From Buttiauxella izardii (GTDB lineage Bacteria > Pseudomonadota > Gammaproteobacteria > Enterobacterales > Enterobacteriaceae), in the NCBI RefSeq assembly GCF_003601925.1, contig NZ_QZWH01000006.1, positions 1 through 64,000 of the forward strand: a stretch of DNA of 64,000 nucleotides, read 5' to 3'. Within the stretch, counting starts at the first letter, position 1. The number at the start of each line of letters is the position of its first letter. The position numbers were made by a program, and so were the translations under genes. The notes under the pieces are model-generated. The model did not search any database, had not been told where the DNA came from, and saw nothing but the letters and a program-made list of their open reading frames with translations. Shown piece by piece: positions 1 to 64,000 of the stretch.

Positions 1-324
1 GCTGGCGGCCGGCACATCAAATGACGCCTGATGATTAATCAGCCAGGCGCGGATTTTTTTCGGCCCCCAGTCGGGGTGCTGTACGCGCATATCGATGAGC
101 TGCTGAACAATCCCGGCAGGCAGGCGTTCATCATGCGTGAGGCGGGCGCGGGGCTGGTCAAAAAGAGAGGCCGGGTCGTCGGGGTTAAAGCGCTGCAGCC
201 ATTTATAACCGGTTTTGCGGCTGATACCGAAGTGGCGGCACAGTTCGGAAACAGGAGCCGTGCCTGCGTGGCAGGCACGGATGAAATCAAGACGTTGCAT
301 GGGTCGGGTCTCAGTCCAGGGCAT
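1..324 (-). CDS. IS481-family transposase, N-terminal part
   Basis: The first 108 codons of a transposase are visible; the C-terminal DDE integrase core lies outside the window. The start is the ATG at 322-324, preceded by a good AGGAGA ribosome site. The N-terminus contains a helix-turn-helix (ELCRHFGISRKTGYKWLQRF, residues 27-46), which in IS481/IS3-type transposases binds the element ends. The region LFDQPRARL followed by WGPKKIRAWL is typical of the family. Function is assigned from family resemblance only, and whether the element is intact cannot be judged here. Confidence 0.8.
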   Translation of the reverse strand, partial: MPWTETRPMQRLDFIRACHAGTAPVSELCRHFGISRKTGYKWLQRFNPDDPASLFDQPRARLTHDERLPAGIVQQLIDMRVQHPDWGPKKIRAWLINHQASFDVPAAS

Positions 325-355
325 AGTGAGTCTCCTCTGCTATGCCGTTTATAAC

Positions 356-399
356 TGTTACCCATGTGTCCGGTCTAAAGTGTTACCCATGTGTCCGGT
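356..399. repeat. Tandem 19-bp repeat at IS end
   Basis: TGTTACCCATGTGTCCGGT occurs twice in direct orientation, at 356-374 and 381-399, separated by CTAAAG. Repeated end sequences of this kind can be transposase-binding sites. They lie just upstream of the transposase start codon. Confidence 0.7.
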
Positions 400-406
400 T
401 TGTACC

Positions 407-422
407 GCAGCGTCATCCGACA
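407..422. repeat. Half REP element at the IS junction
   Basis: GCAGCGTCATCCGACA is the distal half of the REP type found whole at 9096-9125, 30719-30748 and 48431-48460. The proximal half, expected to end in GGATAAGC, is missing and IS sequence takes its place. This suggests that the IS inserted inside a REP downstream of solA. Confidence 0.6.
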
Positions 423-426
423 TCAC

Positions 427-1551
427 TCAAGACTCGTTAAATCGTGAAAGCGAAAAAGGCGTCAGGTCGAAACTCGACTCTTTGCCGAGCGCAAACTGGC
501 AGGCAATTTCCCCCAACACCGAAGCAAATTTAAAACCGTGTCCGCTTAAGCCGGTGATGACCATCGTGTTGTCATGGCCGAGCAGGGTATCAATAATAAA
601 ATCTTCATCTGGCGACATATCGTAAGTGCACGCCGCTCCATGCATACAAACTCCCACGCCGGGCATAATCTGGCGTAAGAAGCTGAACACTTCGCTGCCG
701 TCGGTGGCGATTGCGCCAAACGGTTTACGTTGTTCTGGCTCGCTGATGACTTGCCCACCATCATGTTTGCCGAGTTTTAACTCGTTATCTTCGCCTGCCG
801 GGAAGCCGTAATATTGGCTGCCGTCAGGCAACTCAGCGGTGAAAGCCGGGAAATGATTTTTTTCGCTATAACGCCCATCAGCCTGGTGCCAGCTAAAGAT
901 TTTACGCACTGGCGTAACAGGCAGCTCAGGCAGTAGTTTTGTGACCCAGGTTCCGGCACTGACCAGCAGTTTATCCGCAGTAAATGTGCCTTCAGGAGTT
1001 TCCACTTCCACGCCATCAGCGGTATGGCGAATATCTGTAACCGGGCAATTAAACAGTTGCCCGCAACCGCCCTGGTTTGCCAGGCGAATATAGGTTTCCA
1101 CCGCCAGTTCACTGCGTAACACGCCTGAATCTGGCTCAAACAAGCCAAGGTAGTTTTCAGGAACGGTGATTTGCGGCCAACGCGTCATCACTTCTTCAGC
1201 CGTGAGTGTTTCGAGCGGCAGCGACCAGTTTTGCGCACTGCTTTGCACCGTAGAGATAAACGCTGAATCTGCCGGGCCGAGATTAATCACGCCTGTGCGG
1301 TGGAACACTTTCTCGCCACTGATTTCCTGCAACGCATCCCAAAGTTTTTGCGCACGTAACACCAGCGGGACATATTTTTCCCCTTCGCCATAAGCGTGGC
1401 GCATCAGGCGTGTATCGCCATGATGGCTACCTTGCTGGTGGGGAGGATGGTTGCTGTCAATCATGAGCACGTTCAAACCGGAGTGGGTGGCATAGCACCC
1501 GGCGGCGGCACCCACAGAGCCACTACCGACAATGATAAGGTCATAATGCAT
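427..1551 (-). CDS. solA: N-methyl-L-tryptophan oxidase
   Basis: This flavoenzyme of the monomeric sarcosine oxidase family oxidatively demethylates N-methyl-L-tryptophan and sarcosine, producing formaldehyde and hydrogen peroxide. The 374-residue product starts with the FAD-binding dinucleotide fold ([16 protein letters not shown], residues 3-18). Near the C-terminus, [14 protein letters not shown] holds the cysteine that carries covalent FAD in the E. coli enzyme. I chose the ATG at 1549-1551 because an AGGGG ribosome site precedes it and it matches the E. coli N-terminus; the frame stays open 25 codons further upstream. Its neighbours are bssS upstream, as in E. coli, and an IS downstream. 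Confidence 0.95.
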
Positions 1552-1644
1552 GGTGCTTTTCTTTCCCCTCTGGCTGGCAAAAATTAAATTATATAGCAGA
1601 GTAATTAAATCCCCGCTGGCTGACAATTAAGCGAGGCCTGAATA

Positions 1645-1671
1645 ATAAAAAAGGCACCTCTACGGTGCCTT
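1645..1671 (-). terminator. Terminator downstream of bssS
   Basis: An 8-bp perfect stem (AAGGCACC at 1651-1658 with GGTGCCTT at 1664-1671, loop of 5) is followed on the minus strand by a run of six T. It lies between the bssS stop and the solA start and so terminates bssS transcription. Confidence 0.8.
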
Positions 1672-1695
1672 GCGTTATTTGGGCAGCATCGGCAA

Positions 1696-1950
1696 TCAAT
1701 GCTTACGATAATCGTTTACCTGGTAATCACTAGATTCAATCTTAGCAATGCCGGCTTCTAAAATGGATATAAATTGCCGGGCAACATCCGTGGTCAGCCA
1801 TAAAGTTTGACCGATTTCAGTTTCGTCGTTCTTTTGCGTACTTGAGGTCAGGTAGTGCAGGCGAAGCATCAGCGCATCGTAGCTATCTACGGTGCTGATG
1901 TCCCATCCGACTAAGGGATGGGTCTGGATAACATCACTATTTTTTTCCAT
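1696..1950 (-). CDS. bssS: Biofilm regulator BssS
   Basis: This small protein of 84 residues closely matches E. coli BssS (YceP). That protein affects biofilm formation and indole/AI-2-linked signalling by an unresolved mechanism. The sequence keeps the invariant stretches IQTHPLVGWDISTVDSYDA and LWLTTDVARQFISILEAGIA. There is no signal peptide or membrane segment. Two adjacent ATGs are possible (1953 and 1950). The second is preferred because the AGGGG ribosome site would be too close to the first. Confidence 0.93.
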   Translation of the reverse strand: MEKNSDVIQTHPLVGWDISTVDSYDALMLRLHYLTSSTQKNDETEIGQTLWLTTDVARQFISILEAGIAKIESSDYQVNDYRKH

Positions 1951-2304
1951 CATAACCCCTTTTATACGTGTATTTAAGACAACGGTTCGCGAGGTTTAAT
2001 GCTTGTTTAATGTGAAGCCAGTTAAGTATATCAATGATTAAGCGATTTCGACGGAGAAATAAATACCCTGCAACACATTTTTCACATAAAGCCGCTTAAT
2101 TGGGTGATTTTTAAACAGGTCGGGTTAATTAATATCAGTGAAATCTGAGTTATAAGATTAAAAGTGGAAAGATTAAAAGAGTGAAATTTAAACAATAAAA
2201 AAGCCGGATGGCGACACCCGGCATAAAAAACAACGAGGGAATTATTTTGGAGATATGAAAGGGATGGCGGCTGAATGAACCATCAGCCCTTTCATAATGA
2301 GTTT
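1951..2304. promoter_or_regulatory. Intergenic region bssS-dinI
   Basis: This 354-bp, AT-rich gap has no credible gene. It holds the dinI terminator (about 2196-2222) at its right and must hold the bssS promoter. I could not pick out a convincing -35/-10 pair for bssS. Confidence 0.5.
2196..2222 (-). terminator. Terminator downstream of dinI
   Basis: GCCGG (2203-2207) pairs with CCGGC (2218-2222). The minus strand continues into a run of six T, immediately beyond the dinI stop codon. Its base composition resembles a REP half, so it may derive from one. Confidence 0.65.
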
Positions 2305-2550
2305 TTAATCCGCGGCAAACCAGTCGTCAGCGCTTTCCCAGGTCTCTTGCAAAATTTCGCTGATACGATCGCGAGTTTCTTTGCTGGCCCCTAATACCGA
2401 AAGGTTGTTAGCGGCGGCATAACGTACCTGAACGTGGCTTTCGTCTTCAGGATAATATTGAGTAATACGGCGTGAGAGTTCAGTGGCAAGCGCATCAACA
2501 GCGCCTGGCGGCAGAGATGTAGTTTTGGCAATAGTGACTTCAATACGCAT
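2305..2550 (-). CDS. dinI: DNA damage-inducible protein I
   Basis: DinI binds RecA filaments and tunes the SOS response, stabilising filaments and inhibiting UmuD cleavage. The 81-residue protein is full length. The family core VRYAAANNLSVLGASKE and the acidic C-terminal helix ISEILQETWESADDWFA are intact; that helix mimics DNA when it contacts RecA. The start has a strong AGGGGG ribosome site five bases upstream. A LexA box lies about 150 bp upstream, with an ERIC repeat between box and gene, giving an unusually long leader. Confidence 0.96.
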   Translation of the reverse strand: MRIEVTIAKTTSLPPGAVDALATELSRRITQYYPEDESHVQVRYAAANNLSVLGASKETRDRISEILQETWESADDWFAAD

Positions 2551-2570
2551 AACAGCCCCCTGTAGAACCC

Positions 2571-2685
2571 GTCATACTTCAAGTTGCACCTTTGTTGGCT
2601 GCGTTCACTCACACGAATCACTTACTTATGTAAGCTCATCGTGATTCGTTCTCTTGCCGCCGTGATGCAACTCGAATTATTTAGG
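2571..2685. repeat. ERIC (IRU) element
   Basis: This imperfect palindrome of about 115 bp starts near TACTTCAAGTTGCA and ends near TGCAACTCGAATTATTTA. The centre CACTTACTTATGTAAGCTCA is the ERIC core. It lies between the LexA-controlled dinI promoter and the dinI start codon and so would be transcribed as a large hairpin in the dinI leader. Boundaries are approximate. Confidence 0.85.
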
Positions 2686-2697
2686 GTTAATAATATA

Positions 2698-2713
2698 CTG
2701 GATATTTATACAG
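2698..2713 (-). promoter_or_regulatory. LexA box of dinI
   Basis: CTGTATAAATATCCAG on the minus strand fits the SOS box CTGT-N8-ACAG with one mismatch and closely resembles the E. coli dinI operator as I recall it. The sequence TATATTATT just downstream is a plausible -10 region, so LexA would cover the promoter. Confidence 0.85.
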
Positions 2714-2749
2714 TCATGTTCTTAAGTATGCAACAGGGGGCGTGAAAAA

Positions 2750-3796
2750 TTATGCTTTTACAGACCAGTTAACTTGCTCACCGGCAAGGAATGGCACGAT
2801 GCTGTCGTCGCTGGTTTCGATGATTTCTGGCATTTGTACCGCAGTACGCACCAGTTCGATGGTTTTTTCGTTAACCGGCAAGCCGTAGAAACGTGGGCCG
2901 TTGAGCGAGGTAAAGGCTTCAAAGTGCTGCATCGCATTCAATTCTTCGAACACGGTCGCATAAGCGCCCAGTGCGGAAGGGGCGTTAAAGCAGCCTGCGC
3001 AGCCACAACTGGCTTCTTTACGATGGCGTGCATGTGGCGCGGAGTCGGTGCCGAGGAACACGCGGTCGCATCCGCTGGCAACCAGCTCACGTAACGCTTC
3101 CTGATGAACACTGCGCTTTAAAATCGGCAGGCAGTACAGGTGAGGGCGCACACCGCCAACCAGCATATGATTGCGGTTAAACATCAGGTGTTGTGGAGTG
3201 ATGGTTGCACCTAACAGCGAGTTTCCTTCCTTCACATATTGCGCGGCATCTTTCGTCGTGATGTGTTCAAACACCACTTTCAGTTCCGGCAATTGCTGGC
3301 GCAAAGGTTCCATAACGGTTTCGATAAAACGCGCTTCGCGGTCGAAAATGTCGATGTCCGCATGAGTCACTTCGCCGTGAATAAGCAGCGGCATACCGAT
3401 TTTTTGCATACGCTCAAGCACCGGTAAAATCGCGGCGGTGCTGGTCACGCCATGGCTTGAGTTGGTGGTCGCATTGGCTGGATAGAGTTTTGCTGCGGTG
3501 AACACACCTTCATTGAATCCGCGCTCAACTTCGTTTGGATCAAGTGAGTCGGTCAGGTAGCAGGTCATCAACGGCTCGAAATGATGCCCTTGTGGCACGG
3601 CATCCAGAATGCGCTGGCGATAAGCTACGGCGGCTTCAACCGTGGTGACTGGCGGTGCCAGGTTTGGCATCACAATCGCGCGACCATAAATTTCGCTGGT
3701 ATAAGGCACAACCGTTTTTAACATGTCACCATCACGAAGATGAACATGCCAGTCGTCTGGGCGGCGAATTTTTAATACCTGAGGTAATACGGTCAT
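2750..3796 (-). CDS. pyrC: Dihydroorotase
   Basis: PyrC cyclises N-carbamoyl-L-aspartate to dihydroorotate, the third step of pyrimidine synthesis, in the cytoplasm. The 348-residue protein is collinear with the E. coli enzyme. Zinc ligands His17 and His19 lie in [10 protein letters not shown], the carboxylated lysine (about residue 103) in [16 protein letters not shown], and the catalytic aspartate in [15 protein letters not shown]. The CGCAGC loop of class II enzymes is also present. A PurR box lies about 60 bp upstream of the start. In E. coli the gene is further controlled by CTP-dependent start-site switching that masks the ribosome site; the CCGGAG ribosome site here is compatible with that. 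Confidence 0.98.
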
Positions 3797-3854
3797 GAAA
3801 GTGCTCCGGCGTAGGAAGGAAATAACGATGATTTATGCCGGGCACTAAGGATAA

Positions 3855-3870
3855 GCGCAAACGTTTCGCT
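3855..3870. promoter_or_regulatory. PurR operator upstream of pyrC
   Basis: GCGCAAACGTTTCGCT closely matches the PurR consensus ACGCAAACGTTTNCNT. It lies 59 bp upstream of the pyrC start, as expected for the known purine repression of pyrC. Confidence 0.8.
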
Positions 3871-3892
3871 TTGCACCATTTTCGTTGAGAAT

Positions 3893-3926
3893 TTCATTCG
3901 GGGAGCGGGTGTTCTCCCCGAATGAA
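3893..3926 (-). terminator. Strong hairpin downstream of yceB
   Basis: A perfect 13-bp stem (TTCATTCGGGGAG at 3893-3905 with its complement at 3914-3926, loop of 8) starts just past the yceB stop. The minus strand then reads ATTCTC, so the T-tract is poor. It may stop transcription or protect the 3' end. Confidence 0.55.
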
Positions 3927-3932
3927 GCCAGA

Positions 3933-4493
3933 TTACTCGGTGAGAGGAATCACGATTTCGCCAGGTTTAACTTCAATTCCTTTGGCATATCGCTTCGCCA
4001 GTTTTTCACCCGCGCTGTTGTCTTCGCTCAACACATAAGCAGGCTGCTGGTTAAAGTAATTACGCAGTGACTGGTTCAGATAAGGAATGATGGTCTGCAC
4101 AATAGTCTTCATTTTTTCTGGCTCAACGGTGGCGTCCACCACTTCCATTTCCTGCAAATAAATCGCACCTTGCTCTTTATTGAAGGTCGGCAGAGCTTTC
4201 AGTTTCAGCTTAATGTTGGCTTTCTGATTACCGAAAAGCGAGGTCATATCCAGACTCGCATCGCCCGTTAGCGTGATTTTGTTCGGCTCTTCGCGGCCAA
4301 TCGCACTGGCTAAATTTGTCAAAACAATATGAGCATCGGCAACGCCTGGCAGGCCAATGTCTTTAGAGAAATTATTGCGTTTATGCAGCGCCTGGTTGAT
4401 TTCCTGCTCGCTGACGGTGTATTGCGTTAGCTGGTTACAACCCACCACTAATCCGCTCAGCATCAATGCTGCGGCTAACAATATCTTTTTCAT
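3933..4493 (-). CDS. yceB: YceB family lipoprotein
   Basis: This DUF1439 lipoprotein of 186 residues belongs to a tubular lipid-binding-like fold family; its role is not established. The N-terminus MKKILLAAALMLSGLVVGC is a lipoprotein signal with the acylated cysteine at position 19, so it is anchored in the cell envelope. I chose the ATG at 4491-4493 because it places the signal peptide at the N-terminus; the open frame extends 16 codons upstream without a signal-like sequence. The core NNFSKDIGLPGVADAHIVLT and the C-terminal IEVKPGEIVIP are conserved with E. coli. Confidence 0.92.
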   Translation of the reverse strand: MKKILLAAALMLSGLVVGCNQLTQYTVSEQEINQALHKRNNFSKDIGLPGVADAHIVLTNLASAIGREEPNKITLTGDASLDMTSLFGNQKANIKLKLKALPTFNKEQGAIYLQEMEVVDATVEPEKMKTIVQTIIPYLNQSLRNYFNQQPAYVLSEDNSAGEKLAKRYAKGIEVKPGEIVIPLTE

Positions 4494-4662
4494 GGAATTC
4501 CTTAACATGCGGCTTTGGTCACAGATCCTGACATAAAGCATGATGCTTCACCAGTGCAGGCTGTGCTACAGGAAAAGGCTTAAAGTTGTTCTTTGAACAG
4601 AATGATTTTTGATTCGGGAATAGCGACGGGCAACTCACCCGCCGCAGAACGATGAGCCGTTT

Positions 4663-5310
4663 TTAAATCGCGTGGGATGAAAGCAGATTAATTTGCGTCT
4701 GTTTAGCCATGTTATCGCGATAGGCCGCGACCCGGCTTGGCCAGTCAATTCCGGCCACCAGCGTCAAGTTACGCAGCAGCGGGAACAGATGAATATCATC
4801 TTCCGACAGCTCGCCGTTAACCGCATTAGGTTGCACAATCAGCTTATCGAGCTTGCGCAAGTCATCGCTGATTTTCTTAATAAGGCCCGGTGAATGCGCG
4901 AGATGATCGGCAAACGAACCAATCATCGCCTCTTTCTTATTAGTGAAATAAGCACGCGCCTCAGGCGTGGCAAACTCATCGAATGGCGCTTTGGCAATAC
5001 GTGGGATCGTCAATTGCTGGACATAACTCTGCACGTGGCGCAGCCAGTCAGCAATAGCGGCGTTGGTGCTGCCAGTGATTAACGGTTCGCCATCGAGTTT
5101 ATCGACGTAATGCACGATATCCATGCTTTCTGGTAGATAACGGCTATCGTCTTTTTGCAAGATTGGCGCCATTTTCTTGCCAATCATTTTCGTTGGGGTC
5201 GCTTCGTCGTCGTTGAGCAGGACAATAAGCTCGATAGGAATGTTCTTTAAGCCAAAAATCATGCGTGCTTTCAGGCAGAACGGGCAGTGATCGTAGATAT
5301 AAAGCTTCAC
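4663..5310 (-). CDS. grxB: Glutaredoxin 2
   Basis: GrxB is a glutathione-dependent thiol-disulfide oxidoreductase with a two-domain, GST-like fold. The N-terminal thioredoxin domain carries the active site CPFC (residues 9-12); E. coli has CPYC. The all-helical C-terminal domain includes NAVNGELSEDDIHLFPLLRN. It starts at GTG (5308-5310), preceded by the strong ribosome site GGAGGAG. That yields 215 residues, the length of E. coli GrxB, whereas an ATG start further upstream would add 13 unrelated residues. Confidence 0.95.
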   Translation of the reverse strand: MKLYIYDHCPFCLKARMIFGLKNIPIELIVLLNDDEATPTKMIGKKMAPILQKDDSRYLPESMDIVHYVDKLDGEPLITGSTNAAIADWLRHVQSYVQQLTIPRIAKAPFDEFATPEARAYFTNKKEAMIGSFADHLAHSPGLIKKISDDLRKLDKLIVQPNAVNGELSEDDIHLFPLLRNLTLVAGIDWPSRVAAYRDNMAKQTQINLLSSHAI

Positions 5311-5385
5311 GTTACTCCTCCATATCAATCTTCGGGAAAAATCCGTCAATTTTTGAGTATGGAGGAGAATACCAGGGGCTGCAAA

Positions 5386-6594
5386 CTAGTTACCCGGTTC
5401 AAGCATCGAGGGTTCAACGGGTTTAGCACTGAATTGCCACCACAGCGCGATAAGCGTGATCATGCCGACAATGCTTAACATTACCCATGGAAGTTCCGGC
5501 TGGTTAATGCTTTTCCCGGCGTCAAAAAGCCAACCGCCACCGGCGTAACCGAACGCGCCGCCAATCGCTAAACCTAAACGGCTGAATCCCATATAACTGC
5601 CGCGCGCACGGGAATCGGCAAGCGATGCGCCCAGTGTTTCACGGGCGGGTTCAGCAATAATTGAGCCGATATAAAACACGCAAATCAGAGTAAACAGTTG
5701 CTGGAGATTGTTGGTTAAGCCAATCGGGAACATCGCCAGCGTCATCAGGAACAAACCGGCCATCAGGCGCTGCTCAAGGCGAAAACGTTTTTCGCTCCAG
5801 CGGGCAATGGGGTACAGCAATGTTAACGACAGCGCCGCTTCAATGGCGTACATCCACTTCACGGCGGCAGGCGTACCGGCAATTTCGTTGACCATAATTG
5901 GTAGCATCAACATCACCTGCACCGCCAGCATGTAATAACCGGCAAGCGTGAGCACGTAGGTGACGAAGCGTTTATCGCGCAGCACGTGGCCCATACCTTC
6001 AAGCATCGGGGTGCGAATAGTAGAAAGTTTATAAGCCGGTAGCAGCCAGGCGTTGACCCCGGCGCAAATCACAAACATCACCGCCCCGGCACCACAAACC
6101 AGACGGAAATCATATTGCAGCAACCAACTGCCGAGCAGTGCGCCGATGACCGCGCCAGCACTGTCTTGCATCATTAATATCGAGAAGAAACGGCCACGTT
6201 GATGAGGGCGCACCAGTTTTACCACCAGCGCCGCACGTGGCGGGTCGAATAACGTGCCGCCGATGGCGGAAATAAAACACGACAGCCACAGAACCCAAGG
6301 CTCATGCGCGATGCCCATCAGCGCAAAACCGACGGCGCGCAGTAACATGCCGGTGACGATCATCGGCTTCGCGCCTAGCTTGTCAGCGATAGCGCCACCA
6401 AAAATCCCCAGCCCTTGCTGCGTAAGTTGGCGCAGGCCGAGCGCAATACCGACCATCAACGCCGCCCAACCCATCTGGTCGACAAAGCGAATGGAAATAA
6501 GAGGGAAAACCACGAAGAAGCCTAATACCACTAACATGTTATCGAGCAATAAGAAGTATTTACCCAGGCTCCTGGCCTGCGCGACCCGTGACAT
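5386..6594 (-). CDS. mdtH: MFS multidrug transporter MdtH
   Basis: This is a 12-helix major facilitator superfamily drug:proton antiporter of 402 residues in the inner membrane. E. coli MdtH confers quinolone resistance when overproduced. The MFS signature lies in the cytoplasmic loop after helix 2 ([17 protein letters not shown]), followed by [11 protein letters not shown] and the helix-5 region [16 protein letters not shown]. It is divergent from rimJ with about 240 bp between the starts and lies upstream of grxB on the same strand, as in E. coli. Confidence 0.96.
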
Positions 6595-6836
6595 CTCCCC
6601 TCCAGGGAACTTTAAAAGTGTGACAAAGTTCTATTCTCTACTGCTCTCAGGGTTTTTCACAGGGTGCCACGCGACAATATTTTTTTATCAATCTGGCGCT
6701 TTGATTGAACTCATTAATCGAAAAAAGTATGACCTGATGAAAAATCTGCATGTTGTTGTTTTCCTTCCGCCGCCAGGCGCAGGTATAGTAATTACGAAGG
6801 CTCAGAAAAATATGGGATGTGAGGAGTAGGGTGAAC

Positions 6837-7421
6837 ATGTTTGGCTACCGCAGTAACCTGCCGAAAGTACGCTTAACCACCGACCGATTAGTCGTGCGTC
6901 TGGTGTATGAGCGAGATGCCTGGCGCCTGGCTGATTATTACGCCGAAAACCGCCAGTTCCTGAAACCGTGGGAGCCGATTCGTGACGACAGCCATTGCTA
7001 CCCATCTGGCTGGCAGGCGCGGCTGGGCATGATCGGTGAAATGCACAAAACGGGTAGCGCCTATTACTTCGCGCTGCTGGATCCAGAAGAAAAAGAAATT
7101 CGTGGCGTGGCTAATTTCTCCAACGTGGTGCGCGGCTCTTTTCACGCCTGTTATCTCGGCTACTCGCTGGGCGAGAAATGGCAAGGGCAGGGCATGATGT
7201 TTGAAGCGCTGACCACCGCGATTCGTTACATGCAGCGCAGCCAGCATATTCACCGCATCATGGCGAACTATATGCCGCACAACCAGCGCAGCGGCGATCT
7301 CCTTGCCCGCCTTGGTTTTGAAAAAGAAGGCTATGCCAAAGAGTATTTACTGATTGATGGCGTCTGGCGCGATCACGTGTTGACCGCGCTGACCACCAAA
7401 GAATGGACCCCTGGCCGTTAA
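6837..7421 (+). CDS. rimJ: Ribosomal protein S5 N-alanyl acetyltransferase
   Basis: RimJ is a GNAT-fold enzyme that acetylates the N-terminal alanine of ribosomal protein S5 and is linked to 30S assembly. Its 194 residues match the family length. The acetyl-CoA loop is in [20 protein letters not shown], and the conserved [23 protein letters not shown] contains the C-terminal motif. The ATG at 6837 matches E. coli. A GTG two codons upstream is closer to the GAGGAG ribosome site and cannot be excluded. The gene opens a short co-directional run with yceH and yceM. Confidence 0.95.
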
Positions 7422-7430
7422 GGATAAGAA

Positions 7431-8081
7431 ATGAAATATCAGTTAACTGCGGTTGAAGCGCGCGTGGTCGGTAGCCTGATGGAAAAGCAGGTGACCACGC
7501 CCGAACAATATCCGATGTCGGTCAATGGCGTCGTGACGGCATGTAACCAGAAAACCAACCGTGAACCGGTCATGGATCTGAAAGAGCACGACGTTCAGGA
7601 CACGCTGGATTCCCTGGTCAAACGCCACTTTTTGCGCACGCTTAGCGGCTTTGGCAACCGAGTCACCAAATACGAGCAGCGTTTCTGCAATTCGGAATTT
7701 GGCAACCTCAAACTCTCCGCTGCCGAAGTCGCCGTGGTAACAACGCTGCTGCTGCGCGGGGCGCAAACGCCGGGCGAATTACGCACCCGCGCCGCCAGAA
7801 TGTTTGAGTTCACCGACATGGCGCAGGTTGAAGCGACGCTTGAAACCCTGGCTAATCGCGAAGATGGCCCGTTTGTGGTGCGTTTACCGCGCGAGCCGGG
7901 CAAGCGTGAAAGCCGCTACATGCATCTTTTCAGTGGCGAGGTTGATGCTTCCGCATTGGCTGCGCCGCAAAATTCTGCGCCACCGGCAGAAGATTTAACC
8001 GCTCGCGTCGAACAGCTTGAAAACGAAGTTGCCGAGCTGAAGCAACGCCTGGATTCACTGCTCGCACATCTCGGGGATTAA
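7431..8081 (+). CDS. yceH: DUF480 winged-helix protein YceH
   Basis: This 216-residue protein of the UPF0502/DUF480 family has unknown function. The sequence suggests two tandem winged-helix domains (about residues 1-90 and 95-165), the first containing LEKQ-type helix [22 protein letters not shown]-terminal heptad-repeat coiled coil follows ([19 protein letters not shown]), so it may dimerise. Nine bases separate it from rimJ and 3 bases from yceM, so the three are probably cotranscribed. Confidence 0.9.
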
Positions 8082-8084
8082 TTG

Positions 8085-9008
8085 ATGACTAAACTTCGCG
8101 TCGGCGTGGTCGGTTTGGGGGGCATTGCGCAAAAAGCGTGGTTGCCGGTATTAACTGAAGCGCGTGACTGGACATTTCAGGGGGCTTTTTCCCCCACTCA
8201 GGCGAAAGCGCAAAAGGTTTGCGATGCGTATCGCATTCCTTACGTTTCCTCGATTGCGGAACTGGCCGCGCAGTGTGACGCAGTATTCGTTCATAGCGCC
8301 ACCAGCAGCCATTACGCCGTGGTCAGCGAATTATTGCAGGCGGGTGTGAATGTTTGTGTTGATAAACCGCTGGCCGAAAATCTTTCTGATGCGGAACGTT
8401 TAGTCGAATTGGCGCACCGCCAAAAACGCACCTTGATGGTGGGTTTTAACCGCCGTTTCTCACCGCTGTATCAGGATTTGAAAGCGAAGCTCGTCAATGG
8501 CGCATCGTTGCGCATGGATAAACATCGTGCCGACAGCGTTGGGCCAAACGACCTGCGCTTCACTTTGCTGGATGATTATTTGCACGTCGTGGATACCGCG
8601 CTTTGGCTGGGCGGGGGCAAAGCACAGCTCGAGAGCGGAACCTTGCAAACCAACGACCAGGGGCAAATGTTGTTTGCTGAGCATCATTTTTCCGCGGGTA
8701 ATCTGCAAATCACCACCAGCATGCATCGCCGCGCGGGAAGCCAACGCGAGTGGGTGCAAGCGGTGACAGACGGCGGTTTATTTGATGTGACCGATATGCG
8801 CGAATGGCGTGAAGAGTGCGGCAATGGCGTGGTAAATCGTCCGATTCCTGGCTGGCAAACCACCCTGGAACAGCGTGGGTTTGCCGGTTGTGCGCGCCAT
8901 TTCCTTGATTGTGTGGCAAATCAGACGGTTCCTGAAACCTCCGGTGAGCAAGCCCTGATGGCGCAGCGCGTGGTTGAGAAACTGTGGCGCGATGCGATGA
9001 GCGAATAA
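8085..9008 (+). CDS. yceM: Putative Gfo/Idh/MocA-family oxidoreductase YceM
   Basis: This is a 307-residue NAD(P)-dependent oxidoreductase of the Gfo/Idh/MocA family, substrate unknown; the old name is MviM. The Rossmann motif VGVVGLGGIAQKAWLPVL is at the N-terminus. The family EKP-type motif appears as NVCVDKPLAENL, with the catalytic lysine, and the C-terminal domain contains LLDDYLHVVDTALWLGGG. I chose the ATG at 8085; a TTG one codon upstream is in frame but less likely. It is followed by a BIME and a hairpin before murJ, so cotranscription with murJ is uncertain. Confidence 0.9.
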   Translation: MTKLRVGVVGLGGIAQKAWLPVLTEARDWTFQGAFSPTQAKAQKVCDAYRIPYVSSIAELAAQCDAVFVHSATSSHYAVVSELLQAGVNVCVDKPLAENLSDAERLVELAHRQKRTLMVGFNRRFSPLYQDLKAKLVNGASLRMDKHRADSVGPNDLRFTLLDDYLHVVDTALWLGGGKAQLESGTLQTNDQGQMLFAEHHFSAGNLQITTSMHRRAGSQREWVQAVTDGGLFDVTDMREWREECGNGVVNRPIPGWQTTLEQRGFAGCARHFLDCVANQTVPETSGEQALMAQRVVEKLWRDAMSE

Positions 9009-9065
9009 CAAAGTAGTAATTCAGCACTGAATCAGTAGACTAAGCGCCGCACCAGGCATAGATAG

Positions 9066-9125
9066 TTGGTGGATGACGCTTTGCTTAGGCTTTTCGTAGG
9101 TCGGATAAGCGAAGCGTCATCCGAC
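9066..9125. repeat. REP/BIME element between yceM and murJ
   Basis: An intact REP at 9096-9125 has arms GTCGGAT and ATCCGAC around a short spacer. A degenerate inverted copy precedes it (GGTGGATGACGCTTTGCTTA, about 9068-9087). The same REP type recurs at 19821, 30719 and 48431 and, halved, at 407. Confidence 0.75.
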
Positions 9126-9150
9126 ATTTATTCGAAGTAATTGCTGTTAA

Positions 9151-9179
9151 CATCAACGCCTGCCTTGCAGGCGTTGATG
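9151..9179 (+). terminator. Perfect hairpin just upstream of murJ
   Basis: A 13-bp perfect stem (CATCAACGCCTGC with its complement) and a 3-base loop end 20 bp before the murJ start, followed only by TTTG. It may be the yceM terminator or a structured murJ leader; the weak T-tract keeps both open. Confidence 0.55.
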
Positions 9180-9199
9180 TTTGTGGAACCACATAATAA

Positions 9200-10735
9200 A
9201 TGAATCTTTTAAAATCGCTGGCAGCCGTCAGCTCGATGACGATGTTTTCTCGCGTGCTCGGATTTGCACGTGACGCCATTGTGGCACGAGTTTTCGGGGC
9301 AGGAATGGCGACGGATGCCTTCTTTGTTGCCTTCAAATTACCGAACTTACTGCGTCGTATTTTTGCCGAAGGTGCATTCTCGCAAGCCTTTGTCCCAATT
9401 CTGGCTGAATACAAAAGTAAGCAGGGCGAAGATGCTACCCGCGTGTTTGTCTCTTACGTCTCCGGGTTACTGACGCTGGCGCTGGCTGTCGTCACCGTGA
9501 TCGGCATGATTGCCGCGCCGTGGGTGATTCTTGTCACCGCACCGGGATTTGCCGACACCGCCGATAAATTTGCGCTGACCTCCAGCCTGCTGCGCATCAC
9601 CTTCCCGTATATCTTCCTGATTTCGCTGGCATCGTTGTGCGGCGCGATCCTGAACACCTGGAACCGCTTCTCTGTTCCGGCGTTTGCACCGACCTTTTTA
9701 AACCTCAGCATGATCGGTTTTGCGCTGTTTGCCGCACCGCACTTTAACCCGCCAATTCTGGCGCTGGCCTGGGCGGTTACTGTTGGCGGTGTCTTGCAAC
9801 TGGCGTATCAGCTACCGCATCTGAAAAAGATTGGCATGCTTGTGCTGCCGCGTGTGAATCTCAAAGACGCAGGCGCAATGCGCGTGATTAAGCAGATGGG
9901 GCCAGCCATTCTGGGTGTTTCCGTCAGCCAGATTTCATTAATCATCAACACCATTTTTGCCTCGTTCCTCGCGTCCGGTTCGGTTTCCTGGATGTACTAC
10001 GCAGACCGTTTGATGGAGTTCCCATCCGGCGTGTTGGGCGTGGCGTTAGGCACCATTTTGCTGCCGTCACTGGCGAGAAGTTTTGCCAGCGGCAATCACG
10101 ACGAATACTCGCGCCTGATGGATTGGGGTTTGCGTTTATGTTTCCTGCTGGCGCTGCCAAGCGCTGTGGCGCTGGGGATTCTGGCAAAACCGCTGACGGT
10201 TTCACTGTTCCAGTACGGTAAATTCACGGCGTTTGATGCGGCCATGACGCAACGTGCGCTGGTGGCGTATTCCGTCGGGTTGATGGGGCTGATCGTGGTG
10301 AAAGTGTTGGCTCCGGGTTTCTACTCGCGCCAGGACATCAAAACGCCAGTTAAAATTGCTATTGTGACGCTGATTATGACGCAGGTGATGAACCTCGCGT
10401 TTATCGGCCCGCTCAAGCATGCCGGGCTGTCGCTGTCGATTGGCCTCGGGGCTTGCCTGAATGCCAGCCTGCTATACTGGCAACTACGTAAACGCGATAT
10501 TTTCCACCCGCAGCCGGGTTGGGCAGGATTCCTGTGGCGCTTGTTTGCCGGTGTAATTGTGATGGCGGCGGTGCTGGTTGGCATGATGCACATTATGCCT
10601 GCATGGGATATCGGCACGATGCCGTTCCGTTTACTGCGCTTAATGGCGGTGGTGGTTGGGGGCATTGCGGCGTATTTCGCCACCCTTACGGTGCTTGGGT
10701 TCCGGGTGAAAGATTTCGCCCGCCGAACCATTTAG
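9200..10735 (+). CDS. murJ: Lipid II flippase MurJ
   Basis: MurJ is an essential MOP-superfamily inner-membrane protein that flips lipid II to the periplasmic face for peptidoglycan synthesis. Its 511 residues equal the E. coli length, with 14 predicted membrane helices. Charged residues essential in the central cavity are present: Arg18 and Arg24 ([11 protein letters not shown]), Asp39 (MATDAF) and Arg52 (KLPNLLRR). The ribosome site is weak. In E. coli the next gene is the convergent flgN; here a cold-shock-domain gene and the purine block intervene. Confidence 0.98.
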
Positions 10736-10823
10736 TAAACGGGCTATGTAGCAAAGGCGTTCTGCATTAAACTGCGCGCTGCAAAATTTGACATATTGAA
10801 CGATTAATTAGGCGGTAATAGCG

Positions 10824-11306
10824 ATGCACGGAACAATCACAACCTGGTTTGAAGACAAAGGTTTCGGTTTTATCAAAGATGAAAATGGCGACAACCGTTA
10901 TTTTCATGTGATTAAGGTCGCCAATCCAGATCTGATTAAGAAAGATGCTTCGGTGACTTTCGAGCCAACGACCAACAACAAAGGCCTGTCGGCGTTTGCG
11001 GTAAAAGTTGAGCCAGACAGCAAGTACATCTACATCGCGGGCGAGCGCATTAAAATCACCGCGATTAAATCTTTCCTGGTTTACAGCGAAGAAGTCCCGG
11101 CTGAAACCAAGATTGATAAAGAGAACGCGGTGCTTTCTGTTGGCGCACTGATGAACAGCATTCGCCCGAAGGCTGACCCTAAACCTGGTGAAATGCGTAC
11201 GCTGAAAAAGCTGGCAGTCACCACGTTCCAGGGTTCGACGTTAATCTTCTCGGAAGATGAAATTGACGTTGAAGCCACCATGAAAGTCCTTAACGGGCTG
11301 AAATAA
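10824..11306 (+). CDS. Cold-shock-domain protein with C-terminal extension
   Basis: This 160-residue protein is of a type I recall from several enterobacterial genomes, with no established function. Residues 1-65 form a cold-shock (OB-fold) domain: GTITTWFEDKGFGFIKDENG carries the RNP1-like KGFGFI, and RYFHV corresponds to RNP2. Residues 66-160 are an extension I do not recognise, lysine- and glutamate-rich, with the stretch KLAVTTFQGSTLIFSEDEID. Nucleic-acid binding is likely for the N-terminus; the rest is unknown. It follows murJ by 88 bp and converges on uacT. Confidence 0.75.
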   Translation: MHGTITTWFEDKGFGFIKDENGDNRYFHVIKVANPDLIKKDASVTFEPTTNNKGLSAFAVKVEPDSKYIYIAGERIKITAIKSFLVYSEEVPAETKIDKENAVLSVGALMNSIRPKADPKPGEMRTLKKLAVTTFQGSTLIFSEDEIDVEATMKVLNGLK

Positions 11307-11313
11307 GCGTGTT

Positions 11314-11340
11314 GTAAAGCTCAGCCTGGCTGGGCTTTAC
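11314..11340 (+). terminator. Convergent terminator, cold-shock gene and uacT
   Basis: A 12-bp stem (GTAAAGCTCAGC with GCTGGGCTTTAC, one G-T pair, loop CTG) overlaps the uacT stop codon. On the plus strand it is followed by a modest T-rich stretch. It probably serves the upstream gene. Confidence 0.6.
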
Positions 11341-12698
11341 ACCGTTTTCTTCTCGGGAGTTTTATCAACCGCGTTGTAGCCATTAAAGAACAAATTCAAA
11401 ATCACCGAACTCGCCGTCGCCAGCATGATGCCGCTATGCAGTAACGGCTGCAGCATCGCCGGGAACTGCGAAAAGAAACCATGAGACAGTGTCGGCGTCA
11501 TGCCCATCCCAAGACTAATGGCGACGATATATAAGTTGTAGCGATTGGTGGTGTAGTTGGCGCGGGCCAGAATCCGAATCCCGGTTGCCAGCACCATTCC
11601 GAACATCACAAGCCCCGCACCACCCAATACAAACTGTGGAATTGAAGCCACCAGCACCGCCATTTTTGGCACCATTCCAAACACAATCAGAATGCCCCCA
11701 GCGGCGACACAAACCCAGCGGCTATGTACCCGCGTGACGCTAACCAGTCCGACGTTTTGTGAGAATGACGTATGCGGGAAACTGTTAAATAAGCCGCCAA
11801 TAAACGTGCCAATGCCGTCGACGCGTAAGCCTCGAACAATGTCTTGTTGGGTCAGTTTCACCCCGACAATATCGCCGAGCGCAAGAAACATCCCCATCGA
11901 TTCAATAAACACAATAATCAGCACGGCGGTGAGCGTCAGAATGGCTACCGGGTCAAAGGTGGGAGTGCCCAGAGCCATTGGCGTGACCACCGCAAACCAC
12001 TTTGCCTCTCCAAGCCCGGAAAGGCTGACCTCGTTCATCATGTATGCCAGCAAAAAACCAAAAGCAATGCCCAGCAACACCGCTATGTTTGAAAAAAACC
12101 CCCTGGCGTAACGGGTGATTAGCAGAATAAAAAGCAACACCGCCGAGGCAATACAAATATAAATAGGATCGCCGTAGCGGGGATTCCCGGCGCCGCCCGC
12201 CGCCCAATCAATGCCGACCTGAATGATGCTCAAGCCAATCGACGTAATCACAATTCCGGTCACTAAAGGAGGAAACAGCGGCATCAGTCGGCTCACTAGC
12301 GGGGCGAGCAGGGTGGTTATCAGGCCCGCCACCATGGTTGCGCCGAAAATACCGGTCAGCCCTATTTCTGGATTGGAGCCAATCGCAATCATTGGCGTCA
12401 CGGCAGCAAACGTCACCGACATAATCACCGGCAGTCGGATCCCAATAAATTTGCCAATTCCCAGACATTGAATCAGCGTCACGACGCCACAGCAGAAAAG
12501 ATCGCAGCTAATCAAAAGCGAAACGACTTCTTTGCTCAGGCCAAGTCGGTCGCCAATCATCAGGGGCACGGCCACCGCACCGGCATACATCACCAGCACG
12601 TGTTGCAGGCCTAAAATCAGTAATTTCCCTGGCGGCAGCATTTTGTCGACTTCATTGGATGAGGTATCGGGTGAAATATCCGTAGCACTATTTTCCAT
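11337..12698 (-). CDS. uacT: Uric acid permease UacT (YgfU)
   Basis: This is an NCS2/NAT-family nucleobase:proton symporter. E. coli UacT takes up uric acid with high preference and xanthine weakly. The 453-residue protein has about 12-14 hydrophobic helices. The NAT signature is QNVGLVSVTR, preceded by NSFPHTSFS; the helix-1 histidine is in LGLQHVLVMYAGAVAVPL. The ATG at 12696-12698 follows an AGGGGAAG ribosome site; the frame is open further upstream without support. A sigma54-like promoter lies about 72 bp upstream. It is divergent from uacF, as in E. coli. Confidence 0.93.
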   Translation of the reverse strand: MENSATDISPDTSSNEVDKMLPPGKLLILGLQHVLVMYAGAVAVPLMIGDRLGLSKEVVSLLISCDLFCCGVVTLIQCLGIGKFIGIRLPVIMSVTFAAVTPMIAIGSNPEIGLTGIFGATMVAGLITTLLAPLVSRLMPLFPPLVTGIVITSIGLSIIQVGIDWAAGGAGNPRYGDPIYICIASAVLLFILLITRYARGFFSNIAVLLGIAFGFLLAYMMNEVSLSGLGEAKWFAVVTPMALGTPTFDPVAILTLTAVLIIVFIESMGMFLALGDIVGVKLTQQDIVRGLRVDGIGTFIGGLFNSFPHTSFSQNVGLVSVTRVHSRWVCVAAGGILIVFGMVPKMAVLVASIPQFVLGGAGLVMFGMVLATGIRILARANYTTNRYNLYIVAISLGMGMTPTLSHGFFSQFPAMLQPLLHSGIMLATASSVILNLFFNGYNAVDKTPEKKTV

Positions 12699-12769
12699 GA
12701 TTTCTTCCCCTGTATGGCGGCGGTTTGGCAATCTCTGTTTTGCCAATCACATAAGCATCAGTGAATGCA

Positions 12770-12785
12770 TGCGTAACTGATGCCA
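12770..12785 (-). promoter_or_regulatory. Candidate sigma54 promoter of uacT
   Basis: The minus strand reads TGGCATCAGTTACGCA. It has the GG and GC dinucleotides at correct -24/-12 spacing, with TGGCA intact and TT of the -12 box changed to AC. It lies 72 bp upstream of the uacT start. Confidence 0.5.
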
Positions 12786-12883
12786 GGTTCTGGAAGAGGG
12801 GGAATTTGATTGCATTAGTGTGAAAAACATCACGTAACTGATTGTAATGACTGCGGAGCGCTAAATATTTCCCCTGAGTCATT

Positions 12884-12918
12884 TTATCAGTTTGATGTTT
12901 ATCGTCTCAGTTTGATAA
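12884..12918. promoter_or_regulatory. Putative activator (YgeV) site pair, uacT/uacF
   Basis: Two partly symmetric sites lie 20 bp apart: TTATCAGTTTGATGT (12884-12898) and GTCTCAGTTTGATAA (12904-12918). Each matches TTATCA-N3-TGATAA at 10 of 12 defined positions. They sit about 100 bp upstream of the uacT -24/-12 element and about 120 bp upstream of the uacF candidate, distances typical of enhancer sites. Assignment to YgeV is inference. Confidence 0.5.
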
Positions 12919-13036
12919 GCCAGGCCTCACTTTGCGTAGCCTGGCGCAGGCAGGATGTTTGTGTCGCCTCAATCGTGGGCGACATTCTTTGCAGTCGATC
13001 ACAAATTTAGATTTAGTCTGGTTTTCGCCAACAAAA

Positions 13037-13052
13037 TGTCCCTGTTTTTGCA
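13037..13052 (+). promoter_or_regulatory. Weak sigma54-like promoter of uacF
   Basis: TGTCCCTGTTTTTGCA has a perfect -12 box (TTGCA) but lacks the second G of the -24 GG. It lies 40 bp upstream of uacF. I list it because the shared upstream sites would serve both genes. Confidence 0.25.
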
Positions 13053-13091
13053 TTGCTGCAGATGAGTTCTGGCTTTCAAAAAGGGATGTGA

Positions 13092-15035
13092 ATGAATAAA
13101 TTTATCGCTGTTGATGCACAGGAGTGCATTGGGTGCCACGTCTGTGAAATTGCTTGCGCCGTGGCACACAATTCGCAGAGCTGGCCAGAGTCGATTGCCG
13201 CTTTTCACCCACGCATTGACGTTATTTCCCACCAGCAAAATCATGTTGCTGTCACTTGCCATCATTGCAATAACGCTCCTTGTGTCAGCAGTTGCCCGGT
13301 TGGATCATTAACTTACAAAGACAGCCAGGTTCACCTGAACGCCGCGCGTTGCATTGGGTGTAAAAACTGCGTGCTGGCTTGCCCTTTTGGGGCAATAGAA
13401 ATGGTGAACGCCGGCAATGACGCCATTTATCTGGCGCAAAAATGCGACTTGTGTGAACAAAGCGAAACCGGGCAACCCGCCTGCGTGGCTCATTGCCCGA
13501 CGAATGCACTAAAACTAATGGATGATCGTGAACTAAAAGACCTGCGATTGCGCCGACAACATTTGACGGTAAGCGGGGGGGCGGCACCTGTTCGTCGCCA
13601 GAATCTGTTAGACAAACCCGCCCGTAAAGGGGCCGAAAAGCTCCCCGCTGCACAACGCAAAATACACTTCCAGGAAATTTATCAAGGGTTGTCCAACCTT
13701 GATGCCATTAACGAAAGCCAGCGTAGTCTCCATTGCGCGCAAAAAGCGCACTGCAACTGGACGTGTCCGCTGCATAACGCCATTCCTGAACTGTTGCGTT
13801 TAGTGGCAGAAGGCAAAATTATCGAAGCGGCGGAATTAAGCCATCAGAGCAGTTCGCTGCCAGAAATTTGCGGGCGAGTCTGCCCGCAAGAGCGGTTGTG
13901 CGAAGGAGCATGTACATTAAAGCCACACGCTGGAGCGGTCGCTATCGGCAATATCGAACGTTACATTACAGATACCGCGCTGGCTCAAGGCTGGTGGCCT
14001 AAAGTGTCATCAGAAATGAAGACACGTAAAGAGCGGGTGGCTGTGATTGGTGCGGGCCCGGCAGGATTAGGATGCGCCGATATTCTGGCGCGCAGTGGAA
14101 TTCAGGTCGATGTCTATGACCGCTATCCTGAAATCGGCGGATTGCTCACCTTCGGCATTCCTCCTTTCAAGCTCGACAAACAGTTGCTCGCCACGCGGCG
14201 TGAAATCTTTAATTCGATGGGCATTGAGTTTCATCTCAACTGTGAAATAGGGCGCGACATTGCATTTAGCGAACTGCTGTCAAACTACCAGGCCGTGTTT
14301 TTAGGGGTTGGCACCTACGATTTAATGCGCGCCGGGCTTGAGCACGAAGATTCACCAGGCGTTGTGCAGGCGCTACCGTTACTGACCGCCAGCGCACGCA
14401 GAGTGATGGGGCTTGATGACGATGCCGCCACGCCGTGGATTGAGCTGGAAGGAATGCGGGTGGTGGTGCTCGGGGGTGGTGATACGGCGATGGACTGTTT
14501 GCGTACTTCGATACGCCTGTCGGCGGCGAGTGTGACTTGCGCTTATCGTCGCGATGAAGCCAGTATGCCAGGCTCGAAAAAAGAAGTGGTGAATGCCAGG
14601 GAAGAAGGCGTGGAGTTTTTGTTTAACGTGCAGCCGCAATTCATTCAACGTAATGACGCTGGTGAAGTGACCGGCATTGGGTTGATTCGCACGCAAATGG
14701 GCGAACCCGGTAGCGATGGGCGGCGTCGCCCACAGCCGGTTGCCGGTTCAGAATTTGTGCTTCCCGCCGATGTGCTGGTCATGGCATTTGGTTTCCAGCC
14801 ACACGCGATGCCATGGCTACAGGCGCACCAGGTGACCTTCGATAAATATGGCCTGATTGAAACCGGACTGGCAGGGCGGTTACCCACTCAAACTCAGCAC
14901 CCGAAAATATTCGCCGGTGGTGATGCGGTACACGGTGCTGATTTGGTCGTCACGGCTATGGTTGCCGGGCGGCAAGCGGCCCGGGATATTCTGACCACGC
15001 TTGAGGACTCTCCCGCCTGCCAGGAGCCATTGTGA
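13092..15035 (+). CDS. uacF: UacF/AegA-type ferredoxin-GltD fusion oxidoreductase
   Basis: This 647-residue Fe-S flavoprotein, YgfT in E. coli, is genetically linked there to formate-dependent anaerobic uric acid breakdown. Residues 1-160 are a HycB/HydN-like ferredoxin with four cysteine groups, beginning with Cys12-x2-Cys-x2-Cys-x3-Cys22 and including CHHCNNAPCVSSCPVG and CIGCKNCVLACPFGAI. Residues 190-640 resemble the glutamate synthase small subunit: cysteines in CNWTCPLHNAIPELL and CGRVCPQERLCEGAC, an FAD fold (VAVIGAGPAGLGCADILARS) and an NADPH fold (VVVLGGGDTAMDC). It likely passes electrons between Fe-S partners and NAD(P)H in the cytoplasm. It overlaps ygfS by one base. Confidence 0.92.
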   Translation: MNKFIAVDAQECIGCHVCEIACAVAHNSQSWPESIAAFHPRIDVISHQQNHVAVTCHHCNNAPCVSSCPVGSLTYKDSQVHLNAARCIGCKNCVLACPFGAIEMVNAGNDAIYLAQKCDLCEQSETGQPACVAHCPTNALKLMDDRELKDLRLRRQHLTVSGGAAPVRRQNLLDKPARKGAEKLPAAQRKIHFQEIYQGLSNLDAINESQRSLHCAQKAHCNWTCPLHNAIPELLRLVAEGKIIEAAELSHQSSSLPEICGRVCPQERLCEGACTLKPHAGAVAIGNIERYITDTALAQGWWPKVSSEMKTRKERVAVIGAGPAGLGCADILARSGIQVDVYDRYPEIGGLLTFGIPPFKLDKQLLATRREIFNSMGIEFHLNCEIGRDIAFSELLSNYQAVFLGVGTYDLMRAGLEHEDSPGVVQALPLLTASARRVMGLDDDAATPWIELEGMRVVVLGGGDTAMDCLRTSIRLSAASVTCAYRRDEASMPGSKKEVVNAREEGVEFLFNVQPQFIQRNDAGEVTGIGLIRTQMGEPGSDGRRRPQPVAGSEFVLPADVLVMAFGFQPHAMPWLQAHQVTFDKYGLIETGLAGRLPTQTQHPKIFAGGDAVHGADLVVTAMVAGRQAARDILTTLEDSPACQEPL

Positions 15036-15535
15036 TGACACAGTTTATTCACGTTAAACCCGAGAGCTGCATTGGTTGCCGCACTTGCGAAATCGCCTGC
15101 GACCTGGCACACGGTGAACATCATTCATCGAATGAGCGCTATTTTCACCCCAGGTTACAAGTGATTAAGCTCAGTTCATCAACGCAACCGGTGATGTGCC
15201 ACCAGTGTGAAAATGCTCCGTGTGTGGCGGTTTGCCCGGTGCGCGCTTTGGTTCAGGAGCAGGGATGCGTGGCCGCTCATGAGGCGTTATGTATCGGCTG
15301 TAAAAACTGTGTGATGGCGTGCCCGTTCGGCGCAATCGATATTTCCCTGACGCCTGAAGCAAAGATACACATTGTGAAATGTGATCTTTGCCAGCAGCGC
15401 GAAGGTGGCCCGGAATGTGTGAGGGTATGCCCGACGGCGGCACTGGAGAAAACAGATAGTCACGCGGTGGAACAGCAAGCCAGTGCGCGACGTCATGCGG
15501 TTGCGTTACAAAGTGCGTTCTTGTCATTGAAATAG
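15035..15535 (+). CDS. ygfS: 4Fe-4S electron-transfer protein YgfS
   Basis: This 166-residue HydN/HycB-like ferredoxin has four cysteine groups: CIGCRTCEIACDLAH, CHQCENAPCVAVCPV, CIGCKNCVMACPFGAI and CDLCQQREGGPECVRVCPT, enough for four [4Fe-4S] clusters. It parallels the N-terminal domain of uacF, and the two genes overlap (TGATG), so they are translationally coupled and the products probably act together. The ATG at 15035 is preferred over a GTG one codon upstream. The redox partner is not evident from the sequence. Confidence 0.9.
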   Translation: MTQFIHVKPESCIGCRTCEIACDLAHGEHHSSNERYFHPRLQVIKLSSSTQPVMCHQCENAPCVAVCPVRALVQEQGCVAAHEALCIGCKNCVMACPFGAIDISLTPEAKIHIVKCDLCQQREGGPECVRVCPTAALEKTDSHAVEQQASARRHAVALQSAFLSLK

Positions 15536-15537
15536 CT

Positions 15538-15570
15538 AAACAAGCGGCCCGATTGCCGAGCCGCTTGTTT
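15538..15570. terminator. Bidirectional terminator ygfS / ghxQ
   Basis: An 11-bp perfect stem (AAACAAGCGGC at 15538-15548 with GCCGCTTGTTT at 15560-15570) has T-runs at both ends. It lies between the convergent ygfS and ghxQ stops. Confidence 0.8.
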
Positions 15571-15573
15571 CAT

Positions 15574-16941
15574 TCAGATTGCCCATCCACCCGCGTAGAA
15601 AATGACTAACACCAGTGCAATCACAACGGTGCCAATATTTAACCGACGCCACTCATTAGAGCACACGCGCCCAACGACCAACGTCACGAATCCCAGCATA
15701 ATGCCGGTGACAATATTGCAGGTCAGCACGATAAACACGGCGCAAACCAACCCCGACATCGCATCCACAAAGTCATCGAAATCCAGTTTTGCCACATTGC
15801 TAAGCATCAACAATCCGACATACATCAGCGCGGGGGCGGTGGCATAGCCGGGGATCAAGAAAGCCAGTGGCGAAAGGAACAGGACGACTAAAAATAGTGC
15901 GCCAACCACCACGGCGGTTAGCCCTGTTTTCCCTCCCGCCGCGGTGCCTGCCGCAGATTCGATATAAACCGCCGCAGGAGATGCGCCCACCAACCCGGAT
16001 AAAATTGAGCTGACGGAGTCTGCGGTTAACGCTTTGCCACCATTGATAATCTGGTTGTTTTCATCCAGCAGATTTGCCTGCCCGGCCACGGCGCGTATCG
16101 TCCCGGTGGCATCAAAAACAGCCGTCATCACCAACGCCAGTACGCTTGGCAACACCATCGGTTGTAACGCGCCCATAATGTCGAGGCTAAAAATGAGTGA
16201 CTTGCCGTCCTCTCCGCTCAGGCTGGGTAACGCGACCAGACCGTGATATTGAACGGCGGGGTCAAAAATCAGGCCGATAATAGAAATGGCGATGATGACC
16301 AGTAAAATCCCGCCGGGAACACGCAGTTTTTCAAGCCCCAAAATAACGGCCAGACCGAGTAACGTCATAATGACAGGGAAGGTAGTGAACCCACCGAGTG
16401 CCACAGGCAGGCCTTCAATCGGGTTTTTGATCACCAGCCCCACGCCACTGGCGGCAATTAACAACAAAAACAGGCCAATCCCAATGCCTGTCCCGTGAGC
16501 AATCCCCATCGGTAGATTACGCAACAGCCAGGTTCGCACCCCCGTTACGGAAATGGCAGTAAACAGCACCCCCATCAGGAACACGGCACCCAAAGCAACG
16601 GGAACGCTAATGTGTTGCCCTAATACCAGACTGAATGCCGTAAAGGCGGTGAGTGAAATTGCACAGCCGATCGCCATCGGCAAATTGGCCCACAGCCCCA
16701 TTAATAATGAGCCGAACCCCGCTATCAGGCAGGTTGCGACAAAGACCGCGCCTGGGGGAAACCCGGCTTTCCCCAACATGCCCGGGACGACTATCACTGA
16801 ATAAACCATGGCTAAAAATGTAGTGGTGCCTGCCAGCAACTCCTGGCGAACACTGCTGCCGCGCTTTGAAATGCAGAAATAGCGGTCGAGTGCCCCTTTT
16901 TCCTGCATTGTTGCTGGTGCATCTGATGAATCGGTCGACAT
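15574..16941 (-). CDS. ghxQ: Guanine/hypoxanthine permease GhxQ
   Basis: This is an inner-membrane NCS2 transporter of the AzgA-like group; E. coli GhxQ (YgfQ) imports guanine and hypoxanthine with high affinity. The 455-residue product equals the E. coli length. Conserved stretches include [36 protein letters not shown] and [19 protein letters not shown], typical of AzgA-like permeases. The ATG at 16939-16941 follows AAGGAAAG; a frame extending 42 codons upstream overlaps guaD and is not used. It is the last gene of the ygfK-ssnA-ygfM-xdhD-xanQ-guaD-ghxQ run. Confidence 0.94.
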
Positions 16942-17008
16942 AATTCTTTCCTTATCAATGGTGTAGCAAATAGTTGGAAAGCGTTTCGCTGACGGTTTGT
17001 GCTGCTGG

Positions 17009-18325
17009 CTATGTTCGTTCGTATACCAGTTGACCATCGATGTAAGTGCGATAAATCGAGCGGTCATCGCCCAGCGTTATCATCACGAACAGTTTGTCCA
17101 TCAGTGAGACGGAGTTGTCATAACGCAGTTGCTGCAACGGCGTGGCGGTTGGCTCGAGTACCACAAAGTCAGCCTCTTTGCCGATGTCGAAATTGCCAAT
17201 ATAACTATCAAGTCCTAATGAATGCGCCCCGCCCAGGGTGGCAAGATAGAAGGCTTCATATGCCGAAAGCCGGTAGCCTTGCAACTGCATCACTTTGTAG
17301 GCTTCATTGAGGGTTTGCAGCATATTGAAGGTGGTGCCAGCGCCAATATCGGTGCCAATACCCACCTTGATTTTCTTGCGCCAGGCTTTTTGCAGATTGA
17401 ATAAACCGCTGCCGAGATACAGGTTGGAGGTTGGGCAGAAAGCAATGGTGGAATCCGTGTCATGCAGACAATCCCATTCCTCTTCCTCGAGGTGAATACA
17501 GTGGGCAAAGACGCTGTTTTTACCGGTCAAACCATAGTGATGGTAAACATCGAGGTAGTTTTTGCGCTCCGGGAACAGCTCTTTTACCCAGGCGATTTCG
17601 TCTTTGTTTTCACATAAATGGGTGTGAACCCAGGTATCGGGATATTCCTGGCGCAAACGCTGCGCCATCGCCAGTTGTTCAGGCGTTGAGGTCGGCGCAA
17701 AACGCGGTGTGATGGCGTACAGAAGGCGGCGATTTTTATGCCAGCGCTCGATTAACGCCTTACTTTCCAGATAGCTACTTTCTGCATCATCAAGCAACCA
17801 TTCGGGCGCATTCCTGTCCATCATCACCTTACCGGCAATCATGCGCATGTTGATATTGCTTGCGGCTTCAAACAACGCATTGGCGGATTCCGGGTGAACG
17901 GTGCCAAACACCAGCGCGGTTGTCGTGCCATTACGCAGAAGTTGCTTAAGGAAAAACGAGGCCATCTCGCGTGCGTATTCCGGGTCTTTATAACGTCGTT
18001 CGGTAGGGAAAGTGTGCTTGTTGAGCCACTCAAGCAGTTGTTCGCCATAGGCGCCAACCATTTCACTTTGTGGGTAATGAATATGGGTGTCGATAAAGCC
18101 TGGTACGATAAGTTTGCCGCGATAATCACGCACGCGGATTGTTTCCGGGATGCGGGATTTCCCTTCTTCCCAGCTACCAAACCACACCACTTTACCTTCG
18201 CTGATTAACAGCAAACCATCTTCAATAAACCGCAGCGCTGACTCAATTTCTTCAGGGTGCGAAATGGTGCGTGTGACATCCAGGAAGTTCCCGCGCACGG
18301 CCTTCAGATTTTGTACACCAGTCAT
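17009..18325 (-). CDS. guaD: Guanine deaminase
   Basis: GuaD hydrolyses guanine to xanthine and ammonia, feeding xanthine to the dehydrogenases of the cluster. The 438-residue amidohydrolase has zinc ligands in DTHIHYPQ, the second histidine pair in [12 protein letters not shown], and the catalytic aspartate in [16 protein letters not shown] chose the ATG at 18323-18325, preceded by AAGGA and equivalent to the E. coli start. An ATG 21 bases upstream lacks a ribosome site. It sits between xanQ and ghxQ, importers of xanthine and guanine, a functionally coherent set. Confidence 0.96.
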
Positions 18326-18351
18326 TTTTAATCCTTTGTCATTCATTGCAA

Positions 18352-19746
18352 TTATTCCGATTCTTCGCTTACGACCGGGTTTGCATTGCTCTCTTTTTGT
18401 CTTAAAGGGATAAGCAAATTCAGGATGATGGCCGTCAGACCACCGGCGCAGATGGGGTTTTCTACCAGCACGAATAGCGATGGCGGCAAAATGCGGAAAA
18501 CGTCTGGATCGTAGGAAACGCCAAGCCCCAGCCCCAGTGACGTGGCAACAATCAAGGTTTCACGCCGCCGTAGGCCGTTTGAAATGATGATGCGTATCCC
18601 GGCGATGGCGATCATCGAGAACATTAGCGTCATCGCACCACCCAATACGGGGGCTGGAATAGTGGTAAAAAAGCGCCCGATAACCGGGAAGAAACCCAGC
18701 ACAATAAGGATGATGGCAATCACGCGCCCGACATATCGCGACGCGACGCCGGTCATTTGGATAACGCCATTATTTTGCGAAAAGGTGGTTAGCGGCAGTG
18801 AACCCAGTGCCGAGGCGATAACTGACACCAGGCCATCGGCCAGCACGCCACCTTTCAGGCGAGACTGGTATTCATCGCCTTCAATGGGCTGGTTTGAAAC
18901 CATGGCGGTGGCGGTAATTGAGCCTACCGCCTCCAGCACACTGAGGAGGTAAATAGTCCCAACCACCAAAAACTGGGCGATATCAAAGGTAAAACCGAAC
19001 TTGAAGGGGACAGGTACGGTAATCAGAGGCAGATTATGCATGTTGCTAAAATCCACCATTCCGAGGCACAGCGCGGTGACATACCCGACAATCAACCCAA
19101 CCGCGATTCCGACCATCCGTAACAGCGGGCTTCGGCAACAGTTAAAGCCAATCACCACTACCAACACCAGCAACCCGACACCAATGTTTTTGTAGTTACC
19201 AAAAGTGCCGCTGTGCTTGGCCGAGAACCCGCCACCAAAATCAATAATGCCGACTTTGATCAGGCTTAGACCAATCATCAACACCACGATTCCGCTGACC
19301 GTAGGCGTGATGACGCGGCGCAAGGAAGGCAAAATAAATGACGAGCCGACGACCAGAAAGGCACCGACAAAAGAAACCGCCATCATTGAAGAAAGGATCA
19401 GCTCCTCATGAAAACCATCTTTCTTCATGGCGCTGCCGAGGGCAATCATGACGGTGACAAAAGAAAAATTAACTGACTGGATAGATAGCAAGCCCGAGCC
19501 AATCGGGCCATAGCGATTGACCTGAAGCCAGGTGCCAATACCTGAGGCGATCATTGCCATCGAAACCAGGTAAGTGGTGGTCGCGGTTGAAAGCTGCAAT
19601 GAGGTGCCGACGATAAGCGCGGGCGTGACCATCGGCACAAAGATAGCTAGCAGGTGCGTGATGGCTCCCACAAAAGATTGGTAAAAGGGAGGTTTATCTT
19701 CCAGCGCATAAACCAGTTCAGAGTCGGTATTGCTGATATCAGACAT
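18352..19746 (-). CDS. xanQ: Xanthine permease XanQ
   Basis: XanQ (YgfO) is a high-affinity xanthine:proton symporter of the NAT/NCS2 family in the inner membrane. The 464-residue protein carries the NAT signature as QNNGVIQMTG. The first-helix motif GAITHLLAIFVPMVTPALIVG and the helix-8 aspartate/glutamate region SVLEAVGSITATAMVS are also present. The ATG at 19744-19746 follows AGGAG; the open frame continues 35 codons upstream into the BIME without support. A BIME of about 75 bp separates it from xdhD although both probably share one transcript. Confidence 0.95.
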   Translation of the reverse strand: MSDISNTDSELVYALEDKPPFYQSFVGAITHLLAIFVPMVTPALIVGTSLQLSTATTTYLVSMAMIASGIGTWLQVNRYGPIGSGLLSIQSVNFSFVTVMIALGSAMKKDGFHEELILSSMMAVSFVGAFLVVGSSFILPSLRRVITPTVSGIVVLMIGLSLIKVGIIDFGGGFSAKHSGTFGNYKNIGVGLLVLVVVIGFNCCRSPLLRMVGIAVGLIVGYVTALCLGMVDFSNMHNLPLITVPVPFKFGFTFDIAQFLVVGTIYLLSVLEAVGSITATAMVSNQPIEGDEYQSRLKGGVLADGLVSVIASALGSLPLTTFSQNNGVIQMTGVASRYVGRVIAIILIVLGFFPVIGRFFTTIPAPVLGGAMTLMFSMIAIAGIRIIISNGLRRRETLIVATSLGLGLGVSYDPDVFRILPPSLFVLVENPICAGGLTAIILNLLIPLRQKESNANPVVSEESE

Positions 19747-19773
19747 CCGGACACTCCTGTCTCTACAGGTGAT

Positions 19774-19848
19774 GGTGGATGTCGCTTGCGCGAGTCCACC
19801 TTTGAACATCAAAACCGAAAGTCGGATAAGCGCCAGCGCCATCCGACA
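19774..19848. repeat. BIME between xdhD and xanQ
   Basis: Two REP units in head-to-head arrangement: 19774-19800 (GGTGGA...TCCACC arms) and 19821-19848 (GTCGGAT...ATCCGAC arms). They lie inside the likely operon and could set differential stability of the upstream and downstream mRNA. Confidence 0.7.
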
Positions 19849-19859
19849 CAATGACTGGC

Positions 19860-22727
19860 TTACAGCCTCCCTAAGGCATGCAATATTTTCTCAGGGGTGA
19901 AATGCCATTCTCGTAGCCACACTTTGCAGGCATCGTGAATGGCTATCGCAATAGCGGGAGCGGCACCGTTGACGCCAATTTCTGAGATAGATTTGGCACC
20001 GTATGGCCCAACATGGTCCTCGCTCGGCACGAGGAACGCGCGGAAATCACGGGGGATATCGCCGATCATCGGCGCGCCATAAGTGCGAAGGTCGCGCGTC
20101 AGTGGGATACCGTTCCCATCATATTGAATCTCTTCAGTCAGGCTGTGCCCGATGGCGCGCATTGATGCGCCATAGATTTGCCCTAAAGCCAGGTCCGGGT
20201 TGATTGGCGTTCCACAATCGAGCAAGGCATAAAACTTGTTGAGTTTGATTTCACCGGTTCGCGTGTTGACGGCAACTTCCGCAAAGTTCGCCCCAAACGG
20301 GAAGGCGAAGTTAGGCGTGATGTAACTGGCGGTGGCGACCAATGTCCCAAACCCGGTTCCGGTTTCTGCTTTGTGGGCGATTTGCGCAAAACTGACTTCG
20401 CCCTGCTTACCTTTCACTATTCCCGGTGCAATCACTTGCACATCTTCCAGCGGTTCTCCCAACATCTGCGCGCCGTGGAAGAGTATTTTCTCGCGTAAAT
20501 TTTCAGCGGCATTTTTCGCCGCATTACCGGAGAAACAGGTGCCCGAAGAGGCGTAAGCGCCTTTATCAAACAGGGAATGGTCGGTGTCGCCGGAAATAAC
20601 GTGAACATCCGACAGCGGGCAACACAACACTTCAGCGGAAAGTTTACCGACAACGGTATCAAGCCCGGTTCCGATATCTGCGCCACCAGAGTGAACGATA
20701 AACGTCCCGTCCGATTCCAGTTTGATCATGCAGTTGGCCTGGTCAATATCTGGAATACCGGATTTCTGCATAATAATTGCCACGCCGCGCCCGGTGTGCC
20801 AGTCGCCGTTGACCGGTTTTGGTGAATCCCATTCGATGAGCTGGCGGCCTTTGCGTAAAATAGGTTCCAGTGCGCAACTGGCGGCGGTTGGAGTGGAAGT
20901 CGGCATTTTCCCTTCGCCAATTGCGCCGAGGATTTTCAGTTCCTGGCCTTCGCGTACCCGGTTAATTTCCACCATATCTAACTGGTCAATACCCAGTTTT
21001 TCAGCCAGTTCGGCCATCGCCATCGTCAGCGCAAAATTCCCTTTTGGTGCGCCATAGCCTTGATATGCCCCGGTTGGGCAAATATTGCTGTAGTAAGTGG
21101 TGACCTGGAAATCAACGTTGTCGCACGGATAGAGCGGCAGCGATAGCGCTGGCCCGTTACATGGCACTGTAAGCGCATGGTTGCCGTAAGGCCCTGTATT
21201 GGCTCTGAAATCCATCTTGATAGCGGTCAGGCGGCCATCTTTGGTCGCGCCCATTTTCACCGTAACTTTGGCGACGTGGCGTGAAGTGTTAGCGATGAAC
21301 TCTTCTTCGCGGGTGTAGTGGAAATACACCGGACGCCCGGTGACGCAGGTCGCCCAGGCACAAACCTCTTCCAGTAAAATGTCCTGCTTAGACCCGAAGC
21401 CACCGCCGACGCGCTCTTTGATGACATGGACTTTATGTTGTTTTAACCCCACTAAACGCGCGACCTGGCGGCGCAAGTGCCACGGAACCTGGGTTGAGGC
21501 GTGGATAACCAGGCGGTCGCCCTCCATGTAGGTGTAGCAAACGTGGGTTTCTGTCGGGCACTGCTGCACCTGTTTTGACTCATAGGTGCGTTCGATAATC
21601 ACGTCGGCATCGGCAAAGCCTTTTTCTACGTCACCAATGCGCCCGTGAATGCTGGCGGCGATGTTTTTTTCCGGGCGAGCACCAATAGGGAAATTGATAA
21701 TCATGTGTTCGTCACGCCCGGCGGCCTGGCGGTTCTGCGCTTCCAGGTCTGCTGGCGCACCGTTCACGTAAACTACTTTTTCGTCATGAACACGTGGGGC
21801 ATTTTCTGCCATCGCTTCGTCAATCGACATCACCGGTTTTAACACCTGGTATTCAACGTCAATTAACTTGAGGGCGGCGAGGGCTGTCTCTTCGTTTTCG
21901 GCGACCACCGCGGCAACGCGATCGCCAACGTGGCGCAGTTTCAGTCCAAACATTCTGCGGTCAAGCGGCGACGGTTCCGGCGCACTTTGCCCGCCAGGCG
22001 TGTAGTAAATATCCGGGCAGTTTTTGTGTGTGATGACATGAACCACACCCGGCAACGCCTCCGCTTTGCTGACATCCAGATGGGTAATTAACGCGTGCGG
22101 ATGCGGGCTGCGCAGCATCTTCACCACACAGGCATTTTCAGGAACACGGTCTTCTACATAACAAGGTTTAGCTTGCACCATGTTTGCCGCATCTGTTTTA
22201 GGATGCCTTTTACCAATAACAGCGAGGTCATGGCGGAAGGTAGGAACGGCTGTTGATTGATGGGTGGGGTCAGTCAAACGTGCTTTTGCCAGCTCTATCA
22301 CTTCATAGAATTGCTGGTAACCGGCATCCCGGCTGAAGAGTCCGGAGAGCGCATCATCAATATCTTCACGTGTGGGTGACGCAATACGTTCCAGTAAATC
22401 GGTCAGAATTAGCGCGGCGGCAGGATCGTTGTAGCCTGATTGCACAACGCCGGTATCCACCATCGCTTGTTGCACAAGGCTTAACTCATTCCAGCGGCCA
22501 AGAGATTCGGCGGTTTTTATCTCACAGCCTTCGAGTTGACCGGCAATCAATAGCGAGGCGTTAACAATGACCCCATTGCACAAAATGGCATCGGAACCGG
22601 CAAAGCCAAAACCGTCATCACTATTGCGCACCGAGTGCATACCCAGCCCGAACAATAGCTTCTGCACATTTTGCCCAACACATTCAATTTCGCGGGGTAT
22701 TCCGTTGAGTGTAAAGTGAATCATCAT
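19860..22727 (-). CDS. xdhD: Putative hypoxanthine/xanthine oxidase, molybdenum subunit XdhD
   Basis: This 955-residue molybdo-hydroxylase subunit is presumed to hydroxylate a purine, possibly in the direction of urate reduction. The N-terminal ~150 residues align with [2Fe-2S] subunits such as XdhC, but the ligands are gone: the first cluster region reads SVRNSDDGFGFAGSDAI and the second VVQSGYNDPAAAL. From about residue 180 the molybdopterin domains are intact, with VIKERVGGGFGSKQDIL, GAYQGYGAPKGNFALTM and GPYGAKSISEIGVNGAAPA near the C-terminus. E. coli XdhD shows the same loss. It overlaps ygfM by 4 bases; YgfM is probably its FAD partner. Confidence 0.92.
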   Translation of the reverse strand: MMIHFTLNGIPREIECVGQNVQKLLFGLGMHSVRNSDDGFGFAGSDAILCNGVIVNASLLIAGQLEGCEIKTAESLGRWNELSLVQQAMVDTGVVQSGYNDPAAALILTDLLERIASPTREDIDDALSGLFSRDAGYQQFYEVIELAKARLTDPTHQSTAVPTFRHDLAVIGKRHPKTDAANMVQAKPCYVEDRVPENACVVKMLRSPHPHALITHLDVSKAEALPGVVHVITHKNCPDIYYTPGGQSAPEPSPLDRRMFGLKLRHVGDRVAAVVAENEETALAALKLIDVEYQVLKPVMSIDEAMAENAPRVHDEKVVYVNGAPADLEAQNRQAAGRDEHMIINFPIGARPEKNIAASIHGRIGDVEKGFADADVIIERTYESKQVQQCPTETHVCYTYMEGDRLVIHASTQVPWHLRRQVARLVGLKQHKVHVIKERVGGGFGSKQDILLEEVCAWATCVTGRPVYFHYTREEEFIANTSRHVAKVTVKMGATKDGRLTAIKMDFRANTGPYGNHALTVPCNGPALSLPLYPCDNVDFQVTTYYSNICPTGAYQGYGAPKGNFALTMAMAELAEKLGIDQLDMVEINRVREGQELKILGAIGEGKMPTSTPTAASCALEPILRKGRQLIEWDSPKPVNGDWHTGRGVAIIMQKSGIPDIDQANCMIKLESDGTFIVHSGGADIGTGLDTVVGKLSAEVLCCPLSDVHVISGDTDHSLFDKGAYASSGTCFSGNAAKNAAENLREKILFHGAQMLGEPLEDVQVIAPGIVKGKQGEVSFAQIAHKAETGTGFGTLVATASYITPNFAFPFGANFAEVAVNTRTGEIKLNKFYALLDCGTPINPDLALGQIYGASMRAIGHSLTEEIQYDGNGIPLTRDLRTYGAPMIGDIPRDFRAFLVPSEDHVGPYGAKSISEIGVNGAAPAIAIAIHDACKVWLREWHFTPEKILHALGRL

Positions 22728-23503
22728 TTCATTACCTCATCTTCCTGCTGGCAGTCGGTAAGCAGATCGGCGACCAAAACGCCGGCAATATGACGTTTAA
22801 ACGCTTCGCTACCGGATAAATCTGCGCGTGGGTAAATTGCCTCGCTCACGGCTTTTTCCAGTGCATGACCTTCCAGTGCCAGCGATTCGACGTCGCGCAA
22901 CCTGATGGGCTTTTCAGCCACGCCATCCAGGGCGATACGGATTTCTTCATTTTCAGTGATGGCAACGGCGGCGGTCACCACCGCCCAGCCACCGGCAGAA
23001 CGGCTGAATTTACGTGTGGCGCAGCGACGGAAAGGATCGTGAATAATCACTTCGACCAATAAGCGATCGCCGGGCGTTTGCAAATACTCTTCCAGCGTTA
23101 AGAATTCGCCATCGGCAAACAGCAGCTCAGTCTCTAGCACCAGCAACAGCGGAATAAGCACCGATTCGGCCTGACGTGCGGCAATTTCGCCGCCCAACGT
23201 TGCCTGGTTACGAACGTGGCGGGAATAGACAAATCCCAGTGCGTCGTGCAGCGCTTGTGGAATAAACACGGTGTCGCGCAGTTTTTGCAGAGTGATCAGC
23301 GAGCCAATACGCAACGTGCCGTTGTCCCAGTCAACTTCGTCGAGCGGCAGACCCTGCAAGGAAATGGCCACGCAGCATTCTGTGCGCGTGGGCGTGGCAT
23401 TAAGTTTGCTGCCGCCCGCCATCCATACCGCGTTCTCTTTATAGTGCTGCTTCAGTTCCATCGCTTGCTCAATGGACGTGACGCGGAAAAATTGCTTAAT
23501 CAT
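22724..23503 (-). CDS. ygfM: Putative FAD-binding molybdo-oxidoreductase subunit YgfM
   Basis: This is a CODH/XdhB-type flavoprotein subunit of 259 residues, presumed to carry electrons for XdhD. FAD-contact motifs are recognisable but diverged: AVWMAGGSKLNATPTR corresponds to the AGGT loop, and NQATLGGEIAARQ to the TxGGN motif. The ATG at 23501-23503 follows AGAGG; eight extra codons upstream are not supported. Its 3' end overlaps the xdhD start (ATGA), indicating translational coupling and joint complex assembly. Confidence 0.9.
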   Translation of the reverse strand: MIKQFFRVTSIEQAMELKQHYKENAVWMAGGSKLNATPTRTECCVAISLQGLPLDEVDWDNGTLRIGSLITLQKLRDTVFIPQALHDALGFVYSRHVRNQATLGGEIAARQAESVLIPLLLVLETELLFADGEFLTLEEYLQTPGDRLLVEVIIHDPFRRCATRKFSRSAGGWAVVTAAVAITENEEIRIALDGVAEKPIRLRDVESLALEGHALEKAVSEAIYPRADLSGSEAFKRHIAGVLVADLLTDCQQEDEVMK

Positions 23504-23530
23504 GTTTTCCTCTCTTTTCTCGAGCACTGA

Positions 23531-24859
23531 TTAATTTTTAGAATCCATACGTCGCCACATTTTTGCCGCGACTTTTCTCGCTTCGGCATAAATCGGTTCA
23601 CAGTCAAAGGCAAACTGACGGTCTTCATAAACCATCACGCCATCAATCATCACGCTATGAACGCTCGACGAGCCCATGCCGAACGCCAGGTGTCCACCGA
23701 TGTTTTCGGCTTGTAGTGGCGTTGGCGATAAGTAATCACAAATGGTGAGGTCAGCTTTGTAGCCCGCAGCCAGACAGCCAAACTTCGCGTTAAAGTTGCG
23801 GGCTAACAGTGAATTGCCGTTCCACAAATAGCGGGTGAAGCTGTCTGGCCACAATGGGCCACCGGCGTCGCGGTGTTTGAAAAAGGCGAACTTCATCTCT
23901 TCAAACATATCTGAGCCAATACCGTCCGTACCGAGTGCCAGGTTGTGGTATTCGGCAAGCTGATGGTTGTAGCCAACATGGTTATTCATGTTGGATCGCG
24001 CGTTGTGAACCAGGAATCCGTCTTTTTCGTTGAGCAGGCGAATATCTTCTTTAGAAAGATAAAGACCGTGAGCGATCAGCGTCTTACTGTTGAGTAAGTC
24101 GAATTCATTGAGGCGCACCAGCAGATCTTTGCCGTATTTGTCATGGCTATGAGAGACATCGTATTTGTCTTCGGCGGCATGAATATGCAGGCCACGGCCA
24201 GTTAATTTAACCGCGCCTGAAAGCATCGCCAGCCCGGCATCCGGCACCGTAAATGGGGCATGCGCCCCAATATGAGCTTCAACCAGATAGCGTTCTTTTC
24301 CCGCGCTACGGGCGTTATCAATGAGCCGAGCAAAATTAACGTTTTCTTCGATGCCTGCTTCCAGCTCTTCCATTCCACCGTTGCGATCGGTTGTTTCAAA
24401 ACAGGTCATGCCGCGTAGACCGGCTTTCAGGAAAGCGTTGCGCAAAGTGCTGAGCGAACCGGCGATGTAATGCGGCGACGCGTGGTGATCGATAACTGAC
24501 GTACAGCCACTTTTAATGGCTTCGAGTGCGCAAATCAGCCCGCTGTAATACAGCGATTCTTCGTCGAGGGCGCGGTCTAGCCGCCACCACAGATTCTTCA
24601 GCGTTGAGATAAAGTCCGGGCAGGGCGGGATTTGCGCCATGATGCCGCGCGACAATCCCGAGTAAAAATGGTTATGCGCGCAGACGATACCGGGCATTAC
24701 GATGCGCCCGTGCATTTCTTTCACCGCCGCCATGGGATATTGCCCGGTGAGTGCCGGGCCGACGCTCACTATCTCGCTACCTTCAATCGCAATATCAACA
24801 TGCTCTTGCACTTGCGCCGGAGAAAACTGCACGGCAGTAACATTCTTCAGAATCAACAT
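23531..24859 (-). CDS. ssnA: SsnA family amidohydrolase/aminohydrolase
   Basis: This 442-residue metal-dependent amidohydrolase has the same length as E. coli SsnA, whose name comes from an effect on stationary-phase viability. Metal-binding motifs follow the deaminase/chlorohydrolase pattern: VCAHNHFYSGLSRG, VEAHIGAHAPFTV, GLHIHAAEDKYD and LALGTDGIGSDMFEEMK. The family is part of anaerobic uric-acid gene clusters in gut bacteria, so it may open or deaminate a purine-derived ring; the precise substrate is unknown. It is tightly packed between ygfK (2 bp) and ygfM (27 bp). Confidence 0.93.
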   Translation of the reverse strand: MLILKNVTAVQFSPAQVQEHVDIAIEGSEIVSVGPALTGQYPMAAVKEMHGRIVMPGIVCAHNHFYSGLSRGIMAQIPPCPDFISTLKNLWWRLDRALDEESLYYSGLICALEAIKSGCTSVIDHHASPHYIAGSLSTLRNAFLKAGLRGMTCFETTDRNGGMEELEAGIEENVNFARLIDNARSAGKERYLVEAHIGAHAPFTVPDAGLAMLSGAVKLTGRGLHIHAAEDKYDVSHSHDKYGKDLLVRLNEFDLLNSKTLIAHGLYLSKEDIRLLNEKDGFLVHNARSNMNNHVGYNHQLAEYHNLALGTDGIGSDMFEEMKFAFFKHRDAGGPLWPDSFTRYLWNGNSLLARNFNAKFGCLAAGYKADLTICDYLSPTPLQAENIGGHLAFGMGSSSVHSVMIDGVMVYEDRQFAFDCEPIYAEARKVAAKMWRRMDSKN

Positions 24860-24861
24860 AA

Positions 24862-27800
24862 TCAGGCCTCCACTTTCCCTAACAGGTAGCGATGATGTTT
24901 ATGTACATGGCTGATAATTTTGCAGACATCGCCAAGCTCGTGTGGGATCTGGTGGAATTGACTGTCATCGTTGAGGGTTAACTGCCACTCCTGCTTATGC
25001 AGGCGAATGCTGATGTCATTGCCATCAACGTAGAAGCCAGGATTGCGGCTGTTGGAGAAGTCTTCCGGCAGGCTGAATACCGTTAATTTGTCGGTATATG
25101 GTTTGCCCTGCCACGGGCAGAATTGTGCGCAGTTGCCGCATTCATTGCAGAAAGCATCGAGGTGCAGCGTCTGGAAACGGTTCTGGAAACCAGGAACCGC
25201 AATAGAAACGTTGGCGCGGTTTGGGCAAACATCGACGCATTTACTACAGACGTAGTTGCATTCCAGGCAGCGTTCGGCCTCTTGTTTCACAAAGTTATTG
25301 CGGTCGTTTTTGCTCACCAGATTGACGGCAATCTTGCCTTTGCGCTGATACACCTGCTGCGGATCGACATTGCTGAAGTATTTGTCAGCGTGCCGTGAAT
25401 GAATGTTCTCGCGATACAAAATGGCATCAGTCGCGCGCCGCGCGGTGCCGATAGCCGCCACAATTGAAGACGGGCCACTTTGCACATCACCAATCAGGAA
25501 CAGGCCAGGTTTGGTGGTTTCGCCGGTGGCAGAGGCCACCGCAGGCCAGCCTTGTTCATCAAGCGGAACCCCCATCGCGGCCAGCGCTTCACAATCTTGC
25601 TGCTCGCCAATGGCGGTAATTAAGGCGGTGAAATGCAAGGTTTCGGTTTTATCAGAAGCCACCGGGCGGCGGCGGCCTGAGCTGTCGGCTTCGCCTAATT
25701 CCATCTTCCGTACGGTTAATGCGCCATCTTCGGCAAAGTGCTCCGGGTTCGTCAGGAACATAAATTTCACGCCATCTTCCAGCGCTTCTTCATACTCCTC
25801 GCGCCAGGCGGGCATTTCGCTGGCGGTGCGGCGATACAGCACGGTCACGTCTGTCACGCCCGGCACACGCAATGCAGCGCGCGCGCAGTCCATCGCAGTG
25901 TTGCCCGCGCCCACTACAGCAACGTGCTGACCGAGATTCAGTTTCACGCCGAGATTGTAGTCACGCAGGAAGGGGAGAGATTTGTAGACATTGCGGTTGT
26001 TTCCAGCCAGCTTCACGCCGCTGTTTTTATCCGTCCCGGTGCCGACCAGAACATAGTGGAAACCGTCATTTTGCAGTTGTTCAAAGGTCAAATCGGGCGA
26101 GCAGTTATATTCAAACTTCACGCCGTGGGCGGCGATAAAATCAATATCATGCTGGATAAGTTCACCCGGAATACGGAACTGTGGGATCACGTTTTTGACC
26201 ACGCCGCCCGCATTAGCTTCACGTTCGAATATTGTGACCTGATGCCCGGCGCGAGCCAGGAAGTAGCCTGCGGAAAGCCCGGCAGGGCCTGCGCCAATCA
26301 CAGCAACCGGGTGGCGATCGCCCGATCCGGCAGGTTTATGCCAGCGCTGTTTGTAACCTTCCCAACCTTTTTCCAGTGCGACCTTTTTGAGCTCACGGAT
26401 ATTCAGTGCGCTGTCATAATCCAGGCGCGTACAGTTGCTTTGGCACTGGTGGTCGCAAATATGGCCGGTGATAGCCGGGAGCGCATTGCGTTGGTAAATC
26501 ACTTCCAGCGCATCGGTATAACGCCCTTCGCCCATCAGGCGGATGTACTCAGGAATATCTTGTTTTACGGCGCAGGCGGTGACGCAAGGTGCGACATAGC
26601 AATCGGTGAGGGGCAACGGGCCGCCCGCATCAATCTTATCTTCGGACTTCCAGTGTTTTTGCGTGTACTCCATGCTGATAGCGCGCTTTGCCAGCGCTTC
26701 AAGACGCTCAACGTCAACCTGCATCAGCGAAGCAGCATTGGATTTTTCCAGCTCCTGCATGCAGTCGAGCATCCGTAAATAGCCGCCTGGTTTGAGCAAA
26801 TCAGTAGCCATCGTGATGGGGCGAATACCGGTTTCAAAAATATCGCGAACAGTGAATCGACTGGCCCCGCCGGAATAGGAAATGGGCAGCAGACCCTTAA
26901 AGGCTCGGGAAAGAACCGCCGCGACGTTTATCGACAGTGGGAACAGGGCGCGTCCCGACATGTACATTTCTTCGCCCGGTAACGCGCCTTTATTATTGAT
27001 AGTGCCTAAGGTGTTGGTTAATTTAACCCCGAATCCGAGCTGCTTTTCTTTCGCCAGCGCCATGAGTCGTTCGAGCATTTCCAGCGCCTGCTGGAGTTTC
27101 AGATCATGGCCAAATGACTCTTCCTTCAGCCCGATATAGTCAAAGCCACAGGTGTCCAGAATCTCTCTGACGCGCTGATAACCGAGCAGCGTAGGGTTGA
27201 GTTTGACGAAGGTATTCAGGTTTTTTTCTTCAAGCATGTAGCGGCAAATGGCTTCGATTTCGTCTGGAGGACAGCCATGCATGGTCGAGAGGGTAACGCC
27301 TTTGACCAGCGTTGCGGGGATGGACTCCGCAAGCTTTGCCAGCTCAGATTGACGTTCCGCCAGTAACGCGAAGCGGTTAATGAAAGCATCGTTTTGTAGC
27401 CACTGTTGCAGAATTTTGCGGTAACGTGCGAAATCGGGATGCGCCGAGGAATCCATCATCGAATGTATAAATTGCTGCATTGGCGGCTGGCGTATTCCCT
27501 CGAGGTTGTAACCGACACTCATATTGAAGATAAATGACTTCTGCGCACCGGCTGGCTGGGGTGAGAAGACCTTTTCCAGCAAATGGAGAATGAACCAGGC
27601 TTTAAGATATTCGTCGTAGGCTTTTGGCAGGGTAAATTCAGTTGACCATTCGGTATTAAAGGCTTCGTCTTCGGCATCAATACACGGTTTTTCGAGCTCA
27701 AGCCGGTCAAGAATTTGCACGGTTTTCAGTTCGATAAAACGCCCACCGGTTAACCAGGAGACAACAATATTCTGGGCTAATTGCGTATGAGGGCCAGCAG

Positions 27801-27972
27801 CAGGGCCGATCGGCGTTTCACAGGTTTCACCAAAAACATGAAATGTGGATGGGGAGTTTGCCCGATAAAACTGTTGAGCCGGAATTCCAAAGATTGAATT
27901 GCTCTGCTGAAACTCATCGAAAATTCGCGTCAATAGTTCCTCGAACGGAACAGGACGCATAATATCTCCCAT
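24862..27972 (-). CDS. ygfK: Large Fe-S flavoprotein oxidoreductase YgfK
   Basis: At 1036 residues, this is assigned to the selenate reductase-like YgfK family. Residues 1-450 resemble a flavin-binding barrel of dihydropyrimidine/dihydroorotate dehydrogenase type (GVTLSTMHGCPPDEIEAICR, GLKEESFGHDL, PISYSGGASRFTVRD). Residues 455-850 are GltD-like: CYVAPCVTACAVKQDIPEY, FAD fold HPVAVIGAGPAGLSAGYFLA, NADPH fold HVAVVGAGNTAMDCARAA. The C-terminal part has ferredoxin motifs CLECNYVCSKCVDVCPNRAN and CNECGNCAQFCPW. This is the layout of NAD(P)H-linked enzymes that reduce pyrimidine-like rings, so urate-ring reduction is a plausible role. It is the first gene of a seven-gene run with a sigma54-like promoter. 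Confidence 0.92.
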   Translation of the reverse strand: MGDIMRPVPFEELLTRIFDEFQQSNSIFGIPAQQFYRANSPSTFHVFGETCETPIGPAAGPHTQLAQNIVVSWLTGGRFIELKTVQILDRLELEKPCIDAEDEAFNTEWSTEFTLPKAYDEYLKAWFILHLLEKVFSPQPAGAQKSFIFNMSVGYNLEGIRQPPMQQFIHSMMDSSAHPDFARYRKILQQWLQNDAFINRFALLAERQSELAKLAESIPATLVKGVTLSTMHGCPPDEIEAICRYMLEEKNLNTFVKLNPTLLGYQRVREILDTCGFDYIGLKEESFGHDLKLQQALEMLERLMALAKEKQLGFGVKLTNTLGTINNKGALPGEEMYMSGRALFPLSINVAAVLSRAFKGLLPISYSGGASRFTVRDIFETGIRPITMATDLLKPGGYLRMLDCMQELEKSNAASLMQVDVERLEALAKRAISMEYTQKHWKSEDKIDAGGPLPLTDCYVAPCVTACAVKQDIPEYIRLMGEGRYTDALEVIYQRNALPAITGHICDHQCQSNCTRLDYDSALNIRELKKVALEKGWEGYKQRWHKPAGSGDRHPVAVIGAGPAGLSAGYFLARAGHQVTIFEREANAGGVVKNVIPQFRIPGELIQHDIDFIAAHGVKFEYNCSPDLTFEQLQNDGFHYVLVGTGTDKNSGVKLAGNNRNVYKSLPFLRDYNLGVKLNLGQHVAVVGAGNTAMDCARAALRVPGVTDVTVLYRRTASEMPAWREEYEEALEDGVKFMFLTNPEHFAEDGALTVRKMELGEADSSGRRRPVASDKTETLHFTALITAIGEQQDCEALAAMGVPLDEQGWPAVASATGETTKPGLFLIGDVQSGPSSIVAAIGTARRATDAILYRENIHSRHADKYFSNVDPQQVYQRKGKIAVNLVSKNDRNNFVKQEAERCLECNYVCSKCVDVCPNRANVSIAVPGFQNRFQTLHLDAFCNECGNCAQFCPWQGKPYTDKLTVFSLPEDFSNSRNPGFYVDGNDISIRLHKQEWQLTLNDDSQFHQIPHELGDVCKIISHVHKHHRYLLGKVEA

Positions 27973-28045
27973 GACACTCTCCTTGCGACAATTTATAGAG
28001 GGGTAGCGCTTGTGGTCTGGCTACAGAAATAATTAGTTGGATTTG

Positions 28046-28061
28046 TGCAAATATCGCGCCA
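28046..28061 (-). promoter_or_regulatory. Sigma54 promoter of the ygfK operon
   Basis: The minus strand reads TGGCGCGATATTTGCA, differing from TGGCAC-N5-TTGCA at one position and preceded by C as in the consensus. It lies 74 bp upstream of the ygfK start. This is the best -24/-12 match in the window. Confidence 0.7.
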
Positions 28062-28230
28062 GAGAAAAGCATTGAGGTTATTAAGGATAATAATTGCGAG
28101 CTGCTTCTAATATTTATATTGCTTTGTGAAACACTTCACACACGTCTGGCTTGAGAATGGTTATCAATAATAAATCTTTGTTTAAGATGAATTTATTTGT
28201 CTTTTATTGATTCTCATAAATAGAAATAAA

Positions 28231-28245
28231 ATATCATTTTGATAA
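28231..28245. promoter_or_regulatory. Putative activator (YgeV) site, ygfK/yqeC
   Basis: ATATCATTTTGATAA matches TTATCA-N3-TGATAA at 11 of 12 positions. It lies about 170 bp upstream of the ygfK -24/-12 element and only 16 bp before yqeC. A half-site TTATCA lies at about 28162-28167. Confidence 0.5.
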
Positions 28246-28261
28246 ACGCAGTGGAGAAAAA

Positions 28262-29074
28262 ATGCTTAATTCCTGCATCCCCGAACCTTTAAATTCACTT
28301 TTGGAAAATAAGAATAAACCTGATCAGAAAACCGCAGTGGTCAGCATTGTCGGGGCTGGAGGGAAAACGAGTACCTTATTTTGGCTGGCACGTGAATGTA
28401 TTCGCATTGGCCAGCGAGTGATTATTAGCACCACGACGCAGATGTATTTACCTGAAGAAAACATTCCCGTTCTGTTGTGCCACTCACCTGAAACGCTCCC
28501 TGATGCCGCTTTTTCTGCTCCCTGTGTTGCCTGCTTTGCAGGCTGGAACGCTGAAAAGGGGAAAGTGCTGGGTTTTGCGCCGCCACAAATCGACGCGTTG
28601 GCAAAGCGCAATATTGCCGATGTCCTTCTGATAGAAGCTGACGGGGCTCACGGTTTTCCGCTTAAAGCGCCAGCTTTGCACGAACCTTGCATAGCTGATA
28701 GCAGCGATTTCGTTATTGCTGTCATGGGTGGAGAAGCCATGGCGCAGCCTGTTGGGCCGCAAAATGTTCACCGCTGGCCTTTGTTTAGCGCAATAACGGG
28801 CTTGCAGGCGGGGGATCTTCTGGGCGCTGAAGCCTTGCAGCGTTTTATTAATCATTCGCAGGGGATGTTTAAACAGGCTCCACCGCAGGCGAAACGTATC
28901 TGGCTGATAAATAAAAGTTCTCATATTGAGAATCTCACCGACGTTCTGCCAGAACTTCTCAGCAGTGCCGGACTTGATGCGATCTGGCTTGGGTCCGTTA
29001 AAGAATTTCCACCGATAGCACACGTGTTACAGCGCGATGAATGCGCAGTTACGGATAAAAATCTGTTGAGGTAA
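28262..29074 (+). CDS. yqeC: Putative molybdo-hydroxylase maturation protein YqeC
   Basis: This 270-residue protein belongs to the YqeC family, associated with selenium-dependent molybdenum hydroxylases; biochemistry is unproven. A P-loop lies at residues 31-37 (VGAGGKTSTLFWLA), with a second conserved segment ADVLLIEADGAHGFPLKAPA, so a nucleotide-dependent enzyme is likely. Two bases separate it from yqeB, so the two form an operon divergent from ygfK. In E. coli mocA lies between yqeC and ygfK; here only 289 bp of non-coding DNA is found. Confidence 0.88.
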   Translation: MLNSCIPEPLNSLLENKNKPDQKTAVVSIVGAGGKTSTLFWLARECIRIGQRVIISTTTQMYLPEENIPVLLCHSPETLPDAAFSAPCVACFAGWNAEKGKVLGFAPPQIDALAKRNIADVLLIEADGAHGFPLKAPALHEPCIADSSDFVIAVMGGEAMAQPVGPQNVHRWPLFSAITGLQAGDLLGAEALQRFINHSQGMFKQAPPQAKRIWLINKSSHIENLTDVLPELLSSAGLDAIWLGSVKEFPPIAHVLQRDECAVTDKNLLR

Positions 29075-29076
29075 TC

Positions 29077-30714
29077 ATGAAAATTTTCGCAGAAGCAGCA
29101 AAACTGGAGCAGCAAAATAGCCCTTTTGCGCTGGCTCAGATTGTTGATTGTCGAGGCTCGACACCTCGTCATTGTGCGCAAATGCTGGTGCGCAACGATG
29201 GCAGCGTGATGGGCACGATAGGCGGTGGCATGATGGAACGCCGGGTGATTGAAGAGGCGTTACTGGCGCTTGCCGAACGTAAACCCCGGTTATTTCATGG
29301 GCGTATGGCGCGTAACGGCGAGGATGCGGTGGGCTCTGACTGTGGCGGCGCGATGACCGTTTATATTGATATTCATGGTTACAGCCCGCGTCTGGTATTG
29401 GTGGGGGCGGGGCATGTTAACCAGGCGATTGCCAAAGCGGCTGCGGCGCTGGATTTTAATATTCATGTGGCGGATGTGTATGCCGAAAATCTAAACCCCG
29501 ACAATTTCCCACCGGCGACCCGTTTACTTCACGCGGCGAGCTTCACCGAAGCCATTGAACAGTTGCAAATTGAACCGGAAGATTACGTGGTTATTGCTAC
29601 CAACAGCCAGGATAAAGAAGCGCTGGACTGCCTTATTCAGCGCCCCGTGAAGTACCTGGGTTTGCTGGCAAGCCGCCGTAAAACTCAAACTTTCCTCCAG
29701 CAATTGCGCACCCATTGTGTCCCTGAAGCAAAACTTGCCCGTTTACATGCGCCGATTGGTTTCAATATTGGCGCGGAAACACCACAAGAAATCGCCATTA
29801 GTATCCTGGCGGAAATCGTGCAGCACCGTCATCAAGCACCAGGCGGCCCGATGAAAGAAAAAGCAGCAGAAAAAGTGGGGCGGCTGGTGGTGATTCGCGG
29901 TGCGGGAGATATCGCGACTGGCGTTGCATTACGCCTGTGGCACTCAGGTTTCCGCGTCGTGATGTTGGAAATGGCACAGCCTACCGTTATCCGCTGCTCG
30001 GTGGCTTTTGCGCAAGCTATGTTTGATGGTGAAGTGACGGTCGAAGGTGTAAAAGCGCGCTTTGTTGCGAATGTGGATGATGTCCCCGCGGTATTACAAG
30101 CCGGTGTTATTCCGGTATTAGCCGATGAACAGGCGAGTTTGCTGCCTGTGCTGCAACCCGATGGGCTGGTGGATGCCATTCTGGCGAAAGTTAACAAAGG
30201 GACGCATCGTGGAATGGCTCCGGTCACTGTGGCCCTCGGCCCAGGATTTGAGGCCGGGAAAGATTGTGACGCAGTAATTGAAACAAATCGTGGGCATTAT
30301 CTGGGGCGGGTTATTTACCAGGGGCCAGCACAGGCCAACACCGGCATCCCGGGAAATATCAAGGGTGAAACCACTCGGCGCGTGATGCGTGCGCCCGTGG
30401 CCGGGAAAATACGTTGCTGCGTGAAGCTCGGCGATGTGGTGAATGAAGGGGATCTCGTGGCCTACATTGATGACACGCCGGTGATTGCGCCGTTGAGTGG
30501 CATGGTGCGCGGGTTGCTCAACGAGGGGTTGAGTGTCACCGTCGGTTTTAAAATTGGCGATATTGACCCGCGTGGACTGGAAGCTGATTTTACCACGGTG
30601 TCAGATAAAGCCCGCGCCATTGGCGGCGCGGTGCTGGAAGCGATGATGGCGTTACCGAGAAAACCGCAGCGAGTAAAGCAGGCAGTTGCCAGGGAAGTGG
30701 AGTTGGTGGATTAG
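29077..30714 (+). CDS. yqeB: Putative molybdo-hydroxylase maturation protein YqeB
   Basis: This is a 545-residue fusion-like protein. The N-terminal half is XdhC/CoxI-like, with IVDCRGSTPRHCAQMLV, GTIGGGMMERRVIEEAL and a Rossmann motif PRLVLVGAGHVNQAIAKAA. XdhC-type proteins hold the molybdenum cofactor and help sulfurate it. The C-terminal half (from about residue 268) is the YqeB-type domain with RGAGDIATGVALRLWHSGF and GPGFEAGKDCDAVIETNRGH. Cofactor maturation for XdhA/XdhD is the likely role. It is convergent with yqeA across a BIME. Confidence 0.9.
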   Translation: MKIFAEAAKLEQQNSPFALAQIVDCRGSTPRHCAQMLVRNDGSVMGTIGGGMMERRVIEEALLALAERKPRLFHGRMARNGEDAVGSDCGGAMTVYIDIHGYSPRLVLVGAGHVNQAIAKAAAALDFNIHVADVYAENLNPDNFPPATRLLHAASFTEAIEQLQIEPEDYVVIATNSQDKEALDCLIQRPVKYLGLLASRRKTQTFLQQLRTHCVPEAKLARLHAPIGFNIGAETPQEIAISILAEIVQHRHQAPGGPMKEKAAEKVGRLVVIRGAGDIATGVALRLWHSGFRVVMLEMAQPTVIRCSVAFAQAMFDGEVTVEGVKARFVANVDDVPAVLQAGVIPVLADEQASLLPVLQPDGLVDAILAKVNKGTHRGMAPVTVALGPGFEAGKDCDAVIETNRGHYLGRVIYQGPAQANTGIPGNIKGETTRRVMRAPVAGKIRCCVKLGDVVNEGDLVAYIDDTPVIAPLSGMVRGLLNEGLSVTVGFKIGDIDPRGLEADFTTVSDKARAIGGAVLEAMMALPRKPQRVKQAVAREVELVD

Positions 30715-30718
30715 GTTT

Positions 30719-30805
30719 GTCGGATGACGCTGCGCTTATCCGACCTACGAAAACCCATTGGCGGTATGGTTCCGTAGGGTGGATAAGCCGCAGGCGTCAT
30801 CCACC
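30719..30805. repeat. BIME between yqeB and yqeA
   Basis: Two inverted REP units: 30719-30748 (GTCGGAT...ATCCGAC) and 30774-30805 (GTGGAT...ATCCAC). They fill almost the whole gap between the convergent genes and may take the place of a terminator. Confidence 0.75.
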
Positions 30806-30810
30806 ATTTT

Positions 30811-31743
30811 CTACTGGCTAATCACCGTGCCGGTTTTCCCTTCGATACCTTCTTTGGCCTTTTCCAGCACGGTAATCAGCGTCTTACGACCAGGGCGGCT
30901 GGCGGCAAATTCCACCGCGGCTTCCACTTTTGGCAGCATAGAACCTTTGGCAAAATGCCCTTGTTGAATAAAACGCTCGGCATCGCTCACGCTAAGGTTA
31001 TCCAGCCATTGCTCGCCAGGCTTGCCATAGTTAATGGCGACCTTTTCCACGGCGGTGAGGATAATCAACATATCGGCGTTGATCATCTCAGCGAGTTTGG
31101 CGCTGGCCCAGTCTTTATCAATAACCGCATTCGCCCCGCGTAGATGGTTGCCTTCACGGATAACCGGAATGCCGCCGCCACCGACGGTGATCACCAGTTG
31201 CCCTGCGGTGAGCATCGCTTTAACGGTTTCTTTTTCGATAATATCGACAGGTTTTGGCGAGGCGACCACACGTCGCCAGCCGCGTCCGGCATCTTCCATC
31301 ATCTGATGACCATTAGCCATCATGACTCTGGCTTCTTCGTGGGTGAAGAACGAGCCAATAGGTTTGGTTGGGGAGAGGAATGCCGGGTCGTTTTTGTCGA
31401 CTTCCACCTGGGTAATAATCGTCGCGACAGGGGTTGCCAGGCCGCGCAGATGAAGCTCTTCACGCAGGGCGTTTTGCAGGTCATAACCGATATAACCCTG
31501 ACTTAACGCCACGCAAACAGACATCGGTAACATCGGGGTATGAGCTTCGGTTTTAGCGGCGGCCTCAAAGGCCCGGTTAATCATCCCCACTTGTGGGCCA
31601 TTCCCGTGAGTCAGGACAACTTTATGTCCCTGTTCAACTAAATCGACAATGGCGCGAGCGGTGATTTTCACCGCCACCATCTGCTCTGCCAGGCCATCGC
31701 CCAGAGCGTTTCCTCCCAGAGCCAGTACGATTGTTTTTTTCAT
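30811..31743 (-). CDS. yqeA: Carbamate kinase-like protein YqeA
   Basis: This 310-residue member of the amino-acid kinase superfamily would transfer phosphate from carbamoyl phosphate to ADP, giving ATP, CO2 and ammonia. Motifs: LALGGNALGDGLA at the N-terminus, VLTHGNGPQVGMINRA, KPIGSFFT, VVASPKPVDIIE and VITVGGGGIPVIRE. As the last gene of the ygeW-ygeX-ygeY-hyuA-yqeA run it would harvest ATP from carbamoyl phosphate made by YgeW. I am confident of the family; the pathway link is inference supported by work on anaerobic purine degraders. Confidence 0.93.
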   Translation of the reverse strand: MKKTIVLALGGNALGDGLAEQMVAVKITARAIVDLVEQGHKVVLTHGNGPQVGMINRAFEAAAKTEAHTPMLPMSVCVALSQGYIGYDLQNALREELHLRGLATPVATIITQVEVDKNDPAFLSPTKPIGSFFTHEEARVMMANGHQMMEDAGRGWRRVVASPKPVDIIEKETVKAMLTAGQLVITVGGGGIPVIREGNHLRGANAVIDKDWASAKLAEMINADMLIILTAVEKVAINYGKPGEQWLDNLSVSDAERFIQQGHFAKGSMLPKVEAAVEFAASRPGRKTLITVLEKAKEGIEGKTGTVISQ

Positions 31744-31761
31744 CCTTTCCTCATTTGCCTG

Positions 31762-33153
31762 TTAGTGATTAAAAGTTTTACAATCAAAAGGTTGGCGCCT
31801 AATAAAACGCCCATGACCCGCCGTCCCGACAAATTTTCCCTGGCTCCAGACCGTCTTGCCACGCGACAAGGTATGGCGTATTTGCCCCTGGCAAACCCGG
31901 CCTTCATACGGGCTGTAATCGGCATTGTCATGCAGTTCGCTGTGGTGAATGGTGGTGCTGGCTTTAGGGTCAATAATGACGACATCGGCGTCAAAACCTG
32001 GGGCGATGCTGCCTTTACGTGGCCACAGCCCAAACAATTTTGCCGGCAGGGTACTGGTGAGTGAGACAAAGCGTTCTGGTGAAATTCGCCCGCTCATCAC
32101 GCCTGCGGAAAACAGCAGCAACAGGCGGTTTTCCACGCCCGGAAGCCCGTTCGGGCAGCGGCTGAAATCACCACCGGAGAGCGCGAGCCGTTGCTGGTAA
32201 GGGAAGGTGCAATGGTCGGTGGCGACGACATCTATCGAGCCGTCGTGTACTCCGCACCACAATGCATCTTGTTCGCTGGCCTCGCGCAGAGGCGGGCTGA
32301 GAATAAATTTCAATCCGTCTTCACGCAGATAAAGCCGCTCATCCAGCAGTAAATATTGCGGGCAGGTTTCCACCCAAACGGGCTGATGACGCGCTTTGGC
32401 TAGCCGCAGGTAATCCAGGCCGAGGCCGTTGGAAAGATGGACGATATACAGCGGGGCATTACCAGAAAGCCGGGCCAGATTAATCATGCGCGCAACGGCT
32501 TCTGCTTCACATTCAGACGGGCGACTGCGGGCGTGGTACAGCGGAGCGGTGAGCCCTGCGGCAAGATAATCAGCGCGCCGCTGGGTGATTACCGCATCAT
32601 TTTCTGGATGCACAGTGGTGAGCGCGCCAGCGTCGTTAAGCCTCTGCAACGCGCGTAATACCTCACTGTCATTCAGTTTATAGAGATAGGTCAGGTAGAG
32701 TTTAAAACTGCTGATGCCTTCATCAACCAGAGAGGGGATTTCGTCGAGGATGGCATCGTCAATGTGCTGAATGACGCCATGAAAACTGTAGTCGATCACC
32801 GCTTTACCACGGGCGTAGCCGTGATAAACCTCTAATTGATGGTGAAGGTTGCAGCCTGCCGGGCCAAAACCCATGTGGTCAATAATGGTTGTTGTACCGC
32901 CACACGCAGCAGCGCGGGTGCCGGTAAAAAAATCATCACAGCTACGGGCTATTCCAACGTCAATATTGAAATGTGTGTGAACGTCAATGCCGCCGGGCAT
33001 GACGTAGCAGCCTTGCGCGTCAATCACCTCGCAGCCATCCGGTAGGGGAATATTGATAGCCAGTTGTTCAATAATTCCGTCACTTACCAGCACATCAGCC
33101 ATGACCTGGCTATCTGCGTTGACGACGCAGCCATTTTTGATAAGCACCTTCAT
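31762..33153 (-). CDS. hyuA: D-hydantoinase/phenylhydantoinase HyuA
   Basis: This 463-residue cyclic amidohydrolase opens hydantoin-like rings; the E. coli enzyme acts on D-phenylhydantoin in vitro. Binuclear metal-site motifs: GGIDVHTHFNIDVG, the carboxylated-lysine segment SSFKLYLTYLYKL, IVHLSNGLG and VVATDHCTFPYQQ. Within this cluster it probably hydrolyses a ureido or hydantoin intermediate of purine breakdown. It is separated from ygeY by a strong hairpin (33171-33196) and from yqeA by 18 bp. Confidence 0.94.
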   Translation of the reverse strand: MKVLIKNGCVVNADSQVMADVLVSDGIIEQLAINIPLPDGCEVIDAQGCYVMPGGIDVHTHFNIDVGIARSCDDFFTGTRAAACGGTTTIIDHMGFGPAGCNLHHQLEVYHGYARGKAVIDYSFHGVIQHIDDAILDEIPSLVDEGISSFKLYLTYLYKLNDSEVLRALQRLNDAGALTTVHPENDAVITQRRADYLAAGLTAPLYHARSRPSECEAEAVARMINLARLSGNAPLYIVHLSNGLGLDYLRLAKARHQPVWVETCPQYLLLDERLYLREDGLKFILSPPLREASEQDALWCGVHDGSIDVVATDHCTFPYQQRLALSGGDFSRCPNGLPGVENRLLLLFSAGVMSGRISPERFVSLTSTLPAKLFGLWPRKGSIAPGFDADVVIIDPKASTTIHHSELHDNADYSPYEGRVCQGQIRHTLSRGKTVWSQGKFVGTAGHGRFIRRQPFDCKTFNH

Positions 33154-33170
33154 GATATGAACTCCGTAAC

Positions 33171-33196
33171 AACCCCGAAGGAAATCCTTCGGGGTT
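33171..33196 (-). terminator. Intercistronic hairpin ygeY-hyuA
   Basis: An 11-bp perfect stem (AACCCCGAAGG with CCTTCGGGGTT) and loop of 4 sit inside the 53-bp gap of an otherwise continuous gene run. On the minus strand the stem is followed by GTTACGG, a poor T-tract. Partial termination or mRNA stabilisation are both possible. Confidence 0.6.
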
Positions 33197-33206
33197 TTGG
33201 GTGAGG

Positions 33207-34424
33207 TTATTTCTTCAGTTCAGACAGGTAGGCCAACGGAATTGAGGCATACAGCGCGGCACAGGTGACCAGATGGTCTTTCCAGGTTTTTTCGTTCGGC
33301 GCGTGAGCTTCCGGTTCTTTGCCAGGGCCGAAACCGATAACAGGAATACCGTGACGACCCATAATGGAAACGCCATTGGTCGAGAACGTCCATTTATCCA
33401 CCACCGGATCTTTGTGGAACAAACCCTGATAGGCGTGGCTGAGAGTTTTAACGGTGATATGGTCTTCTTCTACTTTCCAGGTAGGGAAATAACATTCGGT
33501 TGGATACACCAGGCCAGTCCACGATGGGCGGTCATATTGGTACATGGAAACGGTGGCGTTAACGGCTTTGACTGACTCGAGGGCGCGGATTTCTTCCAGC
33601 GCACCTTCCCAGGATTCACCCCAGGTTAAGCGGCGGTCGATAGAAACGGCACAACTGTCTGCCACGGCGCAGCGGCTTGGCGAGGTGAAGAAGATCTCTG
33701 AAACCGTTAGCGTGCCTTTGCCCAGGAAATCGTCATTGCCCAGACGGGTGGCCAGTTGTTGTAACTCGTTGAGGATTGGCCCCATTTTAAAGATGGCGTT
33801 ATCGCCACGTTCTGGTGCCGAGCCGTGGCAACTTACGCCCTGAACATCAATGCGGATTTCCATACGGCCACGCTGGCCGCGATAAATCTGGCAATCTGTG
33901 GGTTCCGTGCTGACCACAAATTCCGGGCGAATCCCTGATTGTTCAATGATGTACTGCCAGCACAGGCCGTCACAGTCTTCTTCCTGAACGGTGCCGGTGA
34001 CCAGCAGGGTGTACTGATCTTCCAGGCCTAAATCTTTGATAATTTTCCCGGCGTAAACCATAGAAGCCATCCCGCCTTCCTGGTCAGATGCTCCACGGCC
34101 ACCAATTAACTCTTCGGTTTCCATGCCCTGATAAGGGTCGAAAGTCCAGTTTTTCATGTTGCCGACGCCGACGGTATCAATGTGGGCATCCATCGCAATC
34201 AGGTGCGGGCCGTGGCCGATATAACCGAGAATGTTGCCCATTGGGTCGATGTCGATTTTATCGAAACCGACTTTTTCCATCTCTTGTTTGATGCGATGCA
34301 CGACGCGTTTTTCATCGCAGCTTTCGCTTGGAATGGCAATCATGTCGCGCAGGAAGCGGGTCATGTCGGCTTTGTAATGTTCAGCTTTTTCTAAAACCAG
34401 TTTAAATGGAACCTGCTTAGTCAT
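33207..34424 (-). CDS. ygeY: M20-family metallohydrolase YgeY
   Basis: This 405-residue di-zinc hydrolase of the ArgE/DapE/M20 family cleaves an amide or carbamoyl bond; the physiological substrate is unproven. Metal-binding segments: [30 protein letters not shown] and the catalytic QEEDCDG; a dimerisation segment is [19 protein letters not shown]. The ATG at 34422-34424 matches the E. coli start and follows AAGGGAG; the frame opens further upstream into ygeX. Its position between ygeX and hyuA suggests action on a ureido-amino acid intermediate. Confidence 0.93.
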
Positions 34425-34468
34425 TTCTCTAACTCCCTTAATGAAACGTATCAGTGAACCGCAGTGGT

Positions 34469-35668
34469 TCACGCAGTTGTGGGGTGAGCGCCTTCCCAGA
34501 CCACTTCGCGGTAATGTTTCACGTCGGTATCTCCTTCAGTGCTGATGAGCAATACGACGGAATCGTGGTTAAGTCCCAGTTTGGCTTTGAGTGTTTCGCG
34601 TTGTGGGTGGTAATGAACGGCGGCAAGCACACCGAGGCCTACGGCACCGGACTCGCCAGAAATAATGCGTGGGTCTGCGCCTAATGGATTGCCCAGCACA
34701 CGCATACCGAGAGCGGCAACGGAGTCCTGGCACGAGATAAATTGCGTGGCGCAATTGCGCAGCACTGTCCAACCGAGGGGATTAGGTTCACCACAGGCAA
34801 GACCGGCCATGATGGTCGGCATATCGCCACCGACGTTGACCATTTCACCTTTAACGCCTGAGCGGTAAATGCAGTCTGCCAGTTCTGGTTCAACCACCAC
34901 GCAATGGAGGTTCTGCGCCCCGTAAACATCAGCCAGATAACCCAAAACTCCACCCGCCATCGCCCCCACACCGGCTTGTAAAAACACGTGCGTAGGCCGT
35001 TTGATGCCAAGCTCTTTCATTTGCTCAACGGCTTCATCGGCAAGCGTCGAATAGCCTTGCATGATCCAGGTCGGGATTTTGGTATAGCCTTCCCAGGCGG
35101 TGTCCTGCACGACTTCCCAGCCACGTTCTTTGGCGATTTTCATGGTCATGCGCACGGTGTCGTCGTAATTCATATCGGTGACGATGCATTCCGCGCCAAG
35201 ATTGAGAATGTGATCCACACGTTCTTGCGCCGAGCCTTTCGGCATATAGACCACCGCATGCTGGCCTAATTGCCGCGCAGCCCACGCCACACCACGGCCA
35301 TGATTGCCATCGGTGGTGGTGGCGAAGGTCATTTTTTCTTTGATGGTGTTTTTGATTTTCTCGAAGGAGAAATCGTTGATATCCATCTGGTATTTTTCGC
35401 ACAGCAATTGCGCTATGGCGTAGGTGCCACCGAGCATTTTGAAGGCGTTAAGGCCAAAGCGTTGAGACTCATCTTTCACCAGAATCTTGCCGACACCGAA
35501 CAAGTTGGCAAGCTCTGAGAGGTCACACAACGGAGTCGGTTGGTAACCGGCAATTTTCTGGTGGAAAGCACGGGCTTTGCGGGTTTGTTCGCTGGTGAAT
35601 TGCGGGGATATTTCACCATTGAATAAACGGTTTTGTTCGATAGCTAACTTCAATGAGAAAACAGACAT
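34469..35668 (-). CDS. ygeX: 2,3-diaminopropionate ammonia-lyase
   Basis: This 399-residue PLP enzyme of fold type II converts 2,3-diaminopropionate to pyruvate and two ammonia; the E. coli enzyme has been characterised. The PLP-binding lysine is Lys77 in [11 protein letters not shown]. The phosphate-binding glycine loop is in [20 protein letters not shown], and [15 protein letters not shown] is the substrate loop. In the anaerobic purine route this step releases pyruvate as carbon source. It is preceded by ygeW (67 bp) and followed by ygeY. Confidence 0.96.
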
Positions 35669-35735
35669 AACCCAACCTCATTTAGCAAAAGACGTTTTGC
35701 TGGAGGAGACTCTGGCCCGTAGGCCAGAGGCCATG

Positions 35736-36926
35736 TTATTTAACGCGCTTAACGGCATCTTTCAGCAGTTTTTCAAGGACCTGACCGGGTTTGGCGTATT
35801 TGCGCGATAAGATCATCGCGGCGATGATGTAGGGCTTCCAACTGGCTTCTTTGTAGGTTTCGATGCGGTATTTTTCAAATACACCTTCGGTGACTTCGCC
35901 TTCTTTACAAGACACGCCGGAAATATCAGCAGGCAAGCAGTGCATGTAAAGTGCTTCGCCGCCGCGAGTCAGCTTCATCATCTCTTCGGTGCAATGCCAG
36001 TTTTTGTGGTTTGCGTTTTGCGCCAGGCACTGTTGTTCCAGTGCTTTCAGGCCGTCGTGATCGTTGGCGCGCAGCAGAGTGGTGCGCTCTTCCATGACTT
36101 TATAAGGCGCCCAGGATTTTGGATAAACGATATCGGCATCTTTAAACGCCTCTTCCATCGAGTTGACCTGGCGGAAGCTGCCGCCGGAAGATTTGGCATT
36201 GTTTTTAGCGACTTCCACCACATCGGGTATCAACTCATAACCGTCTGGATGAGCCAGCGTGACGTCCATACCAAAGCGGGTCATCAAGCCGATGATGCCT
36301 TGTGGAACCGACAGCGGTTTGCCATAGCTTGGGGAGTAGGCCCAGGTCATGGCGATTTTTTTGCCTTTGAGGTTTTCCAGTGAGCCAAAATGCTCACGCA
36401 GCCAGGCGAGGTCAGCCATAGATTGCGTTGGGTGATCGATATCGCATTGCAGGTTTACCAGCGCAGGGCGCTGAGGCAGCACACCTTCTTCGTAACCTTC
36501 ATCCAGAGCGGCACCCACTTCACGCATGTAAGCGTTACCCGCGCCGAGGAACATGTCATCGCGAATACCGATGGCGTCCGCACAGAAGGAGATCATGTTG
36601 GCGGTTTCGCGCACGGTTTCGCCGTGGGCAATTTGTGATTTGCCTTCGTCGAGGTCTTGTTGCGCCAGCCCCAGCATGTTCAGCGCGGAAGCATAGGAGA
36701 AACGAGTACGGGTCGAGTTATCACGGAAAACCGAGATCCCTAAACCGTTGGTAAATACGTTGGTAGCAATGTTATCGGCACGCATGGATTTCAGTGCAGC
36801 GGCGACGTCAAGGACTTGCTTGAGTTCATCCGGACTCTGTTCCCAGGTTAACAGGAAGTCCTTTTCATGAAGATGAGAGTTAAGTTTGCTGAGATCTTTA
36901 ATTAAATCATTAATCGTTTTCATCAA
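35736..36926 (-). CDS. ygeW: Knotted carbamoyltransferase YgeW
   Basis: This 396-residue member of the ATCase/OTCase superfamily has the trefoil-knotted fold. The carbamoyl phosphate site is DNSTRTRFSYASALNMLG, and HCLPADISG provides the second motif. The E. coli protein does not use ornithine or aspartate. In purine degradation it is proposed to run in reverse, phosphorolysing a ureidopropionate to diaminopropionate and carbamoyl phosphate for YgeX and YqeA. It is the first gene of the five-gene run. A sigma54-like promoter lies about 84 bp upstream. Confidence 0.93.
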   Translation of the reverse strand: MMKTINDLIKDLSKLNSHLHEKDFLLTWEQSPDELKQVLDVAAALKSMRADNIATNVFTNGLGISVFRDNSTRTRFSYASALNMLGLAQQDLDEGKSQIAHGETVRETANMISFCADAIGIRDDMFLGAGNAYMREVGAALDEGYEEGVLPQRPALVNLQCDIDHPTQSMADLAWLREHFGSLENLKGKKIAMTWAYSPSYGKPLSVPQGIIGLMTRFGMDVTLAHPDGYELIPDVVEVAKNNAKSSGGSFRQVNSMEEAFKDADIVYPKSWAPYKVMEERTTLLRANDHDGLKALEQQCLAQNANHKNWHCTEEMMKLTRGGEALYMHCLPADISGVSCKEGEVTEGVFEKYRIETYKEASWKPYIIAAMILSRKYAKPGQVLEKLLKDAVKRVK

Positions 36927-37009
36927 AACACCCTTTGTTATGACTGGTCACAGGACTGTTGTTCTGTGCAGAATTAACCCACCGAATCTGTATGAGCTGT
37001 TTATTCATT

Positions 37010-37025
37010 AACAATAAGTATGCCA
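37010..37025 (-). promoter_or_regulatory. Candidate sigma54 promoter of the ygeW operon
   Basis: The minus strand reads TGGCATACTTATTGTT. The -24 part TGGCA is good; the -12 box is TTGTT instead of TTGCW. It lies 84 bp upstream of ygeW. The missing -12 C lowers confidence. Confidence 0.4.
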
Positions 37026-37181
37026 GGTACGAAAAAAGGTCCGATTGGCCTGCCTGGTAAATTAAAATTGTGAGCGCAATCGATAAACTTAGATTATTTA
37101 GGGGCTTTTAAAGGGCTGTGTTATAAGGCGGAGCGAATCAAAACCAATTAGTCTGTGCGAGGAAAGTCATACTTTTATGGA

Positions 37182-37240
37182 TTATCAGAAGCTTGTTCTC
37201 AAAATTGATAACAACGTCGGGTCAATTATCAATTTGATAA
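37182..37240. promoter_or_regulatory. Putative activator (YgeV) site cluster, ygeW/ygeV
   Basis: TTATCAATTTGATAA (37226-37240) is a perfect 15-bp palindrome and the best copy of the motif. A second near copy, with a 4-base spacer (TCAAAATTGATAA), lies at about 37198-37210, and a half-site TTATCA at 37182-37187. The cluster is about 170-230 bp from the ygeW promoter-like element and about 180 bp before ygeV, so autoregulation is also possible. Confidence 0.55.
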
Positions 37241-37420
37241 GTAAGCTGTGAGGCTGCGGAATATTTATTTATAAGGGAATGACGTCAGGCAGGTTATTAT
37301 CAATGTTTAGGATTGCCGGATTAGTATTATGAGACGTCTGTAAGAGATGGCCCGGCGTTCAGTAAGATATCGTTTCTATCAATAATTGTAATTGTTTAAC
37401 TACAAAGGGAATTATCGATA

Positions 37421-39208
37421 ATGATGGCTGTAAATTCTCAGTCGGTTCTGATGCAGATCCAACCGACAATCATCCGCTTCGCTAAGATGCTGGCAAGTGT
37501 ACTGCAACTGGAAATCGAGATTGTTGATGTCAACCTGGTGCGCGTGGCAGGCACCGGCCCTTTTGCCAGATCCCTGGGCCGCAAGCTAAACACTAATTCA
37601 CGTCTATTGAAGCATGTTATTGAATCAAAGAAAGAAAAGGTTGTCACTCAGTCAGGCGTTGATCCTATCTGTGAAGGATGTACAGATAAGCAAAATTGCC
37701 GTGAAAAAGCCTTCCTCGGTACACCGGTCATTTTTCAGAACTCTTGCGTCGGCGTGATTAGCCTTGTTGCCCTTAACGGTGAGCAGCAGGAACGAATAAA
37801 ACACAACTTACGCGAATTTTCTGATTATGTTCAGCATATCTCTAATATCTTTATTTCCCGTCTTCTCGAAGATCAGAGCGGGGATAGTAACGCCAGCGGG
37901 ATTCTGTTAAGTCTTATTGATAATATGGACCAAGGGGTATTGATTCTTGATAAAAATAATCAGTTAAAATTTGCGAACCCGGTCGCATTAAAAATACTAA
38001 AATCCACTCATGAGCAACTGATGGGGAAAACGATTTCTGCCCGGGCGCTGACTTTTCAGAATTCTTTTACCAGCGGCCATATGCAATATATTATTTCTAT
38101 TGACGATCATAGCGAAATAATTATCGGGCAATTGCTGGCGGTGCAAGAAAACCAAATGTTTTTAATGGCCTTCCATCAATCGCATACCGTTATCAACACG
38201 GAACTGAGTCATGAAGTTCCGCAGATTGAACATATCATTGGTGAATGCCAGCCGATGCTGGCATTAAAGCGATTAATAACCCGCATCGCGCCAGGCCCAT
38301 CGAGTGTGATGATTACCGGTGAAAGTGGCACCGGTAAAGAAGTCGTAGCATGGGCGATTCATAAGCTCAGTCACCGTAATGACAAACCCTTTATTGCGAT
38401 TAACTGCGCGGCTATTCCGGAACAATTATTGGAAAGCGAACTGTTTGGTTACGTTAAAGGCGCTTTTACCGGGGCTTCGACCAATGGCAAGCAAGGGCTG
38501 ATTCAGGCCGCCGACCACGGAACACTGTTTCTTGATGAAATTGGTGATATGCCGCTGGTTATTCAGGCCAAATTGCTCCGCGCCATTGAAGCGCGAGAGG
38601 TGCAGCCAATAGGTTCCAGTAGGCCCATTGCGGTCGATATTCGTATTATCTCTGCCACCAATCAGAACCTGGAAAAGTATGTTGCCGAGGGGAAATTTCG
38701 CGAAGACCTCTATTACCGTTTGAATGTCATTCCGGTCATATTGCCGCCCCTGCGGGAGCGCAAAGAGGATTTGTCTTTGCTGATTCATTATTTTCTCAAT
38801 TTGCACACTAAGCGTATCGGGCTGGTTTATCCGGGTATCGCTCCTGATGTTATGGCGCTGCTGGCGGCGTATCAATGGCCGGGAAATCTGCGTGAGTTAA
38901 GTAACATGATGGAATACCTGGTCAATGTGGTTCCGTCCGGTGAAGTGATCACTACTTTGCTATTGCCGCCGAACATGGTTAATCAACGGCACAATGTGGT
39001 TGTTTTGAATAAAGAGCATGCCGAACAAGTTAACGACCACAGTGAACTCACGGAGCATGGCGTGCATGCCCTTGAAGAAATGGAAAAACAGCTTATTGCC
39101 GAAGCCCTGGTCCGCCACGGTAATAAGAAACTCGCTGCGGATGAACTGGGAATAGGGATTGCGACCCTGTATCGCAAAATAAAGAAGTATGAACTGCGCT
39201 CCGCCTGA
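37421..39208 (+). CDS. ygeV: Sigma54-dependent transcriptional activator YgeV
   Basis: This 595-residue enhancer-binding protein probably controls the purine block. The N-terminal sensor region (1-150) has a conserved cysteine cluster CEGCTDKQNC (Cys84, Cys87, Cys93); a PAS-like domain follows (about 160-255, DNMDQGVLILDKNNQLKFAN). The AAA+ domain has Walker A GESGTGKE (300-307), the sigma54-contact loop GAFTGA (347-352) and the Walker B stretch GTLFLDEIGDMP. The Fis-type helix-turn-helix ends the protein (KLAADELGIGIATLYRKIKK). A second ATG one codon downstream is equally possible. The ligand is unknown; a purine or redox signal is plausible. Confidence 0.93.
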   Translation: MMAVNSQSVLMQIQPTIIRFAKMLASVLQLEIEIVDVNLVRVAGTGPFARSLGRKLNTNSRLLKHVIESKKEKVVTQSGVDPICEGCTDKQNCREKAFLGTPVIFQNSCVGVISLVALNGEQQERIKHNLREFSDYVQHISNIFISRLLEDQSGDSNASGILLSLIDNMDQGVLILDKNNQLKFANPVALKILKSTHEQLMGKTISARALTFQNSFTSGHMQYIISIDDHSEIIIGQLLAVQENQMFLMAFHQSHTVINTELSHEVPQIEHIIGECQPMLALKRLITRIAPGPSSVMITGESGTGKEVVAWAIHKLSHRNDKPFIAINCAAIPEQLLESELFGYVKGAFTGASTNGKQGLIQAADHGTLFLDEIGDMPLVIQAKLLRAIEAREVQPIGSSRPIAVDIRIISATNQNLEKYVAEGKFREDLYYRLNVIPVILPPLRERKEDLSLLIHYFLNLHTKRIGLVYPGIAPDVMALLAAYQWPGNLRELSNMMEYLVNVVPSGEVITTLLLPPNMVNQRHNVVVLNKEHAEQVNDHSELTEHGVHALEEMEKQLIAEALVRHGNKKLAADELGIGIATLYRKIKKYELRSA

Positions 39209-39271
39209 TTCTATTTCAGGCAGAGCGGGCAAGGGGAGTGGGTGCCAGATGAGCCTCTCTCCCCCTGCAAT

Positions 39272-39754
39272 TTACGGCTTTTCGATTTCGCACTTCTGAA
39301 CCGCATCCACAACCATCTGGTAACCCGTGCAGCGGCATAAATTCCCCGCCAGACCCTGGCGGATTTGCAGCACCGTCATGGGTTGGCTGCGCGGTTTTGC
39401 CAGCAACGCGGTGGCTGCCATGATGAAACCTGGCGTGCAAAATCCGCATTGTACTGCGCCACTTTCAGCAAAGGCTTGCTGAAGTGAGGAAGGTTTCCCC
39501 TTCACCCCTTCGCCTTCTACGGTACGAATAACTTTACCCTGCGCCCAAATGGCTAAGTAAAGGCAGCTATCAATCGCGGTGCCGTCAATTAATACCGTGC
39601 AGGCACCGCATTCGCCGACGCAGCAACCTTGTTTGATACTGAGAAAACCTAGCGCGCGTAATGCATCGGATAACGGCATGGCGGGGGAAGCGTTAAATTG
39701 AAAGTTTGCGCCGTTAATTTTGCAGTTGATGGTTTTGTTATTCATTGCGCTCAT
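39272..39754 (-). CDS. xdhC: Xanthine dehydrogenase, [2Fe-2S] subunit
   Basis: This small iron-sulfur subunit of 160 residues carries two [2Fe-2S] clusters. The plant-type cluster ligands are Cys44, Cys49 and Cys52 ([15 protein letters not shown]) with Cys64; the second cluster uses Cys103 and Cys106 (QCGFCTPG) with Cys140 and Cys142 (NLCRCTGYQ). It passes electrons from the Mo site of XdhA to the FAD of XdhB. The start at 39754 overlaps the xdhB stop by 4 bases and has a GGAGGGG ribosome site. It converges with ygeV. Confidence 0.95.
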
Positions 39755-40629
39755 TGAATTTCCCCTCCAGCCTGTTTCACCGCCAATTCGATAACCCGCT
39801 TTGTCAGCGTACTAATCAGATGTAAACGGAAAGATTTTTCCGCACGCCAGGATGTTCTCGGTGAAACATCTTTTGCCACCGCCTCCGCGATAAAAGCCAG
39901 AGTATGTCGAGTTAACGGTTGCCCGAATGCGGCCTGTTCTGCATGAGTGCAGCGCACAGGCGTTGGTGCGGCGACACCGAAAGCCAGTTTGATTTCCCGG
40001 AAGCGGCCCGCGTCTATTTCACACAAGGCACTACAGCCAATGGTTGAAATGTCCATGGCATCGCGCATCGCGTATTTGAAACTTGCCGCTACTTTGTTGC
40101 GGTAATTTTCTGGCTTGAAATGGAAGGCCACCAGCACTTCACCGTGGGCTAACGCCACTTTGCCAGGCCCGGTATGAAAACCGTTAATCGAGGTAAAGCG
40201 GGTGCCTTGCGGCGTGGCAATTTCCAGTTCGGCATCGTAAATCAGCGACGGGCAGGCTGAGTCTGCGCTGGTGGCACCATTGCAGATGTTACCGCCATAG
40301 GTGGCGACATTACGGATTTGTGGCCCGGCGATAACGGACGCGGAGGCTGCCAGCGCAGGAAGGTGATTTTGCACTAGCGGATGCTCAATGAGTTCGCTAA
40401 ATGTGGTGCCAGAGCCAATGCGAATATGACCGGTGTCACTGCATGTCACTCCGCGCAATTCGGGTAAATCATGGATATCTACAATATGGCGAAAACGGGC
40501 GTTGAGATGATGGAGTTGAATCAGTACATCGGTCCCTCCAGCGAGCAGGCGGGCCTGATCGTCTTCCATTAAAAGTGCAACGGCGTGCGCGACGCTCCCG
40601 GCATGGTAGTAACGTTCAATGTCATACAT
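39751..40629 (-). CDS. xdhB: Xanthine dehydrogenase, FAD-binding subunit
   Basis: This medium subunit of 292 residues belongs to the FAD-binding CODH/xanthine dehydrogenase family. FAD loops: [15 protein letters not shown] and [20 protein letters not shown], the latter the classic TxGGN-x-xxA motif. It takes electrons from XdhC and passes them to NAD. It lies four bases after xdhA and overlaps xdhC, so the order xdhA-xdhB-xdhC is one translationally coupled operon. Confidence 0.96.
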
Positions 40630-40633
40630 AGCA

Positions 40634-42940
40634 TTATCCTTTTATCAGCCCGGCCTCGACGAACTCCTGAAACAGGCGTTTTGGCGTGAGAGGAAGCGTG
40701 TTGATGGCAACGCCCGTCGCCATGCGCACGGCATTACGAATGGCGGTGGCAGGGGAGATAATCGGCGGTTCGCCCAGCGCTTTATGGCCGTAAGCCGACT
40801 GCGGCTCATCAGTCTGAATAAAGGCACATTCCAGCGTCGGCAGATCGGGCATGGTCGGCATTTTGTAGTCCAGCAAGTTGGGGTTTCGCACCACGCCGCT
40901 TTGCTCATCAACGATGATTTCTTCAAAAAGTGCCCAGCCAATCCCCATACCCATCCCGCCATGAACCTGGCCTTCTGCCAGAATCGGGTTAAGAATTTGC
41001 CCCGAATCATGCAGGTTTAAGATGCGGTTGATGGTGACTTTACACAGCGGGATATCCACGGTGACGTCCACAAAGGTGCAGCCATAGGTTGGCGGATTAG
41101 TCTGGGTTTTAAAGGAAGATTCTGCCGAAAGTTGCCCGCCTTGTTCCGGGTGGTAGAACGTGTGCATGGCAAGGTCTGCCACGCTCAGCAAAGCGTGTTC
41201 CGGACGTGTTTCCAGCACGATATTGCCATCAATAATCGTCAGGTTCATTTCAGGAAGATGCAGCATTTGTGAGGCGTGATGGAGGATTTTTTGCCGTAAT
41301 ATTTGGGCCGCCTCACGCAAGGCCGGTGCGGTGACATAGCTTTGACGCGAGGCAAATGCCCCAGGGTCAAACGGGGTGATGTCTGTATCCTGAGTAGAGA
41401 TGGTGTGGATCATTTCAAACGGCATGCCGATGGTCTGGGCGACCATTTGCGCAAAGACGGTATCGGCACCTTGCCCGACTTCCGTGGCTCCGCTTTGCAG
41501 ATTGATGATTCCGTCCTGGTTGAGCACTAAACGCACGCTGGCAATTTCGACGCCAACCGGCCAGGTGTTCGAGGTATAGCTAAAACAGGCCACGCCAACG
41601 CCGCGCCGCACATCCCCCGAAGTTTGCAAACAGGCCGCTTTACGTTCATCCCATGCGAAGCGTTCACGCCCTTTTTGCAGGCATTCTATTAACCCGGCGC
41701 TGTAAATTGGCCTGTTGTATAGGGTGTTGATATCACCTTCGCGAGCGGCATTGAGAATACGGATATCTACCGGGTCGATGTTTAAGGCACACGCCGCATC
41801 GTCCAGTAATGATTCCAGAGCAAAGATGACCTGCGGCGCGCCATACCCGCGCATGGCCCCCGCAGCCGGAAGGTTGGTGTAGACGGTTGTAGCGTGGAAA
41901 CCGTAGGCGCTGCGCGGATAAAGCCAGGAGATTTTACTGCCCGCCGCCGCTGCAATTGAATGCCCGTGGGAGGCGTAAGCGCCAGTGTTGGACAGAATAT
42001 CTAATTCAAATCCTTTTAAAACGCCCTCGGTTGAGAGGCCCAATTGCGCATCAATATGGAAAGCATGACGGGTGCGAGAGGCAAAGAAACACTCTTCGCG
42101 GCTGATTAACACTTTGACTGGAATGCCGCCCAGTTTTAACGTCAGAAATGCCGCCATGGGCTCTTCCAGCACATCCTGTTTATTGCCAAAGCCGCCGCCA
42201 ATATAAGGCTTTATCACGCGTATTTTTGACCACGACATGTTGAGTGACTGCGCGACAATGCGGCGCACGATATGCGGAATTTGGGTACTCGAGATAATCG
42301 TGATGCGGTCGGGCTGTTCCATCCAGGCAAAACAGGTGACGCCTTCCATATGGCAGTGTTGCACAACAGGAGTTTTAAAGCGGCCTGAGAACTTGTGATC
42401 CGCAGCCTGCATGGCGGCAGTAGGGTTGTTGGTTGCGGCTTCGCTGCGTTTGAGCAGATTGCCGCCAGCATGAATCGCGGTGGCATCGTCGGCCAGCGCC
42501 GCTTCGGGTGAGGTGATTACGGGCAATTCTTCCCAGGTGACTTCCACCGTTTCAGCCGCTTTTTGCGCCGTGAGTTCATCACGCGCCACGACAATAGCCA
42601 CGGCATCGCCGAAATGCCGCACGTGTTGTGTCAGCAAACGGCGGTCGGCAATGTCCTGTTTGGCAGGGTCGAGCGTCCAGGCATGGCCCGCCGTGGCGAA
42701 GGCGATATCCGGCACATCTTCCCAGGTAAATACGGCAACGACACCGGGGATTTCAAGCGCTGCGCGGTAGTCAATGGCACGGGCATATCCGTGGGCGATG
42801 GGGCTGCGAACGTATTTGGCATAGCACATGCCGGTCATCGGGATATCGTCGGTGTATCTGGCTTGCCCGGTGACTTTGGCAAGCGCATCGACTCGCAAGC
42901 AGGGCAATCCTAATGGTGTATTACCCATTCTTTCTGACAT
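40634..42940 (-). CDS. xdhA: Xanthine dehydrogenase, molybdenum-binding subunit
   Basis: This large subunit of 768 residues hydroxylates purines (hypoxanthine to xanthine, xanthine to urate) at a molybdenum centre. Cofactor-binding segments: IRVIKPYIGGGFGNKQDVLE, GAMRGYGAPQVIFALES and VGQGADTVFAQMVAQTIG. The catalytic glutamate sits in HKALGEPPIISPATAIRNA. In E. coli the enzyme family depends on MCD made by MocA, whose gene is not in this cluster. It is the first gene of xdhABC, with a sigma54-like promoter 55 bp upstream. Confidence 0.96.
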   Translation of the reverse strand: MSERMGNTPLGLPCLRVDALAKVTGQARYTDDIPMTGMCYAKYVRSPIAHGYARAIDYRAALEIPGVVAVFTWEDVPDIAFATAGHAWTLDPAKQDIADRRLLTQHVRHFGDAVAIVVARDELTAQKAAETVEVTWEELPVITSPEAALADDATAIHAGGNLLKRSEAATNNPTAAMQAADHKFSGRFKTPVVQHCHMEGVTCFAWMEQPDRITIISSTQIPHIVRRIVAQSLNMSWSKIRVIKPYIGGGFGNKQDVLEEPMAAFLTLKLGGIPVKVLISREECFFASRTRHAFHIDAQLGLSTEGVLKGFELDILSNTGAYASHGHSIAAAAGSKISWLYPRSAYGFHATTVYTNLPAAGAMRGYGAPQVIFALESLLDDAACALNIDPVDIRILNAAREGDINTLYNRPIYSAGLIECLQKGRERFAWDERKAACLQTSGDVRRGVGVACFSYTSNTWPVGVEIASVRLVLNQDGIINLQSGATEVGQGADTVFAQMVAQTIGMPFEMIHTISTQDTDITPFDPGAFASRQSYVTAPALREAAQILRQKILHHASQMLHLPEMNLTIIDGNIVLETRPEHALLSVADLAMHTFYHPEQGGQLSAESSFKTQTNPPTYGCTFVDVTVDIPLCKVTINRILNLHDSGQILNPILAEGQVHGGMGMGIGWALFEEIIVDEQSGVVRNPNLLDYKMPTMPDLPTLECAFIQTDEPQSAYGHKALGEPPIISPATAIRNAVRMATGVAINTLPLTPKRLFQEFVEAGLIKG

Positions 42941-42994
42941 GGTTTTGTCTCCATCCTCAGGAATAAGGTCACGCTTCGTTTAGTTCCTGAGTGA

Positions 42995-43010
42995 AGCAAG
43001 ATGCACGCCA
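42995..43010 (-). promoter_or_regulatory. Sigma54 promoter of xdhABC
   Basis: The minus strand reads TGGCGTGCATCTTGCT. The -24 TGGC and the -12 TTGCT are intact with exact spacing. It lies 55 bp upstream of the xdhA start. Confidence 0.6.
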
Positions 43011-43107
43011 GTGATCGGCATTGGTCATTTTTAATGACAGCAATGTGATTTCCATTGGAAAACAAGGTTTTGTACAGGCAAAGGGAAGGGGCAATCAGAG
43101 GTTTTTT

Positions 43108-43141
43108 TTCTCACAATGATAGCGGGCGCTCATTATGATAA
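43108..43141. promoter_or_regulatory. Putative activator (YgeV) site pair upstream of xdhA
   Basis: Two imperfect copies of TTATCA-N3-TGATAA: TTCTCACAATGATAG (43108-43122; 10 of 12) and CGCTCATTATGATAA (43127-43141; 9 of 12). They lie about 100-130 bp upstream of the xdhA -24/-12 element. The rest of the 269-bp xdhA-flgN gap shows only a weak stem (43157-43191) that may end flgMN transcription. Confidence 0.4.
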
Positions 43142-43209
43142 ATCCGGAATCAGTTCAGTGAGGATTCACCATCATAAGGCTCATCCTCACTCGAGTTTTG
43201 ACAGGCGTT

Positions 43210-43635
43210 TTAAATCGTTATTTTTTTATTCCCACCACGACTCACTGTTGTCGCTTGTCCGTCAGCACCGTAAAGATTCGGTTCCTGATGCGGCTTAAGC
43301 ACGGCCAGCGCTTCTTCATTGCGCGTCAACTGGTCTTCTAATAACCAACCATTGTGCTGATTGATATCACGCAGGTGTTGCGTTTTTTGAGTAATCGTCT
43401 GCCAACGCTGGCTGATATCCGCGCTGTTTGCAGGTTGTGCATTTTGTTCGGCGCGGCGAAGCTGCTCGAGATAATCAAGCGTCGCTAATAATGAACTTTT
43501 ATCTTCGGTTATGCGCTGCAATGCACTGCCATTCACATGGCCTGCGGATAATTGTTGCTGCTCGGCGTCCATCACCTCTTTAAGAGAGTTGAGCACCACA
43601 GTCATTTGATCCATCACTTCTAACAGACGACTCAT
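43210..43635 (-). CDS. flgN: Flagellar export chaperone FlgN
   Basis: This 141-residue cytoplasmic chaperone binds the hook-filament junction proteins FlgK and FlgL and delivers them to the type III export gate. The protein is helical, with long heptad-like stretches (LLATLDYLEQLRRAEQNAQ). The conserved QHNGWLLEDQLTRNEEALAV segment and NLYGADGQ are close to the C-terminus. It follows flgM by 4 bp. In E. coli it neighbours murJ; here the xdhABC end of the purine block lies next to it. Confidence 0.95.
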   Translation of the reverse strand: MSRLLEVMDQMTVVLNSLKEVMDAEQQQLSAGHVNGSALQRITEDKSSLLATLDYLEQLRRAEQNAQPANSADISQRWQTITQKTQHLRDINQHNGWLLEDQLTRNEEALAVLKPHQEPNLYGADGQATTVSRGGNKKITI

Positions 43636-43639
43636 GCAA

Positions 43640-43933
43640 TTATTTACTCGATAAATAGCTTTGAGCTTCCTGGATTAATGCATCGGCGATTTTGCCGGTA
43701 TCCATTTTTAGCTCACCATTGCGGATAGCAGTTTTGAGTGCTTCAACGCGTTCCATATTAATGTCACCGCTGCCTGGCTGAATTAACTTCGCCTGCGCAT
43801 CGCTGAGTGTCACATTGGTGCTGTTTGGGGTAGTGCTCTTTTCCAGGCGGCTCTTTTGAACAGGTGCGTCGGAGGTTTCGCGTGGTTGTACGGTACTTAC
43901 CGGTTTCAAAGGAGATGTGCGGTCAATACTCAT
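43640..43933 (-). CDS. flgM: Anti-sigma28 factor FlgM
   Basis: FlgM binds and inhibits the flagellar sigma factor FliA until the hook is complete, then is exported. At 97 residues it equals the E. coli length. The N-terminus [20 protein letters not shown] is nearly invariant, and the sigma28-binding C-terminal half includes [21 protein letters not shown] chose the ATG at 43931-43933 with AGAGG upstream, not one eight codons earlier. A sigma28 promoter lies 46 bp upstream. Confidence 0.96.
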
Positions 43934-43978
43934 TTTCTTTTCCTCTTTGAGGGGCAATTTCTATCATCTGTTAACACA

Positions 43979-44005
43979 ATATCGGCAGTGATTGAGGAAC
44001 CTTTA
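43979..44005 (-). promoter_or_regulatory. Sigma28 (FliA) promoter of flgMN
   Basis: The minus strand reads TAAAGGTT, 11 bases, GCCGATAT. Consensus is TAAAGTTT-N11-GCCGATAA. The spacing is exact and the position fits the class 3 flgM promoter. Confidence 0.85.
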
Positions 44006-44031
44006 TAGCCTTCTTTATCGCCAGTGGAATA

Positions 44032-44691
44032 TTACAGGTTAATCAGAATATTCCCATCCGTGCTGACGACGCCGCTCACAATCTGACCCGAATCCATCCG
44101 CACTCGTGCATTTTGAGCCACCGCAGCATTATTCAGCGCTTTGCCTTCACTGTTTACGCTAAAACCTTCGCCCGCAGCCACCACTTGCACGCGTTGCCCG
44201 GCTTTGACTCGCCAGGACTGACGCACCATCGACAGCATAATCGGTTGATTAGGTGCGATATCACGCAGCGTCACCGCACTGTTGGCCTGGTTGATATCCA
44301 GCATGGCGCGCGGTGGCAGTTGATCCAATCGCCCACGCTTGAGTTGCACCTGGCTTTCATTGATCACCGTGCCACGCGGCAGAGCCTGAAGCGCCACCAC
44401 GTAATTCCCGGTCGCCTGAACTTCCGCCTGAATATAGCGTTTGTCATTTCCGCATCGCGCCAGAACGCTCACGTTGCCCCACAAGCGCCCATTTCCCGGC
44501 ATCGAAAAATCGGGTAGCGGACAGGAAGGTAATTGTGCGTCGGGGGTTTTTACAATTACCGACACCTCATCGCTAATTCCCACCAGACGTTGCTGAAAAA
44601 ACTGGCTCAACGGCACATCCAGAATACTGGCAAAAGTCTGCGGGCAGGCCAGTAAAAGGGCAATCGTGCTCCAGGTTTTAAATCCCGCCAT
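44032..44691 (-). CDS. flgA: Flagellar P-ring assembly chaperone FlgA
   Basis: This 219-residue periplasmic protein assists FlgI polymerisation around the rod. A Sec signal peptide is visible (hydrophobic STIALLLACPQTFA, cleavage near Ala21). The C-terminal SAF-type domain is conserved (LPRGTVINESQVQLKRGRLD and GQRVQVVAAGEGFSVNSEGK). The start follows AAGGAGTAGCAAG. It is transcribed divergently from flgB from a shared FlhDC-controlled region and is followed by flgM and flgN. Confidence 0.95.
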   Translation of the reverse strand: MAGFKTWSTIALLLACPQTFASILDVPLSQFFQQRLVGISDEVSVIVKTPDAQLPSCPLPDFSMPGNGRLWGNVSVLARCGNDKRYIQAEVQATGNYVVALQALPRGTVINESQVQLKRGRLDQLPPRAMLDINQANSAVTLRDIAPNQPIMLSMVRQSWRVKAGQRVQVVAAGEGFSVNSEGKALNNAAVAQNARVRMDSGQIVSGVVSTDGNILINL

Positions 44692-44744
44692 CTTGCTACT
44701 CCTTGTTCAGGTTGCAGTGATTTTAACCGTACTGCGAATTGATC

Positions 44745-44786
44745 AAGGCGATAAATAGCGACGCATTTTGTGTCTATTCCAACGAT
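44745..44786. promoter_or_regulatory. FlhDC site between flgA and flgB
   Basis: AAGGCGATAAATAGCG (44745-44760), 10 bases, then TGTCTATTCCAACGAT form an inverted pair resembling the FlhD4C2 box. It sits in the 152-bp divergent region, where class 2 promoters of flgAMN and flgBCDEFGHIJ are expected. Confidence 0.6.
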
Positions 44787-44843
44787 AACGCACGCGTAAG
44801 GGGATTTAAGCTGTCGGACAAATCCTAATTATGCGGAGGGAAC

Positions 44844-45260
44844 ATGCTCGACAAACTGGATGCCGCACTGCGATTTCAGCAAGAAGCGATAAATTTGCGT
44901 GCCCAGCGTCAGGAAATTCTGGCAGCCAATATCGCCAATGCGGACACGCCGGGCTATCAGGCTCGCGATATTGATTTCGCCAGTGAAATGAAAAAAGTGA
45001 TGGAAAGAGGACGCGCGGAAGGCAGCGGCGTAACGCTTGCGCTCACCTCGGCTCGCCATATTCCGGCGGCGACCCACACCACACCTTCGCTTGATCTCCT
45101 CTACCGTGTTCCTGACCAGCCATCAATGGATGGTAATACCGTCGATATGGACCGCGAACGTACGCAATTTGCCGATAACAGCCTGAAATATCAGTCGGAT
45201 CTGACGGTTCTCGGCGGCCAAATCAAGGGCATGATGTCCGTGCTGCAACAGGGTGGCTAA
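44844..45260 (+). CDS. flgB: Flagellar proximal rod protein FlgB
   Basis: This 138-residue rod subunit sits at the MS-ring end of the flagellar rod and is exported without a cleaved signal. The N-terminal rod/hook motif is [20 protein letters not shown]. The C-terminal helix [20 protein letters not shown] completes the coiled coil with the N-terminus. It is the first gene of the long flg operon, with a GGAGGG ribosome site. Confidence 0.97.
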
Positions 45261-45263
45261 TCC

Positions 45264-45668
45264 ATGGCATTACTGAATATTTTTGATATTGCCGGTTCGG
45301 CGATGACGGCGCAGTCCAAGCGCATGAACGTCGCGGCGAGTAACCTGGCTAACGCCGATAGCGCCACCGGCCCGGATGGTCAACCGTATCGCGCTAAGCA
45401 GGTTATTTTCCAGGTTGATGCCGCTCCAGGTGCTGAAACCGGTGGCGTCAAAGTGACCGGCGTTGAAGAAAGCCAGGCACCGGACAAACTGGTGTTCCAG
45501 CCGGGCAACCCGCTGGCGGATGCCAAAGGTTACGTGAAAATGCCAAACGTGGATGTGGTCGGCGAAATGGTCAACAGCATGTCGGCATCGCGCAGCTACC
45601 AGGCCAACGTGGAAGTACTCAACACCGTGAAAAGCATGATGTTGAAAACCCTGACTTTGGGTCAGTAA
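45264..45668 (+). CDS. flgC: Flagellar proximal rod protein FlgC
   Basis: This 134-residue rod subunit has the terminal motif [20 protein letters not shown] near the N-terminus and a C-terminal helix with [20 protein letters not shown]. It assembles with FlgB and FlgF into the proximal rod in the periplasm. The gene starts 3 bp after flgB, consistent with coupling. Confidence 0.97.
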
Positions 45669-45679
45669 AGGAGTGACTG

Positions 45680-46357
45680 ATGGGCATCGCCGTTAATATG
45701 AATGACACCACCACCAGTGGTGTTAATAGTTTATCGGGTAGTAGCAATCTGACAGGTAACAGCGCGTCTGACCTGCAGAGTAGTTTTTTGACGCTGCTGG
45801 TTGCGCAGCTCAAAAACCAGGACCCGACCAACCCTCTGCAAAACAACGAATTAACCACCCAGCTGGCACAAATCAGCACCGTGAGCGGCATTGAAAAACT
45901 CAATACCACGCTCGGTTCAGTATCTGGCCAGTTGACCAATAACCAGTCGGTGCAGGCGAGCGCCTTGATTGGTCACGGTGTGATGATCCCCGGCAGCAAA
46001 ATTCTGGCTGGCAGTGAAGCCACGACGCCGTTTGGTGTCGAGCTGCAACAGGCCGCCGATAAAGTCACCGCCACGATCACTGATAACACCGGCAAAGTGG
46101 TTCGGACGCTCGAGATTGGCGGGCTGACCGCAGGCGTTCATACCTTCACCTGGGATGGCACCGCCACCGACGGCACGACGGTACCGGACGGCGCTTATAA
46201 CGTTGCCATTAACGCCAGCAACGGCGGCACGCAACTGGTTGCTCAACCGCTGAATTTTGCGTTGGTCAACGGTGTGACACTCAGTAACGGCAAGACCTTG
46301 CTCGACCTCGGTACGTACGGCACCTCCACACTCGACGATATCAGGCAGATTATCTAA
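45680..46357 (+). CDS. flgD: Flagellar hook-capping protein FlgD
   Basis: This 225-residue scaffold caps the growing hook and directs FlgE assembly, then is discarded. The conserved N-terminal export/cap region is LQSSFLTLLVAQLKNQDPTN followed by NELTTQLAQISTVSGIEKL. The C-terminal part contains tudor/Fn3-like beta repeats (HTFTWDGTATDGTTVPDGAY). The low-complexity Ser/Asn linker near residues 15-32 is usual for the family. Confidence 0.96.
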   Translation: MGIAVNMNDTTTSGVNSLSGSSNLTGNSASDLQSSFLTLLVAQLKNQDPTNPLQNNELTTQLAQISTVSGIEKLNTTLGSVSGQLTNNQSVQASALIGHGVMIPGSKILAGSEATTPFGVELQQAADKVTATITDNTGKVVRTLEIGGLTAGVHTFTWDGTATDGTTVPDGAYNVAINASNGGTQLVAQPLNFALVNGVTLSNGKTLLDLGTYGTSTLDDIRQII

Positions 46358-46385
46358 CGCCTCCAACCCTTTGCAGGAGTAAAAC

Positions 46386-47639
46386 ATGGGCTTTTCTCAA
46401 GCGGTCAGCGGCCTGAATGCTGCGGCCACCAACCTGGACGTGATTGGTAACAACATCGCCAACTCCGCGACCTACGGTTTTAAGTCCGGCAGCGTTTCGT
46501 TTGCCGATATGTTCGCAGGCTCGAAAGTGGGTCTGGGCGTCAAAGTTGCGGGCATCACCCAGGACTTTAACGACGGCACCACCACCAATACCGGGCGCGG
46601 CCTGGATGTGGCGATTAGCCAGAATGGTTTCTTCCGCCTGGTGGACACCAACGGTTCTGTTTATTACAGCCGTAACGGCCAGTTCAAACTGGATGAAAAC
46701 CGTAATCTGGTGAACATGCAGGGGATGCAGTTGACGGGTTATCCGGCAACCGGCACGCCGCCAACCATTCAGGAAGGGGCAAACCCGGTAGGGCTTTCTG
46801 TTCCGAATACCCTGATGGCGGCGAAACTGACATCGCAAGCGTCGATGCAAATTAACCTGAACTCCTCAGACAAACTGCCTGAAGTGAGTCCTTTTGATGC
46901 CAGCAATTCTGCAACGTACAACAAGAAAGGCTCGATCACCGTTTTTGACTCATTGGGGAACACCCATGACATGAACGTGTTCTACGTGAAAACCGCCGAT
47001 AACAAATGGGATATGTATACCCAGGATAGCAGCGTTGCAGGTTCCAAAGCTGTGCGTGCCGGGGCGATTAACTTCAACGCCAATGGCACGATTGATAACG
47101 TCACGATGCCAGATCCAGTCAACGCGGGCCAGGTTATCACCAGCACCACGCCACAGTTCAACATCAGCACGGGAGCTTTGAACGGCGCACCGGCAGTGAA
47201 CTTCAACTTCAGCCTGCTGAACTCGATGCAACAGAACACCGGCTCCAACAACATCGTGGCGGCAAACCAGGATGGCTATAAGCCGGGCGATCTCGTGAGC
47301 TACCAGATTAACGAAGACGGCACCATCGTCGGTAACTACTCCAACGAACAAACCCAGCTGTTAGGCCAGATTGTTCTGTCCAACTTTGCTAACCCGGAAG
47401 GCTTGTCTTCTGAGGGTAACAACGTGTGGTCTGCGTCCAACGCATCTGGCGTGGCGCTGTTGGGTACGGCGGGTTCGGGCAACTTCGGTACGCTGACCAA
47501 CGGTGCGCTGGAATCCTCGAACGTCGATCTGAGTAAAGAACTGGTCAACATGATTGTCGCGCAGCGTAACTATCAGTCCAACGCTCAGACCATCAAAACC
47601 CAGGACCAGATCCTCAACACCCTGGTTAACCTGCGCTAA
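46386..47639 (+). CDS. flgE: Flagellar hook protein FlgE
   Basis: This 417-residue hook subunit is slightly longer than E. coli FlgE (about 402), the difference lying in the surface-exposed middle domains. The N-terminal motif is NLDVIGNNIANSATYGFKSG, the D1 segment GRGLDVAISQNGFFRLVDTN, and the C-terminal D0 helix ELVNMIVAQRNYQSNAQTIK. It polymerises into the universal joint outside the outer membrane. Confidence 0.97.
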   Translation: MGFSQAVSGLNAAATNLDVIGNNIANSATYGFKSGSVSFADMFAGSKVGLGVKVAGITQDFNDGTTTNTGRGLDVAISQNGFFRLVDTNGSVYYSRNGQFKLDENRNLVNMQGMQLTGYPATGTPPTIQEGANPVGLSVPNTLMAAKLTSQASMQINLNSSDKLPEVSPFDASNSATYNKKGSITVFDSLGNTHDMNVFYVKTADNKWDMYTQDSSVAGSKAVRAGAINFNANGTIDNVTMPDPVNAGQVITSTTPQFNISTGALNGAPAVNFNFSLLNSMQQNTGSNNIVAANQDGYKPGDLVSYQINEDGTIVGNYSNEQTQLLGQIVLSNFANPEGLSSEGNNVWSASNASGVALLGTAGSGNFGTLTNGALESSNVDLSKELVNMIVAQRNYQSNAQTIKTQDQILNTLVNLR

Positions 47640-47658
47640 TCACTGACGGGATAGCTTA

Positions 47659-48414
47659 ATGGATCACGCAATTTATACCGCCATGGGCGCGGCCAGTCAG
47701 ACGCTGAATCAACAAGCGGTGACTGCCAGCAACCTGGCAAACGCTTCAACACCGGGCTTTCGTGCGCAGCTTACCGCGCTGCGAGCGGTGCCGGTGGAAG
47801 GGCTTTCTTTGCCGACGCGCACCCTGGTGACGGCTTCCACGCCGGGCGTGGATATGTCGCAAGGCCAGCTTGATTACACCCAACGCCCGCTGGATGTTGC
47901 CCTGCAACAAGACGGCTGGCTGGCGGTACAAAGTGCGGATGGGTCGGAAGCGTATACCCGCAACGGCAATATGCAGGTGAGTCCTGCCGGGCAACTGACC
48001 ATCGGCGGGCAACCGGTGATGGGCGACGGTGGCCCGATTGCTGTGCCTCAGGGCGCGGAGCTGACTATCGCGGCGGACGGCACTATTTCGGCGCTTAACG
48101 CCGGTGACCAGCCCAACACCGTGGCACCGATTGGCCGCCTGAAACTGGTGAAAGCCACCGGCCTTGAAGTGGCGCGCGGTGATGACGGGTTTTTCCGCCC
48201 GAGTGCAGCCACTCAGGCCACGCGTGGCGCGACCTTGCAAGCCGATGCCTCAATCACATTGATGCCTGGCGTGCTGGAAGGCAGCAACGTGAAGCCGGTG
48301 GAAGCGATGGCCGACATGATTGCCAACGCGCGTCGTTTTGAGATGCAGATGAAGATTATTTCGAGCGTTGATGAAAACGAGCAGCGGGCCAATCAGCTGC
48401 TGTCGATGACGTGA
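47659..48414 (+). CDS. flgF: Flagellar proximal rod protein FlgF
   Basis: This 251-residue rod subunit has NQQAVTASNLANASTPGFRA at the N-terminus, RPLDVALQQDGWLAVQSADG in the middle and the C-terminal helix VEAMADMIANARRFEMQMKI. The terminal regions match the rod/hook/HAP axial family. It is followed by a REP element before flgG. Confidence 0.96.
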   Translation: MDHAIYTAMGAASQTLNQQAVTASNLANASTPGFRAQLTALRAVPVEGLSLPTRTLVTASTPGVDMSQGQLDYTQRPLDVALQQDGWLAVQSADGSEAYTRNGNMQVSPAGQLTIGGQPVMGDGGPIAVPQGAELTIAADGTISALNAGDQPNTVAPIGRLKLVKATGLEVARGDDGFFRPSAATQATRGATLQADASITLMPGVLEGSNVKPVEAMADMIANARRFEMQMKIISSVDENEQRANQLLSMT

Positions 48415-48430
48415 TAATCAAACGGTTTTT

Positions 48431-48460
48431 GTAGGTCGGATAAGCGAAGTGTCATCCGAC
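48431..48460. repeat. REP element between flgF and flgG
   Basis: GTAGGTCGGATAAGCG...GTCATCCGAC with arms GTCGGAT and ATCCGAC. It sits in the 78-bp gap inside the flg operon and would form a hairpin in the polycistronic mRNA. Confidence 0.8.
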
Positions 48461-48480
48461 AAACGAACCACAAGATCTAA

Positions 48481-49275
<795 letters not shown>

Positions 49276-49338
49276 GGCGTTGGCCGGTGCGTGTTGCGCA
49301 CCGGCTGTCTTTATCTGAATGACCTGAAGATGAAAGCA

Positions 49339-50034
49339 ATGCAAAACCCAATGGTTCTTCGTCCTGTCTTGATGTGTCTGGTGCTCGCCACAAGTGGCTG
49401 TGCGCTGATACCAACTAAACCGCTGGTGGAAGGGGCGACGACTGCCCAGCCAGTGCCTGGCCCTGCACCGGTCATTAATGGTTCTATTTTCCAGACGGCG
49501 CAACCGGTGAACTATGGGTATCAACCGCTGTTTGAAGACCGCCGCCCACGTAACGTTGGCGACACGTTAACCATTGTGCTCCAGGAAAATGTCAGCGCCA
49601 GTAAGAGTTCCTCGGCGAATGCCAGCCGCGATGGCAAAACAAACTTTGGCTTTGACGTAACGCCTCGTTATCTCGAGGGGTTATTTGGTAACGATCGCGC
49701 GTCAGTGGATGCTTCTGGCGGCAACAGCTTTAACGGCAAAGGTGGGGCGAATGCCAGTAACACCTTTAGCGGAACCTTAACCGTGACGGTGGATCAGGTG
49801 CTGGCCAACGGCAACCTGCACGTCGTCGGCGAAAAACAGATAGCCATCAACCAGGGCACGGAATTTATCCGTTTCTCCGGCGTGGTGAATCCTCGCACCA
49901 TCAGTGGCACCAACACCGTGTCATCAACCCAGGTGGCGGATGCGCGTATCGAGTATGTCGGCAACGGCTACATCAACGAAGCGCAAAACATGGGCTGGTT
50001 GCAACGCTTCTTCCTTAATTTATCGCCGATGTAA
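49339..50034 (+). CDS. flgH: Flagellar L-ring lipoprotein FlgH
   Basis: This outer-membrane lipoprotein (231 residues) forms the L ring around the distal rod. The signal peptide ends in LVLATSGC, with the lipidated cysteine at residue 21. Conserved core: [20 protein letters not shown] and [20 protein letters not shown]. Start choice is uncertain: the ATG at 49339 has GAAG at useful distance and gives near the E. coli length, whereas the ATG at 49330 has no room for a ribosome site. Confidence 0.93.
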
Positions 50035-50045
50035 GCGAGGGACTT

Positions 50046-51140
50046 ATGAGCAAATATTTATTCGGATTGCTGATGATGGTGGCAACGCTGGCGCAGGCCG
50101 ACCGCATTCGCGACCTGACCACGGTTCAGGGCGTGCGCGAAAACTCCCTGATTGGTTACGGCCTGGTAGTCGGCCTTGATGGCACGGGCGACCAGACCAC
50201 CCAAACGCCATTTACCACGCAGACGCTCAATAACATGCTTTCGCAGTTGGGGATTACCGTTCCGGCGGGGACCAATATGCAGCTCAAAAACGTTGCCGCC
50301 GTGATGGTGACGGCGAAATACCCGGCGTTTGCCCGCTCAGGGCAAAACATCGACGTGGTGGTTTCGTCGATGGGTAACGCTAAAAGTTTACGTGGCGGCA
50401 CCTTGTTAATGACTCCGTTAAAAGGCGTCGATAACCAGGTTTATGCGCTGGCGCAGGGCAATATTTTAGTCGGCGGTGCCGGGGCTTCTGCGGGTGGCAG
50501 CAGTGTGCAGGTCAACCAACTTAACGGTGGGCGCATCACCAACGGTGCGGTCATCGAACGTGAATTACCGGGCACCTTTGGCACCGGTAATATCCTCAGC
50601 CTGCAACTGAATAATGACGATTTCACCCTGGCGCAGCAAATCACCGACACCATCAACCGTTCACGCGGCTTTGGCAGCGCGTCGGCGTTGGATGCGCGCA
50701 CCATTCAAATTCGTGTGCCGAGCGGCAACAGCTCGCAAGTTCGCTTGCTGGCTGATATTCAGAATCTGGAAGTCAACATGCCAGCCCAGGATGCGAAAGT
50801 GATTATCAACTCGCGTACCGGTTCGGTGGTGATGAACCAGGAAGTGACGCTCGATACGTGCGCCGTGGCGCAGGGTAATTTGTCGGTAACGGTGAATCGC
50901 CAGGCACAGGTGAGCCAGCCGGATACGCCATTTGGTGGCGGCCAGACCGTGGTGACGCCGCAAACGCAAATCGACCTGCGTCAAAATGGCGGAGCGCTGC
51001 AACGGGTAAACGCCAGCGCCAACCTGAATAACGTGGTTCGCGCATTGAACACGCTGGGGGCGTCGCCAATGGAATTGATGTCGATCCTGCAATCAATGCA
51101 AACCGCAGGCTGCCTGCGCGCCAAAGTGGAAATCATCTGA
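50046..51140 (+). CDS. flgI: Flagellar P-ring protein FlgI
   Basis: This 364-residue periplasmic ring subunit embeds in the peptidoglycan layer. A Sec signal peptide is present ([15 protein letters not shown], cleavage after Ala18, mature protein [20 protein letters not shown]). Two cysteines near residues 278 and 357 are retained; in E. coli they form the disulfide introduced by DsbA. The stop overlaps the flgJ start. Confidence 0.97.
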
Positions 51141-52081
51141 TGCTTAACGAAGCTCAATCGCTGGCGAATGCAGCATGGGATGCGAACTCTCTGAACGAGC
51201 TGAAAGCGAAAACCGGGCAAGATCCTAAGGGCAACATGAAATCCGTTGCCCGCCAGGTGGAAGGGATGTTCGTGCAGATGATGCTGAAAAGCATGCGAGA
51301 AGCGCTGCCAAAAGACGGGCTTTTTAGCAGCGAACAAACGCGCATGTACACCAGCATTTATGACCAGCAAATCGCCCAACAGCTCAGCGCCAAAGGCCTT
51401 GGGCTGGCGGACATGATGGTTGAGCAAATGGGCGGCAATGCGGATCCGACGGAAGATGCGGGCAAAGTGCCGATGAAGTTTGATCTGCAAACCACCACCA
51501 GTTTCCAGAACCAGACGTTAACGCAGATGGTGCGCCAGGCGATTCCGAAAGCGCCGTCTAACGAAGAGCCGCTGACGGGGGATAGCAAAGATTTCCTGGC
51601 GCAGCTTTCGCTACCGGCCCGACTCGCCAGCGAACAAAGCGGTATTCCCCATCACCTGATTCTGGCGCAGGCGGCGCTGGAGTCGGGCTGGGGCCAGCGT
51701 CAGATCCTGACGGAAAAAGGCGAACCGAGTTTTAACTTATTTGGCGTGAAGGCCAGTAGCAACTGGAAAGGCCCGACCACGGAAATCACCACCACCGAAT
51801 ATGAAAACGGTGAGGCGAAAAAGGTGAAAGCTAAATTCCGCGTCTACAGCTCTTATCTGGAAGCGCTTTCTGATTATGTCGGCTTACTGACACGCAACCC
51901 GCGCTACGCCGCCGTCACCAATGCCAACACCGCCGAGCAGGGCGCGCAAGCCTTGCAGAATGCCGGTTACGCGACCGATCCGAACTATGCCCGCAAACTG
52001 ACCGGCATGATTCAGCAGATGAAAGCGATGGGCGAAAAAGTGGCGAAAGCGTACAGCAATGATTTATCAAATTTGTTCTGA
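51140..52081 (+). CDS. flgJ: Flagellar rod cap and peptidoglycan hydrolase FlgJ
   Basis: This 313-residue two-domain protein has an N-terminal rod-capping part (about 1-100; VEGMFVQMMLKSMREALPKD). The C-terminal glucosaminidase-like domain (about 150-310) opens the cell wall for the rod, with the catalytic glutamate in LILAQAALESGWGQRQI and the conserved YSSYLEALSDYVGLL. The start overlaps the flgI stop by one base. Confidence 0.97.
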   Translation: MLNEAQSLANAAWDANSLNELKAKTGQDPKGNMKSVARQVEGMFVQMMLKSMREALPKDGLFSSEQTRMYTSIYDQQIAQQLSAKGLGLADMMVEQMGGNADPTEDAGKVPMKFDLQTTTSFQNQTLTQMVRQAIPKAPSNEEPLTGDSKDFLAQLSLPARLASEQSGIPHHLILAQAALESGWGQRQILTEKGEPSFNLFGVKASSNWKGPTTEITTTEYENGEAKKVKAKFRVYSSYLEALSDYVGLLTRNPRYAAVTNANTAEQGAQALQNAGYATDPNYARKLTGMIQQMKAMGEKVAKAYSNDLSNLF

Positions 52082-52099
52082 ATACCCTTCATTAAAGCC

Positions 52100-52126
52100 T
52101 CAAGTGTTGCAAGACGCTGCCGATAC
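52100..52126 (+). promoter_or_regulatory. Sigma28 (FliA) promoter of flgKL
   Basis: TCAAGTGT, 11 bases, GCCGATAC fits TAAAGTTT-N11-GCCGATAA with the exact spacing. It lies 40 bp upstream of flgK, where the class 3 flgKL promoter is expected. Confidence 0.8.
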
Positions 52127-52165
52127 TTACCAACAGGAATCGTGATAAACGCGTAAGGAAATTTC

Positions 52166-53830
52166 ATGTCCAGTAGCCTGATTAACAGTGCCATGAGTGG
52201 CCTGGGTGCTGCCCAGGCGGCACTGAATACCGTCAGTAATAACATTTCTAACTATAACGTCACAGGCTATACCCGCCAGACGACCGTGTTGTCGCAGTCG
52301 CAAAGTACACTGGGCGCGGGTGGCTGGATTGGGAATGGCGTGCAGGTGAGCGGTGTGCAGCGTGAATATGATGCGTTCATCACTAACCAACTGCGCGCGG
52401 CACAAACTCAAAGCAGTGGCCTGAATACTCAGTATCAGCAGATGTCGAAAATCGACAATATTCTGTCTGGCACCACCAATACGCTGGCGACCACCATGCA
52501 GAGTTTTTTCACCGGCTTGCAAACGCTGGTCAGTAACTCCGAAGACCCGGCGGCTCGTCAAGCGTTGCTCGGCAATGCCAGCGGCCTGGTAAACCAGTTT
52601 AAGGTGACGGATCAATATCTGCGCGACCAGGATAAGCAGGTAAATACCGCTATCCAGAGCAGCGTGGAACAAATCAATAACTACGCCAGCCAGATTGCGA
52701 ATCTGAACAATCAGATTTCACGCCTGACGGGTGTAGGTGCGGGTGCGACGCCAAACGATCTGCTCGATCAGCGTGACCAGTTGGTCAGCGAACTGAACCA
52801 GATTGTCGGTGTGGAAGTCAGCGTTCAGGATGGCGGCACCTACAACGTTTCGTTCGCCAACGGTTTATCTCTGGTGCAGGGCGACAAAGCCAACAAACTG
52901 GCGGCAGTTTCTTCCAGCGCTGACCCTTCGCGCATTACTGTTGCGTATGTTGATTCTGTTTCCGGCACCACTGAAATTCCTGAAAGCCAGCTGAAAAACG
53001 GCACGCTGGGTGGCATGTTAACTTTCCGCTCGCAAGATCTGGACAGCGCACGTAACCGCCTGGGGCAATTGGCTCTGGCGTTTTCTGATGCGATTAACCA
53101 GCAGCATAAAGCTGGCTTTGATGCGGATGGCAATCCGGGTGACGCATTCTTCAAGGCAGGCGGCCCGTCGGTATTAAGCAATGCAAATAACACCACTAAA
53201 ACCGAGCTGACCACTACGGTTGCCGATAGCAGCAAGGTTCAGGCCAGCGACTACAAAGTGGTGTTCGACGGCGCCAACTGGCAGGTGACGCGCTTATCCG
53301 ATAACGCAAAAATCACCCCAACGACGACTGATGATGGTGCGGGCAATGTGACCGGTCTGTCTTTCGACGGCCTGGATATCGCAGTTAAAGGTGCGCCTAA
53401 GCCTGCGAAAAATGACTCTTTCACCGTCAAGCCTGTTTCCAACGTGGTGGTGAATATGGAAGTCGCGATTACTGACGAAAGCAAGTTGGCGTTGGCCGGT
53501 GAGAAAGGTGCAGGCGAAAGCGATAACCGTAATGCCCAGGCGCTGCTGGATTTGCAAAACAGCAAAGTCGTGAACGGCAACAAATCGTTTAACGATGCGT
53601 ACGCAAGTCTGGTCAGCGATGTGGGTAACAAAACTAGTACGCTGAAAGTCACCAGCACCACGCAAAATAATGTGGTCATCCAGTTGAGTAACCAGCAGCA
53701 GTCTATCTCTGGCGTCAACCTTGACGAAGAGTACGGCAATTTGCAGCGTTTCCAACAATATTACCTGGCGAATGCTCAGGTGCTTCAGACGGCATCAACT
53801 CTGTTTGATGCGTTACTGTCCATCCGTTAA
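52166..53830 (+). CDS. flgK: Hook-filament junction protein FlgK (HAP1)
   Basis: This 554-residue junction protein joins hook and filament and needs FlgN for export. The N-terminal D0 motif is NTVSNNISNYNVTGYTRQTT, followed by TLGAGGWIGNGVQVSGVQRE. The C-terminal ISGVNLDEEYGNLQRFQQYY and the end ASTLFDALLSIR are typical. The variable central domain makes it slightly longer than E. coli FlgK (547). Confidence 0.97.
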   Translation: MSSSLINSAMSGLGAAQAALNTVSNNISNYNVTGYTRQTTVLSQSQSTLGAGGWIGNGVQVSGVQREYDAFITNQLRAAQTQSSGLNTQYQQMSKIDNILSGTTNTLATTMQSFFTGLQTLVSNSEDPAARQALLGNASGLVNQFKVTDQYLRDQDKQVNTAIQSSVEQINNYASQIANLNNQISRLTGVGAGATPNDLLDQRDQLVSELNQIVGVEVSVQDGGTYNVSFANGLSLVQGDKANKLAAVSSSADPSRITVAYVDSVSGTTEIPESQLKNGTLGGMLTFRSQDLDSARNRLGQLALAFSDAINQQHKAGFDADGNPGDAFFKAGGPSVLSNANNTTKTELTTTVADSSKVQASDYKVVFDGANWQVTRLSDNAKITPTTTDDGAGNVTGLSFDGLDIAVKGAPKPAKNDSFTVKPVSNVVVNMEVAITDESKLALAGEKGAGESDNRNAQALLDLQNSKVVNGNKSFNDAYASLVSDVGNKTSTLKVTSTTQNNVVIQLSNQQQSISGVNLDEEYGNLQRFQQYYLANAQVLQTASTLFDALLSIR

Positions 53831-53846
53831 TTAAGGAATCTGGCGT

Positions 53847-54797
53847 ATGCGTATCAGTACCGCAATGATGTACCAGCAGAATATGCGTGGCGTGACTAAC
53901 TCACAGAGTGAATGGTTGCGTTACGGCGAACAGATGTCGACCGGTAAGCGTGTGACGAAGCCTTCTGACGACCCGATTGCCGCATCGCAAGCCGTGGTGC
54001 TGTCTCAGGCTCAGGCGCAAAACAGCCAGTATGCTTTGGCGCGTACTTTTGCTACGCAAAAAGTCTCGCTGGAAGAAAATGTGCTGGGGCAGGTGACAAC
54101 GGCGATTCAGTCGGCTCAGGAAAAAATAGTTTACGCCAATAACGGCACCTTAAGCGATGATGACCGAGCGTCACTGGCGAAAGACATTGAAGGTATCCGC
54201 AACCAAATATTGAACCTGGCCAACAGCACTGATGGCAACGGGCGCTATATTTTTGCCGGGTACAAAACAGAGTCGGCACCGTTTAGCGGTGATGCGGGTA
54301 ATGTCACTTACAACGGTGGCGATAAAGCCGTTACACAATCTGTAGATGCATCACGCACCATGACCATCGGGCATTTGGGTTCACAGATTTTTGACAAAGT
54401 GACCAGCAATGCGGTGCCTGAGCCTGACGGTAGCGCATCAGAAACCAACCTGTTCGACATGCTGGATTCTGCAATTAAAGTGTTGAATACGCCTACAGCG
54501 GACTTAACTGATGCGGAAAAAGGCGCGATTGATAAAACCAGCCGTGGACTGAAAAACTCACTCAACAACGTGCTGACCGTTCGTGCCGAACTGGGTACGC
54601 AATTGAGCGAGCTGGATAAGCTCGATGAGCTAGGCAGCGACCGTGCATTGGGTCAGGCGCAGCAAATGAGTGACCTGGTGGATGTGGACTGGAACTCGGC
54701 GATATCTTCTTACGTTATGCAGCAGGCGGCGCTTCAGGCGTCTTATAAAGCCTTTAGTGATATGCAGGGTATGTCTCTGTTCCAACTCAATAAATAA
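53847..54797 (+). CDS. flgL: Hook-filament junction protein FlgL (HAP3)
   Basis: This 316-residue flagellin-like junction protein links FlgK to the filament. N-terminal MRISTAMMYQQNMRGVTNSQ and STGKRVTKPSDDPIAASQAV match the flagellin D0/D1 region; the C-terminal DVDWNSAISSYVMQQAALQA completes the helical bundle. It is the last gene of the flg cluster, with a strong terminator about 80 bp downstream. Confidence 0.97.
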   Translation: MRISTAMMYQQNMRGVTNSQSEWLRYGEQMSTGKRVTKPSDDPIAASQAVVLSQAQAQNSQYALARTFATQKVSLEENVLGQVTTAIQSAQEKIVYANNGTLSDDDRASLAKDIEGIRNQILNLANSTDGNGRYIFAGYKTESAPFSGDAGNVTYNGGDKAVTQSVDASRTMTIGHLGSQIFDKVTSNAVPEPDGSASETNLFDMLDSAIKVLNTPTADLTDAEKGAIDKTSRGLKNSLNNVLTVRAELGTQLSELDKLDELGSDRALGQAQQMSDLVDVDWNSAISSYVMQQAALQASYKAFSDMQGMSLFQLNK

Positions 54798-54873
54798 TAC
54801 CCGTCGCCCTTCAAGATGCAGGGTATAAAGATTTACCTTTTTGGGCGTGCCTTGAAACTGAGTACGCTTATAT

Positions 54874-54908
54874 GCCCACTTCCGCACCCCGGAGTGGGCT
54901 TTTTTTTG
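54874..54908 (+). terminator. Terminator of the flg operon
   Basis: GCCCAC and TCCG pair with CGGA and GTGGGC (one-base bulge), followed by eight T. It lies 77 bp past the flgL stop. Confidence 0.9.
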
Positions 54909-54940
54909 GCCTGAATTCAGGGGCTGGGAAATACCTAATA

Positions 54941-54972
54941 AAAAAGCCGACCTGTTTCCAGGTCGGCTTTTT
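54941..54972 (-). terminator. Terminator of rne
   Basis: A 9-bp stem (GCCGACCTG with CAGGTCGGC, loop of 4) is flanked by A5 and T5 and ends 16 bp past the rne stop on the minus strand. Its symmetry allows it to act in both directions. Confidence 0.9.
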
Positions 54973-54987
54973 AGCAACGCTTAGCGA

Positions 54988-57900
54988 TTATTCAGCGCTT
55001 TGCGGGCGTGTAGCAGGTGCAGTTGCCTGATGAGTTGCGCTGTTACCGCCAGCAGAACCACGGCCACTGAACTCATACGATGGGCGAACCCAATCGCTCT
55101 CGCGCGGTGCTTCCGGGGTGTATTCCGGCGCAGGCGCTTTCGTCATTGGCGCAGTAGCATGTTTAATCGCATGCTTCACAACCGGCTGAGCTGGGGCTGT
55201 TTCCACTGGTGGCGCTGGCTGAACAGGTGCCAGTTTTGGCTCTGATGGCACATCCACAACTTCAATGGTCGGCTCTGGTTTAACCGCTTCCTGAACGACA
55301 GGCTGTTCAGCTTCAACCACAGCTTGTGGTTTCACTTCTTCAACCGGTGCTTCTGGCGCAGTTTCTTCAACCACTACCGGAGCAACCTGAGCCAGTTCTG
55401 CCGCTTGTTGCTGATGAGTTTCAACAACATCTTGTGCAGGAGCGACTTCGTCAATCACTTGTTCAGCAACAACTTCGTCTTCTGCGGCAATCAGATGTGG
55501 CTGCTCGGTCACTGGCGCGGCAATCACTTCAGGATGCGTAGTTTCAACGTGCGCTGTTTCGACCTGAACATTTTCTTGCACACGTTCAACAACAGGCTGC
55601 GCTGCAACAACTTGCTGAGCCACTGGCTGCGGGTTGTTAACGTAGGCAGTCTCTTGCTCGTGAGCAACAAACACTGGAGTCTGATCGGCGTTGTGTTCGT
55701 ATTGTGAATCTTCCTGAGAACGAGCAACCGGATAACTAATCCACGCTTTACCCGAAGCCAGTTCTGGAGAAGCACAAGCCACGATTAACGGCATTGGCGA
55801 CTGCGTTGGGTAACGCTCATCACGATAGCGACGACGACGCTGACCACTCACGCGCAGGTGGCGTGGGGAACGACGTGAACGACGTGGCATACCGTTAGAA
55901 TCGTTACGTGAGTCGTTGTTGTCGTCTTGCTCAACATTCGACTTTTCAACTTTCTCAACTGGCTTCTCAATAACGGCTGGTAACGGGATAGTCGCCAGGT
56001 CGGTACGCGCAGCGGGCGCTTCAGTCACGTTTGGTGTAGCCGCAACTTCTGCTGTTGAATCTGCTGCAGATTCAAAACGGACTTTCTGGCTCAACTGGCG
56101 CTGCTTACGGCGCGGCATCACCTGGACGCGTTCTTCCTGCTCGGCATCAACTTCAACCGCTGGAACATCCTCACGCTGCAGAACTTTAACTTCCTGCTGC
56201 GCCTGGCGCTTATCATCGCTGCGGCGACGGTTGCGTTCGCGGCGTGGTTGCTGCTCGTCACGGGCTTTCGGCTTTTCAGCTTCTTCAACAGCAACATTCG
56301 GGCGAGTTTCACGCACTTCAGCATTTTGCGGCTGACCCTGGCGGCGATTACGACGGTTGTCATCGCGGTCACGGTTTTCACGTGGCTCACGATTGTCACG
56401 GTTTTCGCTGCGATTTTCACCACGACCTTCGCCACGATTATCACGGTCACGGTTGTTGCGATCGCCACGATCGTTACGGTCACGACGGTTGTTTGGACGA
56501 CGGTTATTACGACGTTCCTGACCCTGACGCTGACCTTCAGTCTCAGCTGGTTTAGCTTCCTGAGTTTCTTTCTTCTCGGTGGTTGCTTCGCCTGCGAACA
56601 GGTTTTTCAGCGCGCCGAAGAAACGGCTCAGAAGACCAGGTTGCTCAGTGGTCGCTGTTTTGGCTACTGCCGCTTTAGCCGCTGGAGCCGGAGTAGTTGC
56701 AACTGGTGCAGACTCTGGCGGAGCAGGCGGCACATCTGGCATCACGAAGGTCGCGAGGGCAGGTTGCTCTGGACGTTTACGCTCGGCGTACTCTTCTTCA
56801 GACGGCATTGCCATCTCTTCTTCATGCAGCTTAGGCAGCATGTAGCTCAGAGTTTTAGTTTCTTCGCCTTTGCGCACGCGCAGTACAGAATAGTGCGGAG
56901 TTTCCATCTGATCGTTTGGCACGATGATGGCTTTCACGCCGCCCTGACGGGTTTCAATCGCGCTAACCGCATCACGTTTTTCGTTCAGCAGGTAGGAAGC
57001 AATTGGCACCGGAACAATCGCGTGAACTTCTTGCGTGTTCTCTTTCAGCGCTTCTTCTTCAATCAGACGTAGAATGGAGAGTGCCATGGATTCGTTATCA
57101 CGCACCGTACCTGTTCCGCTACAGCGCGGGCAGACGTGGTGGCTGGACTCGCCCAGAGAAGGGGAAAGACGCTGACGAGACATTTCCAGCAGGCCAAAAC
57201 GAGAGATATGGCTAATCTGGATACGCGCACGGTCTTGACGCACGGCTTCACGGAGACGGTTTTCAACAGCGCGCTGGTGGCGTACTGGCGTCATGTCGAT
57301 GAAGTCGATAACAATCAAACCACCGAGGTCACGCAGACGCAGTTGGCGCGCGATTTCATCAGCAGCTTCAAGGTTGGTGTTAAACGCTGTTTCTTCGATA
57401 TCGCCACCGCGAGTTGCGCGCGCGGAGTTGATGTCGATAGCGGTTAATGCTTCGGTCGAGTCGATAACAATCGAACCACCGGAAGGCAGACGGACTTCAC
57501 GCTGGAAAGCGGATTCAATCTGCGATTCAATTTGATAGTGGCTAAACAGCGGGATTTCACCGGTGTAGAGCTTAATTTTGCTGCTGAAATCAGGGCGACC
57601 CAGAGCACCGATATGCTGGCGAGCCAGTTCGAGTACTTTCGGGTTATCGATAAGGATTTCGCCGATGTCCTGACGCAGGTAATCACGGAAAGCACGAACG
57701 ATAACGTTGCTTTCCTGGTGAATCAGGAATGGCGCAGGGCGGTTTTCAGCCGCTTTTTGAATCGCTTCCCAATGCTTCAGACGGAAGCTTAGATCCCATT
57801 GCAGTGCTTCGGCGGATTTACCCACGCCAGCAGTGCGTACAATCAGACCCATGCCATCTGGCAGTTCCAGCGAGGAAAGTGCTTCTTTCAGTTCGGTACG

Positions 57901-58341
57901 ATCGTCACCTTCGATGCGGCGGGAAATACCACCAGCACGAGGGTTGTTCGGCATCAATACCAAATAACTACCGGCCAGACTAATAAAGGTGGTCAAGGCT
58001 GCGCCTTTATTACCACGTTCTTCTTTATCAATCTGAACAATCACTTCCTGGCCTTCGCGCAAAACATCTTTGATGTTCGGACGACCATGTGATGAATAAT
58101 TAGACGGGAAGTATTCGCGGGCAATTTCTTTAAGAGGAAGGAAACCATGACGTTCCGCGCCGTAATCTACAAATGCCGCTTCCAGACTTGGTTCAATTCG
58201 GGTGATTTTGCCTTTATAGATGTTAGCTTTTTTCTGTTCGTGTCCAGGACTTTCAATATCCAGATCGTACAGGCGTTGCCCATCTACAAGGGCGACACGC
58301 AACTCTTCTTGCTGAGTCGCGTTTATTAGCATTCTTTTCAT
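54988..58341 (-). CDS. rne: Ribonuclease E
   Basis: This essential endoribonuclease is the scaffold of the RNA degradosome. Residues 1-530 are catalytic: an S1 domain ([20 protein letters not shown]), Mg-binding aspartates in [15 protein letters not shown] and VIDFIDMTP (Asp303, Asp346 in E. coli), and the Zn-link cysteines in CPRCSGTG. The disordered half contains the membrane helix [15 protein letters not shown], Arg/Asn-rich RNA-binding segments (600-720), a long PV/E-rich region and the C-terminal PNPase-binding end [18 protein letters not shown]. At 1117 residues it is longer than the E. coli protein (1061), mostly in the variable tail. Confidence 0.98.
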
Positions 58342-58723
58342 CGTAACTTACTCATTATTCTTACATTGGTGACAAAGCTACGGGCATGGTGACGCTGACC
58401 GGGAGTGAACCGATGGCCTCGTGACTAAACGCTAAGTCGCCAACCTCACGGTTGTCGCTTGCTGAGAGGCGCAAAGTGTCGGTAGCCTGTATTTCATACG
58501 GAAATACAGCGCAATTATCGTGGGAATAACCTTAGAATATTTCTTAAGAGTTGATTCCAATTTACCGGTCAGGCTGCAACCCGCAGCCCGCTAACTGCCT
58601 GAAAGCACAATACGTCTTACGCCATTGCTGCGTGGATGGACGTTCAGGCAAAACTGGTAATTCCGCAAAATTCCTTGTTCTAACAAGTATCAACACGGAA
58701 AACCGCAACATTATTCCATTGCT
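58342..58723 (-). promoter_or_regulatory. rne 5' leader (autoregulatory UTR)
   Basis: About 380 bp separate the likely rne start site from the start codon, near the 361 nt of E. coli. In E. coli this leader contains hairpins through which RNase E cleaves and downregulates its own mRNA. Several inverted repeats are visible here, for example CTGTATTTC/GAAATACAG at 58480-58506. I see no gene in this stretch. Confidence 0.75.
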
Positions 58724-58729
58724 AACCTT

Positions 58730-58735
58730 ATTATA
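58730..58735 (-). promoter_or_regulatory. -10 element of the rne promoter
   Basis: The minus strand reads TATAAT at 58735-58730, followed by AAGGTTAGC. A start about 7 bases downstream gives a leader length close to that of E. coli rne. The -35 is not clear. Confidence 0.6.
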
Positions 58736-58912
58736 GCAAGATGACTTTTGCCTTTGATGCCTCGTTTCTTACAGTTTTTTAACTCACTTTTTCGCTGCAG
58801 GTCGCAGAAAGCTGAAAAAGGGGAGTCAGACGACTTAAAACCAGGCAGATTCTCAGTTAAGCACATAAAAATGAGTGGCGCTATGCGCGCACGCTATTTA
58901 GAATCGCCGACC

Positions 58913-59866
58913 ATGAAAACTCCGACACCTTCAGTACAAATCGTTGCCATTTCTTCTGACGAAGCTGGGCAGCGTATCGATAACTTTTTGCTCTCCCGCT
59001 TAAAGGGCGTGCCGAAAAGCATGATTTATCGCATTTTGCGTAAAGGCGAAGTGCGCGTGAATAAAAAGCGCATCAAACCTGAATATAAGATTCAGGATGG
59101 CGATGAAATTCGTATTCCGCCGGTTCGCGTTGCAGAACGTGAAGAAGAGGCTGTTTCTCCGCATCTGCAAAAAGTGGCGGCGCTCACTGATGCGATCATC
59201 TTTGAAGACGATCACATTCTGGTGCTGAACAAGCCGTCAGGCACGGCGGTTCACGGCGGCAGTGGTTTGAGCTTTGGTGTGATTGAAGGCTTGCGTGCGT
59301 TGCGCCCGGAAGCGCGCTTCCTTGAGCTTGTGCATCGTCTTGACCGCGACACCTCCGGCATTTTACTGGTGGCGAAAAAGCGTTCTGCACTGCGTTCGTT
59401 GCATGAGCAACTGCGTGAAAAAGGGATGCAGAAAGACTACCTGGCGCTGGTTCGTGGCCAGTGGCAGTCGCACGTTAAAGCAGTGCAGGCTCCGTTGCTG
59501 AAAAATATTTTGCAAAGCGGCGAGCGCATTGTGCGAGTGAACAGCGAAGGCAAACCTTCTGAGACGCGTTTCAAAGTTGAAGAGCGTTACGCATTCGCCA
59601 CGCTGGTGCGTTGTAGCCCGATTACCGGTCGAACTCACCAGATTCGTGTGCACACCTTGCACGCGGGGCATCCGATTGCGTTTGACGATCGCTATGGCGA
59701 CCGCGAGTTTGATAAGCAACTGGCTGGAACCGGCCTCAATCGCTTGTTCTTACACGCCGCTGCATTGCGTTTCACGCATCCGAATACCGGTGAGATTATG
59801 CGTGTAGAAGCGCCACTGGATGAACAGTTGAAGCGTTGCCTTACGGTGTTACGTAACGCTCGCTAA
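58913..59866 (+). CDS. rluC: 23S rRNA pseudouridine synthase RluC
   Basis: RluC converts U955, U2504 and U2580 of 23S rRNA to pseudouridine. It has 317 residues: an N-terminal S4 RNA-binding domain (QRIDNFLLSRLKGVPKSMIY) and a RluA-type catalytic domain with the aspartate in LVHRLDRDTSGILLVAKK and the motif GRTHQIRVHT. The ATG at 58913 matches the E. coli start although no clear ribosome site is visible. The same frame is open for 55 codons further upstream, to 58748; I do not believe that part is translated. Confidence 0.95.
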   Translation: MKTPTPSVQIVAISSDEAGQRIDNFLLSRLKGVPKSMIYRILRKGEVRVNKKRIKPEYKIQDGDEIRIPPVRVAEREEEAVSPHLQKVAALTDAIIFEDDHILVLNKPSGTAVHGGSGLSFGVIEGLRALRPEARFLELVHRLDRDTSGILLVAKKRSALRSLHEQLREKGMQKDYLALVRGQWQSHVKAVQAPLLKNILQSGERIVRVNSEGKPSETRFKVEERYAFATLVRCSPITGRTHQIRVHTLHAGHPIAFDDRYGDREFDKQLAGTGLNRLFLHAAALRFTHPNTGEIMRVEAPLDEQLKRCLTVLRNAR

Positions 59867-59872
59867 GAGTTT

Positions 59873-59894
59873 GGGTGGATGCGGTCATCCACCC
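59873..59894. terminator. Terminator between rluC and maf
   Basis: A 9-bp perfect stem (GGGTGGATG with CATCCACCC, loop CGGT) is followed on the plus strand by ATTATTTATT. It sits between convergent stops. Confidence 0.75.
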
Positions 59895-59902
59895 ATTATT
59901 TA

Positions 59903-60487
59903 TTACATCAGCAGCGGGTTAACGCCTTCGTTGCGCAGCATTTCACATAAGCTAATCAGCGGTAGCCCTACCAGGGCATTGGGATCTTTTCCTGAAAGCC
60001 GGTCAAATAACGTAATACCCAAACCTTCACATTTAAAACTTCCGGCGCACTGTAACGGCTGCTCTTTGCGCACGTAATTGCGGATTTCTTGTTCACTCAG
60101 ATGACGGAAATGCACATCAAAAGGTTCGCAAACTACCTGCAAATGACCTGAAGCAGAGTGATAAAGCGCCAGTCCGGTATAAAAAGTCACAATGCTGTTG
60201 CGGGCAAGCAGCAATTGTTCCACCGCTTTTTCTTCGCTATGCGGTTTACCGGTTATTTTTCCCTCTAAAACACAAACTTGATCTGAGCCGATAATCAGGT
60301 GATTGGGATATTCAGCGCTCAATGCTTGCGCTTTGGCCTGCGCCAGACGCATCACAAGATGGCGAGCATCCTCACCAGAAATAGGGGTTTCATCCACCTG
60401 TGGAGCCGCGGTAATAAAGGGGATACCCAACTTTTCAAGTATCTCCCGGCGCCATGGGGACGTTGAGGCGAGAACAATTTGCGTCAT
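59903..60487 (-). CDS. yceF: Maf-like nucleotide pyrophosphatase YceF
   Basis: This 194-residue Maf-family house-cleaning enzyme; the E. coli YceF subfamily hydrolyses m7GTP to m7GMP and pyrophosphate. Nucleotide-binding N-terminus: [18 protein letters not shown]. Catalytic segments: [20 protein letters not shown] and the C-terminal [20 protein letters not shown] followed by [15 protein letters not shown]. It is divergent from the yceD operon. Confidence 0.95.
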
Positions 60488-60590
60488 ATTTTTTTCATTA
60501 ATGATAGCGATTCGGGGAAAGGCATTTTAAACTATGCCACCGCAATGTGTGCGAATAAGTAGAAAAGGCGCTGTTTCCAGGCCATTTTCT

Positions 60591-60619
60591 TTGACTCTAT
60601 GACGTTACAAAGTTAATAT
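60591..60619 (+). promoter_or_regulatory. Promoter of the yceD operon
   Basis: -35 TTGACT (60591-60596), 17-bp spacer, -10 TAATAT (60614-60619). The expected start lies at about 60626, only about 3 bases before the yceD ATG. Confidence 0.7.
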
Positions 60620-60628
60620 GCGCGCCCT

Positions 60629-61150
60629 ATGCAAAAAGTAAAATTACCCCTGACTCTCGACCCGGTTCGTACGGCTCAAAAACGCCTTGATTACCAGGGT
60701 GTTTACACCCCTATTCAGGTAGAGCGCGTCGCCGAGTTTGTGGTCAGTGTAGACAGTGATGTGGAATGCGATATGTCATTTGCCATCGACAACCAGCGCC
60801 TCGCGGTTCTTACCGGTGATGCGAAGGTTTCGTTGACGCTTGAATGTCAGCGTTGCGGAAAGCCATTTGCCCATCAGGTCTACACACAGTATTGTTTTAG
60901 CCCGATCGTCAAAGACGAGCAGGTTGAAGCACTCCCGGAAGGATATGAACCAGTTCAGGTCAACGAATTTGGTGAAATCGATCTTCTGGCGTTGGTTGAA
61001 GATGAAATTATCCTCTCCTTGCCAGTTGTTCCGGTGCATGAATCTGAACACTGTGAAGTGTCCGAGGCGGACATGGTCTTTGGCAAACTGCCTTCCGAGG
61101 CGGAGAAACCAAACCCATTTGCCGTATTAGCCAGTTTAAAGCGTAAGTAA
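60629..61150 (+). CDS. yceD: DUF177 protein YceD
   Basis: This 173-residue protein is conserved in bacteria and plants and linked to 23S rRNA accumulation. Cys-x2-Cys in [15 protein letters not shown] is the family hallmark and may bind zinc with the later cysteine. The C-terminal segment [20 protein letters not shown] and [11 protein letters not shown] are also conserved. It precedes rpmF, the typical arrangement. No ribosome site is seen before the ATG. Confidence 0.93.
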
Positions 61151-61166
61151 TTGAGGAGTAAGGTCC

Positions 61167-61337
61167 ATGGCCGTACAACAGAATAAACCAACCCGTTCCA
61201 AACGTGGCATGCGTCGTTCCCATGACGCGCTGACCACAGCTGCAGTGTCCGTAGACAAAGTTTCTGGCGAAACTCATCTGCGTCACCACATCACCGCCGA
61301 CGGTTTCTACCGCGGCCGCAAGGTTATCGCTAAGTAA
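61167..61337 (+). CDS. rpmF: 50S ribosomal protein L32
   Basis: This 56-residue basic ribosomal protein starts with [20 protein letters not shown] and ends with [14 protein letters not shown], essentially as in E. coli but one residue shorter in the middle ([18 protein letters not shown]). The ribosome site GAGGAGTAAGG precedes the ATG. It lies 16 bp after yceD and just before plsX, in the conserved order that couples ribosome and lipid synthesis genes. Confidence 0.98.
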
Positions 61338-61348
61338 TTGGCGATACC

Positions 61349-62383
61349 TTGACACGTCTAACCCTTGCGTTAGATGCCATGGGTGGGGACTTCGGTCCTT
61401 CCGTGACAGTGCCTGCAGCATTGCAGGCACTGGACTCTAACTCTCAGCTAAACCTTCTATTAGTCGGCGACCCCGACACCATCACGCCATTACTTGCCAA
61501 AGCTGATTTTGAAAAACGCTCACGTGCGCAGATTGTGCCTGCGGAGTCGGTTATTGCCAGTGATGCAAGGCCATCGCAAGCGATCCGCAATAGTCGTGGA
61601 TCTTCTATGCGAGTGGCGCTTGAGTTAGTGAAAGAAGGGCGAGCGCAGGCTTGCGTCAGTGCGGGAAATACCGGTGCGCTGATGGGGCTGGCTAAATTAT
61701 TGCTCAAGCCGATTGAAGGCATTGAGCGCCCGGCGTTGATGACGGTGCTACCGCATCAGCAAAAAGGCAAAACTGTCGTGCTGGATCTCGGCGCGAATGT
61801 GGTTTGTGACAGTAATATGCTGGTGCAATTTGCGATCATGGGTTCTGTTATGGCGGAGGAACTACTCGGCATTAACTCCCCACGAGTCGCGCTGCTGAAC
61901 ATCGGTGAGGAAGAGACGAAAGGTCTTGATAGTATCCGCGATGCGTCAGCTTTATTAAAAACAATGCCTTCTATCAACTATATTGGTTATCTTGAAGCTA
62001 ACGAGTTGTTGACGGGAAAAACCGACGTGCTGGTGTGTGATGGCTTTGTCGGTAACGTCACCCTTAAGACGATGGAAGGGGTTGCCAGAATGTTCCTTTC
62101 GCTTTTGAAATCTCAGGGCGAGGGGAAAAAAAGGTCGTGGTGGCTGATTATTTTGAAACATTGGTTACAAAAAAGCCTGAGCAGGCGATTCAGTCACCTC
62201 AACCCCGACCAGTATAATGGCGCCTGTCTGTTAGGATTGCGCGGCACAGTGATTAAGAGTCACGGAGCGGCCAATCAGCGCGCGTTTGTTGTCGCGATTG
62301 AACAGGCAGTGCAGGCGGTGGCGCGGCAAGTTCCAACCCGGATTGCTGCCCGCCTGGAATCTGTATTACCCAAGAGTGACTGA
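61349..62383 (+). CDS. plsX: Phosphate acyltransferase PlsX
   Basis: PlsX forms acyl phosphate from acyl-ACP for phospholipid synthesis as a peripheral membrane protein. The 344-residue product is shorter than E. coli PlsX (356) only at the C-terminus. Motifs: [58 protein letters not shown] and [17 protein letters not shown]. The start is a TTG (61349) because the homologous N-terminus MTRLTLALD begins there; the next in-frame ATG would remove it. Confidence 0.95.
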
Positions 62384-62388
62384 CGTAC

Positions 62389-63342
62389 ATGTATACGAAG
62401 ATTATTGGTACGGGCAGCTATCTGCCTGAACACGTGCGTACCAACGCCGACCTGGAAAAAATGGTGGATACTTCTGACGAGTGGATTGTCACCCGTACAG
62501 GTATTCGTGAACGTCGAATTGCTGCACCGAATGAAACCGTGGCAACAATGGGTTTTGCTGCGGCAACGCGCGCCCTGGAAATGGCGGGTGTTGATAAGTC
62601 TGAAATCGGGCTGATCATCGTTGCTACAACCTCTTCGACTCATGCATTCCCAAGTGCTGCCTGCCAGGTGCAGGGCATGTTGGGCATTAAAGGCTGCCCG
62701 GCATTTGATGTCGCTGCGGCTTGCGCAGGTTTTACCTACGCATTAAGCATTGCCGATCAATATATGAAAAATGGCGCGGTAGATTACGCACTGGTCATTG
62801 GTGCGGATGTCCTGGCGCGCACATTGGATCCAAACGATCGCGGCACAATTGTTATTTTTGGTGATGGTGCAGGTGCTGTGCTTCTCGGTAAAAGCGAAGA
62901 GCCAGGCATTATTTCAACGCATCTTCACGCTGACGGTAGCTACGGCGAATTGCTGACGTTACCAAACCAGGACCGCCTGAATCCTGAGAATCCTTCTTAC
63001 CTGACCATGGCGGGTAACGAAGTCTTCAAAGTGGCAGTGACGGAACTTGCACACATTGTTGATGAAACCCTGGCGGCGAATAATCTGGATCGTTCCGATC
63101 TTGATTGGTTGGTCCCACATCAGGCTAACTTGCGTATTATCAGCGCGACAGCAAAGAAACTCGGTATGTCGCTTGATAACGTCGTGGTTACCCTTGATCG
63201 CCACGGTAACACCTCTGCGGCCTCTGTTCCGGCAGCGCTGGACGAAGCGGTTCGTGATGGACGCATTCAACGTGGTCAGTTGGTATTGCTCGAAGCCTTC
63301 GGCGGCGGCTTTACCTGGGGTTCAGCACTGGTTCGTTTTTGA
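62389..63342 (+). CDS. fabH: Beta-ketoacyl-ACP synthase III
   Basis: FabH condenses acetyl-CoA with malonyl-ACP to start fatty-acid synthesis. The 317-residue length matches E. coli. The catalytic triad is recognisable: Cys112 ([14 protein letters not shown]), His244 ([10 protein letters not shown]) and Asn274 ([15 protein letters not shown]). It starts 5 bp after plsX and 17 bp before fabD. Confidence 0.98.
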
Positions 63343-63359
63343 TTATTAGGGATTTAACC

Positions 63360-64000
63360 ATGACTCAATTTGCTTTTGTTTTCCCAGGCCAGGGCTCGCA
63401 AGCAGTCGGTATGCTGGCAGAAATCGCAGCAGCTAACCCTGTTATTGAAGCGACCTTCCGTGAAGCTTCTGATGCTCTGGGCTATGATTTGTGGGCTTTG
63501 ACTCAACAAGGGCCAGCAGAAGAATTGAACAAAACCTGGCAGACACAGCCTGCTTTGCTGACAGCTTCTGTCGCATTGTGGCGTGTATGGCAGCAGCAGG
63601 GCGGCAAAACCCCTGCGCTGATGGCCGGTCACAGTCTGGGCGAATATTCTGCTCTGGTATGTGCAGGCGTGATTGATTTTGCCGACGCGGTGCGTCTGGT
63701 TGAATTACGCGGCAAATTGATGCAAGAAGCGGTTCCTGCAGGTACTGGTGCAATGTATGCCATCATCGGTCTTGATGATGCGTCTATTGCAAAAGCCTGT
63801 GAAGAAGCGGCTCAGGGCGAAGTGGTTTCTCCGGTGAACTTTAACTCACCAGGCCAGGTTGTGATTGCGGGCAACAAAGACGCTGTAGAGCGTGCGGGTG
63901 CAGCTTGTAAAGCCGCCGGTGCAAAACGTGCTCTGCCATTGCCTGTCAGTGTGCCATCACACTGTGCGCTGATGAAACCCGCAGCGGATAAACTTGCCGT
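63360..64000 (+). CDS. fabD: Malonyl-CoA-ACP transacylase, N-terminal part
   Basis: FabD moves malonyl from CoA to acyl carrier protein. The first 213 codons are present before the window ends, about 70 percent of the usual 309. The nucleophile Ser92 is in AGHSLGEYSA, His201 in SVPSHCAL, and the N-terminus FVFPGQGSQAVGML is typical. The AGGG ribosome site is 8 bases upstream. Confidence 0.98.
   Translation, partial: MTQFAFVFPGQGSQAVGMLAEIAAANPVIEATFREASDALGYDLWALTQQGPAEELNKTWQTQPALLTASVALWRVWQQQGGKTPALMAGHSLGEYSALVCAGVIDFADAVRLVELRGKLMQEAVPAGTGAMYAIIGLDDASIAKACEEAAQGEVVSPVNFNSPGQVVIAGNKDAVERAGAACKAAGAKRALPLPVSVPSHCALMKPAADKLA

Follow-up and report, generated by a model that had tools for sequence, protein, structure and literature searches.

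In Clostridiales, a computed sigma54 regulon with its own motif has been assigned to DioR, with upstream activator sequences (UAS) and -24/-12 promoters at dpaL-pyrC-argE, tdcF, yqeB, pbuX, and ygeW-ygfK-ssnA-ygeY, most UAS sites in that study lying 100-250 bp upstream (Nie et al., 2019; PMC6615313). SigL-type promoters of C. difficile precede pbuX (start mapped), dpaL2, dpaL1, and tdcF, with DioR1 or DioR2 named, and dpaL2 is at 0.3-fold in a sigL mutant (PMC7438776, Table 4). In E. coli, the YgeV iModulon consists of xdhABC, ygeWXY, hyuA, ygfK, ssnA, ygfM, xdhD, ygfT, uacT, ybiY, and rcsB (PMC12132413, where it is cited to PRECISE 2.0); it has also been named the uric acid iModulon (PMC11408624). 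In vitro, RpoN holoenzyme binds DNA of the ygeV-ygeW region (PMC8743547). YgeV has also been described under the name IsrR, as a regulator linked to indole, in a study whose sections on this role do not mention xdh or ygeW (PMC9426417). Enzymes of urate breakdown were recently assigned in E. coli (PMC12507026). Urate-degrading gut bacteria affect host uric acid. The portions of the literature on E. coli urate enzymes and YgeV used here do not give a YgeV binding site.

The window analyzed here is a stretch of 64,000 nt from Buttiauxella izardii (GCF_003601925.1, contig NZ_QZWH01000006.1, positions 1-64,000). Its purine genes are preceded by palindromic boxes that very probably serve the sigma54 activator YgeV as enhancers, or upstream activator sequences, although binding by YgeV itself is inferred from sequence. 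The operons bearing the box match the YgeV iModulon nearly gene for gene; unlike them, the iModulon is a co-expression set, described without binding site or promoter, which includes rcsB and ybiY (PMC12132413). No box was found at K-12 ybiY or K-12 aegA. The sequence-only reading took the motif to be undescribed, which holds for the enterobacterial box but has to be qualified, as DioR has a computed sigma54 regulon with its own motif (PMC6615313) and most of the regulon in E. coli coincides with the YgeV iModulon (PMC12132413). What is new is the enterobacterial box with its phasing, the proposed link between YgeV and DioR, and a fifth site inside yqeC.

YgeV and Its Putative Target Operons

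The regulator and the first genes of the four operons are:

37421..39208, + strand: ygeV, sigma54 enhancer-binding protein with GAF-like and PAS N-terminus, AAA+ domain, and Fis-type HTH (Pfam Sigma54_activat, HTH_8, PAS_8)
35736..36926, - strand: ygeW, first gene of the ygeW-ygeX-ygeY-hyuA-yqeA run (30811-36926; tblastn synteny with K-12, NCBIfam names for the run's other genes)
24862..27972, - strand: ygfK, first gene of the ygfK-ssnA-ygfM-xdhD-xanQ-guaD-ghxQ-like run (15574-27972; K-12 tblastn synteny, NCBIfam names)
11337..12746, - strand: uacT, urate permease (Pfam Xan_ur_permease; 78% identical to the K-12 uacT locus)
40634..42940, - strand: xdhA, first gene of xdhABC (39272-42940; tblastn synteny with K-12)

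YgeV of B. izardii is 69% identical to K-12 YgeV and contains an AAA+ sigma54-interaction domain (PF00158, E 1e-70) and a Fis-type HTH (PF02954, E 1.6e-13). The sigma54-contact motif GAFTGA, already noticed from the sequence, occupies residues 347-352 and is invariant in 11 aligned YgeV sequences. All 34 YgeV C-termini read carry the HTH helix GIG[IV]ATLYRKIKKY; a variant, ISVATLYRKIKK, is found in three more genomes (G087, G022, G167). Among 295 genomes of the family, 60 of the 61 with ygeV have a ygeX match and none of the rest does.

A Palindromic Box in the Purine Cluster

The consensus palindrome is TTMTCA-N3-TGAKAA, occurring singly or in pairs 19-29 bp apart. Boxes in the window, given without strand, are:

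37226..37240: putative YgeV box TTATCAATTTGATAA, main ygeW site and possibly serving ygeV too; score 21.2, the window's best (held out)
37196..37211: weaker second site of the ygeW pair, TTCTCAAAATTGATAA, 4-base spacer, within the 37182-37240 stretch
28231..28245: putative YgeV box ATATCATTTTGATAA, ygfK site; score 19.0
28918..28932: putative YgeV box TTCTCATATTGAGAA, inside the yqeC coding sequence; score 17.9
12884..12898: putative YgeV box TTATCAGTTTGATGT, uacT site 1; score 15.1
12904..12918: putative YgeV box GTCTCAGTTTGATAA, uacT site 2, 20 bp from site 1; score 13.3
43108..43122: putative YgeV box TTCTCACAATGATAG, xdhA site 1; score 13.7
43127..43141: putative YgeV box CGCTCATTATGATAA, xdhA site 2, 19 bp from site 1; score 13.2

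Thus, the TTATCA-N3-TGATAA-like sites proposed upstream of uacT, ygfK, ygeW, and xdhA are present (12884, 12904, 28231, 37226, 43108, 43127), and the copy at 37226-37240 is indeed a perfect palindrome, with perfect 7-base arms. Allowing up to two mismatches, the 64-kb window holds 10 pattern matches where 1.71 are expected, a number reached in none of 100 shuffles. Five lie in the claimed regions, a sixth (28918) turned out to be conserved, and the remaining four (27723, 28896, 44740, 58025) have matrix scores below 11; the 43127 site, with three mismatches to the plain pattern, is outside this set of ten. Only two strict matches exist in the whole 4.77 Mb genome, and both, 37226-37240 among them, lie within the purine cluster. 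A weight matrix was built from the DNA upstream of ygeW in other genomes, with the window held out, and scores of at least 13 were counted as sites. By this matrix, the six claimed sites and the one in yqeC take the top seven places of the 64 kb (13.2-21.2), followed by a place at 10.8. In a blind dyad search of 37 ygeW-ygeV regions, ATCA-N3-TGAT ranks first (17/37; the leading dyads of 10 shuffled sets reach 4-6); the paired layout GATAA-N14-TTATC is second among 5-base arms (14/37), and the second site 29 bp away at ygeW recurs among relatives.

A half-site of this kind might be read by another sigma54 activator, chiefly NorR. The K-12 norR-norV region has the NorR binding sites (GTCA-N3-TGAC) CTGTCAATTTGACTA, TAGTCATTTTGACTA, and an imperfect TTGTCATATCGACCA upstream of TGGCACGCAATCTGCA. 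Like the boxes, these enhancers of norVW precede a -24/-12 promoter and share the TCA-N3-TGA core, in two of the three sites. They differ in regulator and target and in having G/C at the outer position, where the boxes have A,C/T,G; none of the seven window sites has this outer G, and with the YgeV matrix, the norV sites reach 10.8, 7.9, and 5.5, all below 13. As the boxes also track ygeV and adjoin YgeV-like genes in other phyla, binding by such another activator is very improbable.

Promoter Elements and Helical Phase

All four proposed -24/-12 elements were found, read as reverse complements:

12770..12785, - strand: -24/-12 element of uacT, TGGCATCAGTTACGCA; score 9.7
28046..28061, - strand: -24/-12 element of the ygfK run, TGGCGCGATATTTGCA; score 18.5, 190 bp from the site centre
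37010..37025, - strand: -24/-12 element of the ygeW run, TGGCATACTTATTGTT; score 9.6
42995..43010, - strand: -24/-12 element of xdhABC, TGGCGTGCATCTTGCT; score 17.2

The ygfK and xdhA elements are near the sigma54 consensus, while that of ygeW has TTGTT in place of the usual TTGC and that of uacT has ACGCA. In terms of GG-N10-GC, GG and GC are in register at ygfK, xdhA, and uacT; ygeW has GG and TTG without GC, and its -12 is TTG(T/A), unusual for sigma54, rather than TTGC in nearly all relatives. Elements exceed the shuffled 95% level upstream of ygeW in 33/34, ygfK in 33/35, xdhA in 13/13, and uacT in 19/23 cases, against 0/34 for yqeA, 1/22 for yqeC, 2/21 for ygfS, 2/15 for xanQ, and 3/18 for guaD as controls. 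In the uacF upstream DNA examined, neither a canonical -24 element nor a GG was found, and a sigma54 promoter for uacF-ygfS is therefore not supported. Coordination by YgeV, claimed for five transcription units, is probable for uacT, the ygfK run, the ygeW run, and xdhABC, with conserved sites and promoters, and no more than possible for uacF-ygfS.

The sites had been placed about 100-200 bp upstream, which is near the distances of 118-221 bp measured from site centre to -12, ygeW exceeding that range; in the window, all lie within the 100-250 bp expected of activator sites. Over 29 distance classes, site-promoter distances follow a 10.4 bp period (R 0.59, p ~4e-4). Such phasing fits an activator and argues against sites for Fur or another AT-rich repressor, with the -24/-12 elements driven by another activator such as NtrC. 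Some relatives' copies (TTATCATTATGATAA) do resemble parts of a Fur box, but forms such as TTCTCA...TGAGAA are unlike Fur, and a 19-base Fur consensus is matched at best at 9-11 of 19 positions, compared to a 95% level of 11 for random stretches of the window, so that this reading, tested on its Fur side, is extremely improbable.

If the boxes are YgeV enhancers, YgeV may use its N-terminal GAF-PAS part to sense the redox state, a purine (urate or a relative), or both, bind the boxes through its Fis-type HTH, and then oligomerize. By looping the DNA, it would remodel sigma54 polymerase poised at the -24/-12 elements, and uptake and the reductive urate pathway would be switched on together. With the box, the promoters, and a rule for their spacing now defined, YgeV can be tested directly in E. 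coli K-12.

Conservation and Specificity

A weight-matrix scan bore out the proposed motif, the box being enriched upstream of ygfK, uacT, xdhA, and ygeW homologs elsewhere. Within 37 cluster assemblies, whose kinship inflates all such counts, matches of at least 13 lie upstream of ygfK in 31/35, uacT in 20/23, and xdhA in 9/13 genomes; the others, 4/35, 3/23, and 4/13 (K-12 xdhA included, at 12.8), fall below. None of 263 upstreams of eleven internal genes has a match, and column-shuffled matrices give at most 0.42 on average. Upstreams of ygeX, ygfS, yqeC, and mocA have 12/101, the traced cases being a shared divergent intergenic region or a moved site. In the 37 assemblies, the box keeps its position and spacing, and the -24/-12 elements and helical phasing are conserved alongside it. 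YgeV might still act chiefly on one or two operons, the other boxes being genuine but relics or minor; the unusual -12 of ygeW and uacT, uacF without a -24, and scores differing between promoters would agree with this. However, in most genomes that have them, the four operons retain both site and promoter, and they fall together in the published iModulon (PMC12132413), which makes so narrow a role unlikely.

Of the 51 strict matches in 18 cluster-bearing genomes, 23 are located in the 20-40 kb surrounding ygeV (~0.8% of each genome), where the reversed-pattern control gives 2. Fifteen ygeV-less genomes have 10 strict matches (control 2). Three outside places precede a purine permease, a nucleobase permease, and a RidA-repeat protein, each with a sigma54-like element 71-182 bp from the site, and the box is thus a route to further members. 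When genome contigs were scanned, some site of at least 13 within up to 21 kb also turned up at 19 of the 62 loci that belong to other AAA+ activators; therefore, single matches in AT-rich genomes carry little weight.

The box inside yqeC, absent from the sequence-only reading, lies about 150 bp before a likely target:

29077..30714, + strand: yqeB, XdhC/CoxI family (Pfam XdhC_CoxI, XdhC_C)

All 22 yqeC genes score at least 13 at the same relative place, where synonymous resampling of that stretch gives 1.5 expected, and serine-glutamate and tyrosine-aspartate codon pairs show a tendency to covary there. A site exists within 450 bp upstream of yqeB in 32/34 genomes, 22 inside yqeC and 10 in the intergenic region shared with ygfK. 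The site would most likely serve yqeB, a maturation factor of molybdenum enzymes, and would be an unusually well-conserved enhancer within coding sequence.

Related Regulators in Other Clades and Phyla

In a third enterobacterial clade (13 genomes, YgeV 36-39% identical), the 3-base-spacer box was found in 0/13 genomes, a 4-base spacer in 11/13 (shuffled mean 0.07), and spacers of 5-7 bases in 5-8 of the 13 as well. Similar boxes with -24/-12 elements are found next to YgeV-like regulators of Photobacterium, Fusobacteria, and Bacillota. The box accompanies five regulators that share 36-39% identity with YgeV and have ygeX or purine genes as neighbours (L102-L106, L105 with a weaker form). For the Bacillota and Fusobacteria loci, the comparison comprises sequence (36-39% identity) and neighbours similar to those of YgeV.

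Like YgeV, DioR is an enhancer-binding protein with UAS and -24/-12 promoters, and its targets are homologs of window genes; unlike for YgeV, its function was given as unknown in 2019 (PMC6615313), and the proposed link is one of sequence and neighbours. We lean slightly towards YgeV and clostridial DioR being one ancient regulator that would read TTMTCA-N3-TGAKAA to turn on the reductive breakdown of urate across Pseudomonadota, Fusobacteria, and Bacillota, together with a yqeC enhancer preserved by DNA-level selection and activating yqeB in Enterobacteriaceae. The box suggests a function for the clostridial DioR group.

CdsR of Clostridium, described together with cdsB, controls the breakdown of cysteine (PMC5767170), a role distinct from that proposed for YgeV. 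Three YgeV-like regulators with a cysteine motif and an SDH_alpha-domain neighbour (L107, L108, L110), probably CdsR judging from the neighbour's domain, likewise have box-like sites before -24/-12 elements.

Palindromic Boxes in the Window

The palindromes TTMTCA-N3-TGAKAA of the window, read as predicted enhancer sites of the sigma54 activator YgeV and called boxes here, are real, conserved and probably working elements of a sigma54 enhancer code for urate degradation. When the window was re-read, the six main sites and the four −24/−12 elements named by the sequence-only reading lay exactly where it had placed them. The plain pattern with up to 2 mismatches occurs 10 times in the window versus 1.71 matches expected. 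Its stricter form TTMTCAWNWTGAKAA has exactly 2 matches in the genome of 4.77 Mb, both within the cluster, and with up to one mismatch it has 7 places in the genome, 3 of them within the cluster.

A palindromic matrix was built from 62 sites in the ygeW-upstream DNA of other genomes only (ygeW is present in 34 genomes including that of the window), and its training set held no uacT, ygfK, xdhA or yqeB site. The seven top non-overlapping places that this held-out matrix finds in the window are listed below; the next-best place reaches 10.8. Because two close congeners are among the training genomes, the score at ygeW is not entirely independent of the training data.

Top places of the held-out matrix in the window (position, score)
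37226, box, 21.2
28231, box, 19.0
28918-28932, box inside the yqeC coding sequence, 17.9
12884, box, 15.1
43108, box, 13.7
12904, box, 13.3
43127, box, 13.2

Conservation of the Boxes in Family Genomes

For comparison, the cluster was taken from 35 other genomes of the Enterobacteriaceae (25 with about 40 kb and 10 with about 20 kb), from E. coli K-12 and from the window, giving 37 assemblies. A blind search considered any dyad with 4-base arms and a spacer of 0-14 in the ygeW-ygeV intergenic regions or, in assemblies lacking ygeW, in the 600 bp preceding ygeV. It ranks ATCA-N3-TGAT first (17/37; the best dyad of each of 10 shuffled sets reaches 4-6) and ATAA-N14-TTAT third (15). Among 5-base arms, GATAA-N14-TTATC ranks second (14/37) and represents two boxes set at a distance of 29 bp.

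Enrichment of the motif before homologous genes, which the regulon proposal implied, was found by the weight matrix at a score of at least 13 within 450 bp upstream: ygfK has a box in 31 of 35 genomes, uacT in 20/23 and xdhA in 9/13. Boxes also precede yqeB in 32/34 genomes, uacF in 18/19, in the intergenic region common to uacT, and 10 of the 16 XdhA-like genes below 40% identity. The counts for ygeV (37/37) and ygeW (34/34) come from the training region of the matrix. As controls, eleven internal genes (yqeA, hyuA, ygeY, ssnA, ygfM, xdhD, xanQ, guaD, ghxQ-like, xdhB, and xdhC) have no upstream box in 263 cases, and column-shuffled matrices give at most 0.42 matches on average. Four further genes total 12 upstream boxes in 101: ygeX (3/37) and ygfS (4/21) where they come first at the divergent intergenic region, mocA (2/21), and yqeC (3/22), the latter in the window and two congeners lacking mocA, where the box is the ygfK site. 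Chance as the source of the boxes is ruled out by the pattern counts, the blind dyad search, the held-out matrix and the genome-wide and cross-genome counts.

Promoters and Helical Phasing

Sigma54-type promoters were scored with a matrix that approximates the sigma54 consensus; for each upstream region the top-scoring element of the final 200 bp was compared with the 95% level of shuffled sequence. An element above this level precedes ygeW in 33/34, ygfK in 33/35, xdhA in 13/13, and uacT in 19/23 genomes, versus 0/34 for yqeA, 1/22 for yqeC, 2/21 for ygfS, 2/15 for xanQ, and 3/18 for guaD as controls; scores for yqeB, ygeV, and uacF were given without a shuffled null. In the ygeW promoter TGGC is kept, and the −12 part reads TTG(T/A) in nearly all genomes.

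Distances from box centre to −12 element differ between genomes mostly by helical turns. They fall at 169-171 (11 genomes) and 190-191 (13) for ygfK, at 119-120 and 138-141 for xdhA, at 222-226 (18), 212, and 233-236 for ygeW, and at 130-131 and 138-140 for uacT, with single genomes at 120, 150-151, 161-164, and 171. Further single distances (117-118, 129, 145, 148, 150, 157-161, 203, 209-210, 245, 284, and 377) were kept in the phasing test. After merging of neighbours into 29 distance classes, which are not fully independent because the genomes are related, the Rayleigh value peaks at 0.59 at 10.4 bp, and a fraction of 0.0004 of 20,000 uniform random sets equals this peak over periods of 9-12.5. 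Helical phasing links boxes and promoters as predicted working pairs, and does so better than their co-occurrence.

The sequence-only reading, that YgeV coordinates uacT, uacF-ygfS, the ygfK run, the ygeW run, and xdhABC, is supported by boxes, promoters, and conservation across genomes for all of these except the uacF arm. The 19 uacF upstream regions have no GG at −24 and their −24 part is not canonical; all 19 carry TTGCA near −45 (window 13030-13060), which may belong to a sigma54 variant or to another promoter.

A Box Inside yqeC

All 22 yqeC genes contain a box of at least 13 at 0.80-0.81 of the gene length. Resampling of synonymous codons by local usage predicts 1.5 boxes versus the 22 found, an expectation that holds for that stretch alone because the stretch was chosen as the best of each gene, its place being identical in all 22. 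The peptide varies and the palindrome is kept: codons for S..E give TTCTCA...TGAGAA and codons for Y..D give TTATCA...TGATAA. The codon pairs tend to change together, with S and D mixed in two of the genes (G145 and G273). Part of this conservation may reflect common ancestry.

The 32/34 boxes counted for yqeB consist of the 22 inside yqeC and 10 in intergenic regions shared with ygfK, a number of which may have ygfK as their sole target. Twelve genomes have yqeB without yqeC; 10 of these have a box in the ygfK-yqeB interval, and a −24/−12 element of at least 13.3 precedes yqeB in seven (G016, G300, G188, G022, G230, G027, and G011), two of which (G300 and G022) have no box of 13 before yqeB. 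In yqeC-bearing genomes no conserved −24/−12 element was found before yqeB, so that yqeB is only an inferred target of the box within yqeC. For C. difficile, a SigL promoter is described before yqeB, not yqeC, and its use by DioR, a probable clostridial relative of YgeV, is predicted (PMC11448449).

Separately, TTATCGATTTGATAA occurs inside xdhC-like genes at three loci of distant genomes (L076, L091, and L092 in G016, G230, and G027) and may be a further case of a site in coding DNA.

The Regulator YgeV and the Spacing of Its Predicted Half-Sites

YgeV comprises a sigma54 AAA+ domain with GAFTGA and a Fis-type helix-turn-helix. The motif GIG[IV]ATLYRKIKKY is present in all 34 C-termini read; the genomes G087, G022, and G167 have the helix variant ISVATLYRKIKK and boxes of the form TTCTCA...TGAGAA. 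In a third enterobacterial clade (13 genomes, loci L200-L212) YgeV shows 36-39% identity and a close recognition helix (10 of 11 fetched sequences being readable), and a −24/−12 element of at least 11.6 lies in 13/13 ygeX-ygeV intergenic regions. Half-sites are separated by 3 bases in 36/37 assemblies of the main set (shuffled mean 0.03), whereas in the third clade the spacer is 4 bases in 11/13 (shuffled mean 0.07) and 3 bases in none; two of the 13 reach a matrix score of 13. The third clade is a case of a putative spacing switch, with half-sites unchanged and the spacer one base longer.

In the N-terminus, C84, C87, and C93 are invariant in 10/10 YgeV-like sequences from three phyla and C109 is nearly invariant among enterobacterial sequences (residues 84-109, window 37670-37747). 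These cysteines point to a metal or redox site, possibly a sensor. A fold model of the N-terminus gives a GAF-PAS arrangement resembling regulators such as DhaR, with TM-scores of only about 0.3.

Other Regulators and Published Systems

Fur as binder of the boxes was ruled out by comparison with the Fur box, and NorR, whose sites are the nearest motif to the window boxes, by comparison with the K-12 norV sites. Our literature search, with subscription literature mostly outside its reach, found no published binding site for YgeV, and a term search of a 2025 survey of sigma54 regulons found these genes unmentioned (PMC12316311). DioR appears in Nie et al. (2019) alongside homologs of the genes treated here, with its function given as unknown and its motif shown in a figure (PMC6615313), and SigL promoters are tabulated for DioR targets in C. 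difficile (PMC7438776). The gene set of the E. coli YgeV iModulon comes close to the predicted regulon (PMC12132413). In vitro binding of RpoN to the ygeV-ygeW region is described in a paper that lists 12 E. coli enhancer proteins, YgeV not among them (PMC8743547). YgeV received the name IsrR in EHEC on account of an indole effect (PMC9426417). For E. coli the reductive pathway of urate breakdown has been established, and a Crp site is mentioned between ygeV and ygeW (PMC12507026).

Boxes Outside the Cluster

The predicted enhancer code is wider than the sequence-only reading had proposed. A scan of 18 of the 36 cluster-bearing family genomes gave 51 matches to the strict form and two to the reversed pattern; by their coordinates, 23 of the 51 fall within the 20-40 kb surrounding ygeV. 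Fifteen family genomes without a ygeV match contain 10 strict matches and two of the control. Places outside the cluster number 28, and 20 of these were read. A sigma54-like element of at least 11 within 450 bp, pointing away from the box, was found at seven (L215, L220, L223, L224, L228, L229, and L231), and no such element at the other 13. Adjoining genes were identified only at L220, L224, and L231, with names taken from our own reading of the translations; elements at the remaining four score 11.0-13.5 within 450 bp. At L224 (G280) a box precedes an NCS2 permease gene, with the element TGGCACATATCTTGCT at 71 bp. At L220 (G232) three boxes precede an NCS1 permease gene, lying 159, 182, and 296 bp from a weak element. 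At L231, in the congener G301, paired boxes 29 bp apart stand before a gene for a protein of three RidA repeats, with TGGCATGTTTTTTGCT at 108 and 137 bp; this gene has no match in the window genome, and its copy in the congener G295 has no upstream box of at least 13. RidA proteins clear 2-aminoacrylate, which a diaminopropionate ammonia-lyase would release. The gene tdcF, a relative, appears in the DioR list (PMC6615313). The K-12 genes ybiY and aegA were rejected as extra targets, their upstream regions being without a box.

Boxes Beyond the Enterobacteria

A scan with the YgeV alignment gave at least 80 loci, of which 80 were kept; the relatives named here are among the matches listed. In Photobacterium, TTATCATATTGATAT lies in the ygeW-ygeV interval; the ygeV-ygeX interval of Psychrilyobacter contains three boxes and TGGCACAGAAATTGCT, and in a Clostridia MAG ygeX is preceded by three boxes together with TGGCATATTTGTTGCA. 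The five boxes of Desulfotomaculum copahuensis are spread over two places with a −24/−12 element at each, and in a Clostridium MAG boxes precede permease genes. Strict matches at the locus and genome-wide, with reversed-pattern controls, are 2/2 (0) in D. copahuensis, 2/2 (2) in Psychrilyobacter, 3/5 (2) in the Clostridia MAG, 2/8 (3) in the Clostridium MAG, 0/1 (0) in Photobacterium, and 0/2 (5) in Peptostreptococcus russellii. Background matches in AT-rich genomes and the shared yqeB intergenic regions slightly lower the confidence in the YgeV explanation, which stays high. Because four of the full-length relatives L102-L114 are without a site (L109, L111, L113, and L114) and, of the 62 loci with more distant activators, 19 contain some site of at least 13, the argument across phyla rests on tandem arrays and promoters. 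Among the best 30 loci of YgeV-like regulators from 113 genomes searched in the class of D. copahuensis, a site of at least 13 lies within 1.5 kb in four of the top 5 versus 2/25 others, and two of those four regulators have the weaker TTCTCG form.

At three loci (L107, L108, and L110) YgeV relatives adjoin a gene with an SDH_alpha domain, and box-like sites stand before −24/−12 elements; these are probably cdsR-cdsB.

Genomic Setting of the Cluster

The window cluster is chromosomal and syntenic with K-12 xdhABC-ygeV-ygeWXY-hyuA-yqeABC-ygfK-ssnA-ygfM-xdhD-xanQ-guaD-ghxQ-ygfST-uacT, without mocA. In K-12 and many relatives mocA lies between ygfK and yqeC; a match to it is absent in the window (28245-28262), in the congeners G295 and G301, and also in G273 and G034, and the ygfK box of the window is therefore placed about 16 bp upstream of the start codon of yqeC. 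One ygeV-bearing family genome of 61 is without a ygeX match (G139, contig C67); its YgeV has 375 residues and no sensor part, possibly owing to a contig end.

A megablast of the ygeV stretch of the window finds matches, at 73%, in no more than 2 of the 5426 E. coli genomes. Adjoining the cluster, window 4663-9000 matches E. coli records that carry the annotations mdtH and YceH; the K-12 cluster ends at idi-lysS, a different chromosomal place. A ygeV of the window kind is present in five of the 12 congener genomes searched, the window's own included, in two types of 86-100% and 52% identity. This distribution, together with the differing chromosomal place, suggests that the window cluster was gained horizontally.
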